Source: Diplolepis rosae | Taxonomy: Eukaryota; Arthropoda; Insecta; Hymenoptera; Diplolepididae | Length of the DNA: 64,000 nt | Assembly: GCA_030998225.1 (NCBI GenBank) | Contig: JAPYXD010000391.1 | Span: forward strand, 3,848,501 to 3,912,500 | Direction: 5' to 3' | Shown: positions 1 through 64,000 of the stretch, piece by piece | How positions within the stretch are numbered: position 1 is the first letter of the stretch | How the letters are laid out: every line of letters begins with the position of its first letter | Program-made: the position numbers and the translations under genes | Notes under the pieces: generated by a model | Database searches by the model: none | What the model saw: only the letters and a program-made list of their open reading frames with translations | What the model was told of the DNA's origin: nothing

Positions 1-2
1 AT

Positions 3-863
3 GTAATTCAATTTTTTATACGCGGTTTGCGTCCCGAGTTAGAAATTCGTGTAGAAGAAAAGGACACATTTAAGGAAGTAGTTAATGATACAATAGACAT
101 AGAACGAAGACTGGCTGCATCTTCTGCACTGCGAAGAAATAAAAGTACTGATTATTTAAAAACCGAAGAATCAACTAATAATAATAAAATTAATAAAACC
201 ACCAGATTCAACGTAGCACTTGAAAATAAAACTATTTGTTTAATTTGTAAAAAACCAGGTCACACAACTGAAAAATGTTTTCATTTAAGTAAAGCTCAAG
301 ATGCAGTTTTTAATAATAAGCAAAAAAATTTTTTGCGTCCTAACCAACAAGGATATAGTAATTTCAATGGTCAAAGAAGTAATAATAATAATAATTTTGC
401 AATAAACAATTACAATAATTTTCCGAATAACAATTTTTTAAGAAATAAAAATTATAATTTTAATAACAATAACAATAATAATTTGCAAAATAGAAATAAT
501 AATTATAAAAACAATAATAATAATTTTTTACAACAAAAATACAACAATAATAATAATTTTCCTAGAAATTTTTACAATAATAACAATAATGTTAATAATA
601 ATAATAGACAATGGAATCCAGGACAGTATAAAAACTTTAACTTAGGACAGTCTCAAAATCGAAATAAACCATATGAATATAGGTTTTTACAAAATAATAA
701 TAATCAACAAAATTCAAATTATACTGAAGTAGTTTGCAATTATTGTAAAAAACCCGGCCATTTAGTACGAGATTGCAAGATACGACCAAATAACCAATCA
801 CAAACAGCTAATCAGGAAAACTCCAAAGCTCTCCCCAGCACGGGTGCACTGAGGAAAGCATAA
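3..863 (+). CDS. gag: Gag, C-terminal part (window-truncated)
   Basis: The frame is open from base 3, so this is the C-terminal portion of a Gag whose complete relative (621 aa) lies at 27956-29821. Visible parts are the end of the capsid region, a zinc knuckle [14 protein letters not shown] (C-x2-C-x4-H-x4-C), a long Asn-rich low-complexity linker made of AAT/AAC codons, and a second knuckle [14 protein letters not shown] just before the stop. Gag would form the particle and bind genomic RNA. The pol frame (-1 relative to gag) is already open through the last part of gag, so Pol is probably made by -1 ribosomal frameshifting, although I see no textbook slippery heptamer. Confidence 0.9.
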
Positions 864-3800
864 ATCGAGAACCACTGGCATCCACTTCTAACGATCATAC
901 AACAACAACAATAAATATTTCAAAGTCCACTTCAATTCCATCAATTATAATATCAACGGAAGGTTTAAAAAATCCAACACACATGATGATTGATACTGGT
1001 GCTGCTCGAAATTTAATTAAACAAAAGGTTCTCAACCCTGAAGTACCCATAAATAGCCAAAACGTATTGAAACTTACAGGAATTAATGATTTACCACTTT
1101 ACACGTTAGGACAGGTAAAAATAAACATTTTTGGTTATCCAACGATATTTAACATTATTCCCAATGAAGTCCCAGTAGAAGAAGATGGAGTATTAGGATC
1201 AGAATTTTTTCAAGATAATAGTGTGAATATAAACTATACTTCAAAATGCTTAGAAATTGAGAATCACTGTTACCCTTTTAAATCTACCAATACATTTACT
1301 ATTCCAGCTCGAACAGTTACAACATTTTATGTTAATATAAAAAATACAGAAAAGAGTGAAGGGTATGTACCTCGATTACATATCCAAGATGGCGTCTACG
1401 TAGGTGACGCTGTTGTAAAAAATCACATAGGAAAAGCTTATTTAAAATTTGCAAACACAAATGAAATCCCAATTACATTATCCGTCCCATTAGTTAGTTT
1501 AGAAGACTTTGAAGAACAAGAATGTTATAAACAAATTGAAAATTTAATTAATTTCAAACAAACAAATAACGAAGATTTATCAAGTAAAATATTAAATAAC
1601 TTTTTAAAAACTGACAATTCTCTAATTGACTCATGCAAATTTTATAATGTAACAGACGAAGACAGAGTAGAATGTATTAAAAAACTTCTTCGATTAGACC
1701 ACTTAAATCAAGATGAATATGATCATGTAGAAAAATTAATTAAAAATAATGCAGACAGATTTCAAATCCCAGGAGAACCACTTGAAGCTACTAATGTATT
1801 ACAACATTCAATTCCTACTGTAGATGACGCTCCAATTTTTTCAAGACAATATAGATTTCCCCCAGTTCACAAGAAAGAAATTACAAGACAAGTCGATGAA
1901 TTATTAAAAAATAAAATAATCAAGCCCTCACAATCACCATATAACACTCCAGTGTGGATAGTTCCTAAAAAACCTGACTCCCAAGGAAAAATAAAATGGA
2001 GAATGGTTCTTGATTTTCGTAAATTAAATGAAAAAACAATTGGCGTTTCGTATCCTTTACCTAATATAAACGATATACTTGATTCTCTAGGATCAGCAAA
2101 ATATTTTTCAGTGTTTGATTTAGCTACCGGTTTTCACCATATAAAAATGAACCCAAAAGACTCACATAAAACCGCATTTTCTACACCTCACGGTCATTAC
2201 GAATTCGATAGAATGCCTTTCGGTTTAAAAACTGCACCAGCCACATTTCAGAGATTAATGGATTTAACATTAACTGGATTAATCGGAACGGAACTTTTTG
2301 TATATCTTGATGACATAGTTATATATGCAAATACTCTAGAAGAGCACGAAATTAAATTTAACAATTTAGCAGAAAGACTTAGAAAAGCAAATCTTCATTT
2401 ACAACCTGACAAATGCGAATTTTTACGACCTGAAGTAGGATATTTAGGTCATATAATTGATAAAAATGGAGTACGTCCAGATCCAAAAAAGATAATAGCT
2501 GTAAAAAACTTTCCAGTCCCAAAAACACAGAAAAATGTTAAACAATTTTTAGGCTTAGCAGGATATTATAGACGATTTATTGAAGGATTTTCAAAAATTG
2601 CAAGTCCTTTAAATCAACTTCTAAAAAAAGAGACACCTTTTAATTGGACAAAAAAACAACAAGCAGCTTTCGAAATTTTAAAAGCAAAATTATGTGAAGA
2701 ACCACTTTTACAACGACCTGATTTTTCTCAACCTTTTATACTCACAACAGATGCCTCAGGATTTGCAATAGGAGGTATTTTATCACAAGGTAAAATAGGT
2801 AAAGATAAACCAATAGCATATGCTTCACGTAGTCTAAGTGATACTGAGAAAAAATATGATACATATGAAAAAGAAGCTCTTGCTATAATATTTTGTGTAA
2901 CTCATTTTCGTCCTTATTTGTATGGAAGAAAATTTACTTTAGTGACTGATCACAAACCTCTAGTTTGGTTTCAAAATTCTAAAGACCTTTGTTCACGAGT
3001 TTCACGTTGGAGATTAAAACTCGCAGAATATGATTTTGATGTAATTTACAAAGCAGGAAAAATGAATGTAAATGCAGATGCTCTCTCAAGAAACCCTATT
3101 GATGATAGCCAGAAAAAATCAAAATATTTACAAGTTGATAACAATGATACCTTCATGGCTTCTCAAGAAAAAACGTTTTCCAAGAAAACTTTTACAAGAA
3201 ATAAACAAGAAAACTCTAAAAATAAGGTAAGACCTTTAAAAAGAAAAAACTTGAATCCAGGAATGGTACCAGACGACGTAGATCATTTTAGCGAAATTCC
3301 AGAAGCCCAAATATTAAATATTGACACAAAAATTCCAGAATTTTTACAAGAATTCCTTAGTGAAGAATCATTTAGTGAGATTGGTAAGAATATTTTAAAA
3401 TACACAAATTTATTCAAAAATATGGCTTCAAGACTTATTTTTATGACAATATTTTTATTAAGTTCAATGTTTTCCAAAAAATACGAAAATTTATCATGGA
3501 AAACTATTACTACAAGAGCTCAAAAGAGAATAGAGCAAGATAAAGCAAAAAATATGAATCGAAATGGAACTCAAGAAAAATTAGACGAAAATTTTTCTTC
3601 TAAACCTCTTGTGAAAAAATCACGAGGTAGGCCAAGAAAAAATCTACTTACATTAAATAATATAAAATTATCAATATACTCATTACATGAATTATCTCAA
3701 AATCTGAAGTTACGATCAATTAGTATTTCTAAAACTTCCAGAATTAATCATATACTTTGGGAAGAAGTGAAATCAATTTTTGACTCAATTTTTTCAAATT

Positions 3801-4900
3801 CAACTACAAAAATTATAGTTTGCAATGGAATAACGCAATATCCAACAAAAGAACAACGAACTCATTTAATCGAAGAAGCTCATTCTTCAGCATTAGGAGG
3901 CCATAAAGGCGTCACAAAAACTTGTAGTCGAATTCGCCAAAAATTTTTTTGGGAAAATATGAAAGTAGACATTCAAAAATATATTCAAGGCTGTTTACAA
4001 TGTCAACTGAAAAAATTAATCAGAGTCAAAACAAAAAATCCTATGGTAATCACAGACACACCCACTACTGCTTTTGAAAAAATATCAATGGACATTGTTG
4101 GTCCACTACCTGAAACAAAATCTGGTAACTTATATATTCTAACGATACAAGACAATTTTACCAAATATTCTTTAGCAATACCTCTTCCTAATCACCAAGC
4201 TAGTACAATAGCAGATGCTTTTGTGAAAAAATTTATTTGCATATTTGGATCACCAAAAGGAGTACTTACTGACCAAGGCAGAGATTTTTTAAGTAATTTA
4301 TTAAAAAGATTGGCAAAACGTTTTAGAATTAAACAATTTCGTACCACAGCTTTTCATCCTCTATCTAACTGATCATTAGAACGTTCACATCATGTTTTAG
4401 GAGAATATCTCAAACAATTTGTTGCAAAAAATTCAGAATGGGATGATTGGCTTGAACTAGCAATATTCTCGTATAATACTAGTGTACATGAAGGCACAAA
4501 ATGTACACCTTATGAATTGGTTTTTGGTAAATTAGCTCGTGAACCTTCCAGCGAACCTTTATCACAACAAGAAAAATTACAAACATATGATGATTATTTA
4601 ATTAATTTCGTAACTCAACTACACGAAATGCGAACATAAGCAAGAGAGAATCTTATTTCAGCAAAAGAAAAATCGAAAATATATTATGATAAAAAAATAA
4701 ATCCTTTAGAAGTAAAAATTGGAGACAACGTATTTTTATTAAAAGGAGGTAAAATAAAAAAACTAGAGAACCATTATACAGGGCCTTATGAAATATTGGA
4801 AGTGTTAGGAAAAGGGAATGTCAAAATAAGCTATAAAGGCAAACCTACTGTAGTTCACATTAATAGACTAAAACGCTCACACGTACAAGTACAAAAGTAG
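842..4900 (+). pseudogene. pol: Pol polyprotein, broken in integrase (copy 1)
   Basis: The ORF is continuous from the gag overlap to 4372. The first Met at 983 precedes an aspartic protease motif (DTGAARNL). Reverse transcriptase (YLDDIVIY), RNase H (TTDASG, DHKPL, NADALSR) and the integrase HHCC finger and first two catalytic Asp follow. A TGA at 4370-4372 replaces a Gly codon just before the catalytic Glu of the D,D-35-E triad. A second stop, TAA at 4637-4639, replaces a Gln. The similarity continues through the GPY/F-like C-terminal module to the natural stop at 4898-4900. Relative to copy 2 about 0.85 kb is deleted at about 3650, removing the acidic linker and joining the AT-hook (RGRPRK) region in frame to integrase. 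Confidence 0.92.
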
Positions 4901-5118
4901 ATAAATAAAAAAAAAAGTAACAAGCAAAATATCTTTACTTTGATTATAAAAAATATGTATACATATACAATTTAAATAAAATATAGAAATTTTATTTTGT
5001 CGATAAATGGTAAGAATAAAAAAATAAATAAAAATATACATATATAAAAAATTTATATAAAAATATATATTTTATATAAAAAATATATACAACAAATTTA
5101 CACATAACACATTATTCC

Positions 5119-5120
5119 AG
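5119..5120 (+). promoter_or_regulatory. Candidate 3' splice site for CARD mRNA (copy 1)
   Basis: CACATTATTCCAG ends 5 nt before the CARD ATG at 5126. The same site is present before the CARD gene of copy 2. Confidence 0.55.
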
Positions 5121-5125
5121 ATATA

Positions 5126-5365
5126 ATGGATCAAATTCATCGCAAACGCATAGATGATCTCATTGAAATAGTTCCCTGTTTTATCGACATGGTAGCTCTC
5201 TGGCCATACTTAATTCAAACTGCAATTTTTAACCAAGACGACTGTAATATTCCTACATGGAGCAAAAACCTAAACAATCCAGATACAATAAAAGACATTT
5301 TTTCAACAATCAAAACAAGAGGACCAGACGCATACAAAAACTTGATTATCAGTTTACGCCTATGA
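5126..5365 (+). pseudogene. CARD-fold accessory protein, C-terminally truncated (copy 1)
   Basis: 79 aa, matching the first 79 residues of the 93-aa copy 2 protein (22526-22807) with few substitutions. The pattern is that of a caspase recruitment domain: an N-terminal helix with IHRKRIDDLIE, a central LWPYLI helix, then the IKTRGPDAYKNLI segment typical of CARD helices 4-5. A TGA at 5363-5365 replaces a Ser codon, so the last helix is lost; similarity continues in frame to a stop at 5405-5407. It lies between pol and the glycoprotein gene, with a candidate splice acceptor 5 nt upstream. The assignment is by visible motif only. Any role in blocking caspase activation is inference, and this copy is probably non-functional. 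Confidence 0.7.
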
Positions 5366-5537
5366 GATCATATTGTCATAGCTGACATGTTGGATATTAT
5401 AGACTAAGTACATAAAATAAAAAACTTAATAAATATCATAAAAAAAATAAATAAATATATATAACAGTAACAACAAAATTGTTTATTAAGTAATTTTATT
5501 CATTCTTTTTTTTTACAAAGCAAGCTGCTAATTGGAA

Positions 5538-5551
5538 CCTCCTTTTTCCAG
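5538..5551 (+). promoter_or_regulatory. Candidate 3' splice site for glycoprotein mRNA (copy 1)
   Basis: A pyrimidine tract followed by CAG (CCTCCTTTTTCCAG) ends 2 nt before the glycoprotein ATG at 5554. It is conserved in copy 2 and supports this ATG as the real start. Confidence 0.65.
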
Positions 5552-5553
5552 AG

Positions 5554-7584
5554 ATGGGATTACGAGGCTTCCTTTTGGCACTGCTCATTTGCAAATTCAA
5601 CTATATAACAACAGTCTACGCCATCATAGGATTCGATTGCGGTTCAAATCAATCAAATATTACGACATTATCTTTACTAGAGGTAGGAGAATGTGATCTA
5701 CCTCGATCTCAAGTACATGTTGAAAGAGTTTATATACAACTTTTACAATTAACTGGATTTTCAAATACAAAAGTAATACAATGCAAAATAGAAATTCGAC
5801 GCGCCATCTCTCATTGTGGTATGCATTCTCACAGTTCCATAGTTGCAAATGGCCACAGTGAATATATACATGATGTTACACGAGATCAATGTAATCAAAT
5901 GCACACAATAGGAACATTTTTAGTAACCCCTTCTCTTCAGATATCAAAGTTAAAAGTAAATGAAACTTCATTTCATAGCGTTACTTTAGCAGGTTCTGTA
6001 ACACCTAATGGAGACTGTACTGGTACACAATTTTCTGACCCATATGGAACATGGAATAATGTCGTAGTCCAAGCAATATTCAAAATAACTTTACAAGAAC
6101 ATTACGCGACTATTCATTTAAATTCAAATAAAATTCAATTAGGATCTGGAATAATATGCGCACTTTCAGACACATTCTGTACAGACGTAGAATATGGACA
6201 GACATTCTGGGATACATTACCTAATGACGTATGTAATTTTAACAAATATGAAATTATTTATGAAGGACCAGCAAATAAAACATATGACAACACGACAGAC
6301 ATTTCTGAAACCTTGTATTCTTTAACGACTGAAGATATAACCTTTGTACTGGCTGAAAAAACAAGAAAACCAGTTTGCAGTTACGTTTTAATACAAACTG
6401 AACATCCAAAATTATTAATTTTTGAAACCAGACCTGGGAATTCATTTTTAGAAAATAAACATTTAGAAGTTCAAAATATGGACATTTTCACATACGTCAA
6501 CTCTAAATTTATATATGTAGAACGACACATACGCACTGAAGTAAATAGACTTTATCACGATGTTCTTACTCAACGATGCATGCTTGAACAGCAAGTTTTT
6601 AGAAATACATTAACCTTAGCAACCCAATCACCAGACGAATTTGCATATCATTTAATGAAAGGCCCAGGATATATGTCAGTAATTGCAGGAGAAGTAGTAC
6701 ATATCGTAAAATGTATACCGGTTGAAGTAAAATATGGCAAAACTGAAGAATGTTATCTACAACTACCAATATTTAGAGGAAATCAATCCTTTTTCCTTTC
6801 TCCACGAACTCATATATTAAAAAAATCGGGTATCCAAACAAATTGCAATTCTTTCCTACCACCAATGTACCTTTTTGGAGAAACCTGGTACAAATTACTT
6901 CCAAATACTGTCGAATCCATAGCACCAACTATAGTTAAACCTCTCACAAAAGCGACCTGGAAATACACAAATCCTTCATCCTTAGCAACAAGTGGCATTT
7001 ATTCTCAATCTGACCTTGATAAGCTACGAGATCATATAATGTTCCCAGCAGAAAAACCAATGATTTTAAATTCTTTAGCTAGAGAAATAACAGGACATCC
7101 GACTATTAATCAAGGAATATCATTGACAAATTTATTTATCCAAGAAGTAATTGATAAAATTGCTGAAACAGCTTGGGGTAGATTTTGGACAGTTTTTACA
7201 AATTTCGGTACTACTAGTGCAGGTCTAATTGGATTAATTATAATAATTAGAGGGATCAAATTAATAGCAGATACCATTATTCATGGTTATGCATTGCATA
7301 GATTATTTGGATGGTCTCTCCATTTACTAGGCGCCTTCTGGGATTCGGTCACTAACCTTTTGTTACACTTAGGTACCAACCGACCTGCTGGACCTCCGGC
7401 TGAGAGCCATCAACCACTGCTTACAGCTTCAGTACCACAAAACCCCATAGAGGAAACTAAAAGTTCAACTCCTAACGAAAATACCAATTCAGGTAAAGAT
7501 CATAATAGTACGAAGACTACTCTTTATCCCCACTCTGAACTAAAAGAAGAACTTAGTAGATCACATTATTCAATCCGAATCTAA
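5554..7584 (+). CDS. Chuvirus-like envelope glycoprotein (copy 1)
   Basis: 676 aa, intact and the same length as in copy 2. A signal peptide (about residues 1-23, hydrophobic core GFLLALLICKF) is followed by a motif near residue 27 (DCGS..NITTLSL) and the Cys/His segment CGMHSHSSIVANG, both of which I recognise from chuvirus (negative-strand RNA virus) surface glycoproteins. Numerous N-x-S/T sites suggest an ectodomain. A hydrophobic anchor lies at about residues 555-575 (GLIGLIIIIRGIKLI), with a second hydrophobic segment and a polar tail of about 65 residues behind it. The likely role is receptor binding and fusion of the element's particles. Such glycoproteins are known to have been captured by insect BEL/Pao elements; here the host element is Ty3/gypsy. 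The family assignment is by pattern recognition, not a search. Confidence 0.75.
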   Translation: MGLRGFLLALLICKFNYITTVYAIIGFDCGSNQSNITTLSLLEVGECDLPRSQVHVERVYIQLLQLTGFSNTKVIQCKIEIRRAISHCGMHSHSSIVANGHSEYIHDVTRDQCNQMHTIGTFLVTPSLQISKLKVNETSFHSVTLAGSVTPNGDCTGTQFSDPYGTWNNVVVQAIFKITLQEHYATIHLNSNKIQLGSGIICALSDTFCTDVEYGQTFWDTLPNDVCNFNKYEIIYEGPANKTYDNTTDISETLYSLTTEDITFVLAEKTRKPVCSYVLIQTEHPKLLIFETRPGNSFLENKHLEVQNMDIFTYVNSKFIYVERHIRTEVNRLYHDVLTQRCMLEQQVFRNTLTLATQSPDEFAYHLMKGPGYMSVIAGEVVHIVKCIPVEVKYGKTEECYLQLPIFRGNQSFFLSPRTHILKKSGIQTNCNSFLPPMYLFGETWYKLLPNTVESIAPTIVKPLTKATWKYTNPSSLATSGIYSQSDLDKLRDHIMFPAEKPMILNSLAREITGHPTINQGISLTNLFIQEVIDKIAETAWGRFWTVFTNFGTTSAGLIGLIIIIRGIKLIADTIIHGYALHRLFGWSLHLLGAFWDSVTNLLLHLGTNRPAGPPAESHQPLLTASVPQNPIEETKSSTPNENTNSGKDHNSTKTTLYPHSELKEELSRSHYSIRI

Positions 7585-7595
7585 CATCTTAAAGA

Positions 7596-8098
7596 ATGTC
7601 GCATGTTCCTTTCAACCGAATTCTATTGGTAAAAATTTCAAAAAATTAAACGAAATTTGCACTCAAAATAAAATCGAGTATCCAAAATATACAGTATTAC
7701 GAGTAAAAACTTCATCAAAAAACTCAACATACATAGCAATTTGTTTTATTAATGATATCAAACGAATAGGAATTGGAAACACAATAAAAACAGCAATGGA
7801 TTTCGCAGCTATAAAAACAATAAATTTTCTTTTGCAAAAAGATAAAAAATGTGAAGTAAATTTAATAAACTCACTAGAACATTTGCATGTTACAATCCAA
7901 GAATCACTTATAAATGATCCAAAACCTTCAACGAGTGGTCAGATAACAAAACCTAATATTAACAGTCGTTTTAAAAATATAAATCCTTATAAAATAAAAA
8001 GAAATAATATTTCTACTACATCGACTTTTTCTGGAAAAAGCTTTAAGAAATGTTTTAAATGCGGATATAGACCCCCCAACCAGTACAATAAATTCTAA
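7596..8098 (+). pseudogene. Remnant of tandem-dsRBD protein (copy 1)
   Basis: Corresponds to the 245-aa gene at 19628-20365. The ATG at 7596 and about six codons survive, then about 230 bp containing the first dsRBD are missing. The deletion also shifts the frame, so translation from the ATG soon stops. The second dsRBD and the C-terminal C-x2-C motif (CFKCGY) remain readable to 8098. The upstream splice acceptor is also weakened compared with copy 2 (TTAAAG instead of TTCAG). Confidence 0.8.
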
Positions 8099-8135
8099 TA
8101 TAAATATTCCATACTGATTCAGGAAATCATCTATA

Positions 8136-10361
8136 ATGGAGCATTACTATGATGAGCCTACCCACGTGCGAAGTTACACAAAAAAGATATGTAGAACAGA
8201 CTCTCTGGGACTTTTAAACCACGTGGAAATTTTGAGAAATTTTACGATAAAATATGGATTACCGTTACCACAATACATCGTTTATCCTGATCCAAATTCA
8301 AAAACCAAATCATTTTTTCTTGCTCAAGTTAATACAAACGATCATTTTGCTGTACAAGCGGGTCCTACAAGCGAGTTAGCCGAAAATAGAGCTGCTTTAA
8401 AATTACTACAAATATTAATAAGATCTTATGATCTTTGCGATGAGGATTTTTATAATAATAAATGTAAAGAAAGAAAAAAAACGAAGAATCAAAGTGTTCA
8501 AACTGATCCAAGACCAAAATTAGTATCATGGAAAAATTCATGTAGATATTGTAACACTCAAATGCATGCTACAAAAAAGTGCCGTAGACGGAATGTTTTT
8601 AAAGCTGATAAATCAACACAAGTTCCCCCTCCACTTCCACCACGAAACTCTTCAACATTTAGTAATCTATTTTCCCCTTTTTTCACTTCTAAAGCAGATA
8701 ACTTGTATATCAATTCACAATTTTATCACTCATCTGGTATTTATTTTGAACCAATTTCAAAAATACGTCTATTTTCCGAAAATTATAATTTTATCTCTTA
8801 TTTTGACATTTTGCAACCAGAAAACTTAAAATATAAAATAGTAGATATATCTCACAAACTTTATGAACATTGTATACTCACAAATATTGCAAACAACTGT
8901 AATATATATAATCACCACACTCAGCTTGAATTTATGAAAGAACGTATAAATTATTTTCTCGGAGAAATTTCATTTATATCCAGACAAGCTCAGAACATCA
9001 CTAAAATTCCCAAAAATAGTGATCCATTTTTACATCAAATTCAAAAAGTTTTTCTACAATCAAAAATAAGACAAGAAACTTCTCTTTATTGGCCTAAAGA
9101 AAATTTATTCCTACTTCCAAATCCATTTTCTGAACAAATTAAAAATCTTTCATCCAATCTCAATAACGTTACGATGTACAAAGACTGGCATAAATCACAA
9201 ATTTACCCAAATTTGCACATTTATAGAATTCTTGCAGCAAATTGGCTGATGGACTTGCATGAAGTATCCCGATCCTTTCTATCACTCCTAACACAGCTTA
9301 CGGAAGCTATGACCCATGCCGCCACAAATTTATGGCACCCCATGCTGCTTCCAGATACCTTCCTAGACTTCAAATCCAACAAAGAAGATCCTCACCTTCC
9401 AACGTCTCTTTTTTCTATGGTCATTCCATTTTCTAAAATAAGATACTTTACTTTCAATAACTACTTAATTTTTACTATGACCATACCAATTCCATCTTCT
9501 GAAGAATTTCAAGTATTTAAAACACATTCAACCCCTATACATTTTGACTTCAACACTGATTATATTATACCTATATTCATAAAACCTCAATTTTCTTATA
9601 TCGCGATTTCTCCAAATAACGAATCTTACTTCACAACAAATGAAAATTTCCTCGCTTCATTCCACCAAAATGGACTTCAAAATTTTTGTCACCCTCCTCA
9701 TTCCATATACAGTACTCAAAATAATCCTATTTGCGAAACATCAATGTTTATAAAGTCCCAACCGTATAAATGTAAAACATTTATAACTTTCAATGAATAT
9801 CCCTTTTTAACACCACTGTTGTCACACCGTGGATGGCTTTATTCAACTATTCTTCCTAAACAAATCTTTTTATCTTGCTCTAAAAATTCCAAAACCCTTA
9901 TTACTCTTCAAGGAATAGGAATTTTACAAATAGAATCTGACTGTAATTTGGACTCATCAATTCCATACTATAATATTAAAAATTACCCAAAAATAATGGA
10001 TAACTCAATTCCACTTAGTAAATCGACCATTTCTCTCGAAATAATTTCTCCCTTCTTATATAATATGTCGATCACAAAACCTCACTTGTTAAAAAATGTA
10101 TTACATCTTTTTCATAAAAAAGATGACATGCTTATATCGACCTTTGAAAGTCATGTTTTCTTACTCACAAAATATGCTAATATTCAGAAAATTATCCCAT
10201 CTATTTTTAATTCTAGTGCACATAAAATATATATAGCACATACTATAGTTACTTTTCTTATAATAATTATTCTATTAATAATACTAATTAAAATTCAAAA
10301 AATTTCGAACCTGTGGACGGTGTATGTCCACAGGATTATCCAATCACATATGGACATTTAA
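8136..10361 (+). pseudogene. Fused ORF: dsRBD/zinc-knuckle protein joined to F-type envelope (copy 1)
   Basis: One 741-aa ORF corresponding to two separate genes in copy 2 (19006-19590 and 17258-18946). Residues about 25-95 form a dsRNA-binding domain ending in an Ala-rich helix (ELAENRAALKLL). A zinc knuckle CRYCNTQMHATKKC follows, then the baculovirus-F/errantivirus Env homology starting at SGIYFEPISKIRLFSE, with a transmembrane segment close to the end. A deletion of about 150 bp around 8690, between near-identical CCTTTTCTCC tracts, removed the dsRBD stop and the envelope ATG and signal peptide, so the product probably could not reach the membrane normally. A further deletion at about 10305 replaced the envelope C-terminus with out-of-frame codons of the next gene. 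A fusion product is possible but is more likely a by-product of decay. Confidence 0.75.
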
Positions 10362-10639
10362 TAAATAGTTTTTGTTTCGACTTAGAAGCGTCAACCTTAT
10401 TCATTTATTACAGTCAGGAAACAACAAAGAAATTTTGCCAATTTTGTTTCGAAAAATTACTAATAACAGAACAAAATAAATACGAATTCTGTACCTCATG
10501 GCACTCAGTTTGTAAAATACAATGCGTTAATATGAATTGTAACGGTTGTAGGGAAGCATTAATAACGCCACGCTGTAGGGCAATCGACTGTAAAGGTTGT
10601 ACTGAGCAATTCTTAAAAAATAAAATGCAACTTCAATAA
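10313..10639 (+). pseudogene. Cys-rich accessory protein A, 5'-deleted (copy 1)
   Basis: Open for 108 codons but without its ATG: the deletion that trims the envelope end also removed the first codons and the splice acceptor of this gene. It matches residues from about 17 onward of the 135-aa copy 2 protein. Cys pairs (CQFC, CNGC, CKGC) suggest zinc binding. The stop falls earlier than in copy 2. Confidence 0.75.
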
Positions 10640-10796
10640 GGAAACGAGGTTATAGTTGAAAATGTTTTTCGATAAAATATTATAAATTGTAGTCATAAAT
10701 AAAATTTCAAATATGTCTAGAAAATTCTCTTTAAGCAAAACACTGTTAGGATCTAGTTAGTATTTTAAAGCTCAATAACGAATTTGTTATAGAAAA

Positions 10797-11159
10797 ATGC
10801 TGCCGCAAGATTTTGAATCCATTCAAGCCAAAAATCCAAAAAACGACGAACAGTACTACCAACCGTATATCGATCAAATAATTATGAAACATTTTTGTTG
10901 TTACTCTCCAGAAAACGAAATATATCAGAATACTTTAGATCAAAAATTCATATGTAAAGAATGTTACAGATTTAAAATTACCTTTTTTGAATCAGAAATA
11001 TCTGTACCTTTCCTTAACCGCCACATTGTAACCACGGATCTTAACGAATTAAAATGTTCTGTCTGCGACGAGCAAATTTTTTTCATACGTTTCAGAGCAG
11101 GCCAATGTTTTCTTTGCACTGAATATCTCTTTGAGTTAGCAAACGCGGAAAACGAATAA
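10797..11159 (+). CDS. Cys-rich accessory protein B (copy 1, intact)
   Basis: 120 aa, starting at an ATG 4 nt after a candidate splice acceptor (TTTGTTATAG). It contains C-x2-C pairs at CKEC, CSVC and CFLC plus a CC near residue 38, a layout compatible with one or two structural zinc sites. The spacing of the three pairs resembles that of protein A just upstream, so the two may be duplicates. I recognise no known family. It lies between protein A and the last dsRBD gene, inside the block of spliced accessory genes. The copy 2 version is frameshifted, so this is the readable one. Function unknown. Confidence 0.7.
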   Translation: MLPQDFESIQAKNPKNDEQYYQPYIDQIIMKHFCCYSPENEIYQNTLDQKFICKECYRFKITFFESEISVPFLNRHIVTTDLNELKCSVCDEQIFFIRFRAGQCFLCTEYLFELANAENE

Positions 11160-11244
11160 TTTATAATCCATATACATAATTATTAACAATAATAATAACT
11201 AATTTCCATTTATATCAAATTAAATCACAAACAACTCAAATAGA

Positions 11245-11258
11245 TAATTCTGTTGCAG
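11245..11258 (+). promoter_or_regulatory. Candidate 3' splice site for last dsRBD gene (copy 1)
   Basis: TAATTCTGTTGCAG precedes the ATG at 11268 by 9 nt; the equivalent site is kept in copy 2. Confidence 0.6.
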
Positions 11259-11267
11259 ATAAGGACA

Positions 11268-11717
11268 ATGGCAATGCAACAAAGAGATTTGACAAAAGGT
11301 AGCGCAGTACAAATACTTAATGAAATAAGTATTGAATATGATTTTTCAATACCAGAATACACAGTAAAATCTCTTGGAATACATCAAGAACTACCGCCAT
11401 TCGAGGCAACTTGTGAAATTTTAAAAAATAATTTAACCTATGCTTGTGTTGGAGAACCTGCGTCCCAAAAGAAAGTAGCAAAACAAAATGCAGCAGCTAG
11501 AGTCTTGGAAACACTTTCCACGAAATATATATTTTTAGAAGAAAAGTTAGAAAAATGCTTAATAACAGAATCTAAATTTTATAATATAAGCGATAAAAAC
11601 AATAAAGAAGCTTTACAAAAATGGACTAATTCATGTGAAAGGTGTTTTCAAAGAGGACATTTAGCTCATAACTGCCGCAACCCTCTACGTAATAAAAAAT
11701 ATAAAAATAACCCTTAA
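11268..11717 (+). CDS. dsRBD plus zinc-knuckle protein (copy 1, intact)
   Basis: 149 aa. I place the start at the ATG at 11268, just after the splice acceptor, because the copy 2 gene starts at the equivalent ATG. Residues about 10-80 look like a double-stranded RNA-binding domain: an alpha helix (AVQILNEISIEYDF), a PEYTV strand, and the C-terminal KKVAKQNAAARVLETL helix, whose KK..K..AA pattern contacts dsRNA in known dsRBDs. Near the C-terminus is CERCFQRGHLAHNC, a perfect C-x2-C-x4-H-x4-C knuckle, followed by a basic tail. Probably an RNA-binding accessory factor; suppression of RNA silencing is the most attractive inferred role. Intact here but frameshifted in copy 2. Confidence 0.8.
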   Translation: MAMQQRDLTKGSAVQILNEISIEYDFSIPEYTVKSLGIHQELPPFEATCEILKNNLTYACVGEPASQKKVAKQNAAARVLETLSTKYIFLEEKLEKCLITESKFYNISDKNNKEALQKWTNSCERCFQRGHLAHNCRNPLRNKKYKNNP

Positions 11718-12152
11718 AGAATATTTTCACTAATCTACTACATTATAAAAATTATATTTTATATATTACAGCATGTTATTTATAATTTACAAATATAAAA
11801 TACCCCATTCACGTATAAAACATATTAATGTATTTAGTTATATAACAAAATAAATCATTGTAACCTTATATTAATACTAAGTTCAAACTATCAAAAAAAA
11901 AAAACAAAAACAAAAACTTTTAATATTAAGATAATATAAATTTGTATCCAAAAAATATGTTAATATTTGAATTTATCAAATTGTGAAAATGCAAAAAAAT
12001 ACAAATTGTAGAACAAACGTCGAAATGAATGTTATATTTATCATTCAGATATTGTTATCAGAAAAAGAGTTGAATGTATTTCTTCAAAACAAACTAATGT
12101 ATTCTTCTTCCGAAGATTCGATCGCGGAAGCCTTGCCCCCGCGCTCGAACTG
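11718..12152 (+). other. 3' untranslated region before the 3' LTR (copy 1)
   Basis: AT-rich and without an ORF. The last 60 bases (EcoRI-like CTTCCGAAGATTCGATCG and a GC-rich stretch) are conserved with copy 2 just upstream of its LTR. Confidence 0.6.
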
Positions 12153-12162
12153 AGGGGGGAGG
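12153..12162 (+). other. Polypurine tract (copy 1)
   Basis: AGGGGGGAGG directly abuts the LTR TG, the expected plus-strand primer position. An identical tract flanks the 3' LTR of copy 2. Confidence 0.85.
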
Positions 12163-12349
12163 TGTCACGTCCCGCGACGTATTTGAATGTATATAATACA
12201 CACAGGCTGGTTTGAGTTAGAAATCTATGAGAAAATCGATAAAGGGGAATAGGGAGTAGGGGAAGTAGGGAGCAGTATAGGGCCCCTTCTCCTCTAAGAA
12301 GATATGACTACGTCACGATTTTCGCTGACCGTCAATTTGTATGAAAAAA

Positions 12350-12357
12350 TATAAAAG
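12350..12357 (+). promoter_or_regulatory. LTR TATA box (copy 1)
   Basis: TATAAAAG in a U3-like context, upstream of GC-richer DNA. Confidence 0.65.
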
Positions 12358-12878
12358 AGGCCTACACCAAGAGAAAGCAGTCAGTAAATTCTTCGTCTAG
12401 TTCGACACTTAAATTTTCCTTCGGATTTATAACCGGTCTCGCGACAATAGTCCAGTGCAGCATTTCAATTTAACTTCGAAAATCTCTGAGTTTGAGATTA
12501 ATAAAATTCGACCGGGACAATTTGAAATCAAAGTTCGGGAGTCGTAAAAGTCATCGTGGACTTGTATAGATCTTTGTAAAGATCTTCGAACAGTGTCATA
12601 AATTTGGATCACCGCCCTTTACGGAATATAACTGTGCGGCCTATAACTCCGTCTCTCTCACACACTTGGAATACACCTGTGGGGATCCAGTACTTACAAC
12701 TCACCGCCGTGTGGATTAAACCTCAACACAACTTACGAATCATAAAGGTACCGAACCTCTCTCTCTCTCTCTCTATCTTTATTCTTTGTCTCTTTCTCAC
12801 CTACGTACCAATCAGCCTGTGCCTACATTATATAAGAATTGTCTTAACGAATGTATATCCGGAAATTTTAACCAGTAA

Positions 12879-12884
12879 AATAAA
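12879..12884 (+). terminator. LTR polyadenylation signal (copy 1)
   Basis: AATAAA about 530 bases downstream of the TATA box. The equivalent signal is at 13985-13990 on the minus strand in copy 2. Confidence 0.55.
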
Positions 12885-13019
12885 TTCAATTTGTATTATT
12901 TTCATAATCATTGTGTCTTTCATTGACTTATCCTCATCCCTAAGCGAGGATCATTCGATCCTAACTTAAAACGAGGAATCTTCGATCAAAGTAAGTATTT
13001 ACGTATTTGTGACGTAACA

Positions 13020-13847
13020 ATATAAATATCAATCAACTTTAAATTTTACATAAAAATGTTCGTTCGAAGTGTTCAAATCTTGTTACAATTTGACAAGATT
13101 TTATGGAGGAGTGCAATCTTTTGGATGAAATATTTTGTAGTTCTTAATTTGTCTGTCCGTCTGAAATCGTAGTAAGATTTGAACAGTAAACAACAAATTT
13201 TCCAATAGAATTCAGGATCAATAATAATTGATTCAGGAAATACTTCAACTCTGTAGAGCATTTTTGTATTTCGAATTCAAAATGTGTGCTTAAGCCACAA
13301 AAAAGTAAGTTGAAAATGTAGATATAAAACTAATTATGTCATGTTTATGTCTTGTTAATGGAAAATACTTTGCATATAATTCTCTAATTCGATATTTTTT
13401 TAATGTATGAACATTCAAAAAATTGATAAATATTCCATCTTTTTATAGTAACTAAAAATTTCCGGATAATGCTTTGATTGAGAAAGCTAAAAATTTGTCA
13501 AATATTGATATAAATTGCAATTTTACAATTGCATTATTTTTCAAATATTTTAACATCTCTTTAATCTTGATAATTCTTACAGAAGTTTATTTCATGTGTG
13601 TGACTTTTTCTTTTTGTAATGAAAGATTTCGTAATTCTAAATTCGGCCCAATTCGTAACATTGTAAAAAGATTTTAAAACTTCATAAAAATTTTTTTTCT
13701 GTTTTATTCAAAGTAAATAAATATTCAATGTTTGGAATCGAAATATTAAGTAAATGATTTTTAATTTCTGGGAATAAACTGCTTTAATAAGACAATCTTT
13801 CTTCTTTGTGAGAAATCTCAATTTTAAAATTAAAATTCTACGCATAG
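13020..13847. repeat. hAT-like left arm, outer piece
   Basis: An 828-bp strip between retroelement copies 1 and 2. It is the reverse complement of about 37728-38550 and a direct repeat of about 61805-62627. No gene; short ORFs here are mirrored in the other arm. Confidence 0.88.
13843..13847. repeat. Target-site duplication CATAG (3' side of copy 2)
   Basis: CATAG precedes TGTTACG here and recurs at 31495-31499. The unoccupied site reads CGCATAGGATAC at 62626-62637 and, in reverse complement, at about 37723-37727. Confidence 0.93.
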
Positions 13848-14609
13848 TGTTACGTCACAAGTACGTAAATACTTACTTTGATCGAAGATTCCTCGTTTTA
13901 AGTTAGGATCGAATGATCCTCTCTTAGGGATGAGGATAAGTCAATGAAAAGTACACAATGATTAGTAAAGTAATACAAATTGAATTTATTTAAATTAACA
14001 CTGATATAAACAAGGTTAAAATTTTACAATGATTCAAACAATGGCACAGGGAATAGGTAAAGAATAGAGAGAATTTTCGGTACCTTTGTTGAGTTGTGAA
14101 TAGTCCCTTTTTTATGAATGATCCTCACAGGTGTGAGGGAGAGAGAAAGATTCTTCCACTGGTGCGACGAAGACAGCAATAGGTATCCCACTGGTGTGAG
14201 GAAGACAGAAACAAATATCCCACTGGTGTGAGGAGGACAAGAATAGTTATTTCACTCTACACTGACTCTAAGATCCTTTCAAAGATTGAAAGTACAATCA
14301 GAGAATTTACGACACGTTTCTTCGGAAAACTGAACTAAACACGTATCTCACGCTGTGAATCCTTTTAAGATTTTAGAAATTTCCCGCACTTAATTTTGCT
14401 CACAAGACTAGTTTTCCCTTGGCGGCGTGTCCTTTTTATATTATATTTTTTGGTGACGTCACGCGTTGCGCAGTCTCCCGCTGCGTGTGACGTAGTTATA
14501 CCTCTCTTTTCAATAGGTGGTTTTCTCTCTCTTTTAGTAATTTCCCCAGATTTCTCTCTAGACCTAGCCTATGCCTATAGTACATTCTAATGCGTCGCGG
14601 GACGTGACA
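13848..14609 (-). repeat. 3' LTR of copy 2 (762 bp)
   Basis: Appears identical to 30733-31494. On the minus strand it starts TGTCACGTCCCGCGACG and ends GTGACGTAACA. It holds a CRE-like palindrome GTGACGTCAC (14453-14462), a TATA-like TATAAAAA (14433-14440), about three tandem units of a roughly 35-bp CCACTGGTGTGAGG repeat (about 14150-14240) and a polyadenylation signal (13985-13990). Confidence 0.95.
13985..13990 (-). terminator. Polyadenylation signal of copy 2
   Basis: AATAAA on the minus strand in the 3' LTR, equivalent to the signal in copy 1. Confidence 0.55.
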
Positions 14610-14619
14610 CCTCCCCCCT
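14610..14619 (-). other. Polypurine tract (copy 2)
   Basis: AGGGGGGAGG on the minus strand immediately before the LTR TG; identical to copy 1. Confidence 0.88.
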
Positions 14620-15037
14620 AGTTCGAGCGCGGGGGTGAAGCATCCGCGATCGAATCTTCGGAAGAAGAATACATTCGTTAATGTTTTTGAAGATACATTG
14701 AATTTCTATTTCTGACGTAATAACCAACATTCATTTCGGGGTCTCTTTTACAATTTGTATTTTTTGCATTTGACTATTTGATTCCAATATCGATTTTTTT
14801 TTTTTTTTTTTTTTTTATGTCATAAAAATTTATATTATCTAAATATTATAATTTTTTTTGTTATAAATAATTACATAGTTTTTTTTTTGAAATAGTATGA
14901 ACTTAACATAAGGTTACATATGATTTTTTCTTATATAACTAAATACATCAATAATTTTTATTTCATATTCGTAAATTATAAATATCATGTAATATAATAA
15001 TATATAAAACTGTAACGTAGTTTCATAATGTAGATTT
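14620..15037 (-). other. 3' untranslated region (copy 2)
   Basis: AT-rich, with a T19-like homopolymer around 14798-14817 (plus strand). No gene. The end next to the PPT is conserved with copy 1. Confidence 0.6.
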
Positions 15038-15486
15038 TTAAGAATTATTTTTATATTTTCTATTACGTAAAGGATTGCGGCAGTTATGAGCTAAATGTCC
15101 TCTTTGAAAACACCTTTCACAAGAGTTGGTCCATTTTTGTAAGGTTTCTTTACTGATTTCATCAGTTATTTTGAAAATTCTCGTTTCTGGGATTAAGCTT
15201 TTTTCTTTCATTTCTTCTAAAAATACATATCTTGTGGAAAGCATTTCCAAGAGTTTAGATGCTGCATTTTGCTTTGCAGACTTTTTTGAGGGGCTGGTTC
15301 CCCAATACAAGAGAAAGTTATTTTATTTTTAAAGATTTCGCAAGTTGCTTGGAATGGTGGCAGTTCTTGGTGTTTTCCAAGCGATTTTACAATATATGAA
15401 GGTTCGGAGAAATCATACTCAATGCTTATCTCGTTTAAAACTTGTACAGCAGTGCCTTCCGATAGGTCTCTTGTCTGCAAGGCCAT
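15038..15486 (-). pseudogene. dsRBD plus zinc-knuckle protein, frameshifted (copy 2)
   Basis: Homologous to the intact 149-aa gene at 11268-11717. The ATG at 15486 is preceded by an acceptor (CTTTTGCAG). The first half carries the dsRBD beginning, the second half its C-terminal Ala-rich helix and the knuckle CERCFQRGHLAHNC. The two halves are in different frames, and the break coincides with a 6-base A-run (15282-15287). It may be a real single-base loss or an assembly error, since the LTRs say the insertion is young. Confidence 0.82.
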
Positions 15487-15496
15487 TGTTTTTGAT

Positions 15497-15509
15497 CTGC
15501 AAAAGAATT
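15497..15509 (-). promoter_or_regulatory. Candidate 3' splice site for last dsRBD gene (copy 2)
   Basis: ATTCTTTTGCAG on the minus strand, 10 nt before the ATG at 15486. Confidence 0.6.
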
Positions 15510-15849
15510 ACCTGTTTGAGTTGATGATTGAATTTATTGAAATTCTAAAGTTAGTTAGTTTTTTTTTTGTAATAATTTTGTGTTTGTTGATATATTCACT
15601 TTCCGCGTTTCCTAACTCAAAGAGATATTTCATGCAGAGAAAACAGTGGTCCGTTTTTTAGAATATTTTAATTTATTAAGGTTTGTCGTTACATTATAGC
15701 GGTTAAGGAAGAAGTAGTGGTGTATATGAAATATGATTTTAAACAACGAATAAAAATTAAAAGGGAAAATTTTTTAACAAAAGTTACTAATAGATATTGT
15801 TTATATTTAGAAAAAAGAATAATAAAAAATATGTTTTGATTTATTATTT

Positions 15850-16282
15850 TTATTCGTCGTTGTTATAAATAATAGTCGATGCTTCGGAATCGACGTCGTT
15901 ATACAGTGCTTCTTGTTGGTATAAATGAATTACACGTTCGGCACAAGTTACACATAAATCTGCTCTTTGCCGCATGTAAAAAATTTGTGTATTGCAAATG
16001 GAGCAGTCGAGGCTAGATAGTTTTAACGTACAATATAAGTCTTTAGTAACTATGTGGTCTATTCGGACGGGTAATGTTACTTCGGTTTCGAAAAAGCTGA
16101 GTTCTGTCATCCAACAATCTTCGCAAACAAGTTTTTTTTTCGAGAACATTCATGTAAAAATTCTCGACCAGGGTTGTGCAGCAGTATTCTGACCATAATT
16201 GATTTTCAAAATACGGCTGAACATCCTGCTCGCTTGCTCGAACTTCTTCTGCTTCGATTGTTTCGATTTCTTGGGGCAGCAT
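15850..16282 (-). pseudogene. Cys-rich accessory protein B, frameshifted (copy 2)
   Basis: Begins at the ATG at 16282 (MLPQ, as in copy 1), 3 nt after a CAG acceptor. The first about 47 codons and the remainder (from about 16149 to the stop at 15850) are in different frames. The switch lies at a 9-base A-run (16132-16140). The second part contains CEDC, CSIC and CVTC pairs as in copy 1, plus an acidic tail about 18 residues longer. Otherwise colinear with the intact gene at 10797-11159. Function unknown. Confidence 0.75.
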
Positions 16283-16285
16283 TTT

Positions 16286-16296
16286 CTGTTGGGGAA
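16286..16296 (-). promoter_or_regulatory. Candidate 3' splice site for protein B (copy 2)
   Basis: TTTCCCCAACAG on the minus strand, 3-4 nt before the ATG at 16282. Confidence 0.6.
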
Positions 16297-16420
16297 ATTT
16301 ACAATATTTAAGGAATTTGAAATATTTGCAAAATTTAAAATTTTTTAGTATTAAGGATTTTATTAAATTTAACAAAATTTTTCATGCGTGATTACATGCG
16401 TGGAAGGTAGATACGTATAA

Positions 16421-16828
16421 TCATGCAGGGGTATTTTCTACTAGAACTTCGTTTCCTTGACTAATTTCGAATTTATAATTTAAATATTGTTCGATACATT
16501 CTCTACAATCAGCTGCTCTTTTTCGCGGAGTAATTAATAGTTCTAGACAACCGTAACAATTCATATATATGCATTCCAATTTACAAATGGAATGCCATGA
16601 TGTAAAAAATTCACAGTTATTTTGAGTTTCCTCATCTAATTTCTCGAAACAGAATTGGCAATATCTTTTTGTGGTTTGGTGATTATAATATAAAAACAAT
16701 GTTGAAGGTTCTAATTCGAAGCAATAGCTCTGTAATAAGTGCGCGTATGCTATCGGATAGTCTTGCGGACATACACCGTCTACTGGTCCAAGATGGTTAA
16801 CAATAGGTTCACTTGGAGTTGGTATCAT
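16421..16828 (-). CDS. Cys-rich accessory protein A (copy 2, intact)
   Basis: 135 aa. Cys residues concentrate in the middle and C-terminal parts: CQFC at about residue 59, CKLEC and CYGC around 85-95, CREC around 112, a likely multi-zinc fold. The order C-x2-C, about 35 residues, C-x2-C, about 12-16 residues, C-x2-C followed by a hydrophobic helix also fits protein B, suggesting a duplicated pair. The start is supported by a candidate branch point and acceptor (TTCTAAC...TTTGTAG) ending 3 nt upstream. No family recognised; a zinc-binding regulator or host-protein adaptor is only a guess. Confidence 0.72.
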   Translation of the reverse strand: MIPTPSEPIVNHLGPVDGVCPQDYPIAYAHLLQSYCFELEPSTLFLYYNHQTTKRYCQFCFEKLDEETQNNCEFFTSWHSICKLECIYMNCYGCLELLITPRKRAADCRECIEQYLNYKFEISQGNEVLVENTPA

Positions 16829-16831
16829 TTT

Positions 16832-16848
16832 CTACAAATTGTTAGAAT
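16832..16848 (-). promoter_or_regulatory. Candidate branch point and 3' splice site for protein A (copy 2)
   Basis: CTAAC (16841-16845) followed by TTTGTAG on the minus strand, directly before the ATG at 16828. Lost by deletion in copy 1. Confidence 0.62.
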
Positions 16849-17257
16849 AGATTTATTTTATTAAGGTCTGATAAGGAGATTGAAAAATAACTTTTTTGAA
16901 TATATTTTCTAATCATGCAAGGTAAAAGATTTTGCTAAAGGTATTTTACTTTCCGTCAGAAAAACAACTTTTATATTACAGTTTGTTTTTCCTTTAGTAA
17001 GAAACATTAAAGACGTGGGTACAAAAACTGTCCTTCTGACGGTATAGGACGTTCATGCACGTGGTTTTGAGAAAGGTAAGGACGGAATGTACCTGTATCT
17101 GAAAATTTTGTGAATTGACTTTAAGTCTATTAAAGAAAAGGGTGAAAGATGGAATAAAGGAAAGGTCAAAAGTTAAACGTCAAGTCGGTCAGTAAAGGTT
17201 TTGTCACTGAGCTTAAAGGAGTTTTTTGTATAAGTTCTATACGTGTTGGCGTTTTGT
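16849..17257 (-). other. Intergenic region between F-type envelope and protein A
   Basis: About 0.4 kb without an ORF. It is pyrimidine-rich on the minus strand, which suits an upstream intron region. Most of it is deleted in copy 1. Confidence 0.5.
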
Positions 17258-18946
17258 TTATTTTTTAGATATTTTTTGAATTTTCAATAGTAATAATCCT
17301 AAAATTGTAATCATAAGTAAAGTGATAAAGATTAGTGCTAATGTTAATTTATGTGCACTAGAAATAAAAATTGATGGAATGATTTTTTGAATGTTTGCAT
17401 ATTTTGTAAGGATAAAGACATGGTTTTCGAAGATTGATAATGGCATGTCTTCTTTTTGCTGAAGAAGAAGTAATACCTTTTTTAGTAAGTGAGGCTCTTG
17501 AATGGAAATATTATATAAAAATGGTGAAATTATAGCAAGGGAAGTAGTTGATTTGCTGACTGGAATTGAATTATCCATTATATTCAAATGGTTTTGAAGA
17601 TGGTAATATGGAGTTGATGAATCTAGATTGCAACCTGATTTTGTTTGCAAAATTCCTATTCCTTGGAGTGTGATTAAGGTCTTAGAGTTTTTTCGACATG
17701 ATAAGAAAATTTGTCGGGGGAAAATTGTTGAGTATAGCCATCCATGATGAAATTGCAATGGTGTTAGAAAGGGATATTCACTAAAACTGATGAATATTTT
17801 ACACTTGTATGGTTCTGAATTTAGAAACATTGATGTTTCACAAATAGGATTGTTATCGATGTTAGATATAGATCTTGGTGGGTGACAAAATGTTTGGAAT
17901 CCATTTTGATAACATGCATTGAGGAAATTTTCATTTGTTATAAAGTATGATTGGTTATTTGAAGAAATAGCGAGATAAGAATTTTGAGGTTTTATGTAAA
18001 TAGAGGAAATTACGTCAGTATTAAAATCGAGATGTATTGGAATTGGATGTGGTTTAAATAATTGAAATTCTTCAGCAGATGGGATTGGTATAGTCATAAT
18101 AAAAATCAAGTACTTATCGAATAAGAAGTATTGTATTTTAGAAAATGGAAGGACCATAGAAAAAAGGGATGTTGAAAGGTGTGGGTCTTTTTTGTTGGAT
18201 TTGAAGTCTAAGAAGGTATCAGGAAGTAGCATAGGGTGCCATAAATTAGTTGCGGCATGAGTAATAGCTTCTGTAAGTTGGTCAAGGAGTAAAAGAAAAG
18301 ATTGAGAAATTTCATGCAGGTCTTTAAGCCAATTTGCTGCTAATATTCGATATAGGTGAATATTTGGATCTTTTTGAGAATTATGCCATTTTTTGTAGGT
18401 CATAATGTTGTCAAGTTTTGAAGAAAGATTTGCAACTTTTTGGAAAAATGGATTAGGAAGTAGAAATAAATTTTCTTTGGGCCAGTAAAGGGAGGTTTCA
18501 TTTCTCATTCTTAATTCTAAAAGTACTTTTTGTATCTGTTGCAAGAATGGATCATTAGTGTTAGAAATATTCGTGATATTACGAGCTTGTCTAGATATAA
18601 ATGATATTTCTTCAAGAAAATAGTTGATGCGTTGTTCTATAAAATCAAGTTGTGTCTGATGATCGTATAAATTACAATTATTGGCAATATTTGAGAGTAT
18701 GCAATATTCATATAATTTATGTGAGAAATCTATTATTTTGTATTTAAGTACGTCTGGCTGAAAGATATCGATATAAGATATAAAATGATATTTTTCAGAA
18801 AAAAGACGAACTTTTGAAATTGGTTCAAAATAAATCCCTGAAGAATGAGAAAATTGTGAGTCTATGAAGTATTTTTCTGCTTTGGAGAAAAGGAGTGGAA
18901 TTAAAATTAAATACACTCTGGATGCTAGTTGATTAAGGAAATTCAT
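17258..18946 (-). CDS. env: Baculovirus-F/errantivirus-type envelope protein (copy 2, intact)
   Basis: 562 aa. Signal peptide at about residues 1-22 (YLILIPLLF core), then directly GIYFEPISKVRLFSE, the hallmark start of insect errantivirus Env and baculovirus F ectodomains. A mid-protein helix region contains EAITHAATNLWHPMLL and a C-terminal part GIGILQTKSGC, also features of that family. A single transmembrane helix lies at about 533-553 (LIFITLLMITILGLLLL) with a very short cytoplasmic tail. I see no clear furin site or classic fusion-peptide motif (SRQARN at about residue 115 is a weak candidate). It would be the element's second entry protein besides the chuvirus-like glycoprotein. An excellent acceptor (CTTTTCTTTTTCAG) lies 15 nt before the ATG. 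Confidence 0.82.
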   Translation of the reverse strand: MNFLNQLASRVYLILIPLLFSKAEKYFIDSQFSHSSGIYFEPISKVRLFSEKYHFISYIDIFQPDVLKYKIIDFSHKLYEYCILSNIANNCNLYDHQTQLDFIEQRINYFLEEISFISRQARNITNISNTNDPFLQQIQKVLLELRMRNETSLYWPKENLFLLPNPFFQKVANLSSKLDNIMTYKKWHNSQKDPNIHLYRILAANWLKDLHEISQSFLLLLDQLTEAITHAATNLWHPMLLPDTFLDFKSNKKDPHLSTSLFSMVLPFSKIQYFLFDKYLIFIMTIPIPSAEEFQLFKPHPIPIHLDFNTDVISSIYIKPQNSYLAISSNNQSYFITNENFLNACYQNGFQTFCHPPRSISNIDNNPICETSMFLNSEPYKCKIFISFSEYPFLTPLQFHHGWLYSTIFPRQIFLSCRKNSKTLITLQGIGILQTKSGCNLDSSTPYYHLQNHLNIMDNSIPVSKSTTSLAIISPFLYNISIQEPHLLKKVLLLLQQKEDMPLSIFENHVFILTKYANIQKIIPSIFISSAHKLTLALIFITLLMITILGLLLLKIQKISKK

Positions 18947-18962
18947 TAGGCTTCTCGGAAGG

Positions 18963-18982
18963 CTGAAAAAGAAAAGTAGGAT
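18963..18982 (-). promoter_or_regulatory. Candidate 3' splice site for F-type envelope (copy 2)
   Basis: A long pyrimidine tract ending TTTTTCAG on the minus strand, the strongest acceptor in the element. Deleted in copy 1. Confidence 0.7.
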
Positions 18983-19005
18983 TAATATTGGATAAAATAG
19001 GATGT

Positions 19006-19590
19006 TTACATATGGTTGGATTTAGGTCTAGAAGTTTTTTGGAGAAAAGGGGAAAAAAGTCTACTAAATGTTGAGGAGTTTCTTGGTGGAACTGGAGGGG
19101 GAAATTGGGTTGATTTGTCTACTTTAAAAATATTTCGTCTACGGCACTCTTTTGTAGCATGCATTTGAGTGTTACAAAATCTACAGGAATTTTCCCAAGG
19201 TATTAATTTTGGTCTTGGATCGGTTTGAATACTTTGATTTTTGGTTTTTTGCCTTTTTTTATCACCATTATTATAAAATTTTTCGTCGCAGAGATCGTAT
19301 GATCTTATTAGTAGCAATAATAATTTTAAAGCTGCTCTATTTTCTGCTAATTCACTAGTAGGGCCGGCTTGTATAACGAAATGTTCATTTATATTAATTT
19401 GTGCGAGAAAAAATGAGTTTGTTTTCGAATTCGGATCAGGATAGACTGTATATTGCGGTAACGGCAGTCCATATTTTATCGTGAAGTTTCTTAAAATTTC
19501 TACATGATTTAAAAATCCCATGGAGTCTGTTCTGTATTTCTTTTTTGGGTAACTTGGTACGTGTGTAGGCTCGTCGTAGTAATGCTCCAT
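19006..19590 (-). CDS. dsRBD plus zinc-knuckle accessory protein (copy 2)
   Basis: 194 aa. Residues about 25-95 match a dsRNA-binding domain: LNHVEILRNFTIKYGLPLPQ helix, PQYTVYPDP strand, and the ELAENRAALKLLLLL C-terminal helix; the basic KK pair is replaced by acidic or neutral residues, so dsRNA affinity may be altered. A perfect C-x2-C-x4-H-x4-C knuckle follows at about residue 136 (CRFCNTQMHATKEC), then a proline-rich stretch (PPPVPP). Acceptor GATTCAG ends 13 nt before the ATG. It sits between the tandem-dsRBD gene and the F-type envelope. In copy 1 it is fused to the envelope by a deletion. Confidence 0.78.
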   Translation of the reverse strand: MEHYYDEPTHVPSYPKKKYRTDSMGFLNHVEILRNFTIKYGLPLPQYTVYPDPNSKTNSFFLAQININEHFVIQAGPTSELAENRAALKLLLLLIRSYDLCDEKFYNNGDKKRQKTKNQSIQTDPRPKLIPWENSCRFCNTQMHATKECRRRNIFKVDKSTQFPPPVPPRNSSTFSRLFSPFLQKTSRPKSNHM

Positions 19591-19603
19591 TGCAGTTGAT
19601 TTC

Positions 19604-19612
19604 CTGAATCGG
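19604..19612 (-). promoter_or_regulatory. Candidate 3' splice site for second dsRBD gene (copy 2)
   Basis: CCGATTCAG on the minus strand, 13 nt before the ATG at 19590; conserved in copy 1 (8114-8122). Confidence 0.5.
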
Positions 19613-19627
19613 TATGGAATGTTTATA

Positions 19628-20365
19628 TTAGAATTTATTGTACTGGTTGGGAGGTCTATATCCGCATTTAAAACATTTTTTAAAGCTTTTCGTAGAGAAA
19701 GATGATGCAGTATGATTATTATTTGTTTTCATTTTATATGAATTTGTATTTTTATCACGATTGTTATTTGAAGTAATAGGTTTTGTTATTTGGCTACTCG
19801 TTGAAGGTTTTGGATCGTTTATAGATGATTCTTGAATTGTTACATGCAAATGTTCTAGTGAGTTTATCAAACGTAGTTCACATTTCTCGTCTTTATGCGA
19901 AAGAGAATTAATAACTTTTATGGCAGCAAAATCCTTAGCTGTTTTTATTGAGTTTGCTATTCCTATTTGTTTAATGTTATTAATGAAACAAATTGCTATG
20001 TATGTTGAGTCTTGTGATGAGGTTTTTATTCGTAATACTGTATATTTTGGATACTCAAATTTATTTTCAGTGCAAATTTCGTTTAATTTTTTGCAATTTT
20101 TACTAATAGAGTTTGGTTGGACGTTTTGATTTGTTTCCTTTGATTCATTAATTAAGGCATTATATAAATTTTGTGCTACCTTTTGCTTTACATTTTCTTT
20201 ATCTTTGCCACTATTCATTATTATAAAATTTTTATATTGTAAATTAACGTGAAATAGACATTCATTATTATTGGTTTGTTCAATGAGTATCTCATAAATC
20301 AGGGGTGGATCTCCTCTTTGTTGAATAATTTTGTTTAGTAAGGTTGTAAAAGGAACATGCGACAT
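19628..20365 (-). CDS. Tandem dsRNA-binding-domain protein (copy 2, intact)
   Basis: 245 aa with two consecutive dsRBD-like units. The first (about residues 5-72) has a TTLLNKIIQQRG helix, PPLIYEIL strand and VKQKVAQNLYNALI helix. The second (about 88-158) has LNEICTENKFEYPKYTVL and TAKDFAAIKVINSL. A polar Ser/Thr/Asn linker and a C-terminal C-x2-C (CFKCGY) follow. Tandem dsRBDs are typical of Dicer partner proteins such as R2D2/Loquacious, and a lone dsRBD is used by dicistrovirus 1A to block RNAi; a silencing-suppressor role here is inference. The ATG is one base after a strong acceptor (CTAACATCTTCAG) that also lies right behind the glycoprotein stop. Confidence 0.8.
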   Translation of the reverse strand: MSHVPFTTLLNKIIQQRGDPPLIYEILIEQTNNNECLFHVNLQYKNFIIMNSGKDKENVKQKVAQNLYNALINESKETNQNVQPNSISKNCKKLNEICTENKFEYPKYTVLRIKTSSQDSTYIAICFINNIKQIGIANSIKTAKDFAAIKVINSLSHKDEKCELRLINSLEHLHVTIQESSINDPKPSTSSQITKPITSNNNRDKNTNSYKMKTNNNHTASSFSTKSFKKCFKCGYRPPNQYNKF

Positions 20366-20366
20366 T

Positions 20367-20382
20367 CTGAAGATGTTAGATT
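20367..20382 (-). promoter_or_regulatory. Candidate branch point and 3' splice site for tandem-dsRBD gene (copy 2)
   Basis: TCTAACATCTTCAG on the minus strand. It overlaps the end of the glycoprotein gene and touches the ATG at 20365. Confidence 0.65.
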
Positions 20383-22406
20383 TGGATAGAGTAGTGGGTT
20401 CTACTAAGTTCTTCTTTTAATTCAGAGTGAGGATAAAGAGTTGTGTTTGTATTATTGTGATCTTTACCTGAAGTAGTGTTTGCGTAATACGATGGACTTT
20501 TAGGTGCCTCTTTCGAGCTTTGTGGTGCTGAAGCTGTTAGCAGTTCTTGATGACTCTCAGCAGGAGGTCCAGAAGGTCGATGGGTACCTAAGTGTAATAA
20601 GAGGTTAGTGACCGAATCCCAGAAGGCGCCTAGTAGATGGAGAGACCATCCAAATAATCTGTGTAGCGCATATCCATGAATAATGGTATCAGCTATCAAT
20701 TTAATCCCTCTAATTATTATTATTAATCCAATTAGGCCTGCACTAGTAGTTCCAAAACTTGTAAAAATTGTCCAAAATCTACCCCATGCGGATTCAGCAA
20801 TTTTATCAATTACATCTTCATTAAATAAATTCGTTAATGATATTCCTTGATTAATAGTTGGATGTCCTGTTATTTCTCTAGCTAAAGAATTTAGAATCAT
20901 TGGTTTTTCTGCTGGAAACATAATATGATCTCGCAGTTTATCAAGATCAGATTGAGAATAAATGCCACTTGTTGCTAAGGATGAAGGATTTGTGTATTTC
21001 CAGGTTGCTTTTGTGAGAGGTTTAACTATAGTTGGTGCTATGGATTCGACAGGATTTGGAAGTAATTTGTACCAGGTTTCTCCAAAAAGGTACATTGGTG
21101 GAAGGAAAGAATTGCAATTTGTTTGGATACCTGATTTTGTTAATATATGAGTTCGTGGAGAAAGGAAAAAGGATTGATTTCCTCTAAATATTGGTAGTTG
21201 TAGATAACATTCTTCAGTTTTGCGATATTTTACTTCAACCGGTATACATTTTACGATATGTACTACTTCTCCTGCAATTACTGACATATATCCTGGGCCT
21301 TTCATTAAATGATATGCAAATTCGTCTGGTGATTGGGTTGCTAAGGTTAATGTATTTCTAAAAACTTGCTGTTCAAGTATGCATCGTTGAGTAAGAACAT
21401 CGTGATAAAGTCTATTTACTTCAGTGCGTATGTGTCGTTCTACATATATAAATTTAGAATTGACGTATGTGAAAATGTCCATATTTTGAACTTCTAAATG
21501 TTTATTTTCCAAAAATGAATTCCCAGGTCTGGTTTCAAAAATTAATAATTTTGGATGTTCGGTTTGTATTAAAACGTAACTGCAAACTGGTTTTCTTGTT
21601 TTTTCAGCTAGTACGAAAGTTATATCCTCAGTCGTTAAAGAATAAAAGGTTTCAGAATTGTCTGTCGTGTTGTCATAGGTCTTATTTGCTGGTCCTTCAT
21701 AAATAATTTCATATTTGTTAAAATTACATACGTCATTAGGTAATGTATCCCAGAATGTTTGTCCATATTCTACGTCAGTACAGAATGTGTCTGAAAGTGT
21801 GCATATTATTCCAGATCCTAATTGAATTTTATTTGAATTTAAATGAATAGTCGCGTAATGTTCTTGTAAAGTTATTTTGAATATTGCTTGGACTACGACA
21901 TTATTCCATGTTCCGTATGGGTCAGAAAATTGTGTACCAGTACAGTCTCCATTAGGTGTTACAGAACCTGCTAAAGTAACGCTATGAAATGAAGTTTCAT
22001 TTACTTTTAACTTTGATATCTGAAGAGAAGGGGTTACTAAAAATGTTCCTATTGTGTGCATTTGATTACATTGATCTCGTGTAACATCATGTATATATTC
22101 ACTGTGGCCATTTGCTACTATGGAACTGTGAGAATGCATACCACAATGAGAGATGGCGCGTCGAATTTCTATTTTGCATTGTATTACTTTTGTATTTGAA
22201 AATCCAGTTAATTGTAAAAGTTGTATATAAGTTCTTTCAACATGTAATTGAGATCGAGGTAGATCACATTCTCCTACCTCTAGTAAAGATAATGTCGTAA
22301 TATTTGATTGATTTGAACCGCAATCGAATCCTATGATGGCGTAGACTGTTGTTATATAGTTGAAGTTGCAAGTGAGCAGTGCCAAAAGGAAGCCTCGTAA
22401 TCCCAT
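20376..22406 (-). CDS. Chuvirus-like envelope glycoprotein (copy 2, intact)
   Basis: 676 aa, same length as the copy 1 protein (5554-7584) and differing by a modest number of substitutions, mostly near the C-terminal tail. Signal peptide, DCGS/NITTLSL motif, CGMHSHSS motif, C-terminal membrane anchor (GLIGLIIIIRGIKLI) and second hydrophobic segment are all present. The frame is open a further 90 codons upstream, but the start at 22406 is favoured: it coincides with copy 1, starts the signal peptide and follows a CCTCCTTTTTCCAG acceptor by 2 nt. That both copies keep this gene open while others have decayed suggests constraint or simply youth. Confidence 0.76.
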   Translation of the reverse strand: MGLRGFLLALLTCNFNYITTVYAIIGFDCGSNQSNITTLSLLEVGECDLPRSQLHVERTYIQLLQLTGFSNTKVIQCKIEIRRAISHCGMHSHSSIVANGHSEYIHDVTRDQCNQMHTIGTFLVTPSLQISKLKVNETSFHSVTLAGSVTPNGDCTGTQFSDPYGTWNNVVVQAIFKITLQEHYATIHLNSNKIQLGSGIICTLSDTFCTDVEYGQTFWDTLPNDVCNFNKYEIIYEGPANKTYDNTTDNSETFYSLTTEDITFVLAEKTRKPVCSYVLIQTEHPKLLIFETRPGNSFLENKHLEVQNMDIFTYVNSKFIYVERHIRTEVNRLYHDVLTQRCILEQQVFRNTLTLATQSPDEFAYHLMKGPGYMSVIAGEVVHIVKCIPVEVKYRKTEECYLQLPIFRGNQSFFLSPRTHILTKSGIQTNCNSFLPPMYLFGETWYKLLPNPVESIAPTIVKPLTKATWKYTNPSSLATSGIYSQSDLDKLRDHIMFPAEKPMILNSLAREITGHPTINQGISLTNLFNEDVIDKIAESAWGRFWTIFTSFGTTSAGLIGLIIIIRGIKLIADTIIHGYALHRLFGWSLHLLGAFWDSVTNLLLHLGTHRPSGPPAESHQELLTASAPQSSKEAPKSPSYYANTTSGKDHNNTNTTLYPHSELKEELSRTHYSIQI

Positions 22407-22408
22407 CT

Positions 22409-22422
22409 CTGGAAAAAGGAGG
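22409..22422 (-). promoter_or_regulatory. Candidate 3' splice site for chuvirus-like glycoprotein (copy 2)
   Basis: CCTCCTTTTTCCAG on the minus strand, 2 nt before the ATG; identical in copy 1. Confidence 0.68.
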
Positions 22423-22525
22423 TTCCAATTAGCAGCTTGCTTTGTAATATAAGAATAGGAAAATGTTTTATCATTAAATATGTATATTTTTGAAGTTATT
22501 GATTTACTTTTTGTATTTTGCGTTC

Positions 22526-22807
22526 CTAGTTCATTATATCCAACATGTCGGCTATGACAATGTGATTTGATAGCCGTAAACTGAGAATTAAATTTTTGTA
22601 TGCGTCCGGTCCTCTTGTTTTGATTGTTGAAAAAATGTCTTTTATTATTTCTGGATTGTTTAGATTTCTGTTCCATGTGGGGATATTGCAGTCGTCTTTC
22701 TTAAAAATTCCAGTTTGAATTAAGTATGGCCAGAGAGCTACCATGTCGATAAAACAGGGAACTATTTCAATGAGATCATCTATGCGTTTGCGATGAATTT
22801 GTTCCAT
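22526..22807 (-). CDS. CARD-domain (death-fold) accessory protein (copy 2, intact)
   Basis: 93 aa, consisting of nothing but a putative caspase recruitment domain. Landmarks are the IHRKRIDDLIEIV helix, the LWPYLIQTGIF segment (a CARD-like W/L-P-L-L..G.f turn), NPEIIKDIFSTIKTRGPDAY (the R-G-P-x-A-F/Y box is highly characteristic of CARDs), and a last helix IVIADMLDI. CARDs mediate homotypic pairing of Apaf-1/Dark with initiator caspases (Dronc in flies). A CARD-only protein could act as a decoy; that is inference. The acceptor CATTATTCCAG ends 5 nt before the ATG. Position: directly after pol, before the glycoprotein. Confidence 0.75.
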   Translation of the reverse strand: MEQIHRKRIDDLIEIVPCFIDMVALWPYLIQTGIFKKDDCNIPTWNRNLNNPEIIKDIFSTIKTRGPDAYKNLILSLRLSNHIVIADMLDIMN

Positions 22808-22812
22808 TATAT

Positions 22813-22827
22813 CTGGAATAATGTGTT
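22813..22827 (-). promoter_or_regulatory. Candidate 3' splice site for CARD gene (copy 2)
   Basis: CACATTATTCCAG on the minus strand, 5 nt before the ATG at 22807; same in copy 1. Confidence 0.58.
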
Positions 22828-23061
22828 ATGTCTGAAAATTCATTTTTATTTTGTTTTATATATATTTTTTATTTTATATATAAAACATATATTTTCATAA
22901 CCAAAAAAAAAAAAATTTTATTTTTTATACTTTTACTATTTATCGACAAAATAAAATTTCTATATCTTATTTAAGTTGTATATGTATATATATATAAATA
23001 TATATATATATATTTTTTTTTATAATTAAGGTACAGATATTTTGTTTCTATTTTTATTTAT

Positions 23062-24510
23062 TTACTTTTGTACTTGCACATGTGAGCGTTTTAGTCTATT
23101 AATGTGGACAACAGTAGGTTTGCCTTTATAGCTTATTTTGACATTCCCTTTTCCTAACACTTCCAATATTTCATAAGGCCCTGTATAATGGCTGTCAAGT
23201 TTTTTAATTTTTCCTCCTTTTAATAAAAACACGTAATCTCCAATTTTTACTTCTAAAGGACTTATTTTTTTGTCATAATATAATTTCGATTTTTCTTTTG
23301 CTGAAATAAGATTTTCTCTTGCTTGTGTTCGCATTTCATGTAGTTGTGTTACGAAATTAATTAAATAATCGTCATATGTTTGTAATTTTTCTTGTTGTGA
23401 TAAAGGTTCACTGGAAGGTTCACGAGCTAGTTTACCAAAAACCAATTCATAGGGTGTGCATTTTGTGCCTTCATGTACACTAGTATTATATGAGAACATT
23501 GCTAGTTCAAGCCAATCATCCCATTCTGAATTTTTTGCAACAAATTGTTTGAGATATTCTCCTAAAACATGATGTGAACGTTCTAATGACCCGTTTGATT
23601 GAGGGTGAAATGCTGTGGTACGAAATTGTTTAATTCTAAAACGTTTTGCCAATCTTTTTAATAAATTACTTAAAAAATCTCTGCCTTGGTCAGTAAGTAC
23701 TCCTTTCGGTGATCCAAATATGCAAATAAATTTTTTCACGAAAGCATCTGCTATCGTACTAGCTTGGTGATTAGGAAGAGGTATTGCTAAAGAATATTTG
23801 GTAAAATTGTCTTGTATCGTTAGAATATATAAGTTACCAGATTTTGTTTCAGGTAGTGGACCAACAATGTCCATTGATATTTTTTCAAAAGCAGTAGTGG
23901 GTGTGTCAGTGATTACCATAGGGTTTTTTGTTTTGACTCTGATTAATTTTTTCAGTTGACATTGTAAACAGCCTTGAATATATTTTTGAATGTCTACTTT
24001 CATATTTTCCCAAAAAAATTTTTGGCGAATTCGGCTATAAGTTTTTGTAACGCCTTTATGGCCTCCTAATGCTGAGGAGTGAGCTTCTTCAATTAAATGA
24101 GTTCGTTGTTCCTTTGTTGGATATTGCGTTATTCCATTGCAAACTATAATTTTTGTAGTTGAATTTGAAAAAATTGAATCGAAAATTGATTTCACTTCTT
24201 CCCAAGGTATATGATTAATTCTGGAAGTTTTTGATATACTAATAGATCGTAATTTAAATTTTTGAGATAATTCATGTAATGAATGAATTGATAATTTTAT
24301 ATTATTTAAAGTTTCAGATAAATTATCTTTAGTTTCTTCTTCAATTGGAAGTGCAAAGTGGTAGTAGTTTCCTTTTTTAATCTCTTTTGCTATCCCCTTT
24401 TGTAAATTTTTAAATTTTGGTAAAGTTTCACGTTTTTCTAAAATTTTTGATCCGTTGTCGCGAGGAGTTCCATTTGTTGTAACAAAATATGCATAATTAT
24501 CTTTTCGCAT
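23062..24510 (-). CDS. pol: Integrase part of Pol (copy 2)
   Basis: 482-codon ORF, very probably the last section of the Pol polyprotein rather than a free gene. The HHCC zinc-binding region spans about residues 138-183 ([12 protein letters not shown] ... CLQCQ). The D,D-35-E catalytic triad is complete: SMDIVGP at about 212, LTDQGRD at about 272 and the Glu of SLERSHH at about 308, with exactly 35 residues between the last two. A GPY/F-like module (YTGPYEILEVLGKGNVKI) and a basic tail close the protein. The N-terminal about 60 codons match the end of the acidic linker ORF of copy 3, so the frame change just upstream (about 24540-24570, at an A-run) is likely a recent break or sequence error. 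Confidence 0.9.
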   Translation of the reverse strand: MRKDNYAYFVTTNGTPRDNGSKILEKRETLPKFKNLQKGIAKEIKKGNYYHFALPIEEETKDNLSETLNNIKLSIHSLHELSQKFKLRSISISKTSRINHIPWEEVKSIFDSIFSNSTTKIIVCNGITQYPTKEQRTHLIEEAHSSALGGHKGVTKTYSRIRQKFFWENMKVDIQKYIQGCLQCQLKKLIRVKTKNPMVITDTPTTAFEKISMDIVGPLPETKSGNLYILTIQDNFTKYSLAIPLPNHQASTIADAFVKKFICIFGSPKGVLTDQGRDFLSNLLKRLAKRFRIKQFRTTAFHPQSNGSLERSHHVLGEYLKQFVAKNSEWDDWLELAMFSYNTSVHEGTKCTPYELVFGKLAREPSSEPLSQQEKLQTYDDYLINFVTQLHEMRTQARENLISAKEKSKLYYDKKISPLEVKIGDYVFLLKGGKIKKLDSHYTGPYEILEVLGKGNVKISYKGKPTVVHINRLKRSHVQVQK

Positions 24511-24529
24511 AGTTAATTGATCGCGACAT

Positions 24530-25105
24530 TCAACTAAATTTTTCTTTGTTATAATTTTTTTCTGTTTCAGAGTTTATAGGAGGAGGTTCTGGGGGTGGAC
24601 GATTATAATTATCATGATCTTTATCGATTTTTTCACAATTTATTTGAGATCTTCGGTTTAATCTCAAATTTTCTTCAAAATAAGGCTCTTCAAATTCTTC
24701 TTCCAATTTTTCTTCTTGGTTTTCTTCAAACTTCTCATCAAAATTTTCCTCAAGATTGTCTTCAAAATTTTCTTCAAAATTCTGTTCGAAATTCTTTTCA
24801 AAATCGTCTTCAAGATCATCTGCAAAATTCTCTTCCCAATTTTCTTCATAATTTTCTCCGTCATTTCCTTCGTGTGAGGTTTCAATGTCGTTGATTTCAT
24901 CTTCTGAGGTTGAAAAATAATTCTCACTTTCTTCACTTTCAAATTCATTAATATTTTTTGGCTTCTTGGCATTCTTCTTCTTTTTATTTTTGGCTTGAGT
25001 TTGTTTCAAATAATCTAAATAATCAGGATCAGAGTCGGAATCTGATTCTACTTTTGTTCGGCTTCCCTTTTGCACATTTATTTCTGGTAATTCGTTTTCA
25101 AACAT
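24530..25105 (-). CDS. Acidic Glu/Asn-rich linker region of Pol (copy 2)
   Basis: 191-codon ORF in a third frame between the RNase H part and integrase. It is strongly acidic, with many degenerate repeats of EENFE/DNLEENF type and a SDSDSDPDYLDYL segment, followed by a proline-rich PPPEPPP stretch. A related but shorter acidic region occurs in copy 3 (44246-44779); copy 1 has lost it by deletion. Low-complexity acidic linkers are not standard in gypsy Pol. I treat it as a polyprotein insertion between RNase H and integrase; whether it is translated by frameshifting or as a separate product is open. Confidence 0.6.
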   Translation of the reverse strand: MFENELPEINVQKGSRTKVESDSDSDPDYLDYLKQTQAKNKKKKNAKKPKNINEFESEESENYFSTSEDEINDIETSHEGNDGENYEENWEENFADDLEDDFEKNFEQNFEENFEDNLEENFDEKFEENQEEKLEEEFEEPYFEENLRLNRRSQINCEKIDKDHDNYNRPPPEPPPINSETEKNYNKEKFS

Positions 25106-25118
25106 TTGTTTTCTTGGC

Positions 25119-27836
25119 CTACCTCTCTTTTTTTTTTGTTTGAGAGGGAATATTTTTCAAATTTGTAAGTAGATTTTTTCTTGGCCTACCTCGTGGTTTT
25201 TTCATAAGAGGTTTAGAAGAAAAATTTTCGTCTAATTTTTCTTGAGTTTCGTTTCGATTCAAATTTTTTGCTTTTTCTTGCTCTATTCTCTTTTGAGCTC
25301 TCGTAGTAATAGTTTTCCATGATAAATTTTCGTATTTTTTGGAAAACACTGGACTTAATAAAAATATTGTCATAAAAATAAGTCTTGAAGCCATATTTTT
25401 GAATAAATTTGTGTATTTTAAAATATTCTTACCAATCTCACTAAATAATTCTTCACTAAGAAATTCCTGGAAATATTCTGGGATTTTTGAGTCGATATTT
25501 AATATTTGGGCTTCCGAAATTTCGCTAAAACGATCTACGTCGTCTGGTACGATTTCTGGATTCAAGTTTCTTCGTTTTGAAGGTCTTACCTCATTTTTAG
25601 AGTTTTCTTGTTTTTTTCTTGTAAAAGTTTTCTTTGAAAACATTTTTTCTTGGGAAGTCATAAAAGTATCATTGGCGTCAACTTGTAAATATCTTGATTT
25701 CTCTTTGTTATCATCAATAGGGTTTCTTGAGAGAGCGTCTGCATTTACATTCATTTTTCCTGCTTTGTAAATTACATCAAAATCATATTCTGCGAGTTTC
25801 AGTCTCCAACGTGAAACTCGTGAACAAGGGTCTTTAGAATTTTGAAACCAAACTAGAGGTTTGTGATCAGTCACTAAAGTAAATTTTCTCCCATACAAAT
25901 AAGGACGAAAATGAGTTACACAAAATATTATAGCAAGAGCTTCTTTCTCATATGTATCATATTTTTTCTCAGTATCACTTAGACTACGTGAAGCATATGC
26001 TATTGGCTTATCTTTACCTATTTTACCTTGTGATAAAATACCTCCTATTGCAAATCCTGAGGCATCTGTTGTGAGTATAAAAGGTTGAGAAAAATCAGGT
26101 CGTTGTAAAAGTGGTTCTTCACATAATTTTGCTTTTAAAATTTCGAAAGCTGCTTGTTGTTTTTCTGTCCAATTAAAAGGTGTATCTTTTTTCAGAAGTT
26201 GATTTAAAGGACTTGCAATTTTCGAAAATCCATCAATAAATCGTCTATAATATCCTGCTAAGCCTAAAAATTGTTTAACATTTTTCTGTGTTTTTGGGAC
26301 TGGAAAGTTTTTTACAGCTATTATCTTTTTTGGATCTGGACGTACTCCATTTTTATCAATTATATGACCTAAATATCCTACTTCAGGTCGTAAAAATTCG
26401 CATTTGTCTGGTTGTAAGTGAAGATTTGCTTTTCTAAGTCTTTCTGCTAAATTGTTAAATTTAATTTCGTGCTCTTCTAGAGTATTTGCATATATAACTA
26501 TGTCATCGAGATATACAAAAAGTTCCGTTCCTATTAATCCAGTTAATGTTAAATCCATTAATCTTTGAAATGTGGCAGGTGCAGTTTTTAAACCGAAAGG
26601 CATTCTATCGAATTCGTAATGACCGTGAGGTGTAGAAAACGCGGTTTTATGCGAGTCTTTTGGATCCATTTTTATATGGTGAAAACCGGTAGCTAAATCA
26701 AACACTGAAAAATATTTTGCTGATCCTAGAGAATCAAGTATATCGTTTATATTAGGTAAAGGATACGAATCGCCAATTGTTTTTTCATTTAATTTACGAA
26801 AATCAAGAACCATTCTCCATTTTATTTTTCCTTGAGAATCAGGTTTTTTAGGAACTATCCACACTGGAGTGTTATATGGTGATTGTGAGGGCTTGATTAT
26901 TTTATTTTTTAATAATTCATCGACTTGTCTTGTAATTTCTTCCTTGTGAACTGGGGGAAATCTATATTGTCTTGAAAAAATTGGAGCGTCATCTACAGTT
27001 GGAATTGAATGTTGTAATACATTAGTAGCTTCAAGTGGTTCTCCTGGGATTTGAAATCTGTCTGCATTATTTTTAATTAATTTTTCTACATGTTCATATT
27101 CATCTTGATTTAAATGGTCTAATCGAAGAAGTTTTTTAATACATTCTACTCTGTCTTCGTCTGTTACATTATAAAATTTGCATGAGTTAATTAGAGAATT
27201 GTCAGTTTTTTTAAAAAAGTTATTTAATATTTTACTTGATAAATCTTCGTTATTTGTTTGTTTGAAATTAATTAAATTTTCAATTTGTTTATAGCATTCT
27301 TGTTCTTCAAAGTCTTCTAAATTAACTAATGGGACGGATAATGTAATTGGGATTTCATTTGTGTTTGCAAATTTTAAATAAGCTTTTCCTCTGTGATTTT
27401 TTACAACTGCGTCACCTACGTAGACGCCATCTTGGATATGTAATCGAGGTACATACCCTTCACTCTTTTCTGTATTTTTTATATTAACATAAAATGTTGT
27501 AACTGTTCGAGCTGGAATAGTAAATGTATTGGTAGATTTAAAAGGGTAACAGTGATTCTCAATTTCTAAGCATTTTGAAGTATAGTTTATATTCACACTA
27601 TTATCTTGAAAAAATTCTGATCCTAATACTCCATCTTCTTCTACTGGGACTTCATTGGGAATAATGTTAAATATCGTTGGATAACCAAAAATGTTTATTT
27701 TTACCTGTCCTAACGTGTAAAGTGGTAAATCATTAATTCCTGTAAGTTTCAATACGTTTTGGCTATTTATGGGTACTTCAGGGTTGAGAACCTTTTGTTT
27801 AATTAAATTTCGAGCAGCACCAGTATCAATCATCAT
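25119..27836 (-). CDS. pol: Pol: protease, reverse transcriptase, RNase H, AT-hook region (copy 2)
   Basis: 905 codons from the first Met; the frame is open further upstream into gag in the -1 frame. Aspartic protease DTGAARNL at residue 4; reverse transcriptase with the intact YLDD box at about 440; RNase H with TTDASG at about 590 and NADALSR at about 700. A hydrophobic stretch ([10 protein letters not shown]) at about 830 and an AT-hook RGRPRK at about 877 follow. The ORF stops at 25119 just past a 10-base A-run; a second RGRPRK is encoded right after it in the next frame, so the AT-hook is duplicated across the break. Confidence 0.93.
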   Translation of the reverse strand: MMIDTGAARNLIKQKVLNPEVPINSQNVLKLTGINDLPLYTLGQVKINIFGYPTIFNIIPNEVPVEEDGVLGSEFFQDNSVNINYTSKCLEIENHCYPFKSTNTFTIPARTVTTFYVNIKNTEKSEGYVPRLHIQDGVYVGDAVVKNHRGKAYLKFANTNEIPITLSVPLVNLEDFEEQECYKQIENLINFKQTNNEDLSSKILNNFFKKTDNSLINSCKFYNVTDEDRVECIKKLLRLDHLNQDEYEHVEKLIKNNADRFQIPGEPLEATNVLQHSIPTVDDAPIFSRQYRFPPVHKEEITRQVDELLKNKIIKPSQSPYNTPVWIVPKKPDSQGKIKWRMVLDFRKLNEKTIGDSYPLPNINDILDSLGSAKYFSVFDLATGFHHIKMDPKDSHKTAFSTPHGHYEFDRMPFGLKTAPATFQRLMDLTLTGLIGTELFVYLDDIVIYANTLEEHEIKFNNLAERLRKANLHLQPDKCEFLRPEVGYLGHIIDKNGVRPDPKKIIAVKNFPVPKTQKNVKQFLGLAGYYRRFIDGFSKIASPLNQLLKKDTPFNWTEKQQAAFEILKAKLCEEPLLQRPDFSQPFILTTDASGFAIGGILSQGKIGKDKPIAYASRSLSDTEKKYDTYEKEALAIIFCVTHFRPYLYGRKFTLVTDHKPLVWFQNSKDPCSRVSRWRLKLAEYDFDVIYKAGKMNVNADALSRNPIDDNKEKSRYLQVDANDTFMTSQEKMFSKKTFTRKKQENSKNEVRPSKRRNLNPEIVPDDVDRFSEISEAQILNIDSKIPEYFQEFLSEELFSEIGKNILKYTNLFKNMASRLIFMTIFLLSPVFSKKYENLSWKTITTRAQKRIEQEKAKNLNRNETQEKLDENFSSKPLMKKPRGRPRKNLLTNLKNIPSQTKKKER

Positions 27837-27955
27837 GCGTGTTGGATTTTTTAAACCTTCCGTTGATATTATAATTGATGGAATTGAAGTGGACTTTGAA
27901 ATATTTATTGTTGTTGTTGTATGATCGTTAGAATTGGATGCCAGTGGTTCTCGAT

Positions 27956-29821
27956 TTATGCTTTCCTCAGTGCACCCGTGCTGGGGAGAGCTTTGGAGTT
28001 TTCCTGATGAGCTGTTTGTGATTGGCTATTTGGTCGTATCTTGCAGTCTCGTACTAAATGACCGGGTTTTTTACAATAATTGCAAACTACTTCAGTATAA
28101 TTTGAATTTTGTTGATTATTATTATTTTGTAAAAACCTATATTCATATGGTTTATTTCGATTTTGAGACTGTCCTAAGTTAAAGTTTTGATACTGTCCTG
28201 GATTCCATTGTCTATTATTATTATTAACATTATTGTTATTATTGTAAAAATTTCTAGGAAAATTGTTATTATTGTTGTGTCTTTGTTGTAAAACATTATT
28301 ATTATTGTTTTTATAATTATTATTTCTATTTTGCAAATTATTATTGTTATTGTTATTAAAATTATGATTTTTATTTCTTAAAAAATTGTTATTCGAAAAA
28401 TTATTGTAATTGTTTCTTGCAAAATTATTATTATTATTACTTCTTTGACCATTGAAATTACTATATCCTTGTTGGTTAGGACGCAACAAAAAATTTTTTT
28501 GTTTATTATTAAAAACTGCATCTTGAGCTTTACTTAAATGAAAACATTTTTCAGTTGTGTGACCTGGTTTTTTACAAATTAAACAAATAGTTTTGTTTTC
28601 AAGTGCTACGTTAAATCGGGTTGTTTTGTTATTTTTATTATTAGATGATTCGTCACTTTTTGAATAATCCATATTTTTATTTCTTCGTAGTGCGGAATTT
28701 GCAGCTAATCTTCGTTCTATATCAATACTGTCGCTAATAACTTCTTTAAAAGTATCCTTTTCTTCAACACGAATTTCTAACTCAGGACGCAAACCGCGTA
28801 TAAAACATTGAATTACGTCTTTTTCAAGGTTTACTTTAAAATTATTATCTACCTGACCATTATTATTGAGCCTGTGAGCATCTTCGATTTTGTCGGCAAT
28901 TTCTTTTATCCTAGCAGCATAGGAAAGTACATTTTCTCTTTCCCACATAAATGTATTACCTAATTCTCCCTGTAACTGGTACACGCTTTTCGCAGGGGCA
29001 TATACTCTTTTCAATTTTTCTATCAATTCTTCTATTGTTGTATAAGTAGAACCAAAAATGCATTTTCTGGCTTCTCCAGTTAATTTACCTCTTAATAGCC
29101 TTGCGAGGTTTTCTTGAGCTGCAGGTGTCGGTAGCATTGCCTTTGCCTCCATGCAACCCTCAATAAAATGTGACAATGGGAGGTTACTTCCGTCAAACAA
29201 TGGGACCACCTCTAGCGCGTCGCGTAAGGATACCTGCTGGCTGTTGGGTATGACCACGGCCATCTCTTCGTTATTTACTCTTACGGGATTATCCTGATTT
29301 ATGGCTTCTGTGTCGCTTTTGTCGTCGTCGCTATCGTTGTTACTAATTATAGATTCGCGTGCCAATGAGGTTTCCAATCTTTCTTTCAAAGTTTTATTAT
29401 CTACTGTTATTACTGTTGAGCTTAGCAAATTGAATTCGTCAAAATAAGATAATTCATTCGTTAGAGTTTGATCTTGATTACTGGATCCTGTTACAATGCT
29501 TAAATCTGGACAGAAACTTGAATGAAACCCGCTAGTTTTTTCTGAATTTTCACGTGATATATTTTGATTATTAATTAGAGTCTTGTCTAAACTTGAATCA
29601 TCTAACTTAAGAGTGTTATCTAATTCTTGTTCTGTAGGGATTGGATCAGGGATATTTTGGCATTTATTATCAGTTGAATATTCTCTATTTCTAATTGGTT
29701 TTATTTTTAAATTACCCTTTTGATTCAAATCTACTATTTTTGCAAGCTGACTATCGTGTTTAGCTTGACTACGTGTTATAACTTTCGGGGTAGATTCTAA
29801 AGGGATATTTGGTTTTGACAT
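27956..29821 (-). CDS. gag: Gag (copy 2, intact)
   Basis: 621 aa, longer than most gypsy Gags. A polar, acidic N-terminal about 200 residues is followed by a capsid-like region at about 205-400 ([40 protein letters not shown]). Zinc knuckles lie at about 410 ([14 protein letters not shown]) and 579 ([14 protein letters not shown]), separated by an unusual Asn-rich segment of about 130 residues. The ATG at 29821 is the first of the long frame after the leader. Gag would assemble particles and package RNA through the knuckles. The pol frame overlaps its 3' end in the -1 frame. Confidence 0.93.
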   Translation of the reverse strand: MSKPNIPLESTPKVITRSQAKHDSQLAKIVDLNQKGNLKIKPIRNREYSTDNKCQNIPDPIPTEQELDNTLKLDDSSLDKTLINNQNISRENSEKTSGFHSSFCPDLSIVTGSSNQDQTLTNELSYFDEFNLLSSTVITVDNKTLKERLETSLARESIISNNDSDDDKSDTEAINQDNPVRVNNEEMAVVIPNSQQVSLRDALEVVPLFDGSNLPLSHFIEGCMEAKAMLPTPAAQENLARLLRGKLTGEARKCIFGSTYTTIEELIEKLKRVYAPAKSVYQLQGELGNTFMWERENVLSYAARIKEIADKIEDAHRLNNNGQVDNNFKVNLEKDVIQCFIRGLRPELEIRVEEKDTFKEVISDSIDIERRLAANSALRRNKNMDYSKSDESSNNKNNKTTRFNVALENKTICLICKKPGHTTEKCFHLSKAQDAVFNNKQKNFLLRPNQQGYSNFNGQRSNNNNNFARNNYNNFSNNNFLRNKNHNFNNNNNNNLQNRNNNYKNNNNNVLQQRHNNNNNFPRNFYNNNNNVNNNNRQWNPGQYQNFNLGQSQNRNKPYEYRFLQNNNNQQNSNYTEVVCNYCKKPGHLVRDCKIRPNSQSQTAHQENSKALPSTGALRKA

Positions 29822-30699
29822 TGAGTCATTATAAATTTACAATATTTTGTATTGAGCGTTGATTGTTTATTGTTATTTTAAATTTGTTTATAACAATAAA
29901 AAAAAACTATATATAAAATTTGTTTTTTAAGAAAAATAAAATGAGATTAGTAAAATTTATTTTTAATTTGTTTATTTATTTTTAATAACAATATAATTTG
30001 AAATGAAATTTGTATTTCGTCATTTGAAAATAAAATAATGATATAAAAATATAATTATTTCAAATATTCAAATTAAATAAATAATCGCTCAATTGTTTGT
30101 AAATTTATAATATTTAATAATAAATTTCTTAAAATAATAAAATATTTTTCTTTACCAACTGCATGTGCCCTTTATGTAAAATTAAAATAATTTATTTTAT
30201 TTATTTATAAATTGTTTATAACAATTAAACAAATTTGTTTATAATAATGATCATTCGAAATATTCATAAATTATTTTTATTATATTGGAAAAGTTAACTT
30301 AAGTGCAAATCGTTGGACAAAAATTTTTTTTTTGCAAATAAAAATATTCTGTTTTTTATGTTTGTTTTAACTTAAATCAAAACTTGGTTAACAAATTAGA
30401 ATATCTTTTTAAATAAGATAAGTTACTTAATCACTTAGGTTAGCCTCAAGGTCAGATCCCTGCGTGATTTTTCAAACTTATTTTATTTTTAAACAATTTA
30501 TATAAATTATAAAATTTCAAAGAAATGATCTGATTATTAAATCATTAAGGTTAGCCTCAAGGTCAAATCCCTTTGTGATCTAACAAATCTATTTTATTGA
30601 AATTTTAAGTTTTAAAGTTGAAATAATATTTCATAATCATTTATTTATTTATTTATTTATTATTAAGAACCAATGTGTTCAATTTCAATTGACTTGTGT
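29822..30699 (-). other. 5' leader of copy 2 with repeated motif
   Basis: Untranslated, AT-rich. It includes two copies (about 111 bp apart) of a conserved block ending in TCAC...GTGA half-stems around TCAAGGTCA (see the repeat feature). Otherwise I see no gene. Confidence 0.7.
30428..30590. repeat. Leader repeat with TCAAGGTCA (nuclear-receptor-type) sites, copy 2
   Basis: Two blocks of about 38 bp sharing TTAGCCTCAAGGTCA, with TCAAGGTCA at 30446-30454 and 30557-30565. Copy 3 has three related blocks. TCAAGGTCA is the textbook monomer site of FTZ-F1/SF-1-type nuclear receptors. The repeat occupies the leader position that holds the insulator in Drosophila gypsy. Confidence 0.75.
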
Positions 30700-30717
30700 T
30701 TCCCGGCCGATGCACCA
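30700..30717 (-). other. Primer-binding site, tRNA-Gly type (copy 2)
   Basis: The minus strand reads TGGTGCATCGGCCGGGAA, 15 nt inside the LTR end. Its complement equals the CCA-tailed 3' end of insect tRNA-Gly(GCC) as I know it. Copy 3 has the same site with one inserted base. Confidence 0.85.
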
Positions 30718-30755
30718 GAAAAAAAGGAAGTATGTTACGTCACAAGTACGTAAAT

Positions 30756-30761
30756 ACTTAC
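30756..30761 (-). promoter_or_regulatory. Candidate major 5' splice donor in U5 (copy 2)
   Basis: The minus strand reads TCAAA|GTAAGTATT, a near-consensus donor about 28 nt from the LTR end. It could serve all eight downstream acceptors. Conserved in copy 1 (12991-12996) but not seen in copy 3. Confidence 0.55.
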
Positions 30762-31317
30762 TTTGATCGAAGATTCCTCGTTTTAAGTTAGGATCGAATG
30801 ATCCTCTCTTAGGGATGAGGATAAGTCAATGAAAAGTACACAATGATTAGTAAAGTAATACAAATTGAATTTATTTAAATTAACACTGATATAAACAAGG
30901 TTAAAATTTTACAATGATTCAAACAATGGCACAGGGAATAGGTAAAGAATAGAGAGAATTTTCGGTACCTTTGTTGAGTTGTGAATAGTCCCTTTTTTAT
31001 GAATGATCCTCACAGGTGTGAGGGAGAGAGAAAGATTCTTCCACTGGTGCGACGAAGACAGCAATAGGTATCCCACTGGTGTGAGGAAGACAGAAACAAA
31101 TATCCCACTGGTGTGAGGAGGACAAGAATAGTTATTTCACTCTACACTGACTCTAAGATCCTTTCAAAGATTGAAAGTACAATCAGAGAATTTACGACAC
31201 GTTTCTTCGGAAAACTGAACTAAACACGTATCTCACGCTGTGAATCCTTTTAAGATTTTAGAAATTTCCCGCACTTAATTTTGCTCACAAGACTAGTTTT
31301 CCCTTGGCGGCGTGTCC

Positions 31318-31347
31318 TTTTTATATTATATTTTTTGGTGACGTCAC
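31318..31347 (-). promoter_or_regulatory. LTR promoter elements: CRE palindrome and TATA-like box
   Basis: GTGACGTCAC (31338-31347) lies 12 nt upstream, on the minus strand, of TATAAAAA (31318-31325), a compact promoter arrangement in U3. Confidence 0.55.
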
Positions 31348-31494
31348 GCGTTGCGCAGTCTCCCGCTGCGTGTGACGTAGTTATACCTCTCTTTTCAATA
31401 GGTGGTTTTCTCTCTCTTTTAGTAATTTCCCCAGATTTCTCTCTAGACCTAGCCTATGCCTATAGTACATTCTAATGCGTCGCGGGACGTGACA

Positions 31495-31499
31495 CATAG
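31495..31499. repeat. Target-site duplication CATAG (5' side of copy 2)
   Basis: Matches 13843-13847. Confidence 0.93.
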
Positions 31500-32200
31500 G
31501 ATACAAAAACATAATATGAAAATACTTTTATTACAGAATTTTGAAATATACAAGTTGACCAATTTTTAATCGAGTAAATCGGCTACTTTAAGCAAAAAAT
31601 TATGTTAAAAATATTTTATCAAAAAAAAATAAGACACATTAAATTACGGTTTAAAATCCACATTCATAGATTGATGGTAAAAGCAGTTTAAAGTTTTTTA
31701 ATCTTACGTTTTAGTGACGTATGCACAGACTTTTAATCAGATAAATGAAATGCTTTATACAAAGTCAAAATTTTCTTATTACTGCACTTAATCAAATTTA
31801 TAAAGTAAAAATATTTTTTAATTGATGCTTTCACTCAATTCTTTAAACATTCATTAATTGAAAATTGTACTCAAAATTTAATCTTGCAGCGTTCCAATAT
31901 TCCCACAATGTTACAAAATCTTATTAATCATTATTTTAGTCGAATTATTTTCAAAATAATTAAAAATTAATGTAAATATTTTGATTAAATACTCTGTCAA
32001 ATTTTGCATTTGACTGATCTTGCAAAATTGTTGACAGTTTTGAATACCGATAGAAGAAACTTTAAATGAAATTTTATGTCCATAAATGCTTAAAGTTCTA
32101 TATAGAAATATCAACTACAACATTCTCAAATTTTATAAATAAACTACTAAATTCAAAAAGTTTCGGATTTTTTTAAAAACTGTACAAATTTCAAATATGA

Positions 32201-32400
32201 ATCAGTCAAAATCTACTGATTATCAGTGAAATTTGACTGATTTAAATAACTAAAAACAGGTTACTGTGAATCAGTCAAATTTCACTGATTACTTCAGTGA
32301 AAAGTAACTGATTTAACAGTGAAAAATATTGTTTCCACTGATGATTCAGTGAAAAGGCAAATCACTGATTCAATCAGTGAAAATTTGACTGATTCAGATT
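32201..32400. repeat. Cluster of CAGTGAAA / ACTGATT motifs (left arm)
   Basis: More than a dozen overlapping copies of TCAGTGAAA, AATCAGTCAAA and their complements within 200 bp. Mirrored at 36824-37024 and repeated at 62787-62988. Possibly transposase-binding sites. Confidence 0.85.
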
Positions 32401-32897
32401 TAGATTGTATACAAATTTCAAATATAAAGTGTACTCTGTACATTAATCAATCAAATTTAGAAGATGAATATTTTAATAAATATTCCTAAATATTATTGGA
32501 ATATGATACATATCGATTTAGAAAAACTTCTTCAAAGTACTCAGACATTTTTCTTATTTTACGACATTTTTGCACCATGTTTGACCTTTGGGTAGGATTC
32601 AACAAAACAATTGTAGACATACTTTCATTACTTAGTAAAATACTATGAAGACTTGCTTTTTAAATTAAAGCGAAAACTTTTAAAACCTTTAACAATCGGT
32701 TGCATAAATTCTGCTCTAATCTTGGACGCAATTAGAGAAATAGGTTTTTTTGCTTATTTTAGATCTAGTTTTTGCCTTAAACATAAAAGAAAGAAAACAC
32801 ATTTGAAATATTAAAATAAAAAAGCTGGTTCATTCTTAGAGAATCCCAAATATTCTGAAATAAAACTCCTTTCCACACCACCACGGAGGTAGAGTTT

Positions 32898-33458
32898 ATG
32901 GCTCGTTTTTTTTACGTGGTATCCCCTGTAGGCCTAGTCCACGTCCTACGAAACGAAAAGGGTTTTTGCGTTCAAGCAAAAAGAAAAAAGGAAAAAAATG
33001 AAGCAAAGTGGTAAAAAACGCTACAAATGTAGCCCGTACTTCAGGCTTGCCTCTATCAAATGCCAGTATACGTCGAACAAAAATTTTTTGTTTTAAATCA
33101 AATAATGAAGAAGTTTGATTAATTCGGGATGATTTGGGGTGCTTGATTATTGTGAGTCCCCTTGCCTCTCACTTATGCCCAAAGCGTGATATTACTCAAT
33201 TTCAGTATGTTTTCTTACTCACAAAATAATAATTAAAACTAAACAATTTCCATACCCGAGGCACGCGAAGAAAGGAATAAAGAACGTATCTCTGATATAA
33301 GAAATAAAATGTCATTATTTTGTGAGTAAGAAAGGGGTTTGAAATTGATTGACGCCATGCCTTGGCCATTAGAATTAATCCTCTCCTTCGTGAGCGAAGA
33401 GCGACAAACTACTTTCCCTATCACTTTCTGCCATCTCATATAGATTTTCGGTCATTAA
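32898..33458. other. Interior hAT-like DNA upstream of transposase remnant
   Basis: Single-copy between the arms of this element and shared with the copy at 63486-64000. No convincing gene. Confidence 0.6.
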
Positions 33459-35523
33459 TTACAAATGCTTCGAAGTGATGCTCGTTGTTCTGGCTGTTTC
33501 AGCTCTCGCCTTTAGGGCTGATCGAGTAACGCAAATTGAGTTGACCGTCCTGTTTCCTAAGCGATTTCTTTTGGGAGTTTTCGCGTCCGTGAGCATGGAG
33601 AAATCTCGCTCCGCCTCAGCATTTGAATGAGGAAGACTCCGAACATGATTCAATACTGAGGTCAAATTTGGAAAAAGTTTTTCTCCTGTACTCGTCGAAG
33701 ATACACCGATACTAGACCACACTTCGTCAAAAGATAAATTCGACCACTTTTCTTTGAGTTCCTGTCTGATTTTGAGTAAAGAATCCCACTCTTTTTGTAC
33801 ACCTATTCTATCAAACGACCCTAAATCTTGACAAACTTTCCAGACCCTAGGAAAAGTTTCGCTTCGATCAGCATAGAAAGCTACTTGAGGCCGGAAAACA
33901 GCAACGCAAGACAAAAAGATGTCATCAAAAGGAAGTCGATTGCGAATTTCTTCGCTTGCTGTAACATAAAATTTCAAGCAATTACGAAGAAATAGATCAA
34001 CTTCTACTATTTGCAACTTCTTGTTTGTAAGTTGCTGCTGGAAATATTCTCGCGTTTCCTTACCAACGTCAATGTCTTGAAGCGGCTTTTGATTACTAGG
34101 ATCTGCAAAGTTAACATTTCTAATGATTTGAAAGAATAAATTCGGTTGAAGAAGACCCTCTTTCAAATAACTGCTAAGAATCCATACGAAGAATTTAGCC
34201 GAGTTTGGCTGGAGTTCCTGAACCATTGTTTCGCGACTTTGAAATTTCGCATTGTATACGTTGAACCTATTCAAAGTAAATTTCAAGAATAGGAAATATG
34301 CGAGTGTCAAAGGATTCTGCATTTTTCCTAACAAGTCTTTGGCCTTCTCTACCTTCTCAGATACAAGGACCATAAGATACTGAAGAATAACTTCCCAATT
34401 CTTTATTATAATATCTATGCATTGATAGCGGACAAGCCAGCGAGTTTCAGAATGACTAGGAATTTTTTGATAGTCATTTTCTAATTCCAAAACAATCGAT
34501 CGAAAAATAGCCGTTCACTTGGAGCTAGCATTAAGAAAAGCTGGCAAATCTTTGATTAAATCCTCTACTTTTTTCCTTTAATTTTGTTTTAAATGAGGAC
34601 CTATTGCCGACCATCACCTGTGCATTATCACAAGCTAAAGCACAGATATTAGATAAAGGGATTTTCTGCCCGGACAATGCTTTTTCGAATGCATCAAAAA
34701 TTTTAGAGGCAGAACAATCCGAAGCATTTACATTAATAAGCTGGAGCAATTCCACCCTGACAGAAAATGTCATTGGCTCCACATATCGAACCATTAATGA
34801 CAGCCACTTTTCTAGAGTCCTGTCGGTCGTTTCGTCTTCGTACACTGAAAATGATTGCTTACGCAAAATATTTGCCATGCGATCAGTTTCAGCAGCACAT
34901 ACGACGTTATTTACAACTAGGACCATTTTAGTGTGGCTCAATCTAACGTCTTTTAAAACCGAAGGTTCCATATCTTGGAAAAGTCCTATCAATTCTGATG
35001 AAATCGGGAATGGTAAATTATGCTCTACGAAAAATGTACTAATCCTAATGTCTGCTTCTTGTACTTTCTGTTTGAAAGGACCACTTTCCGGAATCGTGGA
35101 ATTTGTGAATTCTGAAGCAGAAGAACTTGCTACAAGAGGTTCAACACTGTAAGAATTGGCAGTTACATTAGAAGAATTTTCACTTACTACTCCATAACAT
35201 TCTAATTTATTTGAAAACTCTTGCTTCTTTCTGTGTGATAAAGATGCTTCATGCTTTTCAATTTACGATTTGCCACATAGCAACGTTTTATTGCAAATTT
35301 TGCAATGAAATCTTGTTTCATCTGCTAATGTAACCACCCACTCTCTCCACGACGGAAATTCCTCAAACCATCCCAACTGAAAGTTTTTTGCATTTTTCAT
35401 AACTTTTCTAGCGGGTTGACATTCGTTTGAACCAGAGTTCAAACGGTGGTCAACCTTCGTTTGAAACTGGCTGTCCTTCAAAACACTCGAATTTGGGTCA
35501 ACCGGATTACTCATTGTGAACAA
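33459..35523 (-). pseudogene. hAT-type transposase, broken
   Basis: Three ORF pieces. The N-terminal piece (35523-35263) has a BED-type zinc finger (CKICNKTLLCG, with HEASLSH just past an in-frame TAA). A middle piece (34992-34531) contains SVYEDETTDRTLEKWL and ACDNAQVMVG, matching the first and second acidic catalytic regions of hAT transposases. A C-terminal piece (34490-33459) ends with SNAEAERDFSML and KRNRL, typical of the hAT dimerisation domain. The stop and frame breaks between pieces make this copy inactive. It sits between 2.9-kb inverted arms. Related domesticated ZBED-like genes exist, but the broken frame argues against a host gene. Confidence 0.8.
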
Positions 35524-36324
35524 TAAATTATACGACGAAGGAAAACAGAATTATTTGAAAAGAATTAATAAGATGAAAAGTCGATAAAATTGAGCGAATG
35601 TGAATAATTTGTAATCTGCACACAAATTAAGTTTCACAAAATAAACTTACCCACAAGCATCAAACAATAACGTACGTAAGAGCACTCACGTATCACCAAA
35701 TAATAATATAATATTCTTACTTTTGCCGTTTTCAATAAGGAATTACGATAAAAATATGAAGAATCCACACTCTTGCCTTCTCAAATAACGCATAAAGCGA
35801 GAATCAAGTATATCTTAGAAGAAAACAAAAGAAGGTTGCTATTATTATTTGTTTCGTCTCCAATTTGACCTCTATACCGTTCGTTTGCGATTTAAAACAT
35901 TGGTAACTTTTTGGCTATTAATCTAATTGAGCTACAACTTTTCAGAAAACTTTCTTTACTAAAGTATTAAAATTTTTCTCCTGTAGATAGTTTCAGAAAA
36001 TGTAGACACTTAATACAATATTAATAAAATCGTAAAATTCTGAAAATTTGTTAAGCTAGCACGAGTGGATGTAGAGAAAACAATTTTTTTTTAAAATGTA
36101 CTTCTCCCAATTACTTGAAAAATTAGAAGTTTTAAAAATGTTTGCAAAATGAAAAACGATGTGCCTTGAAAGTCTGTACAAGTCCTTGAAATTCAAATTC
36201 GAACGATTTTTATAATTAATTATCCTGTACATTTAAAGATACAATTTTTGTATTTGGAATAAGTTTTCTGCAATTACGAAAAAATTTATTAAGAGTACAT
36301 GAAATTTATTGAACTATTACTAGT
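35524..36324. other. Interior hAT-like DNA, no gene
   Basis: AT-rich spacer between the transposase start and the right arm. It may hold the transposase promoter; nothing specific is seen. Confidence 0.5.
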
Positions 36325-39218
36325 AAACTCTACCTCCGTGGTGGTGTGGAAAGGAGTTTTATTTGAGAATATTTGGGATTCTCTAAGAATGAACCAGCTT
36401 TTTTATTTTAATATTTCAAATGTGTTTTCTTTCTTTTATGTTTAAGGCAAAAACTAGATCTAAAATAAGCAAAAAAACCTATTTCTCTAATTGCGTCCAA
36501 GATTAGAGCAGAATTTATGCAACCGATTGTTAAAGGTTTTAAAAGTTTTCGCTTTAATTTAAAAAGCAAGTCTTCATAGTATTTTACTAAGTAATGAAAG
36601 TATGTCTACAATTGTTTTCTTGAATCCTACCCAAAGGTCAAACATGGTGCAAAAATGTCGTAAAATAAGAAAAATGTCTGAGTACTTTGAAGAAGTTTTT
36701 CTAAATCGATATGTATCATATTCCAATAATATTTAGGAATATTTATTAAAATATTCATCTTCTAAATTTGATTGATTAATGTACAGAGTACACTTTATAT
36801 TTGAAATTTGTATACAATCTAAATCTGAATCAGTCAAATTTTCACTGATTGAATCAGTGATTTGCCTTTTCACTGAATCATCAGTGGAAACAATATTTTT
36901 CACTGTTAAATCAGTTACTTTTCACTGAAGTAATCAGTGAAATTTGACTGATTCACAGTAACCTGTTTTTAGTTATTTAAATCAGTCAAATTTCACTGAT
37001 AATCAGTAGATTTTGACTGATTCATATTTGAAATTTGTACAGTTTTTAAAAAAATCCGAAACTTTTTGAATTTAGTAGTTTATTTATAAAATTTGAGAAT
37101 GTTGTAGTTGATATTTCTATATAGAACTTTAAGCATTTATGGACATAAAATTTCATTTAAAGTTTCTTCTATCGGTATTCAAAACTGTCAACAATTTTGC
37201 AAGATCAGTCAAATGCAAAATTTGACAGAGTATTTAATCAAAATATTTACATTAATTTTTAAATATTTTGAAAATAATTCGACTAAAATAATGATTAATA
37301 AGATTTTGTAACATTGTGGGAATATTGGAACGCTGCAAGATTAAATTTTGAGTACAATTTTCAATTAATGAATGTTTAAAGAATTGAGTGAAAGCATCAA
37401 TTAAAAAATATTTTTACTTTATAAATTTGATTAAGTGCAGTAATAAGAAGATTTTGACTTTGTATAAAGCATTTCATTTATCTGATTAAAAGTCTGTGCA
37501 TACGTCACTAAAACGTAAGATTAAAAAACTTTAAACTGCTTTTACCATCAATCTATGAATGTGGATTTTAAACCGTAATTTAATGTGTCTTATTTTTTTT
37601 TGATAAAATATTTTTAACATAATTTTTTGCTTAAAGTAGCCGATTTACTCGATTAAAAATTGGTCAACTTGTATATTTCAAAATTCTGTAATAAAAGTAT
37701 TTTCATATTATGTTTTTGTATCCTATGCGTAGAATTTTAATTTTAAAATTGAGATTTCTCACAAAGAAGAAAGATTGTCTTATTAAAGCAGTTTATTCCC
37801 AGAAATTAAAAATCATTTACTTAATATTTCGATTCCAAACATTGAATATTTATTTACTTTGAATAAAACAGAAAAAAAATTTTTATGAAGTTTTAAAATC
37901 TTTTTACAATGTTACGAATTGGGCCGAATTTAGAATTACGAAATCTTTCATTACAAAAAGAAAAAGTCACTCACATGAAATAAACTTCTGTAAGAATTAT
38001 CAAGATTGAAGAGATGTTAAAATATTTGAAAAATAATGCAATTATAAAATTGCAATTTATATCAATATTTGACAAATTTTTAGCTTTCTCAATCAAAGCA
38101 TTATCCGGAAATTTTTAGTTCCTATAAAAAGATGGAATATTTATCAATTTCTTGAATGTTCATACATTAAAAAAATATCGAATTAGAGAATTATATGCAA
38201 AGTATTTTGCATTAAGAAGACATAAACATGATATAATTAGTTTTATATCTACATTTTCAGCTTACTTTTTTGTGGCTTAAGCACACATTTTGAATTCGAA
38301 ATACAAAAATGCTCTACAGAGTTGAAGTATTTCCTGAATCAATTATTATTGATCCTGAATTCTATTGGAAAATTTGTTGTTTACTGTTCAAATCTTACTA
38401 CGATTTCAGACGTACAGACAAATTAAGAACTACAAAATATTTCATCCAAAAGATTGCACTCCTCCATAAAATCTTGTCAAATTGTAACAAGATTTGAACA
38501 CTTCGATCGAACATTTTTATGTAAAATTTAAAGTTGATTGATATTTATATGTTAATATGGAAATACCAATAAACACATATTTTAGCTTTTTAATTTATCT
38601 ACTGCTATTAGACAATTTTCCATTTCCGCAGAGATTTTAAGTTTTGGAATGAAAAGTTTGTGCTTAGGCTACAAAAATGTGAGATGAAAATATTTCTAAC
38701 ATATAACTGAAAATATAAATTATGAACTTGAATTTTATGTTCATTTTATCTTGATAGAAAATATTGTTCTAATTGGAAAATTGTTAAATGTACAAAATTA
38801 GTAAGAAGTATATAAATTTGAATGGAAAATTATATATTGATTCAAATTTTATACATTTATTGTCACTAAATTTCACTGAAAGTTTATTTTTGAAGTGTTG
38901 AAATCCTCATGAAATTTTCCAAGATCATACTGATGTTTATTTCATGCAGACTTTCTTCAAGAAATTGAAGAAAAGTGTTATTTCTTGAACTATATACCTC
39001 GTAAATTCAAATTCGTCGTCTGCTTCGCGCCTCTTTTGCACGTACTCGAGAAAAATACAATTCTTAATTTCGACTCGATAAACGAAAGCGTGAAATCTAA
39101 AAATAACTTGAAAACTCAAGCATTGTAACGAAGTCCGTCTTCGTGCACCTTCGGCTTTACACGAAGCTGGTGACCGCAGCGTGTAGCAGAGCCGACACAC
39201 TGACACGCCACGTTTGCA
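36325..39218. repeat. hAT-like right arm (about 2.9 kb)
   Basis: Reverse complement of the left arm and of 61137 onward. It contains both retroelement target sites in empty form: GATATTTATATGTTAA near 38540 (site of copy 1) and TCCTATGCGTAG near 37721 (site of copy 2). Confidence 0.9.
36824..37024. repeat. Cluster of CAGTGAAA / ACTGATT motifs (right arm)
   Basis: Mirror image of 32201-32400. Confidence 0.85.
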
Positions 39219-39235
39219 TTTATTAATTAAAACAA

Positions 39236-39508
39236 ATGAAACATGAAACGATGAATGGGCTCTCGAAAAAATTAAACAAGATGTCGTCAAGAGCAATTAC
39301 GACTGCGTTAGTTTACTTCTGTAGTGAACGTGAAAAAGTGATACCGATAACTTCATTGACAAATTTTGTTCCAAGGAATGAGAAGGACTTTATAGTAGGC
39401 CATAAGTATAAAGCATGGTGGAATGGCACTAAGGATAAGGATGACTATTTATTCAACTCGTATATACTCTTGCTTGGTTGTAAAAAGAGTTCTAAAGAGT
39501 TTATGTGA
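39236..39508 (+). CDS. Probable N-terminal exon of BEN-domain host gene
   Basis: A 90-codon ORF beginning 18 bp outside the hAT-like arm. The segment ALVYFCSEREKVIPITSL, an NFVPRN, a KYKAWWNG and a final YILLLG follow the order of the conserved N-terminal module (ALVYF...VVP....F.P.N...W....Y...IL.LG) that I recognise from many insect BEN-domain proteins. The exons at 40508-42497 downstream on the same strand end in a BEN domain, so both fit one gene. The exact start (first or second ATG) and the splice donor are not clear, and the ORF runs to a TGA at 39506-39508. Transposon insertion into the adjacent intron could have damaged it. Confidence 0.5.
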   Translation: MKHETMNGLSKKLNKMSSRAITTALVYFCSEREKVIPITSLTNFVPRNEKDFIVGHKYKAWWNGTKDKDDYLFNSYILLLGCKKSSKEFM

Positions 39509-39721
39509 CCGAGAATATGTCTGGGAGCACGGGAATATGACTGAGAATTTCTCTGATGAATGTGCTCTTCGAGAATTTATGAGAATTTGAAAATATTTTT
39601 CCGTAACGGTTCAAGCTTTCAATTGTTTTTGATAAATGCTTTGTTCTGGAAGTTCGTGTAACGTGCGCAATAAAAATGGAAAAAAAAGAATATAGTTTGG
39701 AATTTATTTTTTTAAATTATT

Positions 39722-39853
39722 GATAAACAAAATAAAGCTTCTTTCAAGTGCAAATACTGTGATCAGATGTACAGAAAACATGCCACTCGACAAATAGAGC
39801 ACTTAAAAAAGTGCATAAACTGTCCCGAAACTGTCAAACAATTATTTAAATAA
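39722..39853 (+). pseudogene. BED zinc-finger fragment, hAT remnant
   Basis: A 44-codon stretch ending in a stop with FKCKYCDQMYRKHATRQIEH and LKKC, a BED-type finger as found at the N-terminus of hAT transposases, and an NCPETVK tail typical of that region. It lies between BEN-gene exons, probably as an intronic transposon fragment. No further transposase domains nearby. Confidence 0.6.
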
Positions 39854-40507
39854 AGTGTAATTTGTGCGAAGAAATCTTGAATTACTTCTTCTTTATGTTT
39901 GAATTTAATATAATGGCTATAAAAAAAATTTTTTGATATTGAATTGCGATAAAACTTGAAATTTTTCGTAGTTTATTTTTATGAAACCTTCACTACTGCA
40001 ATTCATAGTGTTTGGAAATAAATTTACAATATTATAAGGTTTAATGATAAAGAAAATATTGGCGGAGGTATGGTAAAATTCCCTTAAATTCTCTGTAAAT
40101 TCTCAAGTTGTCTTAAAATGACGGTCACAGTCACGAGAAAGTGACCGGATTTTAAATATCCGAGAAATTTAGAACTCTAGTAGTAAGTATACATTTAAAT
40201 ATTTTCCATAAATATATTTGAATAGTTTAATTGCATGCAATTTTAAAATAAGATTAGAATTAAAATAAAATATTTATACATTAGAGTACGTGGGTGGATT
40301 TTCACGTACTTTTCATATCATGATTGCCATCCAAAATAATTAATTACTCTATATTATTGCTAAAGAATTTATTTCAGTGATTGAAAAAAAAATAGATTTT
40401 CGGTTATAAGCTGTGCGAACTTTAGTTACATTAGGCTACCACGTACTAAGCTTAATTGGTTCTATTATAAACTGTCACGAAAATAAAAAATACACCTTCT
40501 TTCCTAG

Positions 40508-40626
40508 CAAGTGAAGCAGATATTAAGGGACAGAAAGACAAAAGGCGTTTGAGATACCCAAGCCGGAGAATGTTGAGTTTTTCTTCCAATATTGGAGGTA
40601 GCGGAGAAGCAACGACGTCTATGAAA
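40508..40626 (+). CDS. BEN-domain gene, internal exon (Lys/Arg/Ser-rich)
   Basis: Acceptor CTTTCCTAG before 40508 and donor GTAAGA after 40626. The exon reads through 39 codons with no stop (KGQKDKRRLRYPSRRML segment) and ends in phase 0. The next exon begins in phase 0, supporting splicing between them. Part of the poorly conserved, charged middle region of the host protein. Confidence 0.6.
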
Positions 40627-40747
40627 GTAAGAGAAATCATAATTAAATAATTTCTTCATCTTATTGTCATTTCTTAATCGTAGTTTCAAATTTTAGACTT
40701 ACTAATAAAATAAAGTGTTACATCCAAGTTTCGATATTTTCTTTCAG

Positions 40748-40926
40748 AGAACCAAGAAAAAAGTTGATTTTGTCAAGATGAAATCGAAAAATCAACAAAA
40801 TAATAAAATTTTGAAAAGACACGAAGAGCTCCTGAAAAACCGTGCTCGACTTGATTCTGAATCGTCGGTATCGTCAGTAGATGAAGATCAAGAAGAGAAT
40901 GATTTACCAGCAAATAACAATGGAAA
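40748..40926 (+). CDS. BEN-domain gene, internal exon
   Basis: Acceptor TTTCTTTCAG before 40748, donor GTATCT after 40926. Encodes a Lys-rich segment (RTKKKVDFVKMKSKNQQ) followed by an acidic/Ser region (DSESSVSSVDEDQEEN). Leaves two bases to be completed by the next exon. Confidence 0.65.
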
Positions 40927-41045
40927 GTATCTTCATTAAGTTGCGAATCATTTTTTATATAATTTTTCTTTAAAAATTTCATATATTTCTGGATATTTTT
41001 AGGACATTCAAATTCACGCCAAAATGAAACAGAAATAGATTTCAG

Positions 41046-41125
41046 GAGTGCTGGTAGAAGTCTGTCAGTTGAATCTACCGATACAATTCGCATCTCAGAA
41101 GACTTCGATTCCGATGGAGATAATG
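41046..41125 (+). CDS. BEN-domain gene, short internal exon
   Basis: 80 nt. Acceptor TTTCAG before 41046, donor GTTGGT after 41125. The phase fits both neighbours exactly (completes a Lys codon, leaves one base). Encodes SAGRSLSVESTDTIRI and an acidic tail. Confidence 0.6.
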
Positions 41126-41437
41126 GTTGGTAGCACACTTTTTTTAAACTGAATATAAGTTAAGAAAGTCATTTACAATTTAATAGCAATGTTTATAATA
41201 TTTATAAAAATTGATCGTCCTAAAAAATTACATTATGTTAAATATAGAATATTATTGTATTTTTTTAAATCTGTTTTTATCATACAATTGAGGCAGCTCT
41301 TTTTACATACGATGTCTCAATCGTGTACGTGAAAATGAACATTTTCCAATGATTGAGATCTGAAATTTGTAATAGTATTTGAAAAGAAAATTTTTCAAAA
41401 GCTTGCATCTTTCAAATTTCTAAATAATTATTTTCAG

Positions 41438-41768
41438 AGCTCATGGGACAACAAACATCTCTTCGAATGCTATCTGAAATCGTTGCGAAACCTGGAGTCA
41501 AAGAGAATTCCAAAGTCCCAATACAAAATAATAATCAAAGAAGTACTTTAATGGAATCAATTTCTGGTAATATTGCTGAAAGTAGTGCCACACAGCAATC
41601 ACCACATACAAGCTCCTGTGCGAAAAATACACCACGGCAACCAGTCGCTTCTGTTAATACTGAGGAGGAGAAATTTCAACTACCACACATTTCTATAAAA
41701 TCACGTCGGCGTCGTACCTTGAGTGCCATTCAGAACTTGAGCGTTTCATTGAAGGTGAAGAGGATCGA
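41438..41768 (+). CDS. BEN-domain gene, internal exon
   Basis: Acceptor TTATTTTCAG and donor GTGAGT are both strong. The first base pair completes a Glu codon from the previous exon and the frame is open for the whole 331 nt. Encodes a Ser/Gln-rich linker with a basic patch SRRRR near the end. Confidence 0.68.
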
Positions 41769-42315
41769 GTGAGTATCATTATTTTTAAGATTTGGTCTCT
41801 ATAGTCACAACTTTTTTGTATGTCCGAAGTTTCTTTAAATTTTGCCAGATTTTACTAGGTATAATATTGATCCATAAAAGATCATTTCATATTTTAAAAC
41901 ACCTTCGAAAATGATTACATAATTTTTTTTGTTATTTGAAATCTTTTTTCGGAGATAAATACCCTAGAAAAATATTGTCAAGTCCTAAGGAACAAAAATA
42001 AAGTGGTGGCAGTTTTCCAAATAATATTTTTGTAAAAATCCTTTAAATATTTAAGAACGTTTTAATGATACTTTATTGAGAGATTATACAATCCATTTAC
42101 AGAAGACACAAGACCTCAAAACATGTTACACAGAAATGCAATAGAAAAAAATATCCCATTTTTGTAAAAAAGCATTAAAAAAGTACAATTCGTAATCTAT
42201 TTTGAATCTCATAGAGACTGGTAGGCCTACTCTAATAATGTTTATGGAATAATATTTTTATTTTAAATATATTTATCCAATAGGTACACCTAGGTCTAAA
42301 TTACCATGTCCATAG

Positions 42316-42497
42316 AGACGTTTGGGATGGTATGAAAAGGAAAAACGACTCTAAATTTGTGAGGGACTTGAGCCTGATATTGTGGGGTACGGAGACTCTA
42401 AAAAACAAATGCCAAGACAAGTCAAGAATAAAGCAGAAAACAACAGAAAATGCAGTCAGAGAAGAGCTGACACCGGAAAAAGTTGTGCTTGTACAAG
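42316..42497 (+). CDS. BEN-domain gene, exon carrying first half of the BEN domain
   Basis: Acceptor CCATAG, donor GTAATA. In the frame carried over from the previous exon it encodes KFVRDLSLILWGTETLKNK and a C-terminal EELTPEKVVLVQ. This matches the BEN pattern (F...L...lfg.e.L......LdP.k...i), a DNA-binding fold of chromatin and transcription factors. The domain is incomplete; the remainder should be in a downstream exon, which would lie beyond the retroelement copy 3 that begins about 340 bp further on. I could not find that exon in the window. Function likely nuclear, details unknown. Confidence 0.68.
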
Positions 42498-42836
42498 GTA
42501 ATACATTATGAATATTGAAGGACATTAACCAGAGTGTTACGTGGTCATTACATAGTTTATATTCGGCGGCTTTATAATTTTAAAAATGTATATATTGTGC
42601 CGAAATTGTATGAAATGCTTTAAAATAAACAAAGGCACATTTCAGTATTTATTTGACGGACAAAATAAACGACGTTAGGAGGAAACCATAATTTAAATAT
42701 GTTTATAATTATGTTACTTAAGAAAAAATAAAATGCAAAAAATCGAATTTTAGTTTCTTTTTTATAATAATTTATAATACGCCCTTCACCATCGATTAAC
42801 ATCTAACTTCAACATTCTTATTGGAATATTTACAAT

Positions 42837-44123
42837 TTAAAAAAAAATCATTAAATTTAAAAAAAGACATGCGAAACTATATACGAAACCATATGGGAAA
42901 CTGTACAAGAAACCATGTCGGAAACTACATGGGAAACTATATAGGATCCGGGCTAAAATTACTATACAGTTTCCCATGTTGTTTCCTATATAGTTTCTTA
43001 CATAGTTTCCTAGGTAGTTTCCTAGGTAGTTTCCTACATGGGATTTTTCAATAGGGTTGATTTTTACATTTCCTTTTCCTAGTACATTTAAAACTTCGTG
43101 ATGACCTGTGTATTGATTATCCAGCTTTTTAATTTGTCCTTTTAATAAAAATACATTATCCCCAATTTTTATTTCCAAGGGATTTATTTTTCTATCGTGG
43201 TACATTTTTGATTTTTCTTTTGCCTTTATGAGGTTTTTTCTTGCTTGTGTTCTCATTTCATGCAGTTGTGTGACAAAATTGATCAAATAATCACCATAGG
43301 TTTGCAATTTTTCATTTTGTGATAGAGGTTCACTAGAAGGTTCACGGGCTAATTTGCCAAAAACTAATTCGTAAGGCGTACATTTTGTGGCTTCGTGCAC
43401 ACTTGTGTTATATGAAAACATTGCTAATTCTAGCGAATCGTCCCATTCTGAATTTTTTGCTACAAATTGTTTGAGATATTCACCTAGGGCATGATGTGAT
43501 CGTTCAAGTGATCCATTGGATTGAGGGTGAAAAGCTGTGGTACGAAATTGTCTGATTCTAAAGCGTTTTGCTAATCTTTTTAATAAATTGCTTAAAAAAT
43601 CTCTGCCTTGATCCGTTAGTACTCCTTTTGGCGATCCAAATATGCAAATAAATTTTTTCACGAATGCGTCTGCTATCGTACCAGCTTGATGATTAGGAAG
43701 AGGTATTGCCAGAGAATATTTTGTAAAATTATCTTGTATAGTAAGAATATACATATTTCCAGACTTTGTTTCTGGTAGTGGACCAACAATATCCATTGAT
43801 ATTTTTTCGAAGGCAGTGGTAGGTGTATCGGTAATAACCATAGGATTTTTAGTTTTAACCCGAACTAATTTTTTTATTTGGCATTGTAAGCAGCCTTGAA
43901 TATACTTTTGAATATCGACTTTCATATTTTCCCAAAAGAATTTTTGGCGAATTCGATTATAGCTCTTTGTGACGCCTTTATGTCCTCCTAATGCTGAGGA
44001 GTGTGCTTCTTCAATTAATTGTGATCTTTGTTCTTTTGTTGGATATTGCGCTATGCCATTACAAACTATTATTTCCGTAAGAGAATTTGCAAAAACTAAA
44101 ATATTAATTTTATTTCTTCCCAA
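42837..44123 (-). pseudogene. Integrase remnant of copy 3
   Basis: The HHCC finger, [14 protein letters not shown] and the Glu of SLERSHH are all present, with 35 residues between the last two, so the catalytic triad itself survives. The N-terminus differs from copy 2 by a short deletion just after the first codons. The C-terminus runs out of homology at about 43050, where the protein continues into repeats of NYLGNY type encoded by the minisatellite. Confidence 0.85.
42870..43046. repeat. Inverted minisatellite of GGAAACTAYATR type
   Basis: On the left half the unit is GGGAAACTATA..., on the right half its complement TAGTTTCCTAGG, with a turn around 42950-42965. Unit length is about 12 bp. 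It marks the broken 3' end of copy 3. Confidence 0.75.
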
Positions 44124-44245
44124 GCTATATGGTTGATTTTCGAAGTCTTTGAAATACTAATTGATCGTAGATTCAATTTTTGAGATAATTCGTGTAACGA
44201 ATAAATTGACAATTTTATATTATTTAAGGTTTCAGATAAACTGTC

Positions 44246-45312
44246 TTAAATTTCTCCCTCAATCGGAAGAGCAAAATGATAATCGTTTCCTTTTTTAACT
44301 TCTTCCGCTGTTCCCTTTTGTAAGATTTTAAATTTTGGTAAAGTTCCACGTTTTTCTAGACTTTTTGATCCATTATCTCGAGGATTTCCATTTGTTGTAA
44401 CAAAATATACATAATTATCTTTTCGCATCGTTAGTTGATCGCGACATTCAACGATATTTTTATCCATTAAAATTTGCCTGGTAGATTTTGATTTGGTTTG
44501 AGGGGGCTCTGGGGGTGGACGGTTTTCTTCGAATTCTGAATTATTATCATTTTCGTGATTTTCCCTGGTTTTTATTTGTCGATTTTTGTTTATGTCAGAA
44601 TTTCGTTCATTAAAAGTGTCTTCGATATTTTTATTTTCCAAAATTTCTTCAATACAAGAGCTTTCAGAGCTCTTTTCATCTTCAGGTTCCATATCAATTA
44701 CTTCGTCTTCAGAAGTAGATAAATAATTTTCGCTTTCTTCCTCTTGATGATTAATAAATTGTTTAGGCTCTTTTGCCATTTTTATTTCTTTTATTTTTTG
44801 CTTGGATTTCTTTTAAATAGTCCAAATATTCAGGATCAGAATCGGGATCAGAGTCGGAATCTGATTTTACTTTTGTTTGGCTTCCTTTTTGCATATTTAT
44901 TTCTGGTAATTCATTTTCATATATTTGTTTTCTTGGTCTACCTCTCTTTCTTTTTGTTTGAGCGAATAATTTTTAAATTTGTAAGTAGATTTTTTCTTGG
45001 CCTACCTCGAGGTTTTTTCACAAGAAGTTTAGAAGAAAAATTTTCGTCTAATTTTTCTTGGATTTCATTTTGGTTTAAATTTTCTAGATTTTCATGCTGA
45101 TTTGAATTTTTCATTTGTTCTTGTTTTTTCTTTTTACCCCTAGTAGTCATGGTTTTCCATGTCGAATTTTCATAATTTTTTCCAAGTATTGGACTTAAGA
45201 GTATAATAGTCATAAACAGAAGCTTTGATGCTAAAAGTTTCAATAAACTTGTATATTTCATAAAATTGTTACAAATGTTATTAAATAATTCTTCATTGGG
45301 AGAAACATTCAA
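44246..45312 (-). pseudogene. AT-hook and acidic linker of Pol (copy 3), frame-broken
   Basis: Contains RGRPRK at about 45010-45000, a second such motif near 44940 in another frame, an acidic region (YLSTSEDEVIDMEPEDE) and RPPPEPPQ. The linker continues in frame into the segment that opens the integrase ORF of copy 2, showing they belong to one polyprotein. A nonsense codon (TAA at about 44248) ends it. Confidence 0.75.
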
Positions 45313-45374
45313 AGTTTCTAAAAACTTAGGATTGATATTTAATATTGGATCTTGTGAGGATTCGCTGAAGTCAT

Positions 45375-47701
45375 TTATATCATCTTGGATAAGTATCGAA
45401 TTGAAATATTCTCTTTTGGAATTATTTCCTTTTTGATATTATTTTCCTCGTTATTTTTCATAAAGGTATTCTCAAGATTCGTTTTTTCTTGAGATGTCAT
45501 AAAGGTATCGTCATCATCTTCGTGTAAATTTCTTGATCTTTCTTCATTAATAATAGGGTTTCTTGAAAGAGCGTCTGCATTGACATTCATTTTTCCTGCT
45601 TTGTATACATCAAAATCATATTCTGCGAGTTTCAACCTCCAGCGCGAAACTCGTGAGCAAGGATCCTTAGAGTTTTGAAACCAAACTAGTGGTTTATGAT
45701 CAGTTACTAGGGTAAATTTTCTTCCATATAAATAAGGACGGAAATGAGTGACACAAAATATTATTGCAAGTGCTTTTTTTTCATATGTATCATATTTTTT
45801 CTCAGCGTCACTTAAACTACGTGGAGCATATACTATTGGCTTATCCTTGCCTATTTTGCCTTGTGATAATATACCTCCTATTGCGTATCCTGAGGCATCT
45901 GTTGTGAGAACAAAGGGTTGCGAAAAATCGGGTCGTTGTAAAAGTGGTTCTTCACATAATCTTGATTTTAAAATATTAAAAGCTGTTTGCAGTTTATCGG
46001 TCCAGATGAAAGGGGTATCCTTTTTTAGAAGTTGATTAAGAGGATTGGCAATTTTAGAAAATCCTTCGATAAATCTACGATAATATCCAGCTAATCCTAA
46101 AAATTGTTTGACATTCTTTTGTGTTTTTGGAACTGGAAATTCTTTTACGGCTATTATTTTTTTGGGGTCCGATCGAACTCCATTTTTATCAATTATATGA
46201 CCTAAACATCCTACCTCAGGTCGTAGAAATTCACATTTGTCTGGTTGTAAATGAAGGTTTGCTTTTCGAAGACGTTGTATTAAATTATTAAATTTTTTCT
46301 CATGTTCTTCTAGTGTATCAGCAAATATGACTATGTCGTCAAGAGATACAAAGAGTTCTGTCCCTATTAATCCAGTTAAAGTAATATCCATTAACCTTTG
46401 AAATGTTGCAGGAGCGGTTTTTAAACCAAAGGGCATTCTATCAAATTCATAAAGGCCATGGGGTATAGAAAATGCAGTTTTATGAGAGTCTTTATGGTCC
46501 ATTTTATATGGTGAAAACCAGTAGCTAAATCGAATACTGAAAAATATCTGGCAGATCCGAGTGAATCGAGTATATCATTTATGTTAGATAGTGGATAAGA
46601 ATCTCCGATTGTTTTTTCATTAAGTTTTCTGAAGTCAAGAACCATTTGCCATTTTATTTTACCTTTAGAGTATGGTTTTTTAGGAACAATCCAAACTGGA
46701 GTGTTATACGGTGATTGTGAAGGTTTTATTATTTTATTTTTTAATAATTCGTCAACTTGTTTTGTAATTTCTTCTTTATGAACAGGGGGAAATCTATATT
46801 GTCTTGAAAAAATTGGAGAATCATCTGTAGTTGGAATTGAATGTTGCAAAACATTAGTAGCTTCAAGTGGTTCTCCTGGGATTTTAAATCTGTCTGCACA
46901 GTTAATAATTAATCTTTCTACATGTCCGTATTCGTCTTGATTAAAATGATCCAAACGAAGAAGTTTTGTGATGCATTCTATTCTTTCTTCACATGTTATG
47001 TTAAAAAATCTGCGTGGATTGTTGAAAAAATTTTCGGTTTTTAAGAAGCTATTCAGAATTTTGTTAGATAAATCGTCATCACTTAAGTTTTTTAAATTGC
47101 TTGATTGACTTGTTACATTTTGAAAATCTCTTTCTTCAAAGTCTTCTAAAGTAATAGCTGGTATTGATATCGTTACTGAAATTTCGTTAGTATTTGCAAA
47201 TTTGATATAAGCTTTACCATTGCAATTTTTTACAATTGCGTCTCCGGCATAAATTTCTTCGCCAAAATGTAGTCGAGGTACGTAACCTTCGCTTTTCTCA
47301 GTATTTTCAATTGGAATATAAAATGTTGTTACTGTTCCAGCTGGAATTGTTAATATCTGTGTCGATTCAAATGGATACAGTTTATTTTGTATTTCTAGAC
47401 ATTTTGATACATAATTTATATTGACTTTATTGTGTCGAAAAAATTCTGAACCTAGAACTCCGTCTTCATCTATTGGAACTTCATTAGGAATTATATTCAA
47501 TATTGTTGGATATCCTAAAATGTTTATTTGTATTTGTCCCATTGTAAAAAGTGGTAAATTATTTATTCCTGTAAGTTTTAACACTCTTTTTTCATCTATT
47601 GGCAAATTAGGATTTACGGAATTTTGTTTAATCAAATTTCGACCAGCACCGGTATCTATCATCATGCGAGCAGGGCTTTGAAGGCCTTCTGCGCATATCA
47701 T
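45375..47701 (-). pseudogene. Protease, reverse transcriptase, RNase H of copy 3, frame-broken
   Basis: A first ORF (47701-46421) has protease DTGAGRNL and the start of reverse transcriptase; a second (46502-45375) continues it. The frame changes at about 46500. The catalytic box reads SLDD instead of YLDD, so polymerase activity would be lost or reduced even with an open frame. RNase H motifs TTDASG and NADALSR remain. Clearly inactive. Confidence 0.88.
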
Positions 47702-47784
47702 TATCGATGGAATTATACTTGGTATGGAAACGCTTATCTTTATAGCCGGTTGATCGTTAGAAGTGGATGCTTCTGGTTCTTGCC

Positions 47785-48656
47785 TTACGCTTTCCTCAGT
47801 GCATCCGTACTGGGGAGAGCGTTTGAGTTTTCCGAATTTTGCGATTGTTGTTTATTTAATCTAACGTTACAATTTGTTATGACATGTCCTGGTTTTTTAC
47901 AATAGTTGCATATAACTTCCGATTTTTGTGGATAATTTTGATTTGGTCTACTTAATTGCTGATTTCGTATTTCTCGTTGGCTATTTTGATTTAAAAATTG
48001 TCTGTGATTTACATACCTGTTGTGATCTAAATTTTCTTGTCTATTATCATTATTTCTGTTTCTCGAAAAATTATTATTATTGTAATTGTGGAATCTATTG
48101 CTGTTAGGATAATTATTTCTGTTACTTGAAAAGCTATTGTAATTGTTGTTCCTGTTCCTTGAAAAATTGTTATTCGGATAGTTATTATTATCATAATTGT
48201 TATTTCTGTTTCCTAAAAAGTGGTTATTCCGGTAATTATTTCTTGCAGAATTATTGTAAATATTTTCTCGTCGTTGGTGATTATTACTAGGGTGTCGATT
48301 TTGCATAACAAAATTAGGATTTTGTTTCCTAGATACTGCTTCTTGTGCTTTGGTTAAATGATAACAATTTTCAGCAACATGACCTGGTTTTTTACATATT
48401 ATACAATTTATGTTGTTATCTCGTGCAGCATTGAACCGAGTTGTTTTATTATTTCTATTATTTATAGAATCATCCAGTTTTAAATAATCTGAATTTTTAT
48501 TTCTCCGTAGTGCGGATGATGCTGCCAAATCTCTTTCTACGTTGATTGTGTCATTGAAAACTTCTTTAAGTGATTCCTTTGTTTTTACTCGAATTTCTAA
48601 TTCAGGACGCAGACCGCGAATAAAGCATTGAATAACGTCTTTTTGAAGGTTTTCAA
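47785..48656 (-). pseudogene. Gag C-terminal remnant of copy 3
   Basis: Retains the first knuckle (CIICKKPGHVAENC), the Asn/Arg-rich linker and the second knuckle ([14 protein letters not shown]). About 1 kb encoding the N-terminal and capsid regions is missing at about 48660, where the leader follows directly. Confidence 0.85.
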
Positions 48657-48659
48657 TGT

Positions 48660-49736
48660 TCCGAGTCAGGTAAATTTATAATCATCAATCAAAATTCTTA
48701 AAATAATATGCCTTAATTCTACCAATTTCCATGTGCTTACAGAAAAAATATTTATGTAGAATTTTTTTTTGTTTCAAATTTATTCATATTGAAACTAATT
48801 TTGTTCCTTGTATTACCTGGGATACTTGATATGTTTTTTTTTATATAACTGTCGAATGGTATAGGTCATAAATGGGTTTTAAATAATTGTTCCACTCACA
48901 AAAAAAATTTTTGTTATATTTTTTATTATACACACATAAACAAAATTATAAATTATACAGAATTTAATTAATGCAAGATTGGACAAGCCTGACTCACACA
49001 CAACATCTTGGTCAATCTTTTGCAATTAAAAATATTCTGTTAGTTAACAGAGTTAAAATAAAAGTTTCAAACGATACTGTATGAGCACTTGAATTTTGCC
49101 TTACCCAATTGATCGTAATCAAATGGTGACCGTTAAACGAATCTAAAAAGGACTTATAGTGTGACTTATAGTCTCTTGTGCTGCTTTTTCTCGTTTTAAC
49201 TCGAATTAAAACTTAGTCAATAGTTTAGAATTAAAGAAATACGAGATTAGACAGGCATGAGTCAAGCACAAAATCCTATGTAATCTCTGCACTTTCAGAA
49301 ATTCCGATAATAAAATTTCAAATAAAATAAGTCTTTTGATCACTTAGGTTAGCCTCAAGGTCAAATCCCTGCGTGACTCAACAGAATTCATTTTATTTTA
49401 AGACAGTTTGTACAAAAATAACAAGAAATAAGGAAATTAAACAATTTTTCAAATAAAATAATTATTTAATCACTTAGGCTAGCCTCAAGGTCAGATCCCT
49501 TTGTGATTTGATAAAATTATTTCATTTCAACAAGATATTTGTGTAAAATTTCAAATAAAATAAAATGATTATTTAATCACTCAAGTTAGCCACAAGGTCA
49601 AATCCTTTCGTGATTTTATCAAATTTATTTTATTTTAACCAATATGTGTGTAAGCAGATAAATTATAATTGTACCTTATCAAGTTTTGATTCCTAGTAAT
49701 TATGAAATTTCGATATCCCATTCACTGACTAAGTGT
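48660..49736 (-). other. 5' leader of copy 3
   Basis: Non-coding. Related to the copy 2 leader; contains three copies of the TCAAGGTCA-type block. Confidence 0.7.
49330..49620. repeat. Leader repeat with TCAAGGTCA sites, copy 3
   Basis: Three blocks with TCAAGGTCA at 49355-49363 and 49485-49493 and ACAAGGTCA at 49592-49600. The core is retained although the surrounding leader has diverged from copy 2. Confidence 0.75.
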
Positions 49737-49755
49737 TTCCCGGGCCGATGCACCA
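49737..49755 (-). other. Primer-binding site, tRNA-Gly type (copy 3)
   Basis: Complement TTCCCGGGCCGATGCACCA, the copy 2 site plus one G; 16 nt from the LTR. Confidence 0.75.
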
Positions 49756-49771
49756 AAAAAGAGATTGGGTA

Positions 49772-50988
49772 TGTTACGTCGGAAACGTAACATTTCTCTT
49801 CTTAAAAGATTCCTCGTTTTATGTAAGGATCGAAAAGGATCCTCTATAAGGGATGAGGAGAAGTCAGTGATTGAGAATGGTTATTGATAATAAGTATGTT
49901 TATTGACAATCAAATTGAGAAACGAATAAGCATCATGGAATTGGAAATCGAATTGAAATTTAGATGTACCTTTGTGATTACCCCGAGTGAAATTTGACTG
50001 GTGATTTATTGAGTCCAGTGGAGCGAAGGTGGTCAGTTGGGTCTTCGTTGAGATCCTTGAGATACTACTTGTTTGATGGGAAATTCGTTGTTGAGACGGT
50101 TGGTCTAGTCGATTCTTGATCCAAGTTTAGAGAGAATTTTGGAAGGTGATTCCCCTTCACTTTCTAATGTAGTTGAACTCAGCGTGGAGTAAGAATTCGT
50201 CTGAGTAGCGGTAAAATCTGATGAGGCTGGACTGAACTCGTAACGTTGAGATAATGAAACTGGATGGTACTGGACTAGACTGAACTGAACTCGCCGTGTA
50301 GAGATGATGGTACTGGACTGACTTCTCTTGGGATTTTTGCCTTTTATAGAACTTTTGCAAGGTTGCTTATGGTGTGAGCAAAACCAACGTGTACCACCTT
50401 TGGTATTAAGATCGGATGAGTTGCCCTCTCTGATGACTCGTGCTCCAATGAAATTCATTACCTGGCACTAATGTCGCAATCTATTTGATCTGTTATTCGA
50501 TTTTAACGAAAAGGTCAACTACTGTGGAAGTAAAAACAAGGTGTATCATCTTTTCCATATTTGGTATTTTAAGATCGGATGAGCTGCCTTCTTTGATCAC
50601 TTATGCTTCGATGAAATTTATTACCTGGCATTAGTGTCATAGTCAAATATATTAAGTCTATTTTATCTGTTATTCGATTCTAACGAAAAGGTCAACTACT
50701 GTGGAAGTAAAAACAAGGTGTACGATCTTTTCCATATTTTGGTGTTTAAAGTCGAATGAGTTGCCTTTACCGATGAGTCACGTTCCGATGAAATTTATTA
50801 CTTGGCGTTAATGTCACAGCCAAATATATCTATTTAGATTTGCCTTTCGATTTTAAGGATCTTCCTATTCCTTGTTAGATCTTGCTGTTGAGTCAATATA
50901 ATCAAGGACGTGGTAATGTTGCCTTGTTTTCTTCATTGATTCCTTAATTTGTTTATTACTCTAGGTGGTAGAGTCGCGGGACGTGACA
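49772..50988 (-). repeat. 5' LTR of copy 3 (1217 bp)
   Basis: The minus strand starts TGTCACGTCCCGCGACTC and ends CGTAACA. The ends are shared with the copy 2 LTR, the interior mostly not. It includes about 2.5 tandem units of about 170-190 bp (50370-50830, sharing AACGAAAAGGTCAACTACTG), probably U3 enhancer-like repeats. Confidence 0.88.
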
Positions 50989-51847
50989 GTTCCAATGTGG
51001 TCATTGCTGTTCAAAATTAAAGTTGAAGATCCAGAATTTGTTTGGATCTTAAATTTCTCTTATTTAAACATAAACCGTTATTATTATAACACAAATTAAC
51101 AAAATTGTTCCAATGTCGCAGAATTCGGCTCCGCGTACCCTGAAGAAGTCCAGAAGTCGCAGAAATATGTGGAAATTTCGAGTTTTTTAATAACACAGAC
51201 CTGCGGATTTCAACTATTTTTTAGCGACTGGGTAGCGACAAAATTCACGGAATTTCCGCTGAAAGTAAGGAAAAAATGGCATTTTTTGCAAAACAATTTT
51301 TTACGCGGTAATAAATATTTAGCTAAACTTTATATCATTTCAAGCCAATGCATAAAGATTCACAAATTACAAATAATTTTTTCATTAATCCATTGAATTG
51401 TAATAAAAAATTTTTATGAAATATGTAGTTGTCAAATAATGTTGCTATTAGCAAAAAGATTTCTTTTGCTAAAACTTCAAGAAATTTTAATTGATTTCTA
51501 TTGATATAAAAAAGCATGCAAGTATAAATTTCTCAGGAAAAATGAACTAAATAGGTTTTATAGTTCAATTATTTTAATTTTATTAAATATTTCAACTAAT
51601 CAAATTTATGCCACAAGAATCCTATATAATAATGAGTGTTTTTAAGTATTTTAATATTTCTATGACTAATAGTCATTTTCATAATTACTTCAAACCTTTT
51701 CTGGTAAAAAAATGTTTTTTCTACGCGAAAGCGCCAAAGTTTCGTATTTTTATATCTTATTTGTTTATCAGAGTTTCGATTGTTATATCCTATAGAATAA
51801 TATCATACGAATATAATTTTTAGAAATATTTGCACCAATTCAAAAGA
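50989..51847. other. AT-rich DNA, no gene seen
   Basis: Only short, low-quality ORFs; no recognisable motif. Confidence 0.5.
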
Positions 51848-52585
51848 TTAAGGGGTTATATACACTTGTGTTCGAGAAAAAAAGCGGATTTTTACGATTT
51901 TTTTTTTTGGAAAAACAACACATTTTTTTTAAACTGAACGCCTATTTATTTATACAAGTCGAAAAATCTTTCACGAATTTTTTCAAAAAAAAAAATTCAT
52001 AGCTGGAGTCAATATTGCCATAGTGCTAAAACACAATTTTCCCGACATCTCTTGCGGTGAGCATGATAAAGAAGGAACTGCTTATCTGAAATACACAAAA
52101 CAAAAACAAAACTGTAGTTGGTACCTTTACGCTGTGCGTGAACGAAGGATTTTACGAAATTCATTTTTTTACAAAAATGGTGATCGTTTTTCTAAAAAGT
52201 TTGATTTTCGAGCGTCTGAGCTTTCGGTTTTTGCAGCAAGAAAAAAAAAGTTTTGCTTGAAATTTAAAATCCTTCGTCCACGCAGAGGCTATTATTGTTG
52301 TTGGCAAGACTGCAAAAATTCAGACTGATCCGGTTAACGGTTCTCGAGAAACTGTGCTCACCGCAACCGCACTTTTTGAAAAATCAAGTTTCGAGATAAT
52401 CACGTGTAAAGGCGGACTTGCAGATGACTCGCTATCTGCAACTGCAGATAGCGCGCTATCAAGAGCTGCCAAATCGGTTCTGTATGATTTTTTGGAAAAA
52501 GATTCTCTGAGATATGTACTTTCAGAAAGTGCAATAAAAAAATTTTCGATTTTTTCAATCAACACAAGTGTATATAACCCCTTAA
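51848..52585. mobile_element. TTAA-flanked non-autonomous DNA transposon (MITE)
   Basis: Begins TTAAGGGGTTATATACACTT and ends with its reverse complement. Perfect terminal inverted repeats of about 23 bp (GGGGTTATATACACTTGTGTT) between TTAA duplications. This fits piggyBac/Kolobok-type target choice. The ORF inside (52023-52328) shows no transposase motif. Confidence 0.85.
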
Positions 52586-53690
52586 ATGAGATCTAAATCT
52601 AAAAAAAAACTCAAATTCAAATACGTTTTTAACAAAATCTGTATATAATAATAGATATTGTTAACTTCTACCTTACTTTTGTAATTGAATGTAATTATCA
52701 CATGAATTCAAAGCATTCTTAGCGAGAATAAACATTTCTTATCGATAATAACACCATTCGACAATTACTTCATTAAACTAGTTTATAATAATTGAATGCA
52801 TCAATCAGAACATTATTTGAGTTCTGTAATACTATATTGTGCAACTAGGAAAAAAAAAATTTATTTTGCAAGTTTTTCTTTGATAACCGCGCGGGAAATG
52901 CGATTGTGGGGCCCTGCGCATTGGGCCAGGAACTGGCCGAAAGTCGAATTTTCTAACTATTCCTAATTTAAAACTTCATTTAATGTTTTTGTCTTCAATT
53001 ATTTAGAATATAGTTCCTAAAATTATTACCTCTGTAATGTGCTTATTGCAATATTTACGGAATAAAAGGCGCACTATACAAAAATATTCCAGACCTGCCA
53101 GTAGGTTTCCAAAACGAAATTGAATAATTTACATACCAAAACTATGAAAAAATCGCTCATTTCATCAGATAAAACGTAAAAAAATCATTAATTTCAAAGT
53201 TGATTATTTTGACACTTCTTACTGAATGGAACTTCCACTCAGTAAGCATATGTGACCTGTCGCGAAAAAAGGTACGTTAGGGCGCAAAAATCAATTTTCG
53301 GGTTATGGCATTAAAAAGTAGTTCTTAAGTTGTTCTTTCCAATGGACGAATCGAAAAAATTCTGACTAATTTACTTTTGCTGTAATGAGGTTGCAAGGTA
53401 CCCAGAAAATAGTGATCTTGGTTGTTAGACACTCTTTTAAACTCTTGCCCTGAAATATATATAATATATATATATATATATTAGTGCAAGCTTATCGGAT
53501 ATCATAATATCTTAAAATAGGTATTATTCGGTTGGCAACAGAGTCATTTCGTTTTTTCCGCTAGATGACTAGTCGTTTGAAGTCGTTCTTCTCAATTGCA
53601 AACTTCAGACCACATATGGTATTTGACAGCTGACGTTTCATAGATTATTCACTAAAAAAAATTTTTCAAGTTTTTTTTTTTATTTATTGT
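52586..53690. other. AT-rich DNA, no gene seen
   Basis: Contains a short TA repeat at 53457-53481. No coding signal. Confidence 0.5.
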
Positions 53691-53699
53691 TTTTCATTG

Positions 53700-54190
53700 A
53701 TTTGAAATGATGTTCATGGTGAAAAATCATTAACAGAACGCCAGTACCAGAATTGGTTTGCTCGTTTTCGCTCCGGAGATTTTGACCTCAAAGATGCACT
53801 ACGCTCTAGACGCCCAACTGAGGTTGACGACGACAAAATGAAAGCAATCATAGAAAATAACCGGCGTAGAACGACCATTGAGATATTACAGATAGAGTCG
53901 ACAAGCCATAGGCCGCTTTGTAAGTGGCAACGTTAGTCTGGAAACTCGGTGAGAGCGAAAGAGAGAGACGATGGGAGGTTTTTTCTGTCTTTGTGTACGC
54001 GTAACGCGTTAGAGAGAGACAGCCTAACCCTCCGAATCACTTTCGCCCGAGCTGACAGGTTTCAGGCTGGCTTGTCGACTCTATCTGTAATATACGTTAC
54101 GTTAATAAGTTCGATATTTGGGTTCCTCACGAATTGAACGAAATTCAACTCGTCAAACGAATTTCTATTTGCATTAAAAGCCGATATTCA
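53700..54190 (+). pseudogene. Mariner transposase fragment split by a MITE
   Basis: Before the MITE the frame reads LTERQYQNWFARFRSGDFDL and RSRRPTEVDDDKMKAII, the helix-turn-helix region of a mariner transposase. After it, at 54097-54175, VNKFDIWVPHELNE continues the same protein (WVPHEL box). The N-terminus, catalytic core and C-terminus are missing. Confidence 0.8.
53887..54089. mobile_element. 203-bp MITE inserted in mariner
   Basis: Perfect inverted ends TACAGATAGAGTCGACAAGC (TA may be the duplicated target, as for Tc1/mariner). ATAT flanks both sides. It interrupts the mariner reading frame. Confidence 0.85.
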
Positions 54191-54199
54191 TTAAAAGAA

Positions 54200-54500
54200 G
54201 ATTATGCTGAGTGTTTGGTGGCATTTCAAAGGTATTATTTATTTTGAGCTGCTCCCAGGGAACCAAACTGTCGCCAGCTATTGAAATTGGACAAAGAAAT
54301 CGAGAAAAAGTTTTGTTGCCAACCCAATATTTTGAACGTTGTTTGGCCAGCCACTTACTCATATCTTCTGTGACCGGCCTGTTTGAAATACCTATTACTG
54401 ATTCTAGACCAGTTGGATTTTGTAATGCTGCGAGCTTAGATAGTTTATCCGCTATCACGTTACCCTTGATCTCAATTTGTAGGACTGTGGAGTGGGGTCC
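54200..54500 (-). pseudogene. RNase H-like fragment of a non-LTR retrotransposon
   Basis: In a minus-strand ORF the segment IKGNVIADKLSKLAALQNP resembles the last part of LINE RNase H domains (G-x-x-G-N-E-x-A-D-x-L-A), followed by the WLAKQRSKYWVG region seen in such elements. No reverse transcriptase nearby. A degraded fragment. Confidence 0.5.
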
Positions 54501-54665
54501 CAAGGGAACTTTGAGGCTCGTGTCGCTGTTCTTCCTATAGACACGGGCAAAATGTTCATACCACCGGCAGACACTTGACTGCCCGCGGCTAACTACACGT
54601 TCGCACGCAATGCGACTTTTTCCACCAATTTGGACACAAAACGTCGTGTGTACCTCGAGCGACAT

Positions 54666-56722
54666 GGTGGCGATGTGACTCTTGTGAATACTTACTTACA
54701 ATACACTTCGCGCTCGTCACAATCGCCACCATGCCGCCCTTGGTACACAATCTACTATTATGACCCGGTAGTAGGGAAATCTTTATGCAGATACCTAAGA
54801 CAATATAAAGTTTGGCTAATTGGTTATCAAAGCGTGAAAAATTGTTCAGCAAAAAGGTTATTCCAAATTTCATTCACTTTGATTTCGGAAATAAAATTGA
54901 AAACCAGACTAAAATTGAATTCTCTAAACATTTATGAGTTAAAAAAGTGCATTTCCTCACACTATGTTACGGTTTGCGGCCACATAGTATTATCACAGCA
55001 TCACTATTTGTCATAGATACAACATTTTCACGAAAAATAATCATAAATTTTCATAAATCTCCATTCAAGTAGATAGAACAACTCATCTTGAAAACATCTG
55101 TAGAGTCTGCAAATCTGAACAATTGAGGGCCCGAATGCAATAACAGGAAGAGCGTTCGAAAATGCGTGAAGATATTGTATTTTCATATTATATTCATATT
55201 TTTGATATGAATATATATATATATATATTAATACTAAAATTGAAAACGTGAGAAAAAAATTTTACTACATTCAATTTTTAAAAAAACACAAATCGTTATA
55301 AGCTAGCCAAATATCAATGAAATTGTTTTAAATTTGGTACACATACGTATTATACCCCAGGGAGACCACATAGGACAATAAAAAGTTGAGAATCGCCTGT
55401 TGTTCGATAATATTTAATTGCAAATTAAGGCTGGTTGGTAACCACTTCAAGTCTTGCCTAGGCGAGTGGAGGTTGGTGCAGGCGAATGTCGAGTGTCAGG
55501 ATGTATTCCTCTACGGCCTGGCATGATTTCTTACAAAATGGATGTTCCAGACAATTTTTAATGAATCTAAACATTTTCAAAAATCTTCCTTTAATAGTAA
55601 CGAACAGATGTCTCACAAAAAGTTGTTTCAACTTTTAAATTCCTCGATACTTTTTCTCGACAAATCTAAGAAGAATCTAAGGCCGGCCAGCCTTAATTTT
55701 TAATCGAATATTAATAAAGACGTCTTTAGGATGTACATATATGTCCCGTGGCTTGACGTCTTTGAGACATTCTTTGGATATTTTCATGCCTTTACAAAGT
55801 TCTCAGGACGTCCTCAAGATATCAGACAAAACACGTCAATAGGACACTATTAGGGCCTGTGTGTCCACTGGTATACTGTGTGCATACCAAATTACGATCA
55901 GTCTCATTCATATTTGGCTAACTTATGACAAACTTATAACGAGTTTTTGGCAAGTTAGTTTAAAAGTAAAAATTGAATTAAAATGGATTGATTAAATAAA
56001 ATAGAATGGATGAATTAAACTTATTTTTCAAGGAAGAATTAAATTTTGCAACATTTTTTTTTACTTTTTCAATTTTAGTCTTGAAAATATTAATCGGAAA
56101 AAAACTCCAAATGAAAAAAAAATCCGTCTTGTCATTCTCTATATGTTAGTATTACAAAAAATGTTAATATTTAAACTTAAAAATTTTCATAGTTCATTTT
56201 CTGTCAGAGTGATCACGATTTATATGTTTGTGGAAACATTAATTTTAGATTCGAACAAATTTCGAGTCCAAAACTTGTATCTTGAAAACTAATAATTATA
56301 TTTAAAAATTATAAACAATAAGAATATTCACTATAATGAAAACTGTATCGTAAGATTATTTTCATAGTCATATTTACGAACATCATTTTGACATAATTTT
56401 TGTCTGCCAGATAATACTTATACCCGTTTGTGATAGGCGTGCGAACAGTTATAGAATCTAAATCTTCTTATTCTACCTAACGTTCAAGTCAAATAGTTAT
56501 TTAATATTTTGAAGAATCAGATTTTGAAGTATCTAATCTATATCACAAAATGTTTAAAGAATATCAGATTAAAAATTTTAGAAATTACAATAGCCCGAAA
56601 ATTGCCTATTGAAGTAAGTTTCTTCCAGCCATAGGATAAAAACTAAATCAAGATACATATAATTATGATTGCACGTGAATTGGAGGAATTTTCTGTTCAC
56701 TCTCTGTCTTGAGATGAGTTGA
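54666..56722. other. Non-coding, repeat-derived DNA
   Basis: Short ORFs without recognisable domains; a (TA)n run near 55210-55228. Nothing else supportable. Confidence 0.4.
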
Positions 56723-56878
56723 CTAGCATTTTCGATTATTGTTAGCGCCACTATTTTTGAACCGTTGACGATCCTGTCGTCGCGGCCGTCTGCCCTTTCC
56801 GCTGGAAAACTCTTGCACTTTGTTTCCTCGTTCTAACCGATTCTTTTTATACGTCTGAGAGTCTTTCTTCTCACGGAT
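56723..56878 (-). CDS. Possible terminal exon of an unidentified basic host protein
   Basis: On the minus strand, acceptor ATTTTACAG is followed by 51 codons and a TAG. The peptide is very basic (SQTYKKNRLERGNKVQEF, then GRRPRRQDRQRF). Base composition is markedly less AT-rich than its surroundings, which favours real coding sequence. Such Arg/Gly/Asn tails are common in RNA-binding proteins, but I cannot name the gene. Upstream exons were not found. Confidence 0.4.
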   Translation of the reverse strand: MREKKDSQTYKKNRLERGNKVQEFSSGKGRRPRRQDRQRFKNSGANNNRKC

Positions 56879-57166
56879 CTGTAAAATTAATTAAAATTAG
56901 ATTACAGAAATTTTAATTAGTAAACTTATTTCCTACTCTTCAAGGGTCACTGTTAATTGAGGTGCTTAGAATAAAAGGAACGTAAATATTGTTGTTATAG
57001 AAAAGTGGAAGAAGAAACAAAACAATAGCATTCGATCGCTTACTACAGCGTTCATATAACGATGAACGTTGCCTCGGACCCAGTCCAGTGACCATTTTGA
57101 CCATTCGCTGACCTCGTAATAATATATAAATTAGAAGAGCACAAAAGACATTTAACTTATTTTCAT

Positions 57167-57412
57167 TATGATTCTGCGGTACATTTTGAGTTTGAAGGTA
57201 TCGAAATTGATACAATAATTTTATTTTTTAGCGTTAAGAACTAAAAAATCATAATACCTGTCATTGAAGGCAGTAAAATGGTTCACAATTTGCGGAACGT
57301 CTCTATCGTTAGTGACATGTATTATGTGTTTTTTGGTTTTTAACGCTGAACAATAATATTATTGTATCAACTTTGATATCCTTAAACTAAAAATATACCG
57401 CAGAATCATAAT
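57167..57412. repeat. Inverted repeat with about 95-bp arms
   Basis: ATTATGATTCTGCGGTA at 57167 is repeated in reverse complement at the end (57412); arms are imperfect, with a loop of about 57 bp. Probably a small foldback element. Confidence 0.75.
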
Positions 57413-57423
57413 AGCAACAATTT

Positions 57424-58363
57424 AATAGTATATTACGTGCCTAGGCGCACAATGAGGGTTATTGCGTGACGAGCGACAATGCTTGCAGGAGATCGAAGTC
57501 GAGGCGCGATCAGTCCTGCGAGCATTGTCGCGAGTGTCGTAATTTCCCGAATTGTGTATTCGCACGTATTCTATTTTATGTGACTTCGGTGCGTTTACGA
57601 GTTTTTATGCGTACACTCGAATCTAATCTAGTATTGTAGTTGTTTGCGGTGCTAGTCATTACACTTGATATTTCACGACTAGTTCCGGCCATTTTTATTT
57701 TCACGATCTTGTTTAGTAGTAGCGTATTGTAATAGAGCATGCGCAGTTCAAATGTACAAGGCTTGTCAGTACCGTGCCAACGCTGTACGAAGAAGAAGAA
57801 GAAGAATGAGAAGAAGATTACGCTCTGCTGTATGGTTATAAGCACATGCGCAGTTCAATTTCTACTCAGCTGTAACGGAAACTCGTTTTTCCGTTACAGC
57901 TGAGAGTAACGGAATGTTGTGTATTCCGTTACAGAGGAATATAATGTAGAAATTGAACTGCGCATGCGCATTATAGTCTTACAGCGGAACGCAATCTATT
58001 TCTTATTCTTCTTCTTCTCACTTCTTCTTCGTACAACGTTAGAACTGACTACTACACAAGACTGATCAAAATAAAAATGGCCGGGACTAGTCGCCAATTA
58101 TCAAGTGTAACTGCGCCCGCTTCGTACAACTAGCACCGCAAACAACTACAATACTAGATTAGATTCCACTTTACGCATAAAAACTCGTATCCGCACCAAA
58201 GTCACATAAAATAGAATACGTGACAATGCACACAATTCGGGAAATTGTGAGACTCACGACAATGCTCGCAGGACTGATCGCGCCTCGGCTTCGATCTCAT
58301 GCGAGTATTGTCGCTCGTCACGCAATAACCCTCATTGTGCGCCTAGGCACGTAATATACTATT
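57424..58363. mobile_element. Foldback element, about 940 bp
   Basis: The outer ends AATAGTATATTACGTGCC are perfect inverted repeats, and the arms match inward almost to a central hairpin (TGTAACGGAAACTCG...CCGTTACAG at about 57872-57900). An inner pair TGCGCAGTTCAATTTCTAC is nested. No ORF. Confidence 0.85.
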
Positions 58364-58399
58364 ATGTTGTTCCTTACAATGTGTAGCTCGGTTTTATTG

Positions 58400-58535
58400 T
58401 GTGCGCAACTAAGTTCCCGGTGTTTTTTTTTTTATGAAAATGCATCTTTATTGTGAAAAAATGGTTACAAATGAATCATTCAAAGTATTGCCCATTATTA
58501 GCAACAACTTTTGCCGATTTTTCTGGTAGTATTAT
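58400..58535 (-). pseudogene. Mariner 3' end fragment
   Basis: The minus strand encodes KVVANNGQYFE followed by a stop, the typical end of a mariner transposase, and then a terminal-repeat-like AT-rich stretch. A second, distinct mariner remnant. Confidence 0.55.
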
Positions 58536-58539
58536 TGAA

Positions 58540-59562
58540 ATTTTGAATTATACTTTGTTTTGACGTTAAGGGGAATTTGAGTTTGTAGTGATACGGGTTC
58601 AAATTTATTTTTGATAATGTCTGTTTGATTGTTGTGAAATTATTTTATTCAATGACACTGAGATTACATAAATTATATTCATCATTTTTCTTATTTACAG
58701 ACACAATTGGGCCTTAAAATGATTTTTGCATGTTTATACGATGGCAGTCAAGTGCAGGCCGTGTAAACCGTGGACGAATAGTAACTAGCGCCACGTACAA
58801 CTGTGCATATGAAATATCATTATATGTGCACGTGTTAGTGCACATACATGCATACGTAGGTTTTTAAAATGTGTTGCAGAGAATATAATTGAAAGGAAAT
58901 TGAAGGTTAAATCCAAAATTGTGAAAATTTTATTCAAGACTGAGAAGCTAATATCAACTTCTCACTCTTGAATTACATTTTCACAATTTTGCATTAAATC
59001 TTGGTTTTGTCGTAATGAGTAAAAATCAAAACTATCTGTAATTTGTATTTTTATTTCCAGAAGATATACAGAAAATTTTTCTATGCAACGAACTGCGCAC
59101 CTTAGAGACATGTTTCTAAAATTTGGGGAATGGTAGAGAAGATAAAAACAGACGTAGATAGACTACTTTTGATTTTAAAATTGAAAAAAACTGCACTTTA
59201 AAAGAAAGGCACCATTTCTCTTTTGTTAGTAATATTGTTCATCGAGATGTTGATGACAAAAAAAATATTGCCTTTCCACTACTTGTAAGTATTCTAACCC
59301 CGACAAGTAAGAGTTCGCGCAAGCTTCTATTCATTATTGTCTAGCATCTCCTCTCTTCGGAAACCGATGAATGGGCACACTTTCCTCCTGACGCCTTTTG
59401 GTGATATACACCCACGAACAGCACACTGAATTATGTATTTTTACATTCTCATCATGGATGAGAAGGTATTGGTTTTATGTGAAAAATAACTTTTGAAATT
59501 TTTATCAAATCTTTACGTTTTGAGACCCCCTGAGTCTGAAAAAACGGTTTTTACGAAAGTGT
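58540..59562. other. AT-rich DNA, no gene seen
   Basis: Contains ACTAGCGCC..CGTA (about 58786), repeated near 60828. No coding signal. Confidence 0.45.
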
Positions 59563-59564
59563 CC

Positions 59565-59597
<33 letters not shown>
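59563..59597. repeat. (GTCT)n microsatellite
   Basis: About eight GTCT units. Confidence 0.95.
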
Positions 59598-59598
<1 letters not shown>

Positions 59599-59899
59599 AG
59601 TAGGTCGTGTGCGACATAACTCTCGATAGAATCATCAGATTGACTTGAGCTTTGGCACACTTTATCGGAGCCGAAAAAGTAAGGACAAGTTCGTTAACCA
59701 GCCACATCCAATCAAAATTGAGAGATTGAGCACTACTTTTGTGTTTTTGAAAATAACTTTTTGAAAAAATCAGAAATTTCAATACTGGTTTTTGATAGTG
59801 CTCATAAATCTCTAGAAATTATCCTGATAAAATTTTTTGATTTAATCAAAATTAGAAATGTTACAGCATATTAAAACTTGAAAAAAGTCAATATCAAAA

Positions 59900-60440
59900 T
59901 TCCATTTTCCAGTGAAATTATCCGAGATAAGAAAAAACGTTATGATACAATATTATTTTCTACATAAAGACCTACAAATTTGAATTGTAACATTTTTTCA
60001 TAAGATGCATATTTTTCTTTTTAATTAAAAAAAAATATATTGAAAATCCAAAATTCAATTTTTTAACAATAATATGTGAAATACGAAAAAAACGTAAGAA
60101 TACAAAATTGTTTGTTTTAAAAAGATCTACAAGTTTTGTCTCACACAGTTTATGAAAAAACATATATTTTTTGTTTCAATTCCAAAAAATACGATTGAAA
60201 TTCAAGAATTCCATTTTTTAGACAAAATATATGAGATACATAAAAAACGTTTAGATGACAAATTATTTGACTAAATGAGGTCTACACATTCTTATTGAGA
60301 AATTTCTCGACAGGATGTATATTTTATGTTTTGATTTTTAATATTGAAAAAATTCGATTTTTTTCACCAAAATATGTGAGATACGAAATAAGCGGTGTTC
60401 TGCAAAATCGTTTCCTTAAATAAAGTCTACGATTGTTTGT
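59900..60440. repeat. Degenerate tandem repeat, unit about 150 bp
   Basis: Four units marked by GAGATAAGAAAAAACGT (59924), GTGAAATACGAAAAAAACGT (60075), GAGATACATAAAAAACGT (60232) and GTGAGATACGAAATAAGCG (60377), each followed by a TCTACA box and a TTTTT-rich stretch. Confidence 0.7.
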
Positions 60441-61136
60441 CTTTTTGAGAGATTTGGAAGAAAATAAATTATTTTAATCATGTAATTTCACTTAAACTGA
60501 AAAAGAAATTGAGTGAATTTGAGCAAATGAGTAATTCACATCATCTTTAATATTATAAAATTGTTTTGAGCTTCAGTATTAAATTATAAGAAATAAACTT
60601 AAATCTATGCGAAGAGCACAAGACCGAGCGCGACGATCAAATCGCGCGGCCTAGGCGCGCTCAAACTTGCGCGCGATGAGAATGTGCCCGCGAAGCGGGC
60701 AGATTAAATATCTATGATAACGCACAATCACGCACAATGAATTGTTAAATACTTGAAATAACTTATAAATAACAATCCCGGAACTCATACAAAGCCAGTT
60801 CCCCCTGCCGCACTCCGCCTGCTTGCGACAACTAGCGCCGCGTAAAATTGTGCACATGAACTAAGCTACGCGAACACCTCATCCACTAGAGGTTGACCGA
60901 CTCTGGTCAAGTGGTACGTAAGTTTCGCTTCTACAGTCGAAAACTTCGAAGCACAGAGTCCGTTTTTAATGTGTCAGAGGGTGGGATAATTGAAGAAAAT
61001 AAGTGGGGAGAGAAGTGATACATAATTGGTTAAACTTAAAGGGTGGAGACATCGAATTCAATCTTTAGATTCAGTCAGTGTCTCCAGAACGTGGGATTTT
61101 TCGGCCCCCACCACGTTCCCATCTGGGAGAAACACA
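60441..61136. other. Non-coding DNA with a GC-rich patch
   Basis: 60618-60700 is locally GC-rich and rich in GCGC palindromes (GCGCGGCCTAGGCGCGC); no gene seen. Confidence 0.45.
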
Positions 61137-64000
61137 TGCAAACGTGGCGTGTCAGTGTGTCGGCTCTGCTACACGCTGCGGTCACCAGCTTCGTGTAAAG
61201 CCGAAGGTGCACGAAGACGGACTTCGTTACAATGCTTGAGTTTTCAAGTTATTTTTAGATTTCACGCTTTCGTTTATCGAGTCGAAATTAAGAATTGTAT
61301 TTTTCTCGAGTACGTGCAAAAGAGGCGCGAAGCAGACGACGAATTTGAATTTACGAAGTATATAGTTCAAGAAATAACACTTTTCTTCAATTTCTTGAAG
61401 AAAGTCTGCATGAAATAAACATCAGTATGATCTTGGAAAATTTCATGAAGATTTCAAAACTTCAAAAATAAACTTTCAGTGAAATTTAGTGACAATAAAT
61501 GTATAAAATTTGAATCAATATATAATTTTCCATTCAAATTTATATACTTCTTACTAATTTTGTACATTTAACAATTTTTCAATTAGAACAATATTTTCTA
61601 TCAAGATAAAATGAACATAAAATTCAAGTTCATAATTTATATTTTCAGTTCTACGTTAGATACATTTTCATCTAACATTCTTGTAGCCTGAGCACAAACT
61701 TTTCATTCCAAAAATTAAAATCTCTACGGAAATGAAAAATTGTCTAATAGAAGTAGATAAATTAAAAAGCTAAAATATGTGTTTAATGGTATCTCCATAT
61801 TAACATATAAATATCAATCAACTTCAAATTTTACATAAAAATGTTCGTTCGAAGTGTTCAAATCTTGTTACAATTTGACAAGATTTTATGGAGGAGTGCA
61901 ATCTTTTAGATGAAATATTGTGTAGTTCTTAATTTGTCTGTCCGTCTGAAATCGTAGTAAGATTTGAACAGTAAACAACAAATTTTCCAATAGAATTCAG
62001 GATCAATAATAATTGATTCAGGAAATACTTCAACTCTGTAGAGCATTTTTGTATTTCGAATTCAAAATGTGTGCTTAAGCCACAAAAAAGTAAGTTGAAA
62101 ATGTAGATTTAAAACTAATTATGTCATGTTTATGTCTTGTTAATGGAAAATACTTTGCATATAATTCTCTAATTCGATATTTTTTTAATGTATGAACATT
62201 CAAGAAATTGATAAATATTCCATCTTTTTATAGGAACTAAAAATTTCCGGTTAATGCTTTGATTGAGAAAGATAAAAATTTGTCAAATATTGATATAAAT
62301 TGCAATTTTACAATTGCATTATTTTTCAAATATTTTAACATCTCTTCAATCTTGATAATTCTTACAAAAGTTTATTTCATGTGAGTGACTTTTTCTTTTT
62401 CTAATGAAAGATTTCGTAATTCTAAATTCGGCCCAATTCGTAACATTGTAAAAAGATTTTAAAACTTCATAAAAATTTTTTTTCTGTTTTATTCAAAGTA
62501 AATAAATATTCAATGTTTGGAATCGAAATATTAAGTAAATGATTTTTAATTTCTGGGTATAATCTGCTTTTATAAGAATATCTTTCTTCTTTTGGAGAAA
62601 TCTCAATTTTAAAATTAAAATTCTACGCATAGGATACAAAAACATAATATGAAAATACTTTCATTACAGAATTTTGAAATATACAAGTTGACCAATATCA
62701 ACTACAACATTCTCAAATTTTATAAATAAACTACTAAATTCAAAAAGTTTCGGATTTTTTTAAAAGCTGTACAAATTTCAAATATGAATCAGTAAAAATC
62801 TACTGATTATCAGTGAAATTTGACTGATTTAAATAACTAATACAGGTTACTGTGAATCAGTCAAATTTCACTGATTACTTCAGTGAAAAGTAACTGATTT
62901 AACAGTGAAAAATATTGTTTCCACTGATGATTCAGTGAAAAGGCAAAGCACTGATTCAATCAGTGAAAATTTGACTGATTCAGATTTAGAGTGTATACAA
63001 ATTTCAAATATCAAGTGTACTCTGTACATTAATCAAACAAATTTAGAAGATGAATATTTTAATAAATATTCCTAAATATTATTGGAATATGATACATATC
63101 GATTTAGAAAAACTTCTTCAAAGTACTCAGACATTTTTCTTATTTTACGACATTTTTGCACCATGTTTGACCTTTGGGTAGGATTCAAGAAAACAATTGT
63201 AGACATACTTTCATTACTTAGTAAAATACAATGAAGACTTGCTTTTTAAATTAAAGCGAAAACTTTTAAAACCTTTAACAATGGGTTGCATAGATTCTGC
63301 TCTAATCTTGGACGCAATTAGAGAAATAGGTTTTTTTGCTTTTTTTAGATCTAGTTTTTGCCTTAAACATAAAAGAAAGAAAACACATTTGAAATATTAA
63401 AATAAAAAAGCTGGTTCATTCTTAGAGAATCCCAAATATTCTGAAATAAAACTCCTTTCCACACCACCACGGAGGTAGAGTTTAAGGCTCGATTTTTTTA
63501 CGTGGTATCCCCTGTAGGCCTAGTCCACGTCCTACGAAACGAAAAGGGTTTTTGCTTTCAAGCAAAAAGAAAGAAGGAAAAAAATGAAGCAAAGTGGTAA
63601 AAAACGCTACAAATGTAGCCCGTACTTCAGGCTTGCCTCTATCAAATGCCAGTATACGTCGAACAAAAATGTTTTGTTTTAAATCAAATATTGAAGAAGT
63701 TTGATTAATTCGGGATGATTTGGGGTGCTTGATTATTGTGAGTCCCCTTGCCTCTCACTTATGCCTAAAGCGTGATATTACTCAATTTCAGTATGTTTTC
63801 TTACTCACAAAATAATAATTAAAACTAAACAATTTCCATACCCGAGGCACGCGAAGAAAGGAATAAAGAACGTATCTCTGATATAAGAAATAAAATGTCA
63901 TTATTTTGTGAGTAAGAAAGGGGTTTGAAATTGATTGACGCCATGCCTTGGCCATTAGAATTAATCCTCTCCTTCTTGAGCGAAGAGCGACAAACCACTT
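61137..64000 (+). mobile_element. Third view of the hAT-like arm (second element, runs off the window)
   Basis: Starts near TGCAAACGTGGCGTGTCAGTG and follows the left-arm orientation to the interior (63486 onward equals 32899 onward). It lacks about 0.5 kb near 62697 relative to the other arms. Both retroelement insertion sites are unoccupied here (about 61801-61809 and 62628-62632). The transposase would lie beyond the window. Confidence 0.88.
62787..62988. repeat. Cluster of CAGTGAAA / ACTGATT motifs (second element)
   Basis: Same cluster as 32201-32400, with a few substitutions. Confidence 0.85.

What the first reader, a model, noticed from the sequence alone, without database searches (positions are those of the whole stretch)
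13848..31494. A 17.6-kb insect retrovirus-like element with at least eight accessory genes
A complete Ty3/gypsy element (identical-looking LTRs, CATAG duplication, PBS, PPT) carries, after gag-pol, a CARD protein, two unrelated envelope proteins, three dsRBD proteins and two Cys-rich proteins. Known errantiviruses usually have only gag, pol and env. This gene set resembles a complex retrovirus or a small DNA virus arsenal for entry, RNAi control and cell-death control. Element structure is seen directly; functions are inferred from domain patterns; I know of no published description.
Basis: partly seen in the sequence, partly recalled or inferred. Interest (0 to 1): 0.97.

Follow-up and report, generated by a model that had tools for sequence, protein, structure and literature searches.

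The report
Complex endogenous retrovirus with two envelopes
A 17.6-kb retrovirus-like element in a likely insect genome carries, between two identical ends, two unrelated virus-type envelope genes plus small genes predicted to bind double-stranded RNA and to interfere with cell death, and a second copy beside it holds the same set of genes in the same order, so a jumping gene here seems to have grown into a complex retrovirus.

Summary
13848-31494 is one minus-strand LTR element: 762-bp LTRs without a difference, CATAG duplication, PBS-like stretch, PPT, and two empty-site copies of the host repeat in the window. After gag-pol it encodes a CARD-like protein, a full-length chuvirus-type fusion glycoprotein, three dsRBD proteins, a baculovirus-F-type envelope and two Cys-rich proteins. 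A second, damaged copy with its own LTR and insertion point (window 1-13019) has a counterpart of each of these genes in the same order (dsRBD1 only in part); all 12 gene pieces compared have pN/pS below 1. Nine of 120 homologous proteins from other contigs are fusions of neighbouring genes in this order. So the accessory genes travel with the element. This copy is not wholly intact: dsRBD3, Cys2 and pol are in split frames. The roles (entry, RNA control, apoptosis control) and the insect host are inferred. Ten paper searches found no such element, and a 2023 survey reported no clear capture of this glycoprotein by Gypsy; one broad survey (eLife 2025) was not held. A new, complex variant of envelope-carrying Ty3/gypsy-type retroelements.

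The parts
30733..31494 (-). 5' LTR (762 bp), TG...CA ends
   Evidence: identical to the 3' LTR, 762 of 762; termini
13848..14609 (-). 3' LTR (762 bp)
13843..13847 (.). target site duplication CATAG, left copy
   Evidence: single copy at two empty sites
31495..31499 (.). target site duplication CATAG, right copy
30700..30717 (-). PBS-like 18 nt, 15 nt after the 5' LTR; its complement fits the 3' end of an insect tRNA-Gly (recalled, not tested)
   Evidence: also in copy C with 2 mismatches; 0.01 matches expected by chance
14610..14619 (-). polypurine tract
   Evidence: the same ten bases abut the LTR of copy B
27956..29821 (-). gag, 621 aa, two CCHC knuckles
25119..27836 (-). pol part 1: protease motif, RT, RNase H; its frame is open from 28025 and overlaps gag by 70 nt
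   Evidence: RVT_1 1.1e-35, RT_RNaseH 8.7e-39; overlap
24530..25105 (-). Glu/Asp-rich linker ORF between RNase H and integrase
   Evidence: partly found in copy C, missing in copy B
23062..24510 (-). integrase ORF, separate frame
   Evidence: Integrase_H2C2 3.4e-21, rve 3.1e-13
22526..22807 (-). CARD-like protein, 93 aa
   Evidence: CARD E 0.018 here; 22 of 32 family members scanned match, best 1.3e-5; motif shared with Dronc at weak E
20376..22406 (-). env1: chuvirus-type fusion glycoprotein, 676 aa
   Evidence: PF24664 1.5e-247, profile positions 6-649 of 653
19628..20365 (-). dsRBD1 protein, 245 aa
   Evidence: dsrm 1.9e-10, two stretches
19006..19590 (-). dsRBD2 protein, 194 aa, with CCHC knuckle
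   Evidence: dsrm 5.9e-4, below cut-off; knuckle and relation to dsRBD3 of copy B 1.6e-8
17258..18946 (-). env2: baculovirus-F-type envelope, 562 aa, C-terminal membrane-type segment
   Evidence: Baculo_F 4.6e-23; segment
16421..16828 (-). Cys-rich protein 1, 135 aa, 11 Cys
   Evidence: 32 homologues; no Pfam match; Cys count
15850..16375 (-). Cys-rich protein 2 region, two overlapping frames (110- and 99-aa ORFs); one 120-aa ORF in copy B
15038..15486 (-). dsRBD3 region with CCHC knuckle, in two overlapping frames here; one 154-aa ORF in copy B
1..13019 (+). copy B: same family and gene order, 3' LTR 12163-13019, own insertion point in the same host repeat; 5' end outside the window; damaged
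43035..49870 (-). copy C: diverged 5' part (LTR fragment, PBS-like stretch, gag-pol-integrase), no accessory gene found

Best explanation
This is an LTR-bounded Ty3/gypsy-type endogenous retrovirus of a likely insect host that carries eight accessory genes, of which two encode unrelated fusion-type glycoproteins that would let it enter cells, five are predicted to handle RNA or bind zinc, and one is predicted to blunt cell death. Shown: one transposition unit (identical LTRs, 5-bp duplication, empty sites), the gene content, the same content and order in a second copy, and protein-level constraint on every gene piece compared. Inferred: (1) particles made from Gag-Pol carry one or both envelopes, a chuvirus-type and an F-type protein, for spread between cells, most plausibly soma to germ line as in known insect ERVs (recalled); (2) the dsRBD proteins arose from one ancestor by duplication inside the element and bind double-stranded RNA, most likely to shield element RNA from the host's small-RNA machinery; (3) the CARD-only protein binds a host CARD, most likely that of the Dronc/Dark apoptosome, and delays death of the cell; (4) the Cys-rich proteins are zinc-binding regulators of unknown target. 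Downstream genes would be made from spliced RNAs.
Confidence: 0.7

Rival explanations
1. The dsRBD-knuckle proteins do not counter RNAi; they are RNA chaperones or export and packaging factors (Rev- or NC-like) that serve the element's own multiply spliced RNA.
For: dsRBD2 and dsRBD3 (copy B) carry a CCHC knuckle of the spacing found in Gag; a long element with many downstream genes would need RNA export and splice control (inference).
Against: dsRBDs are not the usual module for this (recalled); the weak PDB relatives of dsRBD1 and dsRBD3 are mainly RISC-loading proteins, with Staufen and another dsRNA-binding protein behind them.
Confidence: 0.35
2. The accessory block is a fortuitous set of captured genes that hitch-hiked with a decaying element and has no function.
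For: Split frames in dsRBD3, Cys2 and pol of copy A; stops in the integrase, CARD-like and Cys1 pieces of copy B; many homologues elsewhere are partial (only 4 of 36 dsRBD1 hits cover at least 98% of the query; 12 of 32 Cys1 hits at least 99%).
Against: pN/pS well below 1 for every piece compared; 33 of 52 CARD-like hits cover at least 99% of the query; same order in other copies.
Confidence: 0.08
3. Only one envelope works at a time; the other was captured later and is replacing it, so copies are in transition between two entry proteins.
For: A and B have different histories in their two halves: the env1 windows before about 20.9 kb are 95.6-99.6% alike while env2 windows are 76.6-82.3%.
Against: Both envelopes are open in A and both constrained between A and B.
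Confidence: 0.3
4. The structure is an assembly or nesting artefact: unrelated genes inserted in an LTR element.
For: The region is repeat-rich; two copies lie side by side.
Against: Copy B has the same genes and order at a different insertion point; empty sites exist; fusions of neighbouring genes in other contigs.
Confidence: 0.02

Closest known systems
Insect errantiviruses / iERVs (gypsy, ZAM, Idefix; PMC12992720, passages seen)
   Same: Metaviridae-type pol, LTRs, F-type envelope as a further ORF after pol
   Different: 17.6 kb with a second unrelated envelope, CARD-like, dsRBD and Cys-rich genes; the word accessory does not occur in that paper's main text
Anakin, BEL/Pao element with chuvirus glycoprotein in mosquitoes (PMC7642597, passages seen)
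   Same: LTR element that captured a chuvirus-type glycoprotein
   Different: other superfamily of pol; no second envelope or accessory genes in the passages seen
Jingchuvirales glycoprotein EVEs near Gypsy fragments (PMC10084718, passages seen)
   Same: chuvirus-type glycoprotein close to Gypsy sequences in insects, Coleoptera and Hymenoptera above all
   Different: the paper reports no clear capture by Gypsy; here the gene lies inside a complete LTR element
gypsy elements with type III fusion glycoproteins in mosquitoes (PMC13172572, passages seen)
   Same: gypsy plus this class of envelope
   Different: no accessory genes or double envelopes in the passages seen; the words accessory and dsRBD do not occur
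Colorado potato beetle contigs with F-protein and chuvirus-type glycoprotein matches (PMC9963324, passages seen)
   Same: both envelope kinds in one genome, many contigs
   Different: reported apart, not as one element; possibly pieces of such elements (my inference)
Complex vertebrate retroviruses (HIV-1, HTLV-1; recalled)
   Same: works like: extra regulatory and host-control genes after pol
   Different: no homologous accessory gene known to me; different RT family; one envelope

Membership tests
Ty3/gypsy LTR elements (Metaviridae) | LTRs with TG...CA ends and 4-6 bp target duplication | tested here: met
   762/762 LTRs, CATAG, empty sites
Ty3/gypsy LTR elements (Metaviridae) | PR-RT-RNase H-IN order | tested here: met
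   (protease by the DTG motif at the start of the pol ORF, by eye)
Ty3/gypsy LTR elements (Metaviridae) | RT phylogeny | not tested
   no reference RT set was at hand; one search confirmed no relative in viral contigs
Errantivirus / iERV | F-type envelope downstream of pol | tested here: met
   Baculo_F 4.6e-23
Errantivirus / iERV | membership of the monophyletic iERV clade by pol | not tested
   no tree
Errantivirus / iERV | envelope made from a spliced RNA | not testable with these tools
   no RNA data
Anakin (BEL/Pao with chuvirus glycoprotein) | chuvirus-type glycoprotein inside LTR boundaries | tested here: met
Anakin (BEL/Pao with chuvirus glycoprotein) | BEL/Pao-type pol | tested here: inconclusive
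   the Pfam hits of pol part 1 are RVT_1 and two RT_RNaseH models; no BEL-specific model was listed up to E 1; no tree
CARD domain | score above Pfam's gathering cut-off | tested here: inconclusive
   window copy 15.5 of 23.9 bits; 22 of 32 members at E up to 0.1, best 1.3e-5; one homologue with precomputed PF00619
CARD domain | six-helix death fold | tested here: inconclusive
dsRBD proteins | dsrm profile match above cut-off | tested here: met
   dsRBD1 1.9e-10, copy B dsRBD3 4.2e-7; dsRBD2 below cut-off, 20.8 of 23 bits

The most novel reading that the evidence does not exclude
A lineage of insect endogenous retroviruses has become genetically complex: it holds two unrelated fusion glycoproteins for two entry routes, a CARD-only anti-apoptotic decoy and a home-duplicated family of dsRBD-zinc-knuckle proteins that disarm small-RNA silencing, making it an invertebrate counterpart of the complex retroviruses.
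Probability: 0.4. Interest if true: 0.93.

Novelty: new variant of a known kind. Interest (0 to 1): 0.82.

Why it matters
Invertebrate retroviruses are thought of as gag-pol-env elements held down by piRNAs. An element of this kind with its own RNA-binding and death-domain-like genes and two envelopes would show that complexity evolved outside vertebrate retroviruses, would give direct candidates for retroviral antagonists of the insect small-RNA and apoptosis pathways, and shows a Ty3/gypsy-type element that holds a chuvirus-type glycoprotein within its LTRs, which a survey looked for and did not find (PMC10084718, passages seen).

Tried and rejected
Assembly or nesting artefact: rejected by the second copy and the empty sites. 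CARD as a chance label: the query alone is weak, and its best PDB hits are designed repeat proteins; kept only because of the family scan. Structure of Cys1: model pLDDT 40, not searched further. PDB relatives of env1 and env2: none credible (env1: glutathione transferase kappa at 0.019; env2: none). Scans of viral contigs with env1, pol part 1, the dsRBD1 and CARD alignments, and env2 gave 3 to 49 pattern matches each and no confirmed relative; prokaryote genome contigs with the integrase likewise, 39 pattern matches. Rfam none; tRNA genes none. Ten paper searches; judged by their listings, none shows an LTR element with dsRBD or CARD genes or two envelopes. Five of them listed nothing. Troyka (PMC12440569, abstract and passages) was considered: it has 3-bp duplications, CG ends and no envelope, so it does not fit. 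Chary and Hayashi, the metazoan survey of envelope-carrying elements, is not held and could describe relatives.
Full report
What is there. The region 13848-31494 is a single LTR element on the minus strand. Its LTRs (762 bp) do not differ at any base, which points to a young insertion; with no difference in 762 sites the upper 95% limit is about 0.002 changes per site in each LTR (arithmetic). CATAG stands at both ends. The window holds two other copies of the host repeat into which it inserted (near 37.72 kb, reversed, and 62.63 kb), and both show the flanks joined with a single CATAG. The internal part begins with an 18-nt PBS-like stretch 15 nt after the 5' LTR; copy C keeps it with 2 mismatches, against 0.01 matches expected by chance in the window. 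That it fits tRNA-Gly is recalled, not tested. A PPT, AGGGGGGAGG, abuts the 3' LTR, and the same ten bases abut the LTR of copy B.

Genes. In the direction of transcription: gag with two CCHC knuckles; pol with protease motif, RT and RNase H, its frame overlapping gag by 70 nt, in the -1 frame by arithmetic on the coordinates; an acidic linker ORF; integrase; a 93-aa CARD-like protein; env1; dsRBD1; dsRBD2; env2; Cys1; Cys2; dsRBD3. Env1 matches PF24664 (Monjiviricetes viral fusion glycoprotein; the chuvirus type by recall and by the papers below) at 1.5e-247 over nearly the whole profile; env2 matches Baculo_F at 4.6e-23. Neither lists the other's family. The first start of env1 is likely too early: in copy B the ORF starts at the codon that matches 22406, and this removes the overlap with the CARD-like ORF.

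A second copy settles the main question. Copy B (+ strand, from before the window's start to 13019) has its own 3' LTR (12163-13019) and sits at another point of the same host repeat. It has counterparts of gag (cut by the window's start), pol, integrase, CARD-like, env1, dsRBD1 (without about its first third), dsRBD2, env2, Cys1, Cys2 and dsRBD3 in the same order. Its dsRBD3 and Cys2 are single ORFs, and its dsRBD2 and env2 run together in one 741-aa ORF. B is damaged: its integrase piece has two inner stops, CARD-like one and Cys1 one, and the acidic linker is gone. Copy C (43.0-49.9 kb) is a diverged 5' part with gag, pol and integrase; no accessory gene was found there at E up to 1e-4, which leaves open whether it lost or never had them. 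Outside the window, 36 dsRBD1, 52 CARD-like and 32 Cys1 homologues were found, all with the source ENA and no name. Of these 120 proteins, 9 match two or three of the element's genes, and all 9 join genes in the order seen here: integrase-CARD (3), CARD-env1 (1), env1-dsRBD1 (1), dsRBD1-dsRBD2 (3), dsRBD1-dsRBD2-env2 (1). Cys1, Cys2 and dsRBD3 have no such outside neighbour evidence. Whether the homologues come from one species or several is not known.

Selection. Between A and B, pN/pS is 0.27 for CARD-like (bootstrap 0.11-0.61), 0.19 env1, 0.36 dsRBD1 (161 codons), 0.17 dsRBD2, 0.24 env2, 0.29 Cys1, 0.45 Cys2 (70 codons; 0.32-0.60), 0.19 and 0.34 for the two dsRBD3 pieces; gag, pol part 1 and integrase give 0.21, 0.26 and 0.08 (12 pieces in all). 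Codons with a stop in either copy were dropped. The plain codon-position test has p below 0.05 for 10 of the 12 pieces, not for dsRBD1 (0.14) and the second dsRBD3 piece (0.54). The acidic linker was not compared. So the accessory proteins have been kept under constraint much as gag-pol has.

Mosaic history. Identity between A and B was taken in 47 windows of 250 columns over the blocks that blastn aligns; Cys1 and Cys2 lie outside these blocks. Of the 29 windows from gag to about 20.9 kb in env1, 22 are at 94-100% and seven at 82.5-93.6%. The next 17 windows are at 76.6-89.6%, and the last, beside the PPT, at 93.5%. The LTRs share the first 34 and last 144 bp and no other strong match. The 3' half and most of the LTR thus have another history than the 5' half, as template switching between two element lineages would give (inference).

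State of this copy. Gag, PR-RT-RNase H, env1, CARD-like, dsRBD1, dsRBD2, env2 and Cys1 are open. RNase H, the acidic linker and integrase lie in three frames; copy C shares the first frame change but not the second in the same form, so at least part of this may be damage. dsRBD3 and Cys2 are split. A single-ORF form of dsRBD3 exists (copy B). So this copy may depend on others, or the assembly may hold small errors.

How it most likely works. Gag-Pol particles that carry one or both glycoproteins would spread between host cells, probably from somatic support cells to germ cells as known insect ERVs do (recalled); dsRBD proteins would cover element RNA against the small-RNA machinery; the CARD-only protein would dampen the apoptosome. 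All of this is inference from domain type. The main rival is that the dsRBD-knuckle proteins serve export or packaging of the element's own RNA.

What is known. Insect ERVs are described by an F-type third ORF (PMC12992720, passages). Anakin is a BEL/Pao element with a chuvirus glycoprotein (PMC7642597, passages). A survey found Gypsy fragments near such glycoproteins but no clear capture by Gypsy (PMC10084718, passages). Gypsy elements with type III fusion glycoproteins are mentioned in PMC13172572 (passages). Colorado potato beetle data hold many contigs with F-protein and with chuvirus- or phasmavirus-type glycoprotein matches, reported apart (PMC9963324, passages). The survey of envelope-carrying elements in metazoans by Chary and Hayashi (bioRxiv 2024, eLife 2025; seen only as a reference) is not held and could hold related cases. 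Ten searches of the library listed no paper on an element with dsRBD or CARD genes or two envelopes; preprints and most subscription papers are not held. The host could not be identified, since the genome search did not complete.

Noticed in passing
window 1-13019 and 13848-31494: Copies A and B are mosaic: mostly near-identical 5' parts, 3' halves at 77-90% and LTRs sharing only their ends, with a drop near 20.9 kb of A.
   Followed up: partly
window 13015-13847, 31495-33414, 36324-39219, 61136-64000: An interspersed host repeat present three times, hit twice by this element family at different points.
   Followed up: partly
window 33459-34490: ORF with a hAT transposase dimerisation domain, E 3.3e-8.
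   Followed up: no
window 57165-59002: Cluster of short inverted repeats, 75-92% alike.
   Followed up: no
window 24530-25105: Unusual Glu/Asp-rich stretch between RNase H and integrase, differing in length between A and C mostly in steps of three and missing in copy B.
   Followed up: partly
window 49311-49653: Short repeats near the 5' end of copy C, partly alike to the leader of A.
   Followed up: no
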